From positions 44,319,028 to 44,383,027 of the forward strand of contig OZ024936.1 in the NCBI GenBank assembly GCA_964017235.1: a DNA stretch of 64,000 nt. Reading direction: 5' to 3'. The notes beneath the pieces were generated by a model, which had not been told where the DNA came from, searched no databases, and saw only the letters and a program-made list of their open reading frames with translations. Position 1 is the stretch's first letter, and each line of letters opens with the position of its first letter. The position numbers and the translations under genes are program-made. Below are positions 1 to 64,000 of the stretch, piece after piece. Origin of the DNA: Sabellastarte sp. h YS-2021 (taxonomy: Eukaryota; Annelida; Polychaeta; Sabellida; Sabellidae).

Positions 1-177
1 TAATGTCTGTTAGGCCAAAACTTTGCAAATGAGTGCAAAAATTGTGGTTACAGATTGCACCGTATTTTGGTCATTTTTTTAAGGTCCGGCCCTGTCGAAT
101 ATGTCAGATTTTGCAAGTTTTATTTACCCTTAATTTTTCCCCAGTACTCATTCTATTACAACCTCTGAGCTTAGTAA
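1..177 (+). repeat. Half-monomer A (177 bp)
   Basis: This is the first half of the 353-bp unit. It starts TAATGTCTGTTAGGCC and ends before the second TAATGT at 178. It aligns along its whole length with half B with only small gaps. I estimate identity by eye at around 60% overall, higher at the TAATGT start, in the core (83-112) and in the terminal AACCTCTGAG. The T7 tract just before the core is found only in this half. Between types it varies at GCAAATGAG / GCATATGATT / GTAAATGAG / GGAAATGATT, at TTGCACCGTA / TTCCACCATA, and at GTTTTATTT / GTTTAATTT. The length of about 177 bp is close to one nucleosome plus linker, as in several centromeric satellites. That functional reading is inference. 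Confidence 0.85.
83..112 (+). other. Conserved GC-rich core, half A
   Basis: This 30-bp segment includes TCCGGCCCTGTCGAA and ends CAGATTTT. It matches the half B core at 25 of 30 positions, well above the rest of the two halves. It is little changed among monomers: CCAGCCC in type n, GTCCGTCCC in a few type i copies, TATGGCAG in type l. Bases 85-99, read on the minus strand, match 7 of the 9 fixed positions of the CENP-B box consensus. By my estimate a match that good is expected about once per 353-bp monomer by chance, so it is weak evidence. A protein-binding role is inference from conservation only. Confidence 0.6.
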
Positions 178-353
178 TAATGTTTGTAAGGCCTAAAATT
201 TATGTCCGAATGCAAAATCTCGGCTCCAGATGGCACTGTAATTTTGTCTGCTTTCCAGGGCCGGCACTGTCAAAAATGGCAGATTTTTCCAAGTGTTATT
301 TTCTATTCATTGTCGCCAAATACTCGCTCAGTAAGAACCCCTGAGTGCAGTAG
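178..353 (+). repeat. Half-monomer B (176 bp)
   Basis: This is the second half of the unit, starting TAATGTTTGTAAGGCC, which matches the half A start at 12 of 14 positions for TAATGTCTGTTAGG versus TAATGTTTGTAAGG. In place of the A-half T7 tract it has CTGCTTTCCAGG. Its 3' end carries AACCTCTGAG in several types, the same string that ends half A. Type-diagnostic sites are GGCCTAAAA / GGTCTAAAA / GACCTAAAA, CTCGGCTCC / CTTGGCTCC / CTCGGCTCTAG, GGCCGGC / GGCCGTC / GGCCGTAAC, TGTTATTTT / TGTTCTTTT and the last 12 bases. The present dimer therefore arose from an older single ~177-bp repeat whose two copies diverged before the 353-bp form was amplified. Confidence 0.85.
258..287 (+). other. Conserved GC-rich core, half B
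   Basis: This is the counterpart of the core at 83-112, spaced 175 bp from it. It contains GGCCGGCACTGTCAAAAATG followed by GCAGATTTT. In types d, i, n and q it reads GTCGAAAATGG or GGCGAAAATGG, which restores the CGAA found in half A. Types b, e and j have GGCCGTCACTG. Type g has GGCCGTCACTG in its early form and GGCCGTAACTG in its later form. The diverged monomer at 32472 has CATCGCCGGCACTTTCGAAA. The GC-rich block followed by CAGATTTT is kept in both halves, which sets it apart from the surrounding AT-rich sequence. Confidence 0.55.
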
Positions 354-3300
354 TAATGTCTGTTAGGCCAAAACTTTGTAAATGAGTGCAAAAATTGTGG
401 TTACAGATTGCACCGTATTTTGGTCATTTTTTTAAGGTCCGGCCCTGTCGAATATGTCAGATTTTACAAGTTTTATTTACCCTTAATTTTTGCCCAGTAC
501 TCATTCTATTACAACCTCTGAGCTTAGTTATAATGTTTGTAAGGTCTAAAATTTATGTCCGAATGCAAAATCTCGGCTCTAGATGGCACTGTAATTTTGT
601 CTGCTTTCCAGGGCCGTCACTGTCAAAAATGGCAGATTTTTCCAAGTGTTATTTTCTATTCATTGTCACCCAATACTCGCTCAGTAAGAACATCTGATGC
701 AGTACTAATGTCTGTTAGGCCAAAAGTTTGCAAATGAGTGCAAAAATTGTGGTTACAGATTCCACCATATTTTTGTCATTTTTTTAAGGTCCGGCCCTGT
801 CGAATATGTCAGATTTTGCAAGTTTAATTTACCCTTAATTTTTCCCCAGTACTCATTCTATTACAACCTCTGAGCTTAGTAATAATGTTTGTAAGGCCTA
901 AAATTTATGTCCGAATGCAAAATCTCGGCTCCAGATGGCACTGTAATATTGTCTGCTTTCCAGGGCCGGCACTGTCAAAAATGGCAGATTTTTCCAAGTG
1001 TTCTTTTCTATTCATTGTCGCCCAATACTCGCTCAGTAAGAATCCCTGAGTGCAGTAGTAATGTCGGTTAGACCAAAACTTTGCATATGATTGCAAAAAT
1101 TGTGGTTACAGATTGCACCGTATTTTGGTCATTTTTTTAAGGTCCGGCCCTGTCGAATATGTCAGATTTTGCAAGTTTTATTTACCCTTACTTTTTGCCC
1201 AGTATTCATTCTGTTACAACCACTGAGCTTAGTTATAATGTTTGTAAGGCCTAAAATTTATGTCCGAATGCAAAATCTTGGCTCCAGATGGCACTGTAAT
1301 TTTGTCTGCTTTCCAGGGCCGGCACTGTCGAAAATGGCAGATTTTTCCAAGTGTTATTTTCTATTCATTGTCGCCAAATACTCGCTCAGTAAGAACCTCT
1401 GAGTGCAGTAGTAATGTCTGTTAGGCCAAAACTTTGCAAATGAGTGCAAAAATTGTGGTTACAGATTGCAACGTATTTTGGTCATTTTTTTAAGGTCCGG
1501 CCCTGTCGAATATGTCAGATTTTGCAAGTTTTATTTACCCTTAATTTTTCCCCAGTACTCATTCTATTACAACCTCTGAGCTTAGTTATAATGTTTGTAA
1601 GGTCTAAAATTTATGTCCGAATGCAAAATCTCGGCTCCAGATGGCACTGTAATTTTGTCTGCTTTCCAGGGCCGTCACTGTCAAAAATGGCAGATTTTTC
1701 CAAGTGTTATTTTCTATTCATTGTCACCCAATACTCGCTCAGTAAGAACATCTGATGCAGTACTAATGTCTGTTAGGCCAAAAGTTTGCAAATGAGTGCA
1801 AAAATTGTGGTTACAGATTCCACCATATTTTTGTCATTTTTTTAAGGTCCGGCCCTGTCGAATCTGTCAGATTTTGCAAGTTTAATTTACCCTTAATTTT
1901 TCCCCAGTACTCATTCTATTACAACCTCTGAGCTTAGTAATAATGTTTGTAAGGTCTAAAATTTATGTCCGAATGCAAAATCTCGGCTCCAGATGGCACT
2001 GTAATTTTGTCTGCTTTCCAGGGCCGGCACTGTCAAAAATGGCAGATTTTTCCAAGTGTTATTTTCTATTCATTGTCGCCAAATACTCGTTCAGTAAGAA
2101 CCCCTAAGTGCAGTAGTAATGTCTGTTAGGCCAAAACTTTGTAAATGAGTGCAAAAATTGTGGTTACAGATTGCACCGTATTTTGGTCATTTTTTTAAGG
2201 TCCGGCCCTGTCGAATATGTCAGATTTTACAAGTTTTATTTACCCTTAATTTTTGCCCATTACTCATTCTATTACAACCTCTGAGCTTAGTTATAATGTT
2301 TGTAAGGTCTAAAATTTATGTCCGAATGCAAAATCTCGGCTCCAGATGGCGCTGTAATTTTGTCTGCTTTCCAGGGCCGTCACTGTCAAAAATGGCAGAT
2401 TTTTCCAAGTGTTATTTTCTATTCATTGTCACCCAATACTCGCTCAGTAAAAACATCTGAGTGCAGTACTAATGTCTGTTAGGCCAAAAGTTTGCAAATG
2501 AGTGCAAAAATTGTGGTTACAGATTCCACCATATTTTTGTCATTTTTTTAAGGTCCGGCCCTGTCGAATATGTCAGATTTTGCAAGTTTAATTTACCCTT
2601 AATTTTTCCCCAGTACTCATTCTATTACAACCTCTGAGCTTAGTAATAATGTTTGTAAGACCTAAAATTTATGTCTAAATGCAAAATCTCGGCTCCAGAT
2701 GGCACTGTAATTTTGTCTGCTTTCCAGGGCCGGCACTGTCAAAAATGGCAGATTTTTCCAAGTGTTCTTTTCTATTCATTGTCGCCCAATACTCGCTCAG
2801 TAAGAATCCCTGAGTGCAGTAGTAATGTCTGTTAGGCCAAAACTTTGCATATGATTGCAAAAATTGTGGTTACAGATTGCACCGTATTTTGGTCATTTTT
2901 TTAAGGTCCGTCCCTGTCGAATATGTCAGATTTTGCAAGTTTTATTTACCCTTACTTTTTGCCCAGTATTCATTCTATTACAACCACTGAGCTTAGTTAT
3001 AATGTTTGTAAGGCCTAAAATTTATGTCCGAATGTAAAATCTTGGCTCCAGATGGCACTGTAATTTTGTCTGCTTTCCAGGGCCGGCACTGGCGAAAATG
3101 GCAGATTTTTCCAAGTGTTATTTTCTATTCATTGTCGCCCAATACTCGCTCAGTAAGAACCTCTGAGTGCAGTACTAATGTCTGTTAGGCCAAAAGTTTG
3201 CAAATGAGTGCAAAAATTGTGGTTACAGATTCCACCATATTTTTGTCATTTTTTTAAGGTCCGGCCCTGTCGAATATGTCAGATTTTGCAAGTTTAATTT

Positions 3301-4234
3301 ACCCTTAATTTTTCCCCAGTACTCATTCTATTACAACCTCTGAGCTTAGTAATAATGTTTGTAAGGTCTAAAATTTATGTCCGAATGCAAAATCTCGGCT
3401 CCAGATGGCACTGTAATTTTGTCTGCTTTCCAGGGCCGTCACTGTCAAATATGGCAGATTTTTCCAAGTGTTATTTTCTATTCATTGTCACCCAATACTC
3501 GCTCAGTAAGAACATCTGAGTGCAGTACTAATGTCTGTTAGGCCAAAACTTTGGAAATGATTGCAAAAATTGTGGTTACAGATTCCACCATATTTTTGTC
3601 ATTTTTTTAAGGTCCGGCCCTGTCGAATATGTCAGATTTTGCAAGTTTAATTTACCCTTAATTTTTCCCCAGTACTCATTCTATTACAACCTCTGAGCTT
3701 AGTAATAATGTTTGTAAGGCCTAAAATTTATGTCCGAATGCAAAATCTCGGCTCCAGATGGCACTGTAATTTTGTCTGCTTTCCAGGGCCGGCACTGTCA
3801 AAAATGGCAGATTTTTCCAAGTGTTCTTTTCTATTCATTGTCGCCCAATACTCGCTCAGTAAGAATCCCTGAGTGCAGTAGTAATGTCGGTTAGACCAAA
3901 ACTTTGCATATGATTGCAAAAATTGTGGTTACAGATTGCACCGTATTTTGGTCATTTTTTTAAGGTCCGGCCCTGTCGAATATGTCAGATTTTGCAAGTT
4001 TTATTTACCCTTACTTTTTGCCCAGTATTCATTCTGTTACAACCACTGAGCTTAGTTATAATGTTTGTAAGGCCTAAAATTTATGTCCGAATGCAAAATC
4101 TTGGCTCCAGATGGCACTGTAATTTTGTCTGCTTTCCAGGGCCGGCACTGTCGAAAATGGCAGATTTTTCCAAGTGTTATTTTCTATTCATTGTCGCCAA
4201 ATACTCGCTCAGTAAGAACCTCTGAGTGCAGTAG

Positions 4235-7200
4235 TAATGTCTGTTAGGCCAAAACTTTGCAAATGAGTGCAAAAATTGTGGTTACAGATTGCACCGTATT
4301 TTGGTCATTTTTTTAAGGTCCGGCCCTGTCGAATATGTCAGATTTTGCAAGTTTTATTTACCCTTAATTTTTCCCCAGTACTCATTCTATTACAACCTCT
4401 GAGCTTAGTAATAATGTTTGTAAGGCCTAAAATTTATGTCCGAATGCAAAATCTCGGCTCCAGATGGCACTGTAATTTTGTCTGCTTTCCAGGTCCGGCA
4501 CTGTCAAAAATGGCAGATTTTTCCAAGTGTTATTTTCTATTCATTGTCGCCAAATACTCGCTCAGTAAGAACCCCTAAGTGCAGTAGTAATGTCTGTTAG
4601 GCCAAAACTTTGTAAATGAGTGCAAAAATTGTGGTTACAGATTGCACCGTATTTTGGTCATTTTTTTAAGGTCCGGCCCTGTCGAATATGTCAGATTTTA
4701 CAAGTTTTATTTACCCTTAATTTTTGCCCAGTACTCATTCTATTACAACCTCTGAGCTTAGTTATAATGTTTGTAAGGTCTAAAATTTATGTCCGAATGC
4801 AAAATCTCGGCTCTAGATGGCACTATAATTTTGTCTGCTTTCCAGGGCCGTCACTGTCAAAAATGGCAGATTTTTCCAAGTGTTATTTTCTATTCATTGT
4901 CACCCAATACTCGCTCAGTAAGAACATCTGATGCAGTACTAATGTCTGTTAGGCCAAAAGTTTGCAAATGAGTGCAAAAATTGTGGTTACAGATTCCACC
5001 ATATTTTTGTCATTTTTTTAAGGTCCGGCCCTGTCGAATATGTCAGATTTTGCAAGTTTAATTTACCCTTAATTTTTCCCCAGTACTCATTCTATTACAA
5101 CCTCTGAGCTTAGTAATAATGTTTGTAAGGCCTAAAATTTATGTCCGAATGCAAAATCTCGGCTCCAGATGGCACTGTAATATTGTCTGCTTTCCAGGGC
5201 CGGCACTGTCAAAAATGGCAGATTTTTCCAAGTGTTCTTTTCTATTCATTGTCGCCCAATACTCGCTCAGTAAGAATCCCTGAGTGCAGTAGTAATGTCG
5301 GTTAGACCAAAACTTTGCATATGATTGCAAAAATTGTGGTTACAGATTGCACCGTATTTTGGTCATTTTTTTAAGGTCCGGCCCTGTCGAATATGTCAGA
5401 TTTTGCAAGTTTTATTTACCCTTACTTTTTGCCCAGTATTCATTCTGTTACAACCACTGAGCTTAGTTATAATGTTTGTAAGGCCTAAAATTTATGTCCG
5501 AATGCAAAATCTTGGCTCCAGATGGCACTGTAATTTTGTCTGCTTTCCAGGGCCGGCACTGTCGAAAATGGCAGATTTTTCCAAGTGTTATTTTCTATTC
5601 ATTGTCGCCAAATACTCGCTCAGTAAGAACCTCTGAGTGCAGTAGTAATGTCTGTTAGGCCAAAACTTTGCAAATGAGTGCAAAAATTGTGGTTACAGAT
5701 TGCACCGTATTTTGGTCATTTTTTTAAGGTCCGGCCCTGTCGAATATGTCAGATTTTGCAAGTTTTATTTACCCTTAATTTTTCCCCAGTACTCATTCTA
5801 TTACAACCTCTGAGCTTAGTTATAATGTTTGTAAGGTCTAAAATTTATGTCCGAATGCAAAATCTCGGCTCCAGATGGCACTGTAATTTTGTCTGCTTTC
5901 CAGGGCCGTCACTGTCAAAAATGGCAGATTTTTCCAAGTGTTATTTTCTATTCATTGTCACCCAATACTCGCTCAGTAAGAACATCTGATGCAGTACTAA
6001 TGTCTGTTAGGCCAAAAGTTTGCAAATGAGTGCAAAAATTGTGGTTACAGATTCCACCATATTTTTGTCATTTTTTTAAGGTCCGGCCCTGTCGAATATG
6101 TCAGATTTTGCAAGTTTAATTTACCCTTAATTTTTCCCCAGTACTCATTCTATTACAACCTCTGAGCTTAGTAATAATGTTTGTAAGGTCTAAAATTTAT
6201 GTCCGAATGCAAAATCTCGGCTCCAGATGGCACTGTAATTTTGTCTGCTTTCCAGGGCCGTCACTGTCAAATATGGCAGATTTTTCCAAGTGTTATTTTC
6301 TATTCATTGTCACCCAATACTCGCTCAGTAAGAACATCTGAGTGCAGTACTAATGTCTGTTAGGCCAAAACTTTGGAAATGATTGCAAAAATTGTGGTTA
6401 CAGATTCCACCATATTTTTGTCATTTTTTTAAGGTCCGGCCCTGTCGAATATGTCAGATTTTGCAAGTTTAATTTACCCTTAATTTTTCCCCAGTACTCA
6501 TTCTATTACAACCTCTGAGCTTAGTAATAATGTTTGTAAGGCCTAAAATTTATGTCCGAATGCAAAATCTCGGCTCCAGATGGCACTGTAATTTTGTCTG
6601 CTTTCCAGGGCCGGTACTGTCAAAAATGGCAGATTTTTCCAAGTGTTCTTTTCTATTCATTGTCGCCCAATACTCGCTCAGTAAGAATCCCTGAGTGCAG
6701 TACTAATGTCTGTTAGGCCAAAAGTTTGCAAATGAGTGCAAAAATTGTGGTTACAGATTCCACCATATTTTTTGTCATTTTTTAAAGGTCCGGCCCTGTC
6801 GAATATGGCAGATTTTGCAAGTTTAATTTACCCTTAATTTTTCCCCAGTACTCATTCTATTACAACCTCTGAGCTTAGTAATAATGTTTGTAAGGTCTAA
6901 AATTTATGTCCGAATGCAAAATCTCGGCTCCAGATGGCACTGTAATTTTGTCTGCTTTCCAGGGCCGGCACTGTCAAAAATGGCAGATTTTTCCAAGTGT
7001 TATTTTCTATTCATTGTCGCCAAATACTCGCTCAGTAAGAACCCCTAAGTGCAGTAGTAATGTCTGTTAGGCCAAAACTTTGTAAATGAGTGCAAAAATT
7101 GTGGTTACAGATTGCACCGTATTTTGGTCATTTTTTTAAGGTCCGGCCCTGTCGAATATGTCAGATTTTACAAGTTTTATTTACCCTTAATTTTTGCCCA

Positions 7201-8822
7201 TTACTCATTCTATTACAACCTCTGAGCTTAGTTATAATGTTTGTAAGGTCTAAAATTTATGTCCGAATGCAAAATCTCGGCTCCAGATGGCGCTGTAATT
7301 TTGTCTGCTTTCCAGGGCCGTCACTGTCAAAAATGGCAGATTTTTCCAAGTGTTATTTTCTATTCATTGTCACCCAATACTCGCTCAGTAAGAACATCTG
7401 AGTGCAGTACTAATGTCTGTTAGGCCAAAAGTTTGCAAATGAGTGCAAAAATTGTGGTTACAGATTCCACCATATTTTTGTCATTTTTTTAAGGTCCGGC
7501 CCTGTCGAATATGTCAGATTTTGCAAGTTTAATTTACCCTTAATTTTTCCCCAGTACTCATTCTATTACAACCTCTGAGCTTAGTAATAATGTTTGTAAG
7601 ACCTAAAATTTATGTCTAAATGCAAAATCTCGGCTCCAGATGGCACTGTAATTTTGTCTGCTTTCCAGGGCCGGCACTGTCAAAAATGGCAGATTTTTCC
7701 AAGTGTTCTTTTCTATTCATTGTCGCCCAATACTCGCTCAGTAAGAATCCCTGAGTGCAGTAGTAATGTCTGTTAGGCCAAAACTTTGCATATGATTGCA
7801 AAAATTGTGGTTACAGATTGCACCGTATTTTGGTCATTTTTTTAAGGTCCGGCCCTGTCGAATATGTCAGATTTTGCAAGTTTTATTTACCCTTACTTTT
7901 TGCCCAGTATTCATTCTATTACAACCACTGAGCTTAGTTATAATGTTTGTAAGGCCTAAAATTTATGTCCGAATGTAAAATCTTGGCTCCAGATGGCACT
8001 GTAATTTTGTCTGCTTTCCAGGGCCGGCACTGGCGAAAATGGCAGATTTTTCCAAGTGTTATTTTCTATTCATTGTCGCCCAATACTCGCTCAGTAAGAA
8101 CCTCTGAGTGCAGTACTAATGTCTGTTAGGCCAAAAGTTTGCAAATGAGTGCAAAAATTGTGGTTACAGATTCCACCATATTTTTGTCATTTTTTTAAGG
8201 TCCGGCCCTGTCGAATATGTCAGATTTTGCAAGTTTAATTTACCCTTAATTTTTCCCCAGTACTCATTCTATTACAACCTCTGAGCTTAGTAATAATGTT
8301 TGTAAGGTCTAAAATTTATGTCCGAATGCAAAATCTCGGCTCCAGATGGCACTGTAATTTTGTCTGCTTTCCAGGGCCGTCACTGTCAAATATGGCAGAT
8401 TTTTCCAAGTGTTATTTTCTATTCATTGTCACCCAATACTCGCTCAGTAAGAACATCTGAGTGCAGTACTAATGTCTGTTAGGCCAAAACTTTGGAAATG
8501 ATTGCAAAAATTGTGGTTACAGATTCCACCATATTTTTGTCATTTTTTTAAGGTCCGGCCCTGTCGAATATGTCAGATTTTGCAAGTTTAATTTACCCTT
8601 AATTTTTCCCCAGTACTCATTCTATTACAACCTCTGAGCTTAGTAATAATGTTTGTAAGGCCTAAAATTTATGTCCGAATGCAAAATCTCGGCTCCAGAT
8701 GGCACTGTAATATTGTCTGCTTTCCAGGGCCGGCACTGTCAAAAATGGCAGATTTTTCCAAGTGTTCTTTTCTATTCATTGTCGCCCAATACTCGCTCAG
8801 TAAGAATCCCTGAGTGCAGTAG
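4235..8822 (+). repeat. 13-monomer block a-b-c-d-e-j-k-l-g-h-i-j-k
   Basis: This is a relative of the 12-monomer block in which f is replaced by j-k-l and the final d follows separately. Its 4,588 bp fit 13 x 353 with two one-base-short monomers (b, e) and one one-base-long monomer (l, starting near 6705, with changed T-run lengths TATTTTTTGTCATTTTTTAAAGG). The last monomer (8470-8822) has the TAATATTGTC variant otherwise seen in type c. A complete second copy lies at 37768-42355. Confidence 0.8.
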
Positions 8823-11647
8823 TAATGTCGGTTAGACCAAAACTTTGCATATGATTGCAAAAATTGTGGTTACAGATTGCACCGTATTTTGGTCATTTTT
8901 TTAAGGTCCGGCCCTGTCGAATATGTCAGATTTTGCAAGTTTTATTTACCCTTACTTTTTGCCCAGTATTCATTCTGTTACAACCACTGAGCTTAGTTAT
9001 AATGTTTGTAAGGCCTAAAATTTATGTCCGAATGCAAAATCTTGGCTCCAGATGGCACTGTAATTTTGTCTGCTTTCCAGGGCCGGCACTGTCGAAAATG
9101 GCAGATTTTTCCAAGTGTTATTTTCTATTCATTGTCGCCAAATACTCGCTCAGTAAGAACCTCTGAGTGCAGTAGTAATGTCTGTTAGGCCAAAACTTTG
9201 CAAATGAGTGCAAAAATTGTGGTTACAGATTGCACCGTATTTTGGTCATTTTTTTAAGGTCCGGCCCTGTCGAATATGTCAGATTTTGCAAGTTTTATTT
9301 ACCCTTAATTTTTCCCCAGTACTCATTCTATTACAACCTCTGAGCTTAGTAATAATGTTTGTAAGGCCTAAAATTTATGTCCGAATGCAAAATCTCGGCT
9401 CCAGATGGCACTGTAATTTTGTCTGCTTTCCAGGGCCGGTACTGTCAAAAATGGCAGATTTTTCCAAGTGTTCTTTTCTATTCATTGTCGCCCAATACTC
9501 GCTCAGTAAGAATCCCTGAGTGCAGTAGTAATGTCGGTTAGGCCAAAACTTTGCATATGATTGCAAAAATTGTGGTTACAGATTGCACCATATTTTGGTC
9601 ATTTTTTTAAGGTCCAGCCCTGTCGAATATGTCAGATTTTGCAAGTTTTATTTACCCTTACTTTTTGCCCAGTATTCATTCTATTACAACCACTGAGCTT
9701 AGTTATAATGTTTGTAAGGCCTAAAATTTATGTCCGAATGCAAAATCTTGGCTCCAGATGGCACTGTAATTTTGTCTGCTTTCCAGGGCCGGCACTGTCG
9801 AAAATGGCAGATTTTTCCAAGTGTTATTTTCTATTCATTGTCGCCCAATACTCGCTCAGTAAGAACCTCTGAGTGCAGTACTAATGTCTGTTAGGCCAAA
9901 AGTTTGCAAATGAGTGCAAAAATTGTGGTTACAGATTCCACCATATTTTTTGTCATTTTTTAAAGGTCCGGCCCTGTCGAATATGGCAGATTTTGCAAGT
10001 TTAATTTACCCTTAATTTTTCCCCAGTACTCATTCTATTACAACCTCTGAGCTTAGTAATAATGTTTGTAAGGCCTAAAATTTATGTCCGAATGCAAAAT
10101 CTCGGCTCCAGATGGCACTGTAATTTTGTCTGCTTTCCAGGGCCGGCACTGTCAAAAATGGCAGATTTTTCCAAGTGTTATTTTCTATTCATTGTCGCCA
10201 AATACTCGCTCAGTAAGAACCCCTAAGTGCAGTAGTAATGTCTGTTAGGCCAAAACTTTGTAAATGAGTGCAAAAATTGTGGTTACAGATTGCACCGTAT
10301 TTTGGTCATTTTTTTAAGGTCCGGCCCTGTCGAATATGTCAGATTTTACAAGTTTTATTTACCCTTAATTTTTGCCCATTACTCATTCTATTACAACCTC
10401 TGAGCTTAGTTATAATGTTTGTAAGGTCTAAAATTTATGTCCGAATGCAAAATCTCGGCTCCAGATGGCACTGTAATTTTGTCTGCTTTCCAGGGCCGTA
10501 ACTGTCAAAAATGGCAGATTTTTCCAAGTGTTATTTTCTATTCATTGTCACCCAATACTCGCTCAGTAAGAACATCTGAGTGCAGTACTAATGTCTGTTA
10601 GGCCAAAAGTTTGCAAATGAGTGCAAAAATTGTGGTTACAGATTCCACCATATTTTTGTCATTTTTTTAAGGTCCGGCCCTGTCGAATATGTCAGATTTT
10701 GCAAGTTTAATTTACCCTTAATTTTTCCCCAGTACTCATTCTATTACAACCTCTGAGCTTAGTAATAATGTTTGTAAGACCTAAAATTTATGTCTAAATG
10801 CAAAATCTCGGCTCCAGATGGCACTGTAATTTTGTCTGCTTTCCAGGGCCGGCACTGTCAAAAATGGCAGATTTTTCCAAGTGTTCTTTTCTATTCATTG
10901 TCGCCCAATACTCGCTCAGTAAGAATCCCTGAGTGCAGTAGTAATGTCTGTTAGGCCAAAACTTTGCATATGATTGCAAAAATTGTGGTTACAGATTGCA
11001 CCGTATTTTGGTCATTTTTTTAAGGTCCGGCCCTGTCGAATATGTCAGATTTTGCAAGTTTTATTTACCCTTACTTTTTGCCCAGTATTCATTCTGTTAC
11101 AACCACTGAGCTTAGTTATAATGTTTGTAAGGCCTAAAATTTATGTCCGAATGCAAAATCTTGGCTCCAGATGGCACTGTAATTTTGTCTGCTTTCCAGG
11201 GCCGGCACTGTCGAAAATGGCAGATTTTTCCAAGTGTTATTTTCTATTCATTGTCGCCAAATACTCGCTCAGTAAGAACCTCTGAGTGCAGTAGTAATGT
11301 CTGTTAGGCCAAAACTTTGCAAATGAGTGCAAAAATTGTGGTTACAGATTGCACCGTATTTTGGTCATTTTTTTAAGGTCCGGCCCTGTCGAATATGTCA
11401 GATTTTGCAAGTTTTATTTACCCTTAATTTTTCCCCAGTACTCATTCTATTACAACCTCTGAGCTTAGTAATAATGTTTGTAAGGCCTAAAATTTATGTC
11501 CGAATGCAAAATCTCGGCTCCAGATGGCACTGTAATTTTGTCTGCTTTCCAGGGCCGGCACTGTCAAAAATGGCAGATTTTTCCAAGTGTTATTTTCTAT
11601 TCATTGTCGCCAAATACTCGCTCAGTAAGAACCCCTGAGTGCAGTAG
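8823..11647 (+). repeat. Partial 10-mer HOR d-m-n-l-g-h-d-a
   Basis: These are the first eight monomers of the 10-mer HOR. Type m (9176) ends in TGTTCTTTT and AATCCCTGAG. Type n (9529) is marked by GGTCCAGCCC. Type l is 354 bp. Type g here has GGCCGTAACTG near 10497. The expected b is replaced by a b/c hybrid at 11648. The stretch from about 7.6 to 11.8 kb recurs 5,648 bp (exactly 16 x 353) downstream. Confidence 0.8.
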
Positions 11648-12000
11648 TAATGTCTGTTAGGCCAAAACTTTGTAAATGAGTGCAAAAATTGTGGTTACAG
11701 ATTGCACCGTATTTTGGTCATTTTTTTAAGGTCCGGCCCTGTCGAATATGTCAGATTTTACAAGTTTTATTTACCCTTAATTTTTGCCCAGTACTCATTC
11801 TATTACAACCTCTGAGCTTAGTTATAATGTTTGTAAGGTCTAAAATTTATGTCCGAATGCAAAATCTCGGCTCTAGATGGCACTGTAATATTGTCTGCTT
11901 TCCAGGGCCGGCACTGTCAAAAATGGCAGATTTTTCCAAGTGTTCTTTTCTATTCATTGTCGCCCAATACTCGCTCAGTAAGAATCCCTGAGTGCAGTAG
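11648..12000 (+). repeat. Hybrid monomer b/c
   Basis: The first part is type b (GTAAATGAG, GATTTTACAAG, GGTCTAAAA, GGCTCTAG). From TAATATTGTC on it is type c (GGCCGGCACTG, TGTTCTTTT, AATCCCTGAG). The switch lies between GGCTCTAG and TAATATTGTC, about 15 bp. Copies are at 21531-21883 and 45181-45533. It marks an in-register exchange that removed one monomer. Confidence 0.75.
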
Positions 12001-13058
12001 TAATGTCGGTTAGACCAAAACTTTGCATATGATTGCAAAAATTGTGGTTACAGATTGCACCGTATTTTGGTCATTTTTTTAAGGTCCGGCCCTGTCGAAT
12101 ATGTCAGATTTTGCAAGTTTAATTTACCCTTACTTTTTGCCCAGTACTCATTCTATTACAACCACTGAGCTTAGTAATAATGTTTGTAAGGCCTAAAATT
12201 TATGTCCGAATGCAAAATCTTGGCTCCGGATGGCACTGTAATTTTGTCTGCTTTCCAGGGCCGGCACTGTCGAAAATGGCAGATTTTTCCAAGTGTTATT
12301 TTCTATTCATTGTCGCCAAATACTCGCTCAGTAAGAACCTCTGAGTGCAGTAGTAATGTCTGTTAGGCCAAAACTTTGCAAATGAGTGCAAAAATTGTGG
12401 TTACAGATTGCACCGTATTTTGGTCATTTTTTTAAGGTCCGGCCCTGTCGAATATGTCAGATTTTGCAAGTTTTATTTACCCTTAATTTTTCCCCAGTAC
12501 TCATTCTATTACAACCTCTGAGCTTAGTTATAATGTTTGTAAGGTCTAAAATTTATGTCCGAATGCAAAATCTCGGCTCCAGATGGCACTGTAATTTTGT
12601 CTGCTTTCCAGGGCCGTCACTGTCAAAAATGGCAGATTTTTCCAAGTGTTATTTTCTATTCATTGTCACCCAATACTCGCTCAGTAAGAACATCTGATGC
12701 AGTACTAATGTCTGTTAGGCCAAAAGTTTGCAAATGAGTGCAAAAATTGTGGTTACAGATTCCACCATATTTTTGTCATTTTTTTAAGGTCCGGCCCTGT
12801 CGAATATGTCAGATTTTGCAAGTTTAATTTACCCTTAATTTTTCCCCAGTACTCATTCTATTACAACCTCTGAGCTTAGTAATAATGTTTGTAAGGTCTA
12901 AAATTTATGTCCGAATGCAAAATCTCGGCTCCAGATGGCACTGTAATTTTGTCTGCTTTCCAGGGCCGTCACTGTCAAATATGGCAGATTTTTCCAAGTG
13001 TTATTTTCTATTCATTGTCACCCAATACTCGCTCAGTAAGAACATCTGAGTGCAGTAC

Positions 13059-13411
13059 TAATGTCTGTTAGGCCAAAACTTTGGAAATGATTGCAAAAAT
13101 TGTGGTTACAGATTCCACCATATTTTTGTCATTTTTTTAAGGTCCGGCCCTGTCGAATATGTCAGATTTTGCAAGTTTAATTTACCCTTAATTTTTCCCC
13201 AGTACTCATTCTATTACAACCTCTGAGCTTAGTAATAATGTTTGTAAGACCTAAAATTTATGTCTAAATGCAAAATCTCGGCTCCAGATGGCACTGTAAT
13301 TTTGTCTGCTTTCCAGGGCCGGCACTGTCAAAAATGGCAGATTTTTCCAAGTGTTCTTTTCTATTCATTGTCGCCCAATACTCGCTCAGTAAGAATCCCT
13401 GAGTGCAGTAG
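13059..13411 (+). repeat. Hybrid monomer k/h
   Basis: The A half is type k (CTTTGGAAATGATTGC). The B half is type h (GTAAGACCTAAAATTTATG then TCTAAATGC). The halves k and h are identical between these markers, so the switch lies in roughly 13090-13245. Copies are at 22942-23294 and 46592-46944. Confidence 0.7.
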
Positions 13412-14470
13412 TAATGTCTGTTAGGCCAAAACTTTGCATATGATTGCAAAAATTGTGGTTACAGATTGCACCGTATTTTGGTCATTTTTTTAAGGTCCGG
13501 CCCTGTCGAATATGTCAGATTTTGCAAGTTTTATTTACCCTTACTTTTTGCCCAGTATTCATTCTATTACAACCACTGAGCTTAGTTATAATGTTTGTAA
13601 GGCCTAAAATTTATGTCCGAATGTAAAATCTTGGCTCCAGATGGCACTGTAATTTTGTCTGCTTTCCAGGGCCGGCACTGGCGAAAATGGCAGATTTTTC
13701 CAAGTGTTATTTTCTATTCATTGTCGCCCAATACTCGCTCAGTAAGAACCTCTGAGTGCAGTACTAATGTCTGTTAGGCCAAAAGTTTGCAAATGAGTGC
13801 AAAAATTGTGGTTACAGATTCCACCATATTTTTGTCATTTTTTTAAGGTCCGGCCCTGTCGAATATGTCAGATTTTGCAAGTTTAATTTACCCTTAATTT
13901 TTCCCCAGTACTCATTCTATTACAACCTCTGAGCTTAGTAATAATGTTTGTAAGGTCTAAAATTTATGTCCGAATGCAAAATCTCGGCTCCAGATGGCAC
14001 TGTAATTTTGTCTGCTTTCCAGGGCCGTCACTGTCAAATATGGCAGATTTTTCCAAGTGTTATTTTCTATTCATTGTCACCCAATACTCGCTCAGTAAGA
14101 ACATCTGAGTGCAGTACTAATGTCTGTTAGGCCAAAACTTTGGAAATGATTGCAAAAATTGTGGTTACAGATTCCACCATATTTTTGTCATTTTTTTAAG
14201 GTCCGGCCCTGTCGAATATGTCAGATTTTGCAAGTTTAATTTACCCTTAATTTTTCCCCAGTACTCATTCTATTACAACCTCTGAGCTTAGTAATAATGT
14301 TTGTAAGGCCTAAAATTTATGTCCGAATGCAAAATCTCGGCTCCAGATGGCACTGTAATATTGTCTGCTTTCCAGGGCCGGCACTGTCAAAAATGGCAGA
14401 TTTTTCCAAGTGTTCTTTTCTATTCATTGTCGCCCAATACTCGCTCAGTAAGAATCCCTGAGTGCAGTAG

Positions 14471-17400
14471 TAATGTCGGTTAGACCAAAACTTTGCATAT
14501 GATTGCAAAAATTGTGGTTACAGATTGCACCGTATTTTGGTCATTTTTTTAAGGTCCGGCCCTGTCGAATATGTCAGATTTTGCAAGTTTTATTTACCCT
14601 TACTTTTTGCCCAGTATTCATTCTGTTACAACCACTGAGCTTAGTTATAATGTTTGTAAGGCCTAAAATTTATGTCCGAATGCAAAATCTTGGCTCCAGA
14701 TGGCACTGTAATTTTGTCTGCTTTCCAGGGCCGGCACTGTCGAAAATGGCAGATTTTTCCAAGTGTTATTTTCTATTCATTGTCGCCAAATACTCGCTCA
14801 GTAAGAACCTCTGAGTGCAGTAGTAATGTCTGTTAGGCCAAAACTTTGCAAATGAGTGCAAAAATTGTGGTTACAGATTGCACCGTATTTTGGTCATTTT
14901 TTTAAGGTCCGGCCCTGTCGAATATGTCAGATTTTGCAAGTTTTATTTACCCTTAATTTTTCCCCAGTACTCATTCTATTACAACCTCTGAGCTTAGTAA
15001 TAATGTTTGTAAGGCCTAAAATTTATGTCCGAATGCAAAATCTCGGCTCCAGATGGCACTGTAATTTTGTCTGCTTTCCAGGGCCGGTACTGTCAAAAAT
15101 GGCAGATTTTTCCAAGTGTTCTTTTCTATTCATTGTCGCCCAATACTCGCTCAGTAAGAATCCCTGAGTGCAGTAGTAATGTCGGTTAGGCCAAAACTTT
15201 GCATATGATTGCAAAAATTGTGGTTACAGATTGCACCATATTTTGGTCATTTTTTTAAGGTCCAGCCCTGTCGAATATGTCAGATTTTGCAAGTTTTATT
15301 TACCCTTACTTTTTGCCCAGTATTCATTCTATTACAACCACTGAGCTTAGTTATAATGTTTGTAAGGCCTAAAATTTATGTCCGAATGCAAAATCTTGGC
15401 TCCAGATGGCACTGTAATTTTGTCTGCTTTCCAGGGCCGGCACTGTCGAAAATGGCAGATTTTTCCAAGTGTTATTTTCTATTCATTGTCGCCCAATACT
15501 CGCTCAGTAAGAACCTCTGAGTGCAGTACTAATGTCTGTTAGGCCAAAAGTTTGCAAATGAGTGCAAAAATTGTGGTTACAGATTCCACCATATTTTTTG
15601 TCATTTTTTAAAGGTCCGGCCCTGTCGAATATGGCAGATTTTGCAAGTTTAATTTACCCTTAATTTTTCCCCAGTACTCATTCTATTACAACCTCTGAGC
15701 TTAGTAATAATGTTTGTAAGGCCTAAAATTTATGTCCGAATGCAAAATCTCGGCTCCAGATGGCACTGTAATTTTGTCTGCTTTCCAGGGCCGGCACTGT
15801 CAAAAATGGCAGATTTTTCCAAGTGTTATTTTCTATTCATTGTCGCCAAATACTCGCTCAGTAAGAACCCCTAAGTGCAGTAGTAATGTCTGTTAGGCCA
15901 AAACTTTGTAAATGAGTGCAAAAATTGTGGTTACAGATTGCACCGTATTTTGGTCATTTTTTTAAGGTCCGGCCCTGTCGAATATGTCAGATTTTACAAG
16001 TTTTATTTACCCTTAATTTTTGCCCATTACTCATTCTATTACAACCTCTGAGCTTAGTTATAATGTTTGTAAGGTCTAAAATTTATGTCCGAATGCAAAA
16101 TCTCGGCTCCAGATGGCACTGTAATTTTGTCTGCTTTCCAGGGCCGTAACTGTCAAAAATGGCAGATTTTTCCAAGTGTTATTTTCTATTCATTGTCACC
16201 CAATACTCGCTCAGTAAGAACATCTGAGTGCAGTACTAATGTCTGTTAGGCCAAAAGTTTGCAAATGAGTGCAAAAATTGTGGTTACAGATTCCACCATA
16301 TTTTTGTCATTTTTTTAAGGTCCGGCCCTGTCGAATATGTCAGATTTTGCAAGTTTAATTTACCCTTAATTTTTCCCCAGTACTCATTCTATTACAACCT
16401 CTGAGCTTAGTAATAATGTTTGTAAGACCTAAAATTTATGTCTAAATGCAAAATCTCGGCTCCAGATGGCACTGTAATTTTGTCTGCTTTCCAGGGCCGG
16501 CACTGTCAAAAATGGCAGATTTTTCCAAGTGTTCTTTTCTATTCATTGTCGCCCAATACTCGCTCAGTAAGAATCCCTGAGTGCAGTAGTAATGTCTGTT
16601 AGGCCAAAACTTTGCATATGATTGCAAAAATTGTGGTTACAGATTGCACCGTATTTTGGTCATTTTTTTAAGGTCCGGCCCTGTCGAATATGTCAGATTT
16701 TGCAAGTTTTATTTACCCTTACTTTTTGCCCAGTATTCATTCTGTTACAACCACTGAGCTTAGTTATAATGTTTGTAAGGCCTAAAATTTATGTCCGAAT
16801 GCAAAATCTTGGCTCCAGATGGCACTGTAATTTTGTCTGCTTTCCAGGGCCGGCACTGTCGAAAATGGCAGATTTTTCCAAGTGTTATTTTCTATTCATT
16901 GTCGCCAAATACTCGCTCAGTAAGAACCTCTGAGTGCAGTAGTAATGTCTGTTAGGCCAAAACTTTGCACATGAGTGCAAAAATTGTGGTTACAGATTGC
17001 ACCGTATTTTGGTCATTTTTTTAAGGTCCGGCCCTGTCGAATATGTCAGATTTTGCAAGTTTTATTTACCCTTAATTTTTCCCCAGTACTCATTCTATTA
17101 CAACCTCTGAGCTTAGTAATAATGTTTGTAAGGCCTAAAATTTATGTCCGAATGCAAAATCTCGGCTCCAGATGGCACTGTAATTTTGTCTGCTTTCCAG
17201 GGCCGGCACTGTCAAAAATGGCAGATTTTTCCAAGTGTTATTTTCTATTCATTGTCGCCAAATACTCGCTCAGTAAGAACCCCTGAGTGCAGTAGTAATG
17301 TCTGTTAGGCCAAAACTTTGTAAATGAGTGCAAAAATTGTGGTTACAGATTGCACCGTATTTTGGTCATTTTTTTAAGGTCCGGCCCTGTCGAATATGTC

Positions 17401-18000
17401 AGATTTTACAAGTTTTATTTACCCTTAATTTTTGCCCAGTACTCATTCTATTACAACCTCTGAGCTTAGTTATAATGTTTGTAAGGTCTAAAATTTATGT
17501 CCGAATGCAAAATCTCGGCTCTAGATGGCACTGTAATTTTGTCTGCTTTCCAGGGCCGTCACTGTCAAAAATGGCAGATTTTTCCAAGTGTTATTTTCTA
17601 TTCATTGTCACCCAATACTCGCTCAGTAAGAACATCTGATGCAGTACTAATGTCTGTTAGGCCAAAAGTTTGCAAATGAGTGCAAAAATTGTGGTTACAG
17701 ATTCCACCATATTTTTGTCATTTTTTTAAGGTCCGGCCCTGTCGAATATGTCAGATTTTGCAAGTTTAATTTACCCTTAATTTTTCCCCAGTACTCATTC
17801 TATTACAACCTCTGAGCTTAGTAATAATGTTTGTAAGGCCTAAAATTTATGTCCGAATGCAAAATCTCGGCTCCAGATGGCACTGTAATATTGTCTGCTT
17901 TCCAGGGCCGGCACTGTCAAAAATGGCAGATTTTTCCAAGTGTTCTTTTCTATTCATTGTCGCCCAATACTCGCTCAGTAAGAATCCCTGAGTGCAGTAG
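14471..18000 (+). repeat. 10-mer higher-order repeat, full copy (3,530 bp)
   Basis: Monomer order is d-m-n-l-g-h-d-a-b-c. The length is exactly 10 x 353 because the 352-bp b and the 354-bp l cancel. The second d is a variant starting TCTGTTAGGCC instead of TCGGTTAGACC, and the a has GCACATGAG. The next copy begins at 18001, so this is a true tandem HOR period. Confidence 0.85.
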
Positions 18001-20824
18001 TAATGTCGGTTAGACCAAAACTTTGCATATGATTGCAAAAATTGTGGTTACAGATTGCACCGTATTTTGGTCATTTTTTTAAGGTCCGGCCCTGTCGAAT
18101 ATGTCAGATTTTGCAAGTTTTATTTACCCTTACTTTTTGCCCAGTATTCATTCTGTTACAACCACTGAGCTTAGTTATAATGTTTGTAAGGCCTAAAATT
18201 TATGTCCGAATGCAAAATCTTGGCTCCAGATGGCACTGTAATTTTGTCTGCTTTCCAGGGCCGGCACTGTCGAAAATGGCAGATTTTTCCAAGTGTTATT
18301 TTCTATTCATTGTCGCCAAATACTCGCTCAGTAAGAACCTCTGAGTGCAGTAGTAATGTCTGTTAGGCCAAAACTTTGCAAATGAGTGCAAAAATTGTGG
18401 TTACAGATTGCACCGTATTTTGGTCATTTTTTTAAGGTCCGGCCCTGTCGAATATGTCAGATTTTGCAAGTTTTATTTACCCTTAATTTTTCCCCAGTAC
18501 TCATTCTATTACAACCTCTGAGCTTAGTAATAATGTTTGTAAGGCCTAAAATTTATGTCCGAATGCAAAATCTCGGCTCCAGATGGCACTGTAATTTTGT
18601 CTGCTTTCCAGGGCCGGTACTGTCAAAAATGGCAGATTTTTCCAAGTGTTCTTTTCTATTCATTGTCGCCCAATACTCGCTCAGTAAGAATCCCTGAGTG
18701 CAGTAGTAATGTCGGTTAGGCCAAAACTTTGCATATGATTGCAAAAATTGTGGTTACAGATTGCACCATATTTTGGTCATTTTTTTAAGGTCCAGCCCTG
18801 TCGAATATGTCAGATTTTGCAAGTTTTATTTACCCTTACTTTTTGCCCAGTATTCATTCTATTACAACCACTGAGCTTAGTTATAATGTTTGTAAGGCCT
18901 AAAATTTATGTCCGAATGCAAAATCTTGGCTCCAGATGGCACTGTAATTTTGTCTGCTTTCCAGGGCCGGCACTGTCGAAAATGGCAGATTTTCCAAGTG
19001 TTATTTTCTATTCATTGTCGCCCAATACTCGCTCAGTAAGAACCTCTGAGTGCAGTACTAATGTCTGTTAGGCCAAAAGTTTGCAAATGAGTGCAAAAAT
19101 TGTGGTTACAGATTCCACCATATTTTTTGTCATTTTTTAAAGGTCCGGCCCTGTCGAATATGGCAGATTTTGCAAGTTTAATTTACCCTTAATTTTTCCC
19201 CAGTACTCATTCTATTACAACCTCTGAGCTTAGTAATAATGTTTGTAAGGCCTAAAATTTATGTCCGAATGCAAAATCTCGGCTCCAGATGGCACTGTAA
19301 TTTTGTCTGCTTTCCAGGGCCGGCACTGTCAAAAATGGCAGATTTTTCCAAGTGTTATTTTCTATTCATTGTCGCCAAATACTCGCTCAGTAAGAACCCC
19401 TAAGTGCAGTAGTAATGTCTGTTAGGCCAAAACTTTGTAAATGAGTGCAAAAATTGTGGTTACAGATTGCACCGTATTTTGGTCATTTTTTTAAGGTCCG
19501 GCCCTGTCGAATATGTCAGATTTTACAAGTTTTATTTACCCTTAATTTTTGCCCATTACTCATTCTATTACAACCTCTGAGCTTAGTTATAATGTTTGTA
19601 AGGTCTAAAATTTATGTCCGAATGCAAAATCTCGGCTCCAGATGGCACTGTAATTTTGTCTGCTTTCCAGGGCCGTAACTGTCAAAAATGGCAGATTTTT
19701 CCAAGTGTTATTTTCTATTCATTGTCACCCAATACTCGCTCAGTAAGAACATCTGAGTGCAGTACTAATGTCTGTTAGGCCAAAAGTTTGCAAATGAGTG
19801 CAAAAATTGTGGTTACAGATTCCACCATATTTTTGTCATTTTTTTAAGGTCCGGCCCTGTCGAATATGTCAGATTTTGCAAGTTTAATTTACCCTTAATT
19901 TTTCCCCAGTACTCATTCTATTACAACCTCTGAGCTTAGTAATAATGTTTGTAAGACCTAAAATTTATGTCTAAATGCAAAATCTCGGCTCCAGATGGCA
20001 CTGTAATTTTGTCTGCTTTCCAGGGCCGGCACTGTCAAAAATGGCAGATTTTTCCAAGTGTTCTTTTCTATTCATTGTCGCCCAATACTCGCTCAGTAAG
20101 AATCCCTGAGTGCAGTAGTAATGTCTGTTAGGCCAAAACTTTGCATATGATTGCAAAAATTGTGGTTACAGATTGCACCGTATTTTGGTCATTTTTTTAA
20201 GGTCCGGCCCTGTCGAATATGTCAGATTTTGCAAGTTTTATTTACCCTTACTTTTTGCCCAGTATTCATTCTGTTACAACCACTGAGCTTAGTTATAATG
20301 TTTGTAAGGCCTAAAATTTATGTCCGAATGCAAAATCTTGGCTCCAGATGGCACTGTAATTTTGTCTGCTTTCCAGGGCCGGCACTGTCGAAAATGGCAG
20401 ATTTTTCCAAGTGTTATTTTCTATTCATTGTCGCCAAATACTCGCTCAGTAAGAACCTCTGAGTGCAGTAGTAATGTCTGTTAGGCCAAAACTTTGCACA
20501 TGAGTGCAAAAATTGTGGTTACAGATTGCACCGTATTTTGGTCATTTTTTTAAGGTCCGGCCCTGTCGAATATGTCAGATTTTGCAAGTTTTATTTACCC
20601 TTAATTTTTCCCCAGTACTCATTCTATTACAACCTCTGAGCTTAGTAATAATGTTTGTAAGGCCTAAAATTTATGTCCGAATGCAAAATCTCGGCTCCAG
20701 ATGGCACTGTAATTTTGTCTGCTTTCCAGGGCCGGCACTGTCAAAAATGGCAGATTTTTCCAAGTGTTATTTTCTATTCATTGTCGCCAAATACTCGCTC
20801 AGTAAGAACCCCTGAGTGCAGTAG
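18001..20824 (+). repeat. Truncated 10-mer HOR d-m-n-l-g-h-d-a
   Basis: This tandem follows the full copy at 14471. It has eight of ten monomers and then runs into the b/d hybrid at 20825. Its type n monomer (18707) lacks one T (GCAGATTTTCCAAG near 18985), a marker shared with the copies at 28622, 52272 and 61096. Confidence 0.8.
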
Positions 20825-21177
20825 TAATGTCTGTTAGGCCAAAACTTTGTAAATGAGTGCAAAAATTGTGGTTACAGATTGCACCGTATTTTGGTCATTT
20901 TTTTAAGGTCCGGCCCTGTCGAATATGTCAGATTTTGCAAGTTTTATTTACCCTTACTTTTTGCCCAGTATTCATTCTGTTACAACCACTGAGCTTAGTT
21001 ATAATGTTTGTAAGGCCTAAAATTTATGTCCGAATGCAAAATCTTGGCTCCAGATGGCACTGTAATTTTGTCTGCTTTCCAGGGCCGGCACTGTCGAAAA
21101 TGGCAGATTTTTCCAAGTGTTATTTTCTATTCATTGTCGCCAAATACTCGCTCAGTAAGAACCTCTGAGTGCAGTAG
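20825..21177 (+). repeat. Hybrid monomer b/d at the 28-mer duplication junction
   Basis: It begins as type b (TTTGTAAATGAG) and from 20937 (GATTTTG, where b has GATTTTA) continues as type d, with TTACTTTTTGCC, TATTCATTCTGTTAC and CTTGGCTCC. The exchange lies in 20858-20936, where both parents are identical. It occurs only here in the window, as expected for the junction of a tandem duplication. Confidence 0.82.
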
Positions 21178-24100
21178 TAATGTCTGTTAGGCCAAAACTT
21201 TGCAAATGAGTGCAAAAATTGTGGTTACAGATTGCACCGTATTTTGGTCATTTTTTTAAGGTCCGGCCCTGTCGAATATGTCAGATTTTGCAAGTTTTAT
21301 TTACCCTTAATTTTTCCCCAGTACTCATTCTATTACAACCTCTGAGCTTAGTAATAATGTTTGTAAGGCCTAAAATTTATGTCCGAATGCAAAATCTCGG
21401 CTCCAGATGGCACTGTAATTTTGTCTGCTTTCCAGGGCCGGCACTGTCAAAAATGGCAGATTTTTCCAAGTGTTATTTTCTATTCATTGTCGCCAAATAC
21501 TCGCTCAGTAAGAACCCCTGAGTGCAGTAGTAATGTCTGTTAGGCCAAAACTTTGTAAATGAGTGCAAAAATTGTGGTTACAGATTGCACCGTATTTTGG
21601 TCATTTTTTTAAGGTCCGGCCCTGTCGAATATGTCAGATTTTACAAGTTTTATTTACCCTTAATTTTTGCCCAGTACTCATTCTATTACAACCTCTGAGC
21701 TTAGTTATAATGTTTGTAAGGTCTAAAATTTATGTCCGAATGCAAAATCTCGGCTCTAGATGGCACTGTAATATTGTCTGCTTTCCAGGGCCGGCACTGT
21801 CAAAAATGGCAGATTTTTCCAAGTGTTCTTTTCTATTCATTGTCGCCCAATACTCGCTCAGTAAGAATCCCTGAGTGCAGTAGTAATGTCGGTTAGACCA
21901 AAACTTTGCATATGATTGCAAAAATTGTGGTTACAGATTGCACCGTATTTTGGTCATTTTTTTAAGGTCCGGCCCTGTCGAATATGTCAGATTTTGCAAG
22001 TTTAATTTACCCTTACTTTTTGCCCAGTACTCATTCTATTACAACCACTGAGCTTAGTAATAATGTTTGTAAGGCCTAAAATTTATGTCCGAATGCAAAA
22101 TCTTGGCTCCGGATGGCACTGTAATTTTGTCTGCTTTCCAGGGCCGGCACTGTCGAAAATGGCAGATTTTTCCAAGTGTTATTTTCTATTCATTGTCGCC
22201 AAATACTCGCTCAGTAAGAACCTCTGAGTGCAGTAGTAATGTCTGTTAGGCCAAAACTTTGCAAATGAGTGCAAAAATTGTGGTTACAGATTGCACCGTA
22301 TTTTGGTCATTTTTTTAAGGTCCGGCCCTGTCGAATATGTCAGATTTTGCAAGTTTTATTTACCCTTAATTTTTCCCCAGTACTCATTCTATTACAACCT
22401 CTGAGCTTAGTTATAATGTTTGTAAGGTCTAAAATTTATGTCCGAATGCAAAATCTCGGCTCCAGATGGCACTGTAATTTTGTCTGCTTTCCAGGGCCGT
22501 CACTGTCAAAAATGGCAGATTTTTCCAAGTGTTATTTTCTATTCATTGTCACCCAATACTCGCTCAGTAAGAACATCTGATGCAGTACTAATGTCTGTTA
22601 GGCCAAAAGTTTGCAAATGAGTGCAAAAATTGTGGTTACAGATTCCACCATATTTTTGTCATTTTTTTAAGGTCCGGCCCTGTCGAATATGTCAGATTTT
22701 GCAAGTTTAATTTACCCTTAATTTTTCCCCAGTACTCATTCTATTACAACCTCTGAGCTTAGTAATAATGTTTGTAAGGTCTAAAATTTATGTCCGAATG
22801 CAAAATCTCGGCTCCAGATGGCACTGTAATTTTGTCTGCTTTCCAGGGCCGTCACTGTCAAATATGGCAGATTTTTCCAAGTGTTATTTTCTATTCATTG
22901 TCACCCAATACTCGCTCAGTAAGAACATCTGAGTGCAGTACTAATGTCTGTTAGGCCAAAACTTTGGAAATGATTGCAAAAATTGTGGTTACAGATTCCA
23001 CCATATTTTTGTCATTTTTTTAAGGTCCGGCCCTGTCGAATATGTCAGATTTTGCAAGTTTAATTTACCCTTAATTTTTCCCCAGTACTCATTCTATTAC
23101 AACCTCTGAGCTTAGTAATAATGTTTGTAAGACCTAAAATTTATGTCTAAATGCAAAATCTCGGCTCCAGATGGCACTGTAATTTTGTCTGCTTTCCAGG
23201 GCCGGCACTGTCAAAAATGGCAGATTTTTCCAAGTGTTCTTTTCTATTCATTGTCGCCCAATACTCGCTCAGTAAGAATCCCTGAGTGCAGTAGTAATGT
23301 CTGTTAGGCCAAAACTTTGCATATGATTGCAAAAATTGTGGTTACAGATTGCACCGTATTTTGGTCATTTTTTTAAGGTCCGGCCCTGTCGAATATGTCA
23401 GATTTTGCAAGTTTTATTTACCCTTACTTTTTGCCCAGTATTCATTCTATTACAACCACTGAGCTTAGTTATAATGTTTGTAAGGCCTAAAATTTATGTC
23501 CGAATGTAAAATCTTGGCTCCAGATGGCACTGTAATTTTGTCTGCTTTCCAGGGCCGGCACTGGCGAAAATGGCAGATTTTTCCAAGTGTTATTTTCTAT
23601 TCATTGTCGCCCAATACTCGCTCAGTAAGAACCTCTGAGTGCAGTACTAATGTCTGTTAGGCCAAAAGTTTGCAAATGAGTGCAAAAATTGTGGTTACAG
23701 ATTCCACCATATTTTTGTCATTTTTTTAAGGTCCGGCCCTGTCGAATATGTCAGATTTTGCAAGTTTAATTTACCCTTAATTTTTCCCCAGTACTCATTC
23801 TATTACAACCTCTGAGCTTAGTAATAATGTTTGTAAGGTCTAAAATTTATGTCCGAATGCAAAATCTCGGCTCCAGATGGCACTGTAATTTTGTCTGCTT
23901 TCCAGGGCCGTCACTGTCAAATATGGCAGATTTTTCCAAGTGTTATTTTCTATTCATTGTCACCCAATACTCGCTCAGTAAGAACATCTGAGTGCAGTAC
24001 TAATGTCTGTTAGGCCAAAACTTTGGAAATGATTGCAAAAATTGTGGTTACAGATTCCACCATATTTTTGTCATTTTTTTAAGGTCCGGCCCTGTCGAAT

Positions 24101-27100
24101 ATGTCAGATTTTGCAAGTTTAATTTACCCTTAATTTTTCCCCAGTACTCATTCTATTACAACCTCTGAGCTTAGTAATAATGTTTGTAAGGCCTAAAATT
24201 TATGTCCGAATGCAAAATCTCGGCTCCAGATGGCACTGTAATATTGTCTGCTTTCCAGGGCCGGCACTGTCAAAAATGGCAGATTTTTCCAAGTGTTCTT
24301 TTCTATTCATTGTCGCCCAATACTCGCTCAGTAAGAATCCCTGAGTGCAGTAGTAATGTCGGTTAGACCAAAACTTTGCATATGATTGCAAAAATTGTGG
24401 TTACAGATTGCACCGTATTTTGGTCATTTTTTTAAGGTCCGGCCCTGTCGAATATGTCAGATTTTGCAAGTTTTATTTACCCTTACTTTTTGCCCAGTAT
24501 TCATTCTGTTACAACCACTGAGCTTAGTTATAATGTTTGTAAGGCCTAAAATTTATGTCCGAATGCAAAATCTTGGCTCCAGATGGCACTGTAATTTTGT
24601 CTGCTTTCCAGGGCCGGCACTGTCGAAAATGGCAGATTTTTCCAAGTGTTATTTTCTATTCATTGTCGCCAAATACTCGCTCAGTAAGAACCTCTGAGTG
24701 CAGTAGTAATGTCTGTTAGGCCAAAACTTTGCAAATGAGTGCAAAAATTGTGGTTACAGATTGCACCGTATTTTGGTCATTTTTTTAAGGTCCGGCCCTG
24801 TCGAATATGTCAGATTTTGCAAGTTTTATTTACCCTTAATTTTTCCCCAGTACTCATTCTATTACAACCTCTGAGCTTAGTAATAATGTTTGTAAGGCCT
24901 AAAATTTATGTCCGAATGCAAAATCTCGGCTCCAGATGGCACTGTAATTTTGTCTGCTTTCCAGGGCCGGTACTGTCAAAAATGGCAGATTTTTCCAAGT
25001 GTTCTTTTCTATTCATTGTCGCCCAATACTCGCTCAGTAAGAATCCCTGAGTGCAGTAGTAATGTCGGTTAGGCCAAAACTTTGCATATGATTGCAAAAA
25101 TTGTGGTTACAGATTGCACCATATTTTGGTCATTTTTTTAAGGTCCAGCCCTGTCGAATATGTCAGATTTTGCAAGTTTTATTTACCCTTACTTTTTGCC
25201 CAGTATTCATTCTATTACAACCACTGAGCTTAGTTATAATGTTTGTAAGGCCTAAAATTTATGTCCGAATGCAAAATCTTGGCTCCAGATGGCACTGTAA
25301 TTTTGTCTGCTTTCCAGGGCCGGCACTGTCGAAAATGGCAGATTTTTCCAAGTGTTATTTTCTATTCATTGTCGCCCAATACTCGCTCAGTAAGAACCTC
25401 TGAGTGCAGTACTAATGTCTGTTAGGCCAAAAGTTTGCAAATGAGTGCAAAAATTGTGGTTACAGATTCCACCATATTTTTTGTCATTTTTTAAAGGTCC
25501 GGCCCTGTCGAATATGGCAGATTTTGCAAGTTTAATTTACCCTTAATTTTTCCCCAGTACTCATTCTATTACAACCTCTGAGCTTAGTAATAATGTTTGT
25601 AAGGCCTAAAATTTATGTCCGAATGCAAAATCTCGGCTCCAGATGGCACTGTAATTTTGTCTGCTTTCCAGGGCCGGCACTGTCAAAAATGGCAGATTTT
25701 TCCAAGTGTTATTTTCTATTCATTGTCGCCAAATACTCGCTCAGTAAGAACCCCTAAGTGCAGTAGTAATGTCTGTTAGGCCAAAACTTTGTAAATGAGT
25801 GCAAAAATTGTGGTTACAGATTGCACCGTATTTTGGTCATTTTTTTAAGGTCCGGCCCTGTCGAATATGTCAGATTTTACAAGTTTTATTTACCCTTAAT
25901 TTTTGCCCATTACTCATTCTATTACAACCTCTGAGCTTAGTTATAATGTTTGTAAGGTCTAAAATTTATGTCCGAATGCAAAATCTCGGCTCCAGATGGC
26001 ACTGTAATTTTGTCTGCTTTCCAGGGCCGTAACTGTCAAAAATGGCAGATTTTTCCAAGTGTTATTTTCTATTCATTGTCACCCAATACTCGCTCAGTAA
26101 GAACATCTGAGTGCAGTACTAATGTCTGTTAGGCCAAAAGTTTGCAAATGAGTGCAAAAATTGTGGTTACAGATTCCACCATATTTTTGTCATTTTTTTA
26201 AGGTCCGGCCCTGTCGAATATGTCAGATTTTGCAAGTTTAATTTACCCTTAATTTTTCCCCAGTACTCATTCTATTACAACCTCTGAGCTTAGTAATAAT
26301 GTTTGTAAGACCTAAAATTTATGTCTAAATGCAAAATCTCGGCTCCAGATGGCACTGTAATTTTGTCTGCTTTCCAGGGCCGGCACTGTCAAAAATGGCA
26401 GATTTTTCCAAGTGTTCTTTTCTATTCATTGTCGCCCAATACTCGCTCAGTAAGAATCCCTGAGTGCAGTAGTAATGTCTGTTAGGCCAAAACTTTGCAT
26501 ATGATTGCAAAAATTGTGGTTACAGATTGCACCGTATTTTGGTCATTTTTTTAAGGTCCGGCCCTGTCGAATATGTCAGATTTTGCAAGTTTTATTTACC
26601 CTTACTTTTTGCCCAGTATTCATTCTGTTACAACCACTGAGCTTAGTTATAATGTTTGTAAGGCCTAAAATTTATGTCCGAATGCAAAATCTTGGCTCCA
26701 GATGGCACTGTAATTTTGTCTGCTTTCCAGGGCCGGCACTGTCGAAAATGGCAGATTTTTCCAAGTGTTATTTTCTATTCATTGTCGCCAAATACTCGCT
26801 CAGTAAGAACCTCTGAGTGCAGTAGTAATGTCTGTTAGGCCAAAACTTTGCACATGAGTGCAAAAATTGTGGTTACAGATTGCACCGTATTTTGGTCATT
26901 TTTTTAAGGTCCGGCCCTGTCGAATATGTCAGATTTTGCAAGTTTTATTTACCCTTAATTTTTCCCCAGTACTCATTCTATTACAACCTCTGAGCTTAGT
27001 AATAATGTTTGTAAGGCCTAAAATTTATGTCCGAATGCAAAATCTCGGCTCCAGATGGCACTGTAATTTTGTCTGCTTTCCAGGGCCGGCACTGTCAAAA

Positions 27101-30100
27101 ATGGCAGATTTTTCCAAGTGTTATTTTCTATTCATTGTCGCCAAATACTCGCTCAGTAAGAACCCCTGAGTGCAGTAGTAATGTCTGTTAGGCCAAAACT
27201 TTGTAAATGAGTGCAAAAATTGTGGTTACAGATTGCACCGTATTTTGGTCATTTTTTTAAGGTCCGGCCCTGTCGAATATGTCAGATTTTACAAGTTTTA
27301 TTTACCCTTAATTTTTGCCCAGTACTCATTCTATTACAACCTCTGAGCTTAGTTATAATGTTTGTAAGGTCTAAAATTTATGTCCGAATGCAAAATCTCG
27401 GCTCTAGATGGCACTGTAATTTTGTCTGCTTTCCAGGGCCGTCACTGTCAAAAATGGCAGATTTTTCCAAGTGTTATTTTCTATTCATTGTCACCCAATA
27501 CTCGCTCAGTAAGAACATCTGATGCAGTACTAATGTCTGTTAGGCCAAAAGTTTGCAAATGAGTGCAAAAATTGTGGTTACAGATTCCACCATATTTTTG
27601 TCATTTTTTTAAGGTCCGGCCCTGTCGAATATGTCAGATTTTGCAAGTTTAATTTACCCTTAATTTTTCCCCAGTACTCATTCTATTACAACCTCTGAGC
27701 TTAGTAATAATGTTTGTAAGGCCTAAAATTTATGTCCGAATGCAAAATCTCGGCTCCAGATGGCACTGTAATATTGTCTGCTTTCCAGGGCCGGCACTGT
27801 CAAAAATGGCAGATTTTTCCAAGTGTTCTTTTCTATTCATTGTCGCCCAATACTCGCTCAGTAAGAATCCCTGAGTGCAGTAGTAATGTCGGTTAGACCA
27901 AAACTTTGCATATGATTGCAAAAATTGTGGTTACAGATTGCACCGTATTTTGGTCATTTTTTTAAGGTCCGGCCCTGTCGAATATGTCAGATTTTGCAAG
28001 TTTTATTTACCCTTACTTTTTGCCCAGTATTCATTCTGTTACAACCACTGAGCTTAGTTATAATGTTTGTAAGGCCTAAAATTTATGTCCGAATGCAAAA
28101 TCTTGGCTCCAGATGGCACTGTAATTTTGTCTGCTTTCCAGGGCCGGCACTGTCGAAAATGGCAGATTTTTCCAAGTGTTATTTTCTATTCATTGTCGCC
28201 AAATACTCGCTCAGTAAGAACCTCTGAGTGCAGTAGTAATGTCTGTTAGGCCAAAACTTTGCAAATGAGTGCAAAAATTGTGGTTACAGATTGCACCGTA
28301 TTTTGGTCATTTTTTTAAGGTCCGGCCCTGTCGAATATGTCAGATTTTGCAAGTTTTATTTACCCTTAATTTTTCCCCAGTACTCATTCTATTACAACCT
28401 CTGAGCTTAGTAATAATGTTTGTAAGGCCTAAAATTTATGTCCGAATGCAAAATCTCGGCTCCAGATGGCACTGTAATTTTGTCTGCTTTCCAGGGCCGG
28501 TACTGTCAAAAATGGCAGATTTTTCCAAGTGTTCTTTTCTATTCATTGTCGCCCAATACTCGCTCAGTAAGAATCCCTGAGTGCAGTAGTAATGTCGGTT
28601 AGGCCAAAACTTTGCATATGATTGCAAAAATTGTGGTTACAGATTGCACCATATTTTGGTCATTTTTTTAAGGTCCAGCCCTGTCGAATATGTCAGATTT
28701 TGCAAGTTTTATTTACCCTTACTTTTTGCCCAGTATTCATTCTATTACAACCACTGAGCTTAGTTATAATGTTTGTAAGGCCTAAAATTTATGTCCGAAT
28801 GCAAAATCTTGGCTCCAGATGGCACTGTAATTTTGTCTGCTTTCCAGGGCCGGCACTGTCGAAAATGGCAGATTTTCCAAGTGTTATTTTCTATTCATTG
28901 TCGCCCAATACTCGCTCAGTAAGAACCTCTGAGTGCAGTACTAATGTCTGTTAGGCCAAAAGTTTGCAAATGAGTGCAAAAATTGTGGTTACAGATTCCA
29001 CCATATTTTTTGTCATTTTTTAAAGGTCCGGCCCTGTCGAATATGGCAGATTTTGCAAGTTTAATTTACCCTTAATTTTTCCCCAGTACTCATTCTATTA
29101 CAACCTCTGAGCTTAGTAATAATGTTTGTAAGGCCTAAAATTTATGTCCGAATGCAAAATCTCGGCTCCAGATGGCACTGTAATTTTGTCTGCTTTCCAG
29201 GGCCGGCACTGTCAAAAATGGCAGATTTTTCCAAGTGTTATTTTCTATTCATTGTCGCCAAATACTCGCTCAGTAAGAACCCCTAAGTGCAGTAGTAATG
29301 TCTGTTAGGCCAAAACTTTGTAAATGAGTGCAAAAATTGTGGTTACAGATTGCACCGTATTTTGGTCATTTTTTTAAGGTCCGGCCCTGTCGAATATGTC
29401 AGATTTTACAAGTTTTATTTACCCTTAATTTTTGCCCATTACTCATTCTATTACAACCTCTGAGCTTAGTTATAATGTTTGTAAGGTCTAAAATTTATGT
29501 CCGAATGCAAAATCTCGGCTCCAGATGGCACTGTAATTTTGTCTGCTTTCCAGGGCCGTAACTGTCAAAAATGGCAGATTTTTCCAAGTGTTATTTTCTA
29601 TTCATTGTCACCCAATACTCGCTCAGTAAGAACATCTGAGTGCAGTACTAATGTCTGTTAGGCCAAAAGTTTGCAAATGAGTGCAAAAATTGTGGTTACA
29701 GATTCCACCATATTTTTGTCATTTTTTTAAGGTCCGGCCCTGTCGAATATGTCAGATTTTGCAAGTTTAATTTACCCTTAATTTTTCCCCAGTACTCATT
29801 CTATTACAACCTCTGAGCTTAGTAATAATGTTTGTAAGACCTAAAATTTATGTCTAAATGCAAAATCTCGGCTCCAGATGGCACTGTAATTTTGTCTGCT
29901 TTCCAGGGCCGGCACTGTCAAAAATGGCAGATTTTTCCAAGTGTTCTTTTCTATTCATTGTCGCCCAATACTCGCTCAGTAAGAATCCCTGAGTGCAGTA
30001 GTAATGTCTGTTAGGCCAAAACTTTGCATATGATTGCAAAAATTGTGGTTACAGATTGCACCGTATTTTGGTCATTTTTTTAAGGTCCGGCCCTGTCGAA

Positions 30101-30740
30101 TATGTCAGATTTTGCAAGTTTTATTTACCCTTACTTTTTGCCCAGTATTCATTCTGTTACAACCACTGAGCTTAGTTATAATGTTTGTAAGGCCTAAAAT
30201 TTATGTCCGAATGCAAAATCTTGGCTCCAGATGGCACTGTAATTTTGTCTGCTTTCCAGGGCCGGCACTGTCGAAAATGGCAGATTTTTCCAAGTGTTAT
30301 TTTCTATTCATTGTCGCCAAATACTCGCTCAGTAAGAACCTCTGAGTGCAGTAGTAATGTCTGTTAGGCCAAAACTTTGCACATGAGTGCAAAAATTGTG
30401 GTTACAGATTGCACCGTATTTTGGTCATTTTTTTAAGGTCCGGCCCTGTCGAATATGTCAGATTTTGCAAGTTTTATTTACCCTTAATTTTTCCCCAGTA
30501 CTCATTCTATTACAACCTCTGAGCTTAGTAATAATGTTTGTAAGGCCTAAAATTTATGTCCGAATGCAAAATCTCGGCTCCAGATGGCACTGTAATTTTG
30601 TCTGCTTTCCAGGGCCGGCACTGTCAAAAATGGCAGATTTTTCCAAGTGTTATTTTCTATTCATTGTCGCCAAATACTCGCTCAGTAAGAACCCCTGAGT
30701 GCAGTAGTAATGTCTGTTAGGCCAAAACTTTGTAAATGAG
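20858..30740 (+). repeat. 28-monomer block, copy 2 (9,883 bp)
   Basis: This is the direct tandem copy of 10975-20857. Its left junction lies in the b/d hybrid monomer; on its right it continues into an ordinary type b monomer. The deletion in type n, the b/c and k/h hybrids and the GCACATGAG variants all recur at exactly +9,883, so the duplication is younger than all of them. Confidence 0.85.
24354..27883 (+). repeat. 10-mer higher-order repeat, full copy (3,530 bp)
   Basis: The order d-m-n-l-g-h-d-a-b-c is the same as at 14471-18000, shifted by 9,883 bp as part of the second 28-monomer block. I saw no length difference between these copies. Confidence 0.83.
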
Positions 30741-31412
30741 TGCAAAAATTGTGGTTACAGATTGCACCGTATTTTGGTCATTTTTTTAAGGTCCGGCCCT
30801 GTCGAATATGTCAGATTTTACAAGTTTTATTTACCCTTAATTTTTGCCCAGTACTCATTCTATTACAACCTCTGAGCTTAGTTATAATGTTTGTAAGGTC
30901 TAAAATTTATGTCCGAATGCAAAATCTCGGCTCTAGATGGCACTGTAATTTTGTCTGCTTTCCAGGGCCGTCACTGTCAAAAATGGCAGATTTTTCCAAG
31001 TGTTATTTTCTATTCATTGTCACCCAATACTCGCTCAGTAAGAACATCTGATGCAGTACTAATGTCTGTTAGGCCAAAAGTTTGCAAATGAGTGCAAAAA
31101 TTGTGGTTACAGATTCCACCATATTTTTGTCATTTTTTTAAGGTCCGGCCCTGTCGAATATGTCAGATTTTGCAAGTTTAATTTACCCTTAATTTTTCCC
31201 CAGTACTCATTCTATTACAACCTCTGAGCTTAGTAATAATGTTTGTAAGGCCTAAAATTTATGTCCGAATGCAAAATCTCGGCTCCAGATGGCACTGTAA
31301 TATTGTCTGCTTTCCAGGGTCGGCACTGTCAAAAATGGCAGATTTTTCCAAGTGTTCTTTTCTATTCATTGTCGCCCAATACTCGCTCAGTAAGAATCCC
31401 TGAGTGCAGTAG
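27884..31412 (+). repeat. 10-mer higher-order repeat, full copy (3,529 bp)
   Basis: This follows directly on the previous copy and is one base shorter because its type n monomer lacks one T. Its last monomer, type c, carries T instead of C at 31320 (GGGTCGGC), a marker found again at 54970 and 63794. Confidence 0.83.
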
Positions 31413-32471
31413 TAATGTCGGTTAGACCAAAACTTTGCATATGATTGCAAAAATTGTGGTTACAGATTGCACCGTATTTTGGTCATTTTTTTAAGGTCCG
31501 GCCCTGTCGAATATGTCAGATTTTGCAAGTTTTATTTACCCTTACTTTTTGCCCAGTATTCATTCTGTTACAACCACTGAGCTTAGTTATAATGTTTGTA
31601 AGGCCTAAAATTTATGTCCGAATGCAAAATCTTGGCTCCAGATGGCACTGTAATTTTGTCTGCTTTCCAGGGCCGGCACTGTCGAAAATGGCAGATTTTT
31701 CCAAGTGTTATTTTCTATTCATTGTCGCCAAATACTCGCTCAGTAAGAACCTCTGAGTGCAGTAGTAATGTCGGTTAGGCCAAAACTTTGCAAATGATTG
31801 CAAAAATTGTGGTTACAGATTGCACAGTATTTTGGTCATTTTTTTAAGGTCCGGCCCTGTCGAATATGTCAGAATTTGCAAGTTTTATTTACCCTTAATT
31901 TTTCCCCAGTACTCATTCTATTACAACCTGTGAGCTTAGTAATAATGTTTGTAAGGCCTAAAATTTATGTCCGAATGCAAAATCTCGGCTCCAGATGGCA
32001 CTGTAATTTTGTCTGCTTTCCAGGGCCGGCACTGTCAAAAATGGCAGATTTTTCCAAGTGTTCTTTTCTATTCATTTTTGCCCAATAGTCGCTCAGTAAG
32101 AATCCCTGAGTGCAGTAGTAATGTCGGTTAGGCCAAAACTTTGCAAATGATTGCAAAAATTGTGGTTACAGATTGCACCGTATTTTGGTCATTTTTTTAA
32201 GGTCCGGCCCTGTCGAATATGTCAGATTTTGCAAGTTTTATTTACCCTTACTTTTTGCCCATTATTCATTCTATTACAACCACTGAGCTTAGTTATAATG
32301 TTTGTAAGGCCTAAAATTTATGTCCGAATGCAAAATCTTGGCTCCGGATGGCACTGTAATTTTGTCTGCTTTCCAAGGCCGGCACTGTCGAAAATGGCAG
32401 ATTTTTCCAAGTGTTATTTTCTATTCATTGTCGCCCAATACTCGCTCAGTAAGAACCTCTGAGTGCAGTAC

Positions 32472-32823
32472 TAATGTCTGTTAGGCCAAAAGTTTGCAAA
32501 TGAGTGCAAAAATTGTGGTTACAGATCGCACCATATTTTTGTCATTTTTTAAGGTCCGGCCCTGTCAAATATGGTAGATTTTGCAAGTTTCATTTACCCT
32601 TAATATTTACCCAGTACTCATTATATTAAATCCTCTGAGCTTAGTAATAATGTTTGCAAGGCCTAAAATTGATGTCCGAATGCAAAATCTCGGCTCCAGA
32701 TGGCACTGTAATTTTGTCTGCTTTCCATCGCCGGCACTTTCGAAAATGGCAGATTTTTCCAAGTGTTATTTTCTATTCATTGTCGCCCAATACTCGCTCT
32801 GTAAGAACCTCTGAGTGCAGTAC
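32472..32823 (+). repeat. Most diverged monomer (type r, 352 bp)
   Basis: This is the outlier of the array. It has GATCGCACC, a shortened T tract, GTCAAATATGGTAG in the A core, GTTTCATTT, AATATTTACCC, ATTATATTAAATCC, TTTGCAAGG, AATTGATGTCC, CCATCGCCGGCACTTTCG in the B core, and CTCTGTAAG. It still aligns across the full 353-bp unit. The copy is at 56122-56473. Confidence 0.8.
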
Positions 32824-33177
32824 TAATGTCTGTTAGGCCAAAAGTTTGCAAATGAGTGCAAAAATTGTGGTTACAGATTCCACCATATTTTTGTTATTTT
32901 TTTTAAGGTCCGGCCCTGTTGAATATGGCAGATTTTGCAAGTTTAATTTACCCTTAATTTTTCCCCAGTACTCATTCTATTACAACCTGTGAGCTTAGTA
33001 ATAATGTTTGTAAGGCCTAAAATTTATGTCCGAATGCAAAATCTCGGCTCCAGATGGCACTGTAATTTTGTCTGCTTTCCAGGGCCGGCACTGTCAAAAA
33101 TGGCAGATTTTTCCAAGTGTTCTTTTCTATTCATTTTTGCCCAATAGTCGCTCAGTAAGAATCCCTGAGTGCAGTAG
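32824..33177 (+). repeat. Diverged monomer with T8 run (type s, 354 bp)
   Basis: The poly-T tract is expanded to eight and preceded by GTTA instead of GTCA, and the core reads CCCTGTTGAATATGGCAG, losing the CpG. The B half ends with the island marker CATTTTTGCCCAATAGTCG. The copy is at 56474-56827. Confidence 0.75.
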
Positions 33178-35296
33178 TAATGTCGGTTAGGCCAAAACTT
33201 TGCAAATGATTGCAAAAATTGTGGTTACAGATTGCACCGTATTTTGGTCATTTTTTTAAGGTCCGGCCCTGTCGAATATGTCAGATTTTGCAAGTTTTAT
33301 TTACCCTTAATTTTTGCCCAGTACTCATTCTATTACAACCTCTGAGCTTAGTAATAATGTTTGTAAGACCTAAAATTTATGTCTAAATGCAAAATCTCGG
33401 CTCCAGATGGCACTGTAATTTTGTCTGCTTTCCAGGGCCGGCACTGTCAAAAATGGCAGATTTTTCCAAGTGTTCTTTTCTATTCATTGTCGCCCAATAC
33501 TCGCTCAGTAAGAATCCCTGAGTGCAGTAGTAATGTCTGTTAGGCCAAAACTTTGCATATGATTGCAAAAATTGTGGTTACAGATTGCACCGTATTTTGG
33601 TCATTTTTTTAAGGTCCGGCCCTGTCGAATATGTCAGATTTTGCAAGTTTTATTTACCCTTACTTTTTGCCCAGTATTCATTCTATTACAACCACTGAGC
33701 TTAGTTATAATGTTTGTAAGGCCTAAAATTTATGTCCGAATGTAAAATCTTGGCTCCAGATGGCACTGTAATTTTGTCTGCTTTCCAGGGCCGGCACTGG
33801 CGAAAATGGCAGATTTTTCAAAGTGTTATTTTCTATTCATTGTCGCCCAATACTCGCTCAGTAAGAACCTCTGAGTGCAGTACTAATGTCTGTTAGGCCA
33901 AAAGTTTGCAAATGAGTGCAAAAATTGTGGTTACAGATTCCACCATATTTTTTGTCATTTTTTAAAGGTCCGGCCCTGTCGACTATGGCAGATTTTGCAA
34001 GTTTAATTTACCCTTAATTTTTCCCCAGTACTCATTCTATTACAACCTCTGAGCTTAGTAATAATGTTTGTAAGGCCTAAAATTTATGTCCGAATGCAAA
34101 ATCTCGGCTCCAGATGGCACTGTAATTTTGTCTGCTTTCCAGGGCCTGCACTGTCAAAAATGGCAGATTTTTCCAAGTGTTATTTTCTATTCATTGTCGC
34201 CAAATACTCGCTCAGTAAGAACCCCTGAGTGCAGTAGTAATGTCTGTTAGGCCAAAAGTTTGCAAATGAGTGCAAAAATTGTGGTTACAGATTCCACCAT
34301 ATTTTTGTCATTTTTTTAAGGTCCGGCCCTGTCGAATATGGCAGATTTTGCAAGTTTTATTTACCCTTAATTTTTGCCCAGTATTCATTCTATTACAACC
34401 TCTGAGCTTAGTTATAATGTTTGTAAGGTCTAAAATTTATGTCCGAATGCAAAATCTCGGCTCCAGATGGCACTGTAATTTTGTCTGCTTTCCAGGGCCG
34501 GCACTGTCGAAAATGGCAGATTTTTCCAAGTGTTCTTTTCTATTCATTGTCGCCAAATAGTCGCTCAGTAAGAATCCCTGAGTGCAGTAGTAATGTCGGT
34601 TAGGCCAAAACTTTGCATATGATTGCAAAAATTGTGGTTACAGATTGCACCGTATTTTGGTCATTTTTTTAAGGTCCGGCCCTGTCGAATATGTCAGATT
34701 TTACAAGTTTTATTTACCCTTAATTTTTGCCCATTACTCATTCTATTACAACCTCTGAGCTTAGTTATAATGTTTGTAAGGTCTAAAATTTATGTCCGAA
34801 TGCAAAATCTCGGCTCCAGATGGCACTGTAATTTTGTCTGCTTTCCAGGGCCGTAACTGTCAAAAATGGCAGATTTTTCCAAGTGTTATTTTCTATTCAT
34901 TGTCACCCAATACTCGCTCAGTAAGAACATCTGAGTGCAGTACTAATGTCTGTTAGGCCAAAAGTTTGCAAATGAGTGCAAAAATTGTGGTTACAGATTC
35001 CACCATATTTTTGTCATTTTTTTAAGGTCCGGCCCTGTCGAATATGTCAGATTTTGCAAGTTTAATTTACCCTTAATTTTTCCCCAGTACTCATTCTATT
35101 ACAACCTCTGAGCTTAGTAATAATGTTTGTAAGACCTAAAATTTATGTCTAAATGCAAAATCTCGGCTCCAGATGGCACTGTAATTTTGTCTGCTTTCCA
35201 GGGCCGGCACTGTCAAAAATGGCAGATTTTTCCAAGTGTTCTTTTCTATTCATTGTCGCCCAATACTCGCTCAGTAAGAATCCCTGAGTGCAGTAG

Positions 35297-35649
35297 TAAT
35301 GTCTGTTAGGCCAAAACTTTGCATATGATTGCAAAAATTGTGGTTACAGATTGCACCGTATTTTGGTCATTTTTTTAAGGTCCGTCCCTGTCGAATATGT
35401 CAGATTTTGCAAGTTTTATTTACCCTTACTTTTTGCCCAGTATTCATTCTATTACAACCACTGAGCTTAGTTATAATGTTTGTAAGGCCTAAAATTTATG
35501 TCCGAATGTAAAATCTTGGCTCCAGATGGCACTGTAATTTTGTCTGCTTTCCAGGGCCGGCACTGTCAAAAATGGCAGATTTTTCCAAGTGTTATTTTCT
35601 ATTCATTGTCGCCAAATACTCGTTCAGTAAGAACCCCTAAGTGCAGTAG
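35297..35649 (+). repeat. Hybrid monomer i/f at the large-segment junction
   Basis: Type i features run to 35517 (GCATATGATTGC, GGTCCGTCCC, AATGTAAAATCTTGG). From 35566 it is type f (CACTGTCAAAAATGG, CTCGTTCAG, CCCCTAAG). The exchange lies in 35518-35565, 48 bases shared by both parents. This is the boundary between segments I and II. Its i part has the GTCCGTCCC variant of the copies at 2823 and 36356. Confidence 0.82.
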
Positions 35650-38600
35650 TAATGTCTGTTAGGCCAAAACTTTGTAAATGAGTGCAAAAATTGTGGTTAC
35701 AGATTGCACCGTATTTTGGTCATTTTTTTAAGGTCCGGCCCTGTCGAATATGTCAGATTTTACAAGTTTTATTTACCCTTAATTTTTGCCCATTACTCAT
35801 TCTATTACAACCTCTGAGCTTAGTTATAATGTTTGTAAGGTCTAAAATTTATGTCCGAATGCAAAATCTCGGCTCCAGATGGCGCTGTAATTTTGTCTGC
35901 TTTCCAGGGCCGTCACTGTCAAAAATGGCAGATTTTTCCAAGTGTTATTTTCTATTCATTGTCACCCAATACTCGCTCAGTAAAAACATCTGAGTGCAGT
36001 ACTAATGTCTGTTAGGCCAAAAGTTTGCAAATGAGTGCAAAAATTGTGGTTACAGATTCCACCATATTTTTGTCATTTTTTTAAGGTCCGGCCCTGTCGA
36101 ATATGTCAGATTTTGCAAGTTTAATTTACCCTTAATTTTTCCCCAGTACTCATTCTATTACAACCTCTGAGCTTAGTAATAATGTTTGTAAGACCTAAAA
36201 TTTATGTCTAAATGCAAAATCTCGGCTCCAGATGGCACTGTAATTTTGTCTGCTTTCCAGGGCCGGCACTGTCAAAAATGGCAGATTTTTCCAAGTGTTC
36301 TTTTCTATTCATTGTCGCCCAATACTCGCTCAGTAAGAATCCCTGAGTGCAGTAGTAATGTCTGTTAGGCCAAAACTTTGCATATGATTGCAAAAATTGT
36401 GGTTACAGATTGCACCGTATTTTGGTCATTTTTTTAAGGTCCGTCCCTGTCGAATATGTCAGATTTTGCAAGTTTTATTTACCCTTACTTTTTGCCCAGT
36501 ATTCATTCTATTACAACCACTGAGCTTAGTTATAATGTTTGTAAGGCCTAAAATTTATGTCCGAATGTAAAATCTTGGCTCCAGATGGCACTGTAATTTT
36601 GTCTGCTTTCCAGGGCCGGCACTGGCGAAAATGGCAGATTTTTCCAAGTGTTATTTTCTATTCATTGTCGCCCAATACTCGCTCAGTAAGAACCTCTGAG
36701 TGCAGTACTAATGTCTGTTAGGCCAAAAGTTTGCAAATGAGTGCAAAAATTGTGGTTACAGATTCCACCATATTTTTGTCATTTTTTTAAGGTCCGGCCC
36801 TGTCGAATATGTCAGATTTTGCAAGTTTAATTTACCCTTAATTTTTCCCCAGTACTCATTCTATTACAACCTCTGAGCTTAGTAATAATGTTTGTAAGGT
36901 CTAAAATTTATGTCCGAATGCAAAATCTCGGCTCCAGATGGCACTGTAATTTTGTCTGCTTTCCAGGGCCGTCACTGTCAAATATGGCAGATTTTTCCAA
37001 GTGTTATTTTCTATTCATTGTCACCCAATACTCGCTCAGTAAGAACATCTGAGTGCAGTACTAATGTCTGTTAGGCCAAAACTTTGGAAATGATTGCAAA
37101 AATTGTGGTTACAGATTCCACCATATTTTTGTCATTTTTTTAAGGTCCGGCCCTGTCGAATATGTCAGATTTTGCAAGTTTAATTTACCCTTAATTTTTC
37201 CCCAGTACTCATTCTATTACAACCTCTGAGCTTAGTAATAATGTTTGTAAGGCCTAAAATTTATGTCCGAATGCAAAATCTCGGCTCCAGATGGCACTGT
37301 AATTTTGTCTGCTTTCCAGGGCCGGCACTGTCAAAAATGGCAGATTTTTCCAAGTGTTCTTTTCTATTCATTGTCGCCCAATACTCGCTCAGTAAGAATC
37401 CCTGAGTGCAGTAGTAATGTCGGTTAGACCAAAACTTTGCATATGATTGCAAAAATTGTGGTTACAGATTGCACCGTATTTTGGTCATTTTTTTAAGGTC
37501 CGGCCCTGTCGAATATGTCAGATTTTGCAAGTTTTATTTACCCTTACTTTTTGCCCAGTATTCATTCTGTTACAACCACTGAGCTTAGTTATAATGTTTG
37601 TAAGGCCTAAAATTTATGTCCGAATGCAAAATCTTGGCTCCAGATGGCACTGTAATTTTGTCTGCTTTCCAGGGCCGGCACTGTCGAAAATGGCAGATTT
37701 TTCCAAGTGTTATTTTCTATTCATTGTCGCCAAATACTCGCTCAGTAAGAACCTCTGAGTGCAGTAGTAATGTCTGTTAGGCCAAAACTTTGCAAATGAG
37801 TGCAAAAATTGTGGTTACAGATTGCACCGTATTTTGGTCATTTTTTTAAGGTCCGGCCCTGTCGAATATGTCAGATTTTGCAAGTTTTATTTACCCTTAA
37901 TTTTTCCCCAGTACTCATTCTATTACAACCTCTGAGCTTAGTAATAATGTTTGTAAGGCCTAAAATTTATGTCCGAATGCAAAATCTCGGCTCCAGATGG
38001 CACTGTAATTTTGTCTGCTTTCCAGGTCCGGCACTGTCAAAAATGGCAGATTTTTCCAAGTGTTATTTTCTATTCATTGTCGCCAAATACTCGCTCAGTA
38101 AGAACCCCTAAGTGCAGTAGTAATGTCTGTTAGGCCAAAACTTTGTAAATGAGTGCAAAAATTGTGGTTACAGATTGCACCGTATTTTGGTCATTTTTTT
38201 AAGGTCCGGCCCTGTCGAATATGTCAGATTTTACAAGTTTTATTTACCCTTAATTTTTGCCCAGTACTCATTCTATTACAACCTCTGAGCTTAGTTATAA
38301 TGTTTGTAAGGTCTAAAATTTATGTCCGAATGCAAAATCTCGGCTCTAGATGGCACTATAATTTTGTCTGCTTTCCAGGGCCGTCACTGTCAAAAATGGC
38401 AGATTTTTCCAAGTGTTATTTTCTATTCATTGTCACCCAATACTCGCTCAGTAAGAACATCTGATGCAGTACTAATGTCTGTTAGGCCAAAAGTTTGCAA
38501 ATGAGTGCAAAAATTGTGGTTACAGATTCCACCATATTTTTGTCATTTTTTTAAGGTCCGGCCCTGTCGAATATGTCAGATTTTGCAAGTTTAATTTACC

Positions 38601-41600
38601 CTTAATTTTTCCCCAGTACTCATTCTATTACAACCTCTGAGCTTAGTAATAATGTTTGTAAGGCCTAAAATTTATGTCCGAATGCAAAATCTCGGCTCCA
38701 GATGGCACTGTAATATTGTCTGCTTTCCAGGGCCGGCACTGTCAAAAATGGCAGATTTTTCCAAGTGTTCTTTTCTATTCATTGTCGCCCAATACTCGCT
38801 CAGTAAGAATCCCTGAGTGCAGTAGTAATGTCGGTTAGACCAAAACTTTGCATATGATTGCAAAAATTGTGGTTACAGATTGCACCGTATTTTGGTCATT
38901 TTTTTAAGGTCCGGCCCTGTCGAATATGTCAGATTTTGCAAGTTTTATTTACCCTTACTTTTTGCCCAGTATTCATTCTGTTACAACCACTGAGCTTAGT
39001 TATAATGTTTGTAAGGCCTAAAATTTATGTCCGAATGCAAAATCTTGGCTCCAGATGGCACTGTAATTTTGTCTGCTTTCCAGGGCCGGCACTGTCGAAA
39101 ATGGCAGATTTTTCCAAGTGTTATTTTCTATTCATTGTCGCCAAATACTCGCTCAGTAAGAACCTCTGAGTGCAGTAGTAATGTCTGTTAGGCCAAAACT
39201 TTGCAAATGAGTGCAAAAATTGTGGTTACAGATTGCACCGTATTTTGGTCATTTTTTTAAGGTCCGGCCCTGTCGAATATGTCAGATTTTGCAAGTTTTA
39301 TTTACCCTTAATTTTTCCCCAGTACTCATTCTATTACAACCTCTGAGCTTAGTTATAATGTTTGTAAGGTCTAAAATTTATGTCCGAATGCAAAATCTCG
39401 GCTCCAGATGGCACTGTAATTTTGTCTGCTTTCCAGGGCCGTCACTGTCAAAAATGGCAGATTTTTCCAAGTGTTATTTTCTATTCATTGTCACCCAATA
39501 CTCGCTCAGTAAGAACATCTGATGCAGTACTAATGTCTGTTAGGCCAAAAGTTTGCAAATGAGTGCAAAAATTGTGGTTACAGATTCCACCATATTTTTG
39601 TCATTTTTTTAAGGTCCGGCCCTGTCGAATATGTCAGATTTTGCAAGTTTAATTTACCCTTAATTTTTCCCCAGTACTCATTCTATTACAACCTCTGAGC
39701 TTAGTAATAATGTTTGTAAGGTCTAAAATTTATGTCCGAATGCAAAATCTCGGCTCCAGATGGCACTGTAATTTTGTCTGCTTTCCAGGGCCGTCACTGT
39801 CAAATATGGCAGATTTTTCCAAGTGTTATTTTCTATTCATTGTCACCCAATACTCGCTCAGTAAGAACATCTGAGTGCAGTACTAATGTCTGTTAGGCCA
39901 AAACTTTGGAAATGATTGCAAAAATTGTGGTTACAGATTCCACCATATTTTTGTCATTTTTTTAAGGTCCGGCCCTGTCGAATATGTCAGATTTTGCAAG
40001 TTTAATTTACCCTTAATTTTTCCCCAGTACTCATTCTATTACAACCTCTGAGCTTAGTAATAATGTTTGTAAGGCCTAAAATTTATGTCCGAATGCAAAA
40101 TCTCGGCTCCAGATGGCACTGTAATTTTGTCTGCTTTCCAGGGCCGGTACTGTCAAAAATGGCAGATTTTTCCAAGTGTTCTTTTCTATTCATTGTCGCC
40201 CAATACTCGCTCAGTAAGAATCCCTGAGTGCAGTACTAATGTCTGTTAGGCCAAAAGTTTGCAAATGAGTGCAAAAATTGTGGTTACAGATTCCACCATA
40301 TTTTTTGTCATTTTTTAAAGGTCCGGCCCTGTCGAATATGGCAGATTTTGCAAGTTTAATTTACCCTTAATTTTTCCCCAGTACTCATTCTATTACAACC
40401 TCTGAGCTTAGTAATAATGTTTGTAAGGTCTAAAATTTATGTCCGAATGCAAAATCTCGGCTCCAGATGGCACTGTAATTTTGTCTGCTTTCCAGGGCCG
40501 GCACTGTCAAAAATGGCAGATTTTTCCAAGTGTTATTTTCTATTCATTGTCGCCAAATACTCGCTCAGTAAGAACCCCTAAGTGCAGTAGTAATGTCTGT
40601 TAGGCCAAAACTTTGTAAATGAGTGCAAAAATTGTGGTTACAGATTGCACCGTATTTTGGTCATTTTTTTAAGGTCCGGCCCTGTCGAATATGTCAGATT
40701 TTACAAGTTTTATTTACCCTTAATTTTTGCCCATTACTCATTCTATTACAACCTCTGAGCTTAGTTATAATGTTTGTAAGGTCTAAAATTTATGTCCGAA
40801 TGCAAAATCTCGGCTCCAGATGGCGCTGTAATTTTGTCTGCTTTCCAGGGCCGTCACTGTCAAAAATGGCAGATTTTTCCAAGTGTTATTTTCTATTCAT
40901 TGTCACCCAATACTCGCTCAGTAAGAACATCTGAGTGCAGTACTAATGTCTGTTAGGCCAAAAGTTTGCAAATGAGTGCAAAAATTGTGGTTACAGATTC
41001 CACCATATTTTTGTCATTTTTTTAAGGTCCGGCCCTGTCGAATATGTCAGATTTTGCAAGTTTAATTTACCCTTAATTTTTCCCCAGTACTCATTCTATT
41101 ACAACCTCTGAGCTTAGTAATAATGTTTGTAAGACCTAAAATTTATGTCTAAATGCAAAATCTCGGCTCCAGATGGCACTGTAATTTTGTCTGCTTTCCA
41201 GGGCCGGCACTGTCAAAAATGGCAGATTTTTCCAAGTGTTCTTTTCTATTCATTGTCGCCCAATACTCGCTCAGTAAGAATCCCTGAGTGCAGTAGTAAT
41301 GTCTGTTAGGCCAAAACTTTGCATATGATTGCAAAAATTGTGGTTACAGATTGCACCGTATTTTGGTCATTTTTTTAAGGTCCGGCCCTGTCGAATATGT
41401 CAGATTTTGCAAGTTTTATTTACCCTTACTTTTTGCCCAGTATTCATTCTATTACAACCACTGAGCTTAGTTATAATGTTTGTAAGGCCTAAAATTTATG
41501 TCCGAATGTAAAATCTTGGCTCCAGATGGCACTGTAATTTTGTCTGCTTTCCAGGGCCGGCACTGGCGAAAATGGCAGATTTTTCCAAGTGTTATTTTCT

Positions 41601-44507
41601 ATTCATTGTCGCCCAATACTCGCTCAGTAAGAACCTCTGAGTGCAGTACTAATGTCTGTTAGGCCAAAAGTTTGCAAATGAGTGCAAAAATTGTGGTTAC
41701 AGATTCCACCATATTTTTGTCATTTTTTTAAGGTCCGGCCCTGTCGAATATGTCAGATTTTGCAAGTTTAATTTACCCTTAATTTTTCCCCAGTACTCAT
41801 TCTATTACAACCTCTGAGCTTAGTAATAATGTTTGTAAGGTCTAAAATTTATGTCCGAATGCAAAATCTCGGCTCCAGATGGCACTGTAATTTTGTCTGC
41901 TTTCCAGGGCCGTCACTGTCAAATATGGCAGATTTTTCCAAGTGTTATTTTCTATTCATTGTCACCCAATACTCGCTCAGTAAGAACATCTGAGTGCAGT
42001 ACTAATGTCTGTTAGGCCAAAACTTTGGAAATGATTGCAAAAATTGTGGTTACAGATTCCACCATATTTTTGTCATTTTTTTAAGGTCCGGCCCTGTCGA
42101 ATATGTCAGATTTTGCAAGTTTAATTTACCCTTAATTTTTCCCCAGTACTCATTCTATTACAACCTCTGAGCTTAGTAATAATGTTTGTAAGGCCTAAAA
42201 TTTATGTCCGAATGCAAAATCTCGGCTCCAGATGGCACTGTAATATTGTCTGCTTTCCAGGGCCGGCACTGTCAAAAATGGCAGATTTTTCCAAGTGTTC
42301 TTTTCTATTCATTGTCGCCCAATACTCGCTCAGTAAGAATCCCTGAGTGCAGTAGTAATGTCGGTTAGACCAAAACTTTGCATATGATTGCAAAAATTGT
42401 GGTTACAGATTGCACCGTATTTTGGTCATTTTTTTAAGGTCCGGCCCTGTCGAATATGTCAGATTTTGCAAGTTTTATTTACCCTTACTTTTTGCCCAGT
42501 ATTCATTCTGTTACAACCACTGAGCTTAGTTATAATGTTTGTAAGGCCTAAAATTTATGTCCGAATGCAAAATCTTGGCTCCAGATGGCACTGTAATTTT
42601 GTCTGCTTTCCAGGGCCGGCACTGTCGAAAATGGCAGATTTTTCCAAGTGTTATTTTCTATTCATTGTCGCCAAATACTCGCTCAGTAAGAACCTCTGAG
42701 TGCAGTAGTAATGTCTGTTAGGCCAAAACTTTGCAAATGAGTGCAAAAATTGTGGTTACAGATTGCACCGTATTTTGGTCATTTTTTTAAGGTCCGGCCC
42801 TGTCGAATATGTCAGATTTTGCAAGTTTTATTTACCCTTAATTTTTCCCCAGTACTCATTCTATTACAACCTCTGAGCTTAGTAATAATGTTTGTAAGGC
42901 CTAAAATTTATGTCCGAATGCAAAATCTCGGCTCCAGATGGCACTGTAATTTTGTCTGCTTTCCAGGGCCGGTACTGTCAAAAATGGCAGATTTTTCCAA
43001 GTGTTCTTTTCTATTCATTGTCGCCCAATACTCGCTCAGTAAGAATCCCTGAGTGCAGTAGTAATGTCGGTTAGGCCAAAACTTTGCATATGATTGCAAA
43101 AATTGTGGTTACAGATTGCACCATATTTTGGTCATTTTTTTAAGGTCCAGCCCTGTCGAATATGTCAGATTTTGCAAGTTTTATTTACCCTTACTTTTTG
43201 CCCAGTATTCATTCTATTACAACCACTGAGCTTAGTTATAATGTTTGTAAGGCCTAAAATTTATGTCCGAATGCAAAATCTTGGCTCCAGATGGCACTGT
43301 AATTTTGTCTGCTTTCCAGGGCCGGCACTGTCGAAAATGGCAGATTTTTCCAAGTGTTATTTTCTATTCATTGTCGCCCAATACTCGCTCAGTAAGAACC
43401 TCTGAGTGCAGTACTAATGTCTGTTAGGCCAAAAGTTTGCAAATGAGTGCAAAAATTGTGGTTACAGATTCCACCATATTTTTTGTCATTTTTTAAAGGT
43501 CCGGCCCTGTCGAATATGGCAGATTTTGCAAGTTTAATTTACCCTTAATTTTTCCCCAGTACTCATTCTATTACAACCTCTGAGCTTAGTAATAATGTTT
43601 GTAAGGCCTAAAATTTATGTCCGAATGCAAAATCTCGGCTCCAGATGGCACTGTAATTTTGTCTGCTTTCCAGGGCCGGCACTGTCAAAAATGGCAGATT
43701 TTTCCAAGTGTTATTTTCTATTCATTGTCGCCAAATACTCGCTCAGTAAGAACCCCTAAGTGCAGTAGTAATGTCTGTTAGGCCAAAACTTTGTAAATGA
43801 GTGCAAAAATTGTGGTTACAGATTGCACCGTATTTTGGTCATTTTTTTAAGGTCCGGCCCTGTCGAATATGTCAGATTTTACAAGTTTTATTTACCCTTA
43901 ATTTTTGCCCATTACTCATTCTATTACAACCTCTGAGCTTAGTTATAATGTTTGTAAGGTCTAAAATTTATGTCCGAATGCAAAATCTCGGCTCCAGATG
44001 GCACTGTAATTTTGTCTGCTTTCCAGGGCCGTAACTGTCAAAAATGGCAGATTTTTCCAAGTGTTATTTTCTATTCATTGTCACCCAATACTCGCTCAGT
44101 AAGAACATCTGAGTGCAGTACTAATGTCTGTTAGGCCAAAAGTTTGCAAATGAGTGCAAAAATTGTGGTTACAGATTCCACCATATTTTTGTCATTTTTT
44201 TAAGGTCCGGCCCTGTCGAATATGTCAGATTTTGCAAGTTTAATTTACCCTTAATTTTTCCCCAGTACTCATTCTATTACAACCTCTGAGCTTAGTAATA
44301 ATGTTTGTAAGACCTAAAATTTATGTCTAAATGCAAAATCTCGGCTCCAGATGGCACTGTAATTTTGTCTGCTTTCCAGGGCCGGCACTGTCAAAAATGG
44401 CAGATTTTTCCAAGTGTTCTTTTCTATTCATTGTCGCCCAATACTCGCTCAGTAAGAATCCCTGAGTGCAGTAGTAATGTCTGTTAGGCCAAAACTTTGC
44501 ATATGAT

Positions 44508-47500
44508 TGCAAAAATTGTGGTTACAGATTGCACCGTATTTTGGTCATTTTTTTAAGGTCCGGCCCTGTCGAATATGTCAGATTTTGCAAGTTTTATTTA
44601 CCCTTACTTTTTGCCCAGTATTCATTCTGTTACAACCACTGAGCTTAGTTATAATGTTTGTAAGGCCTAAAATTTATGTCCGAATGCAAAATCTTGGCTC
44701 CAGATGGCACTGTAATTTTGTCTGCTTTCCAGGGCCGGCACTGTCGAAAATGGCAGATTTTTCCAAGTGTTATTTTCTATTCATTGTCGCCAAATACTCG
44801 CTCAGTAAGAACCTCTGAGTGCAGTAGTAATGTCTGTTAGGCCAAAACTTTGCAAATGAGTGCAAAAATTGTGGTTACAGATTGCACCGTATTTTGGTCA
44901 TTTTTTTAAGGTCCGGCCCTGTCGAATATGTCAGATTTTGCAAGTTTTATTTACCCTTAATTTTTCCCCAGTACTCATTCTATTACAACCTCTGAGCTTA
45001 GTAATAATGTTTGTAAGGCCTAAAATTTATGTCCGAATGCAAAATCTCGGCTCCAGATGGCACTGTAATTTTGTCTGCTTTCCAGGGCCGGCACTGTCAA
45101 AAATGGCAGATTTTTCCAAGTGTTATTTTCTATTCATTGTCGCCAAATACTCGCTCAGTAAGAACCCCTGAGTGCAGTAGTAATGTCTGTTAGGCCAAAA
45201 CTTTGTAAATGAGTGCAAAAATTGTGGTTACAGATTGCACCGTATTTTGGTCATTTTTTTAAGGTCCGGCCCTGTCGAATATGTCAGATTTTACAAGTTT
45301 TATTTACCCTTAATTTTTGCCCAGTACTCATTCTATTACAACCTCTGAGCTTAGTTATAATGTTTGTAAGGTCTAAAATTTATGTCCGAATGCAAAATCT
45401 CGGCTCTAGATGGCACTGTAATATTGTCTGCTTTCCAGGGCCGGCACTGTCAAAAATGGCAGATTTTTCCAAGTGTTCTTTTCTATTCATTGTCGCCCAA
45501 TACTCGCTCAGTAAGAATCCCTGAGTGCAGTAGTAATGTCGGTTAGACCAAAACTTTGCATATGATTGCAAAAATTGTGGTTACAGATTGCACCGTATTT
45601 TGGTCATTTTTTTAAGGTCCGGCCCTGTCGAATATGTCAGATTTTGCAAGTTTAATTTACCCTTACTTTTTGCCCAGTACTCATTCTATTACAACCACTG
45701 AGCTTAGTAATAATGTTTGTAAGGCCTAAAATTTATGTCCGAATGCAAAATCTTGGCTCCGGATGGCACTGTAATTTTGTCTGCTTTCCAGGGCCGGCAC
45801 TGTCGAAAATGGCAGATTTTTCCAAGTGTTATTTTCTATTCATTGTCGCCAAATACTCGCTCAGTAAGAACCTCTGAGTGCAGTAGTAATGTCTGTTAGG
45901 CCAAAACTTTGCAAATGAGTGCAAAAATTGTGGTTACAGATTGCACCGTATTTTGGTCATTTTTTTAAGGTCCGGCCCTGTCGAATATGTCAGATTTTGC
46001 AAGTTTTATTTACCCTTAATTTTTCCCCAGTACTCATTCTATTACAACCTCTGAGCTTAGTTATAATGTTTGTAAGGTCTAAAATTTATGTCCGAATGCA
46101 AAATCTCGGCTCCAGATGGCACTGTAATTTTGTCTGCTTTCCAGGGCCGTCACTGTCAAAAATGGCAGATTTTTCCAAGTGTTATTTTCTATTCATTGTC
46201 ACCCAATACTCGCTCAGTAAGAACATCTGATGCAGTACTAATGTCTGTTAGGCCAAAAGTTTGCAAATGAGTGCAAAAATTGTGGTTACAGATTCCACCA
46301 TATTTTTGTCATTTTTTTAAGGTCCGGCCCTGTCGAATATGTCAGATTTTGCAAGTTTAATTTACCCTTAATTTTTCCCCAGTACTCATTCTATTACAAC
46401 CTCTGAGCTTAGTAATAATGTTTGTAAGGTCTAAAATTTATGTCCGAATGCAAAATCTCGGCTCCAGATGGCACTGTAATTTTGTCTGCTTTCCAGGGCC
46501 GTCACTGTCAAATATGGCAGATTTTTCCAAGTGTTATTTTCTATTCATTGTCACCCAATACTCGCTCAGTAAGAACATCTGAGTGCAGTACTAATGTCTG
46601 TTAGGCCAAAACTTTGGAAATGATTGCAAAAATTGTGGTTACAGATTCCACCATATTTTTGTCATTTTTTTAAGGTCCGGCCCTGTCGAATATGTCAGAT
46701 TTTGCAAGTTTAATTTACCCTTAATTTTTCCCCAGTACTCATTCTATTACAACCTCTGAGCTTAGTAATAATGTTTGTAAGACCTAAAATTTATGTCTAA
46801 ATGCAAAATCTCGGCTCCAGATGGCACTGTAATTTTGTCTGCTTTCCAGGGCCGGCACTGTCAAAAATGGCAGATTTTTCCAAGTGTTCTTTTCTATTCA
46901 TTGTCGCCCAATACTCGCTCAGTAAGAATCCCTGAGTGCAGTAGTAATGTCTGTTAGGCCAAAACTTTGCATATGATTGCAAAAATTGTGGTTACAGATT
47001 GCACCGTATTTTGGTCATTTTTTTAAGGTCCGGCCCTGTCGAATATGTCAGATTTTGCAAGTTTTATTTACCCTTACTTTTTGCCCAGTATTCATTCTAT
47101 TACAACCACTGAGCTTAGTTATAATGTTTGTAAGGCCTAAAATTTATGTCCGAATGTAAAATCTTGGCTCCAGATGGCACTGTAATTTTGTCTGCTTTCC
47201 AGGGCCGGCACTGGCGAAAATGGCAGATTTTTCCAAGTGTTATTTTCTATTCATTGTCGCCCAATACTCGCTCAGTAAGAACCTCTGAGTGCAGTACTAA
47301 TGTCTGTTAGGCCAAAAGTTTGCAAATGAGTGCAAAAATTGTGGTTACAGATTCCACCATATTTTTGTCATTTTTTTAAGGTCCGGCCCTGTCGAATATG
47401 TCAGATTTTGCAAGTTTAATTTACCCTTAATTTTTCCCCAGTACTCATTCTATTACAACCTCTGAGCTTAGTAATAATGTTTGTAAGGTCTAAAATTTAT

Positions 47501-50500
47501 GTCCGAATGCAAAATCTCGGCTCCAGATGGCACTGTAATTTTGTCTGCTTTCCAGGGCCGTCACTGTCAAATATGGCAGATTTTTCCAAGTGTTATTTTC
47601 TATTCATTGTCACCCAATACTCGCTCAGTAAGAACATCTGAGTGCAGTACTAATGTCTGTTAGGCCAAAACTTTGGAAATGATTGCAAAAATTGTGGTTA
47701 CAGATTCCACCATATTTTTGTCATTTTTTTAAGGTCCGGCCCTGTCGAATATGTCAGATTTTGCAAGTTTAATTTACCCTTAATTTTTCCCCAGTACTCA
47801 TTCTATTACAACCTCTGAGCTTAGTAATAATGTTTGTAAGGCCTAAAATTTATGTCCGAATGCAAAATCTCGGCTCCAGATGGCACTGTAATATTGTCTG
47901 CTTTCCAGGGCCGGCACTGTCAAAAATGGCAGATTTTTCCAAGTGTTCTTTTCTATTCATTGTCGCCCAATACTCGCTCAGTAAGAATCCCTGAGTGCAG
48001 TAGTAATGTCGGTTAGACCAAAACTTTGCATATGATTGCAAAAATTGTGGTTACAGATTGCACCGTATTTTGGTCATTTTTTTAAGGTCCGGCCCTGTCG
48101 AATATGTCAGATTTTGCAAGTTTTATTTACCCTTACTTTTTGCCCAGTATTCATTCTGTTACAACCACTGAGCTTAGTTATAATGTTTGTAAGGCCTAAA
48201 ATTTATGTCCGAATGCAAAATCTTGGCTCCAGATGGCACTGTAATTTTGTCTGCTTTCCAGGGCCGGCACTGTCGAAAATGGCAGATTTTTCCAAGTGTT
48301 ATTTTCTATTCATTGTCGCCAAATACTCGCTCAGTAAGAACCTCTGAGTGCAGTAGTAATGTCTGTTAGGCCAAAACTTTGCAAATGAGTGCAAAAATTG
48401 TGGTTACAGATTGCACCGTATTTTGGTCATTTTTTTAAGGTCCGGCCCTGTCGAATATGTCAGATTTTGCAAGTTTTATTTACCCTTAATTTTTCCCCAG
48501 TACTCATTCTATTACAACCTCTGAGCTTAGTAATAATGTTTGTAAGGCCTAAAATTTATGTCCGAATGCAAAATCTCGGCTCCAGATGGCACTGTAATTT
48601 TGTCTGCTTTCCAGGGCCGGTACTGTCAAAAATGGCAGATTTTTCCAAGTGTTCTTTTCTATTCATTGTCGCCCAATACTCGCTCAGTAAGAATCCCTGA
48701 GTGCAGTAGTAATGTCGGTTAGGCCAAAACTTTGCATATGATTGCAAAAATTGTGGTTACAGATTGCACCATATTTTGGTCATTTTTTTAAGGTCCAGCC
48801 CTGTCGAATATGTCAGATTTTGCAAGTTTTATTTACCCTTACTTTTTGCCCAGTATTCATTCTATTACAACCACTGAGCTTAGTTATAATGTTTGTAAGG
48901 CCTAAAATTTATGTCCGAATGCAAAATCTTGGCTCCAGATGGCACTGTAATTTTGTCTGCTTTCCAGGGCCGGCACTGTCGAAAATGGCAGATTTTTCCA
49001 AGTGTTATTTTCTATTCATTGTCGCCCAATACTCGCTCAGTAAGAACCTCTGAGTGCAGTACTAATGTCTGTTAGGCCAAAAGTTTGCAAATGAGTGCAA
49101 AAATTGTGGTTACAGATTCCACCATATTTTTTGTCATTTTTTAAAGGTCCGGCCCTGTCGAATATGGCAGATTTTGCAAGTTTAATTTACCCTTAATTTT
49201 TCCCCAGTACTCATTCTATTACAACCTCTGAGCTTAGTAATAATGTTTGTAAGGCCTAAAATTTATGTCCGAATGCAAAATCTCGGCTCCAGATGGCACT
49301 GTAATTTTGTCTGCTTTCCAGGGCCGGCACTGTCAAAAATGGCAGATTTTTCCAAGTGTTATTTTCTATTCATTGTCGCCAAATACTCGCTCAGTAAGAA
49401 CCCCTAAGTGCAGTAGTAATGTCTGTTAGGCCAAAACTTTGTAAATGAGTGCAAAAATTGTGGTTACAGATTGCACCGTATTTTGGTCATTTTTTTAAGG
49501 TCCGGCCCTGTCGAATATGTCAGATTTTACAAGTTTTATTTACCCTTAATTTTTGCCCATTACTCATTCTATTACAACCTCTGAGCTTAGTTATAATGTT
49601 TGTAAGGTCTAAAATTTATGTCCGAATGCAAAATCTCGGCTCCAGATGGCACTGTAATTTTGTCTGCTTTCCAGGGCCGTAACTGTCAAAAATGGCAGAT
49701 TTTTCCAAGTGTTATTTTCTATTCATTGTCACCCAATACTCGCTCAGTAAGAACATCTGAGTGCAGTACTAATGTCTGTTAGGCCAAAAGTTTGCAAATG
49801 AGTGCAAAAATTGTGGTTACAGATTCCACCATATTTTTGTCATTTTTTTAAGGTCCGGCCCTGTCGAATATGTCAGATTTTGCAAGTTTAATTTACCCTT
49901 AATTTTTCCCCAGTACTCATTCTATTACAACCTCTGAGCTTAGTAATAATGTTTGTAAGACCTAAAATTTATGTCTAAATGCAAAATCTCGGCTCCAGAT
50001 GGCACTGTAATTTTGTCTGCTTTCCAGGGCCGGCACTGTCAAAAATGGCAGATTTTTCCAAGTGTTCTTTTCTATTCATTGTCGCCCAATACTCGCTCAG
50101 TAAGAATCCCTGAGTGCAGTAGTAATGTCTGTTAGGCCAAAACTTTGCATATGATTGCAAAAATTGTGGTTACAGATTGCACCGTATTTTGGTCATTTTT
50201 TTAAGGTCCGGCCCTGTCGAATATGTCAGATTTTGCAAGTTTTATTTACCCTTACTTTTTGCCCAGTATTCATTCTGTTACAACCACTGAGCTTAGTTAT
50301 AATGTTTGTAAGGCCTAAAATTTATGTCCGAATGCAAAATCTTGGCTCCAGATGGCACTGTAATTTTGTCTGCTTTCCAGGGCCGGCACTGTCGAAAATG
50401 GCAGATTTTTCCAAGTGTTATTTTCTATTCATTGTCGCCAAATACTCGCTCAGTAAGAACCTCTGAGTGCAGTAGTAATGTCTGTTAGGCCAAAACTTTG

Positions 50501-53500
50501 CACATGAGTGCAAAAATTGTGGTTACAGATTGCACCGTATTTTGGTCATTTTTTTAAGGTCCGGCCCTGTCGAATATGTCAGATTTTGCAAGTTTTATTT
50601 ACCCTTAATTTTTCCCCAGTACTCATTCTATTACAACCTCTGAGCTTAGTAATAATGTTTGTAAGGCCTAAAATTTATGTCCGAATGCAAAATCTCGGCT
50701 CCAGATGGCACTGTAATTTTGTCTGCTTTCCAGGGCCGGCACTGTCAAAAATGGCAGATTTTTCCAAGTGTTATTTTCTATTCATTGTCGCCAAATACTC
50801 GCTCAGTAAGAACCCCTGAGTGCAGTAGTAATGTCTGTTAGGCCAAAACTTTGTAAATGAGTGCAAAAATTGTGGTTACAGATTGCACCGTATTTTGGTC
50901 ATTTTTTTAAGGTCCGGCCCTGTCGAATATGTCAGATTTTACAAGTTTTATTTACCCTTAATTTTTGCCCAGTACTCATTCTATTACAACCTCTGAGCTT
51001 AGTTATAATGTTTGTAAGGTCTAAAATTTATGTCCGAATGCAAAATCTCGGCTCTAGATGGCACTGTAATTTTGTCTGCTTTCCAGGGCCGTCACTGTCA
51101 AAAATGGCAGATTTTTCCAAGTGTTATTTTCTATTCATTGTCACCCAATACTCGCTCAGTAAGAACATCTGATGCAGTACTAATGTCTGTTAGGCCAAAA
51201 GTTTGCAAATGAGTGCAAAAATTGTGGTTACAGATTCCACCATATTTTTGTCATTTTTTTAAGGTCCGGCCCTGTCGAATATGTCAGATTTTGCAAGTTT
51301 AATTTACCCTTAATTTTTCCCCAGTACTCATTCTATTACAACCTCTGAGCTTAGTAATAATGTTTGTAAGGCCTAAAATTTATGTCCGAATGCAAAATCT
51401 CGGCTCCAGATGGCACTGTAATATTGTCTGCTTTCCAGGGCCGGCACTGTCAAAAATGGCAGATTTTTCCAAGTGTTCTTTTCTATTCATTGTCGCCCAA
51501 TACTCGCTCAGTAAGAATCCCTGAGTGCAGTAGTAATGTCGGTTAGACCAAAACTTTGCATATGATTGCAAAAATTGTGGTTACAGATTGCACCGTATTT
51601 TGGTCATTTTTTTAAGGTCCGGCCCTGTCGAATATGTCAGATTTTGCAAGTTTTATTTACCCTTACTTTTTGCCCAGTATTCATTCTGTTACAACCACTG
51701 AGCTTAGTTATAATGTTTGTAAGGCCTAAAATTTATGTCCGAATGCAAAATCTTGGCTCCAGATGGCACTGTAATTTTGTCTGCTTTCCAGGGCCGGCAC
51801 TGTCGAAAATGGCAGATTTTTCCAAGTGTTATTTTCTATTCATTGTCGCCAAATACTCGCTCAGTAAGAACCTCTGAGTGCAGTAGTAATGTCTGTTAGG
51901 CCAAAACTTTGCAAATGAGTGCAAAAATTGTGGTTACAGATTGCACCGTATTTTGGTCATTTTTTTAAGGTCCGGCCCTGTCGAATATGTCAGATTTTGC
52001 AAGTTTTATTTACCCTTAATTTTTCCCCAGTACTCATTCTATTACAACCTCTGAGCTTAGTAATAATGTTTGTAAGGCCTAAAATTTATGTCCGAATGCA
52101 AAATCTCGGCTCCAGATGGCACTGTAATTTTGTCTGCTTTCCAGGGCCGGTACTGTCAAAAATGGCAGATTTTTCCAAGTGTTCTTTTCTATTCATTGTC
52201 GCCCAATACTCGCTCAGTAAGAATCCCTGAGTGCAGTAGTAATGTCGGTTAGGCCAAAACTTTGCATATGATTGCAAAAATTGTGGTTACAGATTGCACC
52301 ATATTTTGGTCATTTTTTTAAGGTCCAGCCCTGTCGAATATGTCAGATTTTGCAAGTTTTATTTACCCTTACTTTTTGCCCAGTATTCATTCTATTACAA
52401 CCACTGAGCTTAGTTATAATGTTTGTAAGGCCTAAAATTTATGTCCGAATGCAAAATCTTGGCTCCAGATGGCACTGTAATTTTGTCTGCTTTCCAGGGC
52501 CGGCACTGTCGAAAATGGCAGATTTTCCAAGTGTTATTTTCTATTCATTGTCGCCCAATACTCGCTCAGTAAGAACCTCTGAGTGCAGTACTAATGTCTG
52601 TTAGGCCAAAAGTTTGCAAATGAGTGCAAAAATTGTGGTTACAGATTCCACCATATTTTTTGTCATTTTTTAAAGGTCCGGCCCTGTCGAATATGGCAGA
52701 TTTTGCAAGTTTAATTTACCCTTAATTTTTCCCCAGTACTCATTCTATTACAACCTCTGAGCTTAGTAATAATGTTTGTAAGGCCTAAAATTTATGTCCG
52801 AATGCAAAATCTCGGCTCCAGATGGCACTGTAATTTTGTCTGCTTTCCAGGGCCGGCACTGTCAAAAATGGCAGATTTTTCCAAGTGTTATTTTCTATTC
52901 ATTGTCGCCAAATACTCGCTCAGTAAGAACCCCTAAGTGCAGTAGTAATGTCTGTTAGGCCAAAACTTTGTAAATGAGTGCAAAAATTGTGGTTACAGAT
53001 TGCACCGTATTTTGGTCATTTTTTTAAGGTCCGGCCCTGTCGAATATGTCAGATTTTACAAGTTTTATTTACCCTTAATTTTTGCCCATTACTCATTCTA
53101 TTACAACCTCTGAGCTTAGTTATAATGTTTGTAAGGTCTAAAATTTATGTCCGAATGCAAAATCTCGGCTCCAGATGGCACTGTAATTTTGTCTGCTTTC
53201 CAGGGCCATAACTGTCAAAAATGGCAGATTTTTCCAAGTGTTATTTTCTATTCATTGTCACCCAATACTCGCTCAGTAAGAACATCTGAGTGCAGTACTA
53301 ATGTCTGTTAGGCCAAAAGTTTGCAAATGAGTGCAAAAATTGTGGTTACAGATTCCACCATATTTTTGTCATTTTTTTAAGGTCCGGCCCTGTCGAATAT
53401 GTCAGATTTTGCAAGTTTAATTTACCCTTAATTTTTCCCCAGTACTCATTCTATTACAACCTCTGAGCTTAGTAATAATGTTTGTAAGACCTAAAATTTA

Positions 53501-54390
53501 TGTCTAAATGCAAAATCTCGGCTCCAGATGGCACTGTAATTTTGTCTGCTTTCCAGGGCCGGCACTGTCAAAAATGGCAGATTTTTCCAAGTGTTCTTTT
53601 CTATTCATTGTCGCCCAATACTCGCTCAGTAAGAATCCCTGAGTGCAGTAGTAATGTCTGTTAGGCCAAAACTTTGCATATGATTGCAAAAATTGTGGTT
53701 ACAGATTGCACCGTATTTTGGTCATTTTTTTAAGGTCCGGCCCTGTCGAATATGTCAGATTTTGCAAGTTTTATTTACCCTTACTTTTTGCCCAGTATTC
53801 ATTCTGTTACAACCACTGAGCTTAGTTATAATGTTTGTAAGGCCTAAAATTTATGTCCGAATGCAAAATCTTGGCTCCAGATGGCACTGTAATTTTGTCT
53901 GCTTTCCAGGGCCGGCACTGTCGAAAATGGCAGATTTTTCCAAGTGTTATTTTCTATTCATTGTCGCCAAATACTCGCTCAGTAAGAACCTCTGAGTGCA
54001 GTAGTAATGTCTGTTAGGCCAAAACTTTGCACATGAGTGCAAAAATTGTGGTTACAGATTGCACCGTATTTTGGTCATTTTTTTAAGGTCCGGCCCTGTC
54101 GAATATGTCAGATTTTGCAAGTTTTATTTACCCTTAATTTTTCCCCAGTACTCATTCTATTACAACCTCTGAGCTTAGTAATAATGTTTGTAAGGCCTAA
54201 AATTTATGTCCGAATGCAAAATCTCGGCTCCAGATGGCACTGTAATTTTGTCTGCTTTCCAGGGCCGGCACTGTCAAAAATGGCAGATTTTTCCAAGTGT
54301 TATTTTCTATTCATTGTCGCCAAATACTCGCTCAGTAAGAACCCCTGAGTGCAGTAGTAATGTCTGTTAGGCCAAAACTTTGTAAATGAG
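44508..54390 (+). repeat. 28-monomer block, copy 3 (9,883 bp)
   Basis: This is the only copy of the block in the second large segment. It matches copy 1 at +33,533 and copy 2 at +23,650. It carries the private A at 53208. Flanks on both sides match the unduplicated junctions: a complete type d on the left and an ordinary b on the right. Confidence 0.85.
48004..51533 (+). repeat. 10-mer higher-order repeat, full copy (3,530 bp)
   Basis: The order is d-m-n-l-g-h-d-a-b-c. It matches 14471-18000 at a shift of 33,533 bp and 24354-27883 at a shift of 23,650 bp. It is the first full 10-mer inside the third 28-monomer block. Confidence 0.83.
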
Positions 54391-55062
54391 TGCAAAAATT
54401 GTGGTTACAGATTGCACCGTATTTTGGTCATTTTTTTAAGGTCCGGCCCTGTCGAATATGTCAGATTTTACAAGTTTTATTTACCCTTAATTTTTGCCCA
54501 GTACTCATTCTATTACAACCTCTGAGCTTAGTTATAATGTTTGTAAGGTCTAAAATTTATGTCCGAATGCAAAATCTCGGCTCTAGATGGCACTGTAATT
54601 TTGTCTGCTTTCCAGGGCCGTCACTGTCAAAAATGGCAGATTTTTCCAAGTGTTATTTTCTATTCATTGTCACCCAATACTCGCTCAGTAAGAACATCTG
54701 ATGCAGTACTAATGTCTGTTAGGCCAAAAGTTTGCAAATGAGTGCAAAAATTGTGGTTACAGATTCCACCATATTTTTGTCATTTTTTTAAGGTCCGGCC
54801 CTGTCGAATATGTCAGATTTTGCAAGTTTAATTTACCCTTAATTTTTCCCCAGTACTCATTCTATTACAACCTCTGAGCTTAGTAATAATGTTTGTAAGG
54901 CCTAAAATTTATGTCCGAATGCAAAATCTCGGCTCCAGATGGCACTGTAATATTGTCTGCTTTCCAGGGTCGGCACTGTCAAAAATGGCAGATTTTTCCA
55001 AGTGTTCTTTTCTATTCATTGTCGCCCAATACTCGCTCAGTAAGAATCCCTGAGTGCAGTAG
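51534..55062 (+). repeat. 10-mer higher-order repeat, full copy (3,529 bp)
   Basis: This has the one-T deletion in type n and the GGGTCGGC marker at 54970, as in 27884-31412. It has a private A at 53208 (GGCCATAACTG; other copies GGCCGTAACTG). The first part also matches 18001-20857. Confidence 0.83.
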
Positions 55063-55415
55063 TAATGTCGGTTAGACCAAAACTTTGCATATGATTGCAA
55101 AAATTGTGGTTACAGATTGCACCGTATTTTGGTCATTTTTTTAAGGTCCGGCCCTGTCGAATATGTCAGATTTTGCAAGTTTTATTTACCCTTACTTTTT
55201 GCCCAGTATTCATTCTGTTACAACCACTGAGCTTAGTTATAATGTTTGTAAGGCCTAAAATTTATGTCCGAATGCAAAATCTTGGCTCCAGATGGCACTG
55301 TAATTTTGTCTGCTTTCCAGGGCCGGCACTGTCGAAAATGGCAGATTTTTCCAAGTGTTATTTTCTATTCATTGTCGCCAAATACTCGCTCAGTAAGAAC
55401 CTCTGAGTGCAGTAG

Positions 55416-58240
55416 TAATGTCGGTTAGGCCAAAACTTTGCAAATGATTGCAAAAATTGTGGTTACAGATTGCACAGTATTTTGGTCATTTTTTTAAGGT
55501 CCGGCCCTGTCGAATATGTCAGAATTTGCAAGTTTTATTTACCCTTAATTTTTCCCCAGTACTCATTCTATTACAACCTGTGAGCTTAGTAATAATGTTT
55601 GTAAGGCCTAAAATTTATGTCCGAATGCAAAATCTCGGCTCCAGATGGCACTGTAATTTTGTCTGCTTTCCAGGGCCGGCACTGTCAAAAATGGCAGATT
55701 TTTCCAAGTGTTCTTTTCTATTCATTTTTGCCCAATAGTCGCTCAGTAAGAATCCCTGAGTGCAGTAGTAATGTCGGTTAGGCCAAAACTTTGCAAATGA
55801 TTGCAAAAATTGTGGTTACAGATTGCACCGTATTTTGGTCATTTTTTTAAGGTCCGGCCCTGTCGAATATGTCAGATTTTGCAAGTTTTATTTACCCTTA
55901 CTTTTTGCCCATTATTCATTCTATTACAACCACTGAGCTTAGTTATAATGTTTGTAAGGCCTAAAATTTATGTCCGAATGCAAAATCTTGGCTCCGGATG
56001 GCACTGTAATTTTGTCTGCTTTCCAAGGCCGGCACTGTCGAAAATGGCAGATTTTTCCAAGTGTTATTTTCTATTCATTGTCGCCCAATACTCGCTCAGT
56101 AAGAACCTCTGAGTGCAGTACTAATGTCTGTTAGGCCAAAAGTTTGCAAATGAGTGCAAAAATTGTGGTTACAGATCGCACCATATTTTTGTCATTTTTT
56201 AAGGTCCGGCCCTGTCAAATATGGTAGATTTTGCAAGTTTCATTTACCCTTAATATTTACCCAGTACTCATTATATTAAATCCTCTGAGCTTAGTAATAA
56301 TGTTTGCAAGGCCTAAAATTGATGTCCGAATGCAAAATCTCGGCTCCAGATGGCACTGTAATTTTGTCTGCTTTCCATCGCCGGCACTTTCGAAAATGGC
56401 AGATTTTTCCAAGTGTTATTTTCTATTCATTGTCGCCCAATACTCGCTCTGTAAGAACCTCTGAGTGCAGTACTAATGTCTGTTAGGCCAAAAGTTTGCA
56501 AATGAGTGCAAAAATTGTGGTTACAGATTCCACCATATTTTTGTTATTTTTTTTAAGGTCCGGCCCTGTTGAATATGGCAGATTTTGCAAGTTTAATTTA
56601 CCCTTAATTTTTCCCCAGTACTCATTCTATTACAACCTGTGAGCTTAGTAATAATGTTTGTAAGGCCTAAAATTTATGTCCGAATGCAAAATCTCGGCTC
56701 CAGATGGCACTGTAATTTTGTCTGCTTTCCAGGGCCGGCACTGTCAAAAATGGCAGATTTTTCCAAGTGTTCTTTTCTATTCATTTTTGCCCAATAGTCG
56801 CTCAGTAAGAATCCCTGAGTGCAGTAGTAATGTCGGTTAGGCCAAAACTTTGCAAATGATTGCAAAAATTGTGGTTACAGATTGCACCGTATTTTGGTCA
56901 TTTTTTTAAGGTCCGGCCCTGTCGAATATGTCAGATTTTGCAAGTTTTATTTACCCTTAATTTTTGCCCAGTACTCATTCTATTACAACCTCTGAGCTTA
57001 GTAATAATGTTTGTAAGACCTAAAATTTATGTCTAAATGCAAAATCTCGGCTCCAGATGGCACTGTAATTTTGTCTGCTTTCCAGGGCCGGCACTGTCAA
57101 AAATGGCAGATTTTTCCAAGTGTTCTTTTCTATTCATTGTCGCCCAATACTCGCTCAGTAAGAATCCCTGAGTGCAGTAGTAATGTCTGTTAGGCCAAAA
57201 CTTTGCATATGATTGCAAAAATTGTGGTTACAGATTGCACCGTATTTTGGTCATTTTTTTAAGGTCCGGCCCTGTCGAATATGTCAGATTTTGCAAGTTT
57301 TATTTACCCTTACTTTTTGCCCAGTATTCATTCTATTACAACCACTGAGCTTAGTTATAATGTTTGTAAGGCCTAAAATTTATGTCCGAATGTAAAATCT
57401 TGGCTCCAGATGGCACTGTAATTTTGTCTGCTTTCCAGGGCCGGCACTGGCGAAAATGGCAGATTTTTCAAAGTGTTATTTTCTATTCATTGTCGCCCAA
57501 TACTCGCTCAGTAAGAACCTCTGAGTGCAGTACTAATGTCTGTTAGGCCAAAAGTTTGCAAATGAGTGCAAAAATTGTGGTTACAGATTCCACCATATTT
57601 TTTGTCATTTTTTAAAGGTCCGGCCCTGTCGACTATGGCAGATTTTGCAAGTTTAATTTACCCTTAATTTTTCCCCAGTACTCATTCTATTACAACCTCT
57701 GAGCTTAGTAATAATGTTTGTAAGGCCTAAAATTTATGTCCGAATGCAAAATCTCGGCTCCAGATGGCACTGTAATTTTGTCTGCTTTCCAGGGCCTGCA
57801 CTGTCAAAAATGGCAGATTTTTCCAAGTGTTATTTTCTATTCATTGTCGCCAAATACTCGCTCAGTAAGAACCCCTGAGTGCAGTAGTAATGTCTGTTAG
57901 GCCAAAAGTTTGCAAATGAGTGCAAAAATTGTGGTTACAGATTCCACCATATTTTTGTCATTTTTTTAAGGTCCGGCCCTGTCGAATATGGCAGATTTTG
58001 CAAGTTTTATTTACCCTTAATTTTTGCCCAGTATTCATTCTATTACAACCTCTGAGCTTAGTTATAATGTTTGTAAGGTCTAAAATTTATGTCCGAATGC
58101 AAAATCTCGGCTCCAGATGGCACTGTAATTTTGTCTGCTTTCCAGGGCCGGCACTGTCGAAAATGGCAGATTTTTCCAAGTGTTCTTTTCTATTCATTGT
58201 CGCCAAATAGTCGCTCAGTAAGAATCCCTGAGTGCAGTAG
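55416..58240 (+). repeat. Diverged monomer island, copy 2
   Basis: This is the copy of 31766-34590 at exactly +23,650. Every unusual variant I checked recurs, including the T8 run and the one-base-short and one-base-long monomers. The island diverged first and was duplicated later as part of the large segment. Confidence 0.8.
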
Positions 58241-58273
58241 TAATGTCGGTTAGGCCAAAACTTTGCATATGAT

Positions 58274-61200
58274 TGCAAAAATTGTGGTTACAGATTGCAC
58301 CGTATTTTGGTCATTTTTTTAAGGTCCGGCCCTGTCGAATATGTCAGATTTTACAAGTTTTATTTACCCTTAATTTTTGCCCATTACTCATTCTATTACA
58401 ACCTCTGAGCTTAGTTATAATGTTTGTAAGGTCTAAAATTTATGTCCGAATGCAAAATCTCGGCTCCAGATGGCACTGTAATTTTGTCTGCTTTCCAGGG
58501 CCGTAACTGTCAAAAATGGCAGATTTTTCCAAGTGTTATTTTCTATTCATTGTCACCCAATACTCGCTCAGTAAGAACATCTGAGTGCAGTACTAATGTC
58601 TGTTAGGCCAAAAGTTTGCAAATGAGTGCAAAAATTGTGGTTACAGATTCCACCATATTTTTGTCATTTTTTTAAGGTCCGGCCCTGTCGAATATGTCAG
58701 ATTTTGCAAGTTTAATTTACCCTTAATTTTTCCCCAGTACTCATTCTATTACAACCTCTGAGCTTAGTAATAATGTTTGTAAGACCTAAAATTTATGTCT
58801 AAATGCAAAATCTCGGCTCCAGATGGCACTGTAATTTTGTCTGCTTTCCAGGGCCGGCACTGTCAAAAATGGCAGATTTTTCCAAGTGTTCTTTTCTATT
58901 CATTGTCGCCCAATACTCGCTCAGTAAGAATCCCTGAGTGCAGTAGTAATGTCTGTTAGGCCAAAACTTTGCATATGATTGCAAAAATTGTGGTTACAGA
59001 TTGCACCGTATTTTGGTCATTTTTTTAAGGTCCGGCCCTGTCGAATATGTCAGATTTTGCAAGTTTTATTTACCCTTACTTTTTGCCCAGTATTCATTCT
59101 GTTACAACCACTGAGCTTAGTTATAATGTTTGTAAGGCCTAAAATTTATGTCCGAATGCAAAATCTTGGCTCCAGATGGCACTGTAATTTTGTCTGCTTT
59201 CCAGGGCCGGCACTGTCGAAAATGGCAGATTTTTCCAAGTGTTATTTTCTATTCATTGTCGCCAAATACTCGCTCAGTAAGAACCTCTGAGTGCAGTAGT
59301 AATGTCTGTTAGGCCAAAACTTTGCACATGAGTGCAAAAATTGTGGTTACAGATTGCACCGTATTTTGGTCATTTTTTTAAGGTCCGGCCCTGTCGAATA
59401 TGTCAGATTTTGCAAGTTTTATTTACCCTTAATTTTTCCCCAGTACTCATTCTATTACAACCTCTGAGCTTAGTAATAATGTTTGTAAGGCCTAAAATTT
59501 ATGTCCGAATGCAAAATCTCGGCTCCAGATGGCACTGTAATTTTGTCTGCTTTCCAGGGCCGGCACTGTCAAAAATGGCAGATTTTTCCAAGTGTTATTT
59601 TCTATTCATTGTCGCCAAATACTCGCTCAGTAAGAACCCCTGAGTGCAGTAGTAATGTCTGTTAGGCCAAAACTTTGTAAATGAGTGCAAAAATTGTGGT
59701 TACAGATTGCACCGTATTTTGGTCATTTTTTTAAGGTCCGGCCCTGTCGAATATGTCAGATTTTACAAGTTTTATTTACCCTTAATTTTTGCCCAGTACT
59801 CATTCTATTACAACCTCTGAGCTTAGTTATAATGTTTGTAAGGTCTAAAATTTATGTCCGAATGCAAAATCTCGGCTCTAGATGGCACTGTAATTTTGTC
59901 TGCTTTCCAGGGCCGTCACTGTCAAAAATGGCAGATTTTTCCAAGTGTTATTTTCTATTCATTGTCACCCAATACTCGCTCAGTAAGAACATCTGATGCA
60001 GTACTAATGTCTGTTAGGCCAAAAGTTTGCAAATGAGTGCAAAAATTGTGGTTACAGATTCCACCATATTTTTGTCATTTTTTTAAGGTCCGGCCCTGTC
60101 GAATATGTCAGATTTTGCAAGTTTAATTTACCCTTAATTTTTCCCCAGTACTCATTCTATTACAACCTCTGAGCTTAGTAATAATGTTTGTAAGGCCTAA
60201 AATTTATGTCCGAATGCAAAATCTCGGCTCCAGATGGCACTGTAATATTGTCTGCTTTCCAGGGCCGGCACTGTCAAAAATGGCAGATTTTTCCAAGTGT
60301 TCTTTTCTATTCATTGTCGCCCAATACTCGCTCAGTAAGAATCCCTGAGTGCAGTAGTAATGTCGGTTAGACCAAAACTTTGCATATGATTGCAAAAATT
60401 GTGGTTACAGATTGCACCGTATTTTGGTCATTTTTTTAAGGTCCGGCCCTGTCGAATATGTCAGATTTTGCAAGTTTTATTTACCCTTACTTTTTGCCCA
60501 GTATTCATTCTGTTACAACCACTGAGCTTAGTTATAATGTTTGTAAGGCCTAAAATTTATGTCCGAATGCAAAATCTTGGCTCCAGATGGCACTGTAATT
60601 TTGTCTGCTTTCCAGGGCCGGCACTGTCGAAAATGGCAGATTTTTCCAAGTGTTATTTTCTATTCATTGTCGCCAAATACTCGCTCAGTAAGAACCTCTG
60701 AGTGCAGTAGTAATGTCTGTTAGGCCAAAACTTTGCAAATGAGTGCAAAAATTGTGGTTACAGATTGCACCGTATTTTGGTCATTTTTTTAAGGTCCGGC
60801 CCTGTCGAATATGTCAGATTTTGCAAGTTTTATTTACCCTTAATTTTTCCCCAGTACTCATTCTATTACAACCTCTGAGCTTAGTAATAATGTTTGTAAG
60901 GCCTAAAATTTATGTCCGAATGCAAAATCTCGGCTCCAGATGGCACTGTAATTTTGTCTGCTTTCCAGGGCCGGTACTGTCAAAAATGGCAGATTTTTCC
61001 AAGTGTTCTTTTCTATTCATTGTCGCCCAATACTCGCTCAGTAAGAATCCCTGAGTGCAGTAGTAATGTCGGTTAGGCCAAAACTTTGCATATGATTGCA
61101 AAAATTGTGGTTACAGATTGCACCATATTTTGGTCATTTTTTTAAGGTCCAGCCCTGTCGAATATGTCAGATTTTGCAAGTTTTATTTACCCTTACTTTT

Positions 61201-64000
61201 TGCCCAGTATTCATTCTATTACAACCACTGAGCTTAGTTATAATGTTTGTAAGGCCTAAAATTTATGTCCGAATGCAAAATCTTGGCTCCAGATGGCACT
61301 GTAATTTTGTCTGCTTTCCAGGGCCGGCACTGTCGAAAATGGCAGATTTTCCAAGTGTTATTTTCTATTCATTGTCGCCCAATACTCGCTCAGTAAGAAC
61401 CTCTGAGTGCAGTACTAATGTCTGTTAGGCCAAAAGTTTGCAAATGAGTGCAAAAATTGTGGTTACAGATTCCACCATATTTTTTGTCATTTTTTAAAGG
61501 TCCGGCCCTGTCGAATATGGCAGATTTTGCAAGTTTAATTTACCCTTAATTTTTCCCCAGTACTCATTCTATTACAACCTCTGAGCTTAGTAATAATGTT
61601 TGTAAGGCCTAAAATTTATGTCCGAATGCAAAATCTCGGCTCCAGATGGCACTGTAATTTTGTCTGCTTTCCAGGGCCGGCACTGTCAAAAATGGCAGAT
61701 TTTTCCAAGTGTTATTTTCTATTCATTGTCGCCAAATACTCGCTCAGTAAGAACCCCTAAGTGCAGTAGTAATGTCTGTTAGGCCAAAACTTTGTAAATG
61801 AGTGCAAAAATTGTGGTTACAGATTGCACCGTATTTTGGTCATTTTTTTAAGGTCCGGCCCTGTCGAATATGTCAGATTTTACAAGTTTTATTTACCCTT
61901 AATTTTTGCCCATTACTCATTCTATTACAACCTCTGAGCTTAGTTATAATGTTTGTAAGGTCTAAAATTTATGTCCGAATGCAAAATCTCGGCTCCAGAT
62001 GGCACTGTAATTTTGTCTGCTTTCCAGGGCCGTAACTGTCAAAAATGGCAGATTTTTCCAAGTGTTATTTTCTATTCATTGTCACCCAATACTCGCTCAG
62101 TAAGAACATCTGAGTGCAGTACTAATGTCTGTTAGGCCAAAAGTTTGCAAATGAGTGCAAAAATTGTGGTTACAGATTCCACCATATTTTTGTCATTTTT
62201 TTAAGGTCCGGCCCTGTCGAATATGTCAGATTTTGCAAGTTTAATTTACCCTTAATTTTTCCCCAGTACTCATTCTATTACAACCTCTGAGCTTAGTAAT
62301 AATGTTTGTAAGACCTAAAATTTATGTCTAAATGCAAAATCTCGGCTCCAGATGGCACTGTAATTTTGTCTGCTTTCCAGGGCCGGCACTGTCAAAAATG
62401 GCAGATTTTTCCAAGTGTTCTTTTCTATTCATTGTCGCCCAATACTCGCTCAGTAAGAATCCCTGAGTGCAGTAGTAATGTCTGTTAGGCCAAAACTTTG
62501 CATATGATTGCAAAAATTGTGGTTACAGATTGCACCGTATTTTGGTCATTTTTTTAAGGTCCGGCCCTGTCGAATATGTCAGATTTTGCAAGTTTTATTT
62601 ACCCTTACTTTTTGCCCAGTATTCATTCTGTTACAACCACTGAGCTTAGTTATAATGTTTGTAAGGCCTAAAATTTATGTCCGAATGCAAAATCTTGGCT
62701 CCAGATGGCACTGTAATTTTGTCTGCTTTCCAGGGCCGGCACTGTCGAAAATGGCAGATTTTTCCAAGTGTTATTTTCTATTCATTGTCGCCAAATACTC
62801 GCTCAGTAAGAACCTCTGAGTGCAGTAGTAATGTCTGTTAGGCCAAAACTTTGCACATGAGTGCAAAAATTGTGGTTACAGATTGCACCGTATTTTGGTC
62901 ATTTTTTTAAGGTCCGGCCCTGTCGAATATGTCAGATTTTGCAAGTTTTATTTACCCTTAATTTTTCCCCAGTACTCATTCTATTACAACCTCTGAGCTT
63001 AGTAATAATGTTTGTAAGGCCTAAAATTTATGTCCGAATGCAAAATCTCGGCTCCAGATGGCACTGTAATTTTGTCTGCTTTCCAGGGCCGGCACTGTCA
63101 AAAATGGCAGATTTTTCCAAGTGTTATTTTCTATTCATTGTCGCCAAATACTCGCTCAGTAAGAACCCCTGAGTGCAGTAGTAATGTCTGTTAGGCCAAA
63201 ACTTTGTAAATGAGTGCAAAAATTGTGGTTACAGATTGCACCGTATTTTGGTCATTTTTTTAAGGTCCGGCCCTGTCGAATATGTCAGATTTTACAAGTT
63301 TTATTTACCCTTAATTTTTGCCCAGTACTCATTCTATTACAACCTCTGAGCTTAGTTATAATGTTTGTAAGGTCTAAAATTTATGTCCGAATGCAAAATC
63401 TCGGCTCTAGATGGCACTGTAATTTTGTCTGCTTTCCAGGGCCGTCACTGTCAAAAATGGCAGATTTTTCCAAGTGTTATTTTCTATTCATTGTCACCCA
63501 ATACTCGCTCAGTAAGAACATCTGATGCAGTACTAATGTCTGTTAGGCCAAAAGTTTGCAAATGAGTGCAAAAATTGTGGTTACAGATTCCACCATATTT
63601 TTGTCATTTTTTTAAGGTCCGGCCCTGTCGAATATGTCAGATTTTGCAAGTTTAATTTACCCTTAATTTTTCCCCAGTACTCATTCTATTACAACCTCTG
63701 AGCTTAGTAATAATGTTTGTAAGGCCTAAAATTTATGTCCGAATGCAAAATCTCGGCTCCAGATGGCACTGTAATATTGTCTGCTTTCCAGGGTCGGCAC
63801 TGTCAAAAATGGCAGATTTTTCCAAGTGTTCTTTTCTATTCATTGTCGCCCAATACTCGCTCAGTAAGAATCCCTGAGTGCAGTAGTAATGTCGGTTAGA
63901 CCAAAACTTTGCATATGATTGCAAAAATTGTGGTTACAGATTGCACCGTATTTTGGTCATTTTTTTAAGGTCCGGCCCTGTCGAATATGTCAGATTTTGC
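58274..64000 (+). repeat. Start of a third large segment (partial)
   Basis: This stretch matches 25800-31526 at a shift of 32,474 bp and 49450-55176 at 8,824 bp, including the one-T deletion and the GGGTCGGC marker. The switch from segment II to this copy must lie between 58274 and 59034, where the two parents are identical. The array runs off the end of the window. Confidence 0.75.
60358..63886 (+). repeat. 10-mer higher-order repeat, full copy (3,529 bp)
   Basis: This carries both the one-T deletion in type n and the GGGTCGGC marker (63794), so it is a copy of the 27884 / 51534 lineage at shifts of 32,474 and 8,824 bp. A partial type d monomer follows to the window end. Confidence 0.83.

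Follow-up and report, generated by a model that had tools for sequence, protein, structure and literature searches.

The 64,000-nucleotide stretch of DNA analyzed here (the window) is filled from end to end by a single unbroken head-to-tail satellite array, and the large spacings within it seem to have been left by a few copying events and not by a regular five-level structure. The array carries tandem duplications of near-zero divergence whose junctions are exact hybrid monomers, and it has probably been growing and turning over by out-of-register homologous exchange.

The extent of the array was determined with TRF (1-64000, period 353, 181.3 copies, 94% matches), and monomers were defined by cutting the array at a conserved anchor. 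The array and an example of its monomer are as follows.

1-64000, + strand: satellite array, uninterrupted; full monomers, 181 in number and 352-354 bp long, with a tail of 114 bp.
1-353, + strand: one monomer as an example, made of two halves of 176 and 177 bp (comparison of the halves made on the 181-monomer consensus).

Monomers measured 353 bp (n = 144), 352 bp (n = 22) or 354 bp (n = 15), with a leftover tail of 114 bases, and the 181 full monomers form the long head-to-tail array of uniform monomer length by which eukaryotic satellites are recognized. Pairwise identity among full monomers averaged 95.8%, and only 42 distinct sequences were present among the 181; grouping at a cut of 3.5 differences gave 25 monomer classes. 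The 353-bp monomer is an old, diverged dimer, as the original prediction of a half-monomer of about 177 bp inside a dimeric 353-bp monomer had it. The consensus half-monomers (176 and 177 bp) were identical at 129 of 182 aligned columns, with an alignment score of 147, where 300 shuffles gave a mean of 17 and a maximum of 41; the TRF period was 353, and the 181 monomers were each composed of 176 + 177 bp. Reading frames of at least 90 aa numbered 88, spanned 96-110 aa and recurred in the 353-bp register. In appearance the array is a common type of repetitive and putatively non-genic DNA.

The CpG observed/expected ratio was 0.57 in the window, i.e. depleted, and CpG-type transitions fell at 13 of 81 variable columns; these raw, uncontrolled figures may hint at a host that methylates cytosine. 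In the monomer alignment, the 22 bp of columns 34-55 were invariant across the 42 distinct monomers. A conserved protein-binding box is not claimed, as a longest invariant run of 22 bp was equalled or exceeded in 20% of 2,000 column permutations (p = 0.20). Nor is a single-stranded DNA fold of one monomer claimed (z = -1.57, 6 of 100 shuffles as good).

Spacings were counted over all pairs of equal 40-mers, limited to 40-mers with no more than 60 copies. The commonest were 33533, 23650, 3529, 5648 and 9883 bp; a nearest-copy table of 16- and 24-mers placed 353 on top. The longest exact repeats were 17,690 bp at lag 33533 and 9,962 bp at lag 9883, with 8,700 and 5,826 bp at lag 23650. Together, the top 40-mer spacings and the long exact repeats establish the spacings of 3529/3530, 9883, 23650 and 33533 bp as real, and the large lags are whole numbers of monomers. 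The blocks that underlie them are listed here.

1985-35384, + strand: large segment copy 1, delimited by its match to copy 2; contains two tandem 28-monomer blocks.
35518-59034, + strand: large segment copy 2, with one 28-monomer block; 1 base off over 66 paired monomers.
53208, + strand: the lone base separating the large segments over the 66 paired monomers.
10975-20857, + strand: 28-monomer block (9883 bp), tandem copy one; 9,962-bp exact match at lag 9883.
20858-30740, + strand: 28-monomer block, tandem copy two, identical to copy one.
44508-54390, + strand: 28-monomer block within large segment copy 2; coordinates from lag 33533, 1 base off over 27 monomers compared.
24354-31412, + strand: 10-monomer unit, two tandem copies (m70-79, m80-89); 2 differences over 11 monomers.
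48004-55062, + strand: 10-monomer unit, the corresponding pair within large segment copy 2 (m137-146, m147-156); 3 differences over 11 monomers.
14471-20824, + strand: 10-monomer unit, about 1.8 tandem copies (m42-59).
58594 to the window end: 10-monomer unit, about 1.5 copies.
49450-64000, + strand: tandem duplication of 25 monomers (8824 bp), truncated where the window ends; one mismatch between 49450-55176 and 58274-64000.

Written as class letters, monomers 7-100 consist of a 26-mer, two 28-mers and a 12-mer, and monomers 102-167 of the same parts with only one 28-mer. With one 28-mer set aside, the large segments differed by 1 base over 66 paired monomers, and the two tandem 28-mers showed 0 differences over 27 monomers. 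The claim that the large segments differ by exactly one 28-mer block (33,533 - 23,650 = 9,883) was therefore borne out. Further duplication lags were seen at 14, 16 and 25 monomers, with partial duplications matching at 6 of 14 monomers for the 14-mer and at 11 of 16 for the 16-mer. Each large segment has (at 31766-34590; in copy 2, at 55416-58240) a stretch of eight monomers of classes R, S, T, U, V, I, L and W, of which the six classes R-W are confined to this stretch of the two large copies. Class T, within it, is the most divergent monomer, its nearest class being 24 differences away.

The original prediction had arranged the repeat periods in five cleanly nested levels, higher-order repeats (HORs) among them. 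A HOR unit is one that is repeated many times. Pairs of monomers with no more than 2 differences made up 39/171 at lag 10, 29/153 at lag 28, 42/114 at lag 67 and 53/86 at lag 95, and on the counts at lags 10 and 28 a regular 10-mer or 28-mer HOR was rejected. The lags of 10, 14, 16, 25, 28, 67 and 95 monomers form no series of multiples. The units are nonetheless contained in one another, the 10-mer sitting in the 28-mer and the 28-mer in the 67-mer, in the way that a later duplication encloses earlier ones. Copies were few: about 1.5-2 in tandem per site for the 10-mer, two for the large segment, and for the 28-mer two in tandem plus one in the second large segment. Greedy, largest-first contraction of three tandem duplications (28-, 67- and 10-mer) took the 181 monomers to 76, while lags 14, 16 and 25 overlap the contracted duplications and fit no hierarchy. 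A Willard-type HOR, in which the unit recurs in register many times and its copies are far more alike than the monomers within it, was not found. Sub-unit doubling of the local-nested or cascading kind is present (10-mer in 28-mer in 67-mer), with the larger unit occurring only twice in the window. The earlier reading therefore stands for three points: the monomer is a dimer, the large spacings exist, and the large segments differ by one block. The five-level hierarchy is not supported, since the 10-, 28- and 67/95-monomer units are only about doubled and the extra lags of 14, 16 and 25 are present; the 'clean' nesting fails on the pair counts at lags 10 and 28 and on lags that are not multiples.

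Junctions between blocks were resolved at the level of single monomers, with the following hybrids.

20825-21177, + strand: hybrid m60, 28-mer junction; columns 1-114 = m88, columns 34-355 = m32, 0 differences in each part.
35297-35649, + strand: hybrid m101, large-segment junction; columns 1-271 = m9, columns 224-355 = m6, 0 differences in each part.
58241-58593, + strand: hybrid m166, 25-mer junction; columns 1-61 = m28, columns 34-355 = m141, 0 differences in each part.
34591-34943, + strand: hybrid m99, identical to m166.

The array accordingly contains mosaic monomers, each joined from parts of two others, and the fit is exact in m60, m101 and m166. Under the criterion of no more than 1 difference as a hybrid, with the nearest single class at least 4 away, two-part hybrids made up 11 of the 25 classes, where 200 column permutations gave a mean of 0.685 and a maximum of 4; a class may enter this count both as parent and as product, and the independent events are therefore fewer. 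A looser cut (no more than 3 differences as a hybrid, single class at least 7) gave 5 classes, against a control mean of 0.15 and a maximum of 3. The switch intervals of m60 and m166 take in the invariant columns 34-55. The large segments end unalike: copy 1 ends H-I/F, the I + F hybrid being m101 (35297-35649), and the end of copy 2 (58947-59299) continues H-D into the 25-mer duplication. These unlike edges indicate that one simple tandem duplication is insufficient, and that at least one further exchange or template switch took part.

The exact two-part junction monomers argue for exchange between misaligned homologous monomers. Such out-of-register exchange could be unequal crossing-over, whether between homologues or between sister chromatids, or break-induced copying in which the template is a repeat out of alignment. 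Every exchange would duplicate several whole monomers side by side, with a single hybrid monomer left where the copies meet. The blocks at lags of 10, 14, 16 and 25 monomers would have been formed first, as their traces and the 25-mer junction monomer are found in both large copies. The 67-monomer segment would then have doubled, followed by the 28-monomer block within the left copy. By our inference this order (67-mer, then 28-mer) takes two events, as against three if a 95-mer had doubled after the 28-mer doubling and a block had later been lost.

Three other explanations were weighed against out-of-register exchange. That an assembler made or lost any of the large, near-identical copies, the extra 28-mer in particular, is unlikely. 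The 0 differences between tandem 28-mers (27 monomers) and the 1 difference between large segments (66 monomers) would fit such an error, and the 17,690-bp exact repeat is close to a typical accurate long-read length; at 53208, however, the second large copy has a base of its own, and comparable hybrids of older date are present, arguments that weigh less for the extra 28-mer, since an assembler can also join at homology. A true multi-level array (a HOR of HORs), in which the 28-mer or the 67/95-mer repeats many times beyond the window, seems to us quite improbable. The near-identity of the large copies and the continuation of the 25-mer duplication past the right window end speak for it, but the 10-, 25-, 28- and 67-monomer units have about two tandem copies each within 64 kb (a short window for this question), the lags are not multiples, and at lag 28 the pairs within 2 differences number 29 of 153.

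Amplification through extrachromosomal circles, by rolling-circle copying and re-insertion and not by exchange within the array, would also yield blocks of whole monomers, and satellite circles have been surveyed in plants (PMC2543021). Rolling-circle insertion is expected to leave several tandem copies per unit, however, and the units here are mostly doubled; we regard this route as very improbable.

Random tandem duplication and deletion with mutation were simulated in two versions, which serve as guides and not as tests, since neither matches the observed monomer diversity: mean distinct monomers were 116-146 in version one, well above the observed 42, and 14-29 in version two, below it. 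Nesting, measured strictly, was 2 deep in the observed array, a depth reached in 5-35% of 40 runs at each of 10 settings of version one. Three or more distinct tandem lags of at least 8 monomers arose in 10-50% of 30 runs at each of 15 settings of version two, so several levels are ordinary under random duplication. Tandem lags of at least 60 monomers arose in 0-6.7% of 30 runs at each of the 15 settings of version two, and blocks so large are therefore poorly predicted by the random-duplication model.

The older order beneath the recent duplications was analyzed in the 76 monomers left after contraction; the permutation figures that follow overstate significance, as these monomers are non-independent and still contain older duplications. 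Neighboring monomers differed more than in permuted order (18.85 vs. 15.31, z = 5.2). Monomers at lags 4, 10 and 16 differed less (z = -2.5, -2.1 and -3.4), those at lag 2 were no closer than chance (z = +1.1), those at lags 5 and 8 were further apart (z = +2.1 each), and lag 12 was flat. At 3 of 24 columns tested for alternation, 62-64 of 75 neighbor pairs alternated, with about 38 expected. Grouped into four broad classes, a number picked after viewing cuts into 2, 3, 4, 5, 6 and 8, the monomers showed the order D-C-D-B (1.41 kb) 10 times against 1.2 expected. The older layer is a preferred local order of monomer types and not a standing period; it is perhaps a scrambled tetramer.

Relatives were sought in several collections, with the scope of each search as given. 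No blastn 'distant' match was obtained in phage and plasmid records (1,060 of the 64,000 bases queried), no megablast match in E. coli genomes (2,801 bases queried), no match in viral contigs for 3 patterns, and none in prokaryote genome contigs for one pattern. A second pattern in the genome contigs gave 1 exact 21-base match in a Cytophagales bin, which had no wider similarity and for that reason was taken as chance and not as a relative. These phage, plasmid, E. coli, viral and prokaryote collections would contain a eukaryotic satellite only as contamination. Rfam gave no match in 1-10000 and 28000-40000, and no tRNA was found in the window. Four monomer oligos and two reverse complements had no match in literature text, a weak negative as sequences are seldom printed. 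The most likely position of the array, judged from its type of sequence, would be centromeric or pericentromeric in a eukaryotic genome. The core of the CENP-B box had 0 exact matches in the window with 0.06 expected, so the mark of a CENP-B-binding satellite was not seen and there is no positive sign of centromere function from this motif; its absence is compatible with such function.

The literature search turned up two named 353-bp satellites, Poa-353 and a member of the Drosophila 1.688 family. In Drosophila melanogaster, the 353-bp member of the 1.688 satellite family (PMC8122249, PMC7642928) has the same monomer length, and the likeness drawn here is one of length. Poa-353, a grass satellite with a 353-bp monomer (PMC7670724), also shares the length; against the window, the 4 probe oligos published for it gave at least 7 mismatches on either strand, a fit no better than that of shuffled oligos, and the array was accordingly not placed with Poa-353. 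In make-up, the monomer resembles the 343-bp centromere repeat of New World monkeys, described as two weakly related halves, an old dimer turned monomer (PMC4053949); the dimer-to-monomer arrangement is the same and the length differs.

HORs are widespread in animals and plants: they were reported in 76 of 171 species with Sanger data (PMC4053949) and are therefore not confined to primates, and nematode HOR arrays with conserved junction motifs are on record (PMC3694981). Local nesting and hybrid monomers are already described for human centromeres. In the local-nested HORs of HiCAT (PMC10053651), a sub-unit is tandem-amplified inside a larger unit, and as in the present array a monomer type recurs within one unit through sub-unit amplification; the larger unit has many copies in human and about 2 here. 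The cascading alpha-satellite HORs of human chromosome 15 (PMC11050224) likewise have monomer types that recur in one large unit, giving several sub-periods, but the 15-mer is present there in 429 copies, whereas any large unit here has about 2. Hybrid monomers of human centromeres, which join a prefix and a suffix from two different monomers, are characterized as relatively infrequent (CentromereArchitect, PMC8336445), unlike the 11 of 25 classes found here by a criterion specific to this analysis. Saltatory amplification has been reported in human arrays (PMC11062924).

Knowledge of satellites is unchanged in kind by this array, which is a good small example and not a new structure. A further reading, which we consider possible but doubtful, is that the array belongs to an undescribed satellite family, possibly the host's centromeric repeat, caught in a very recent burst of large-block amplification (28 and 67 monomers), with junctions that are still exact hybrids, over an older scrambled order; if true, it would record, base by base, the beginnings of higher-order structure in a genome outside the primates. 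Provided that the assembly is correct, the junctions of recent large exchanges can be read in the window at base level (28-mer, 0 differences over 27 monomers; 67-mer, 1 over 66), and the size of the blocks and the placing of such junctions would offer a test of models in which satellites grow by unequal exchange, by break-induced copying or through circles.
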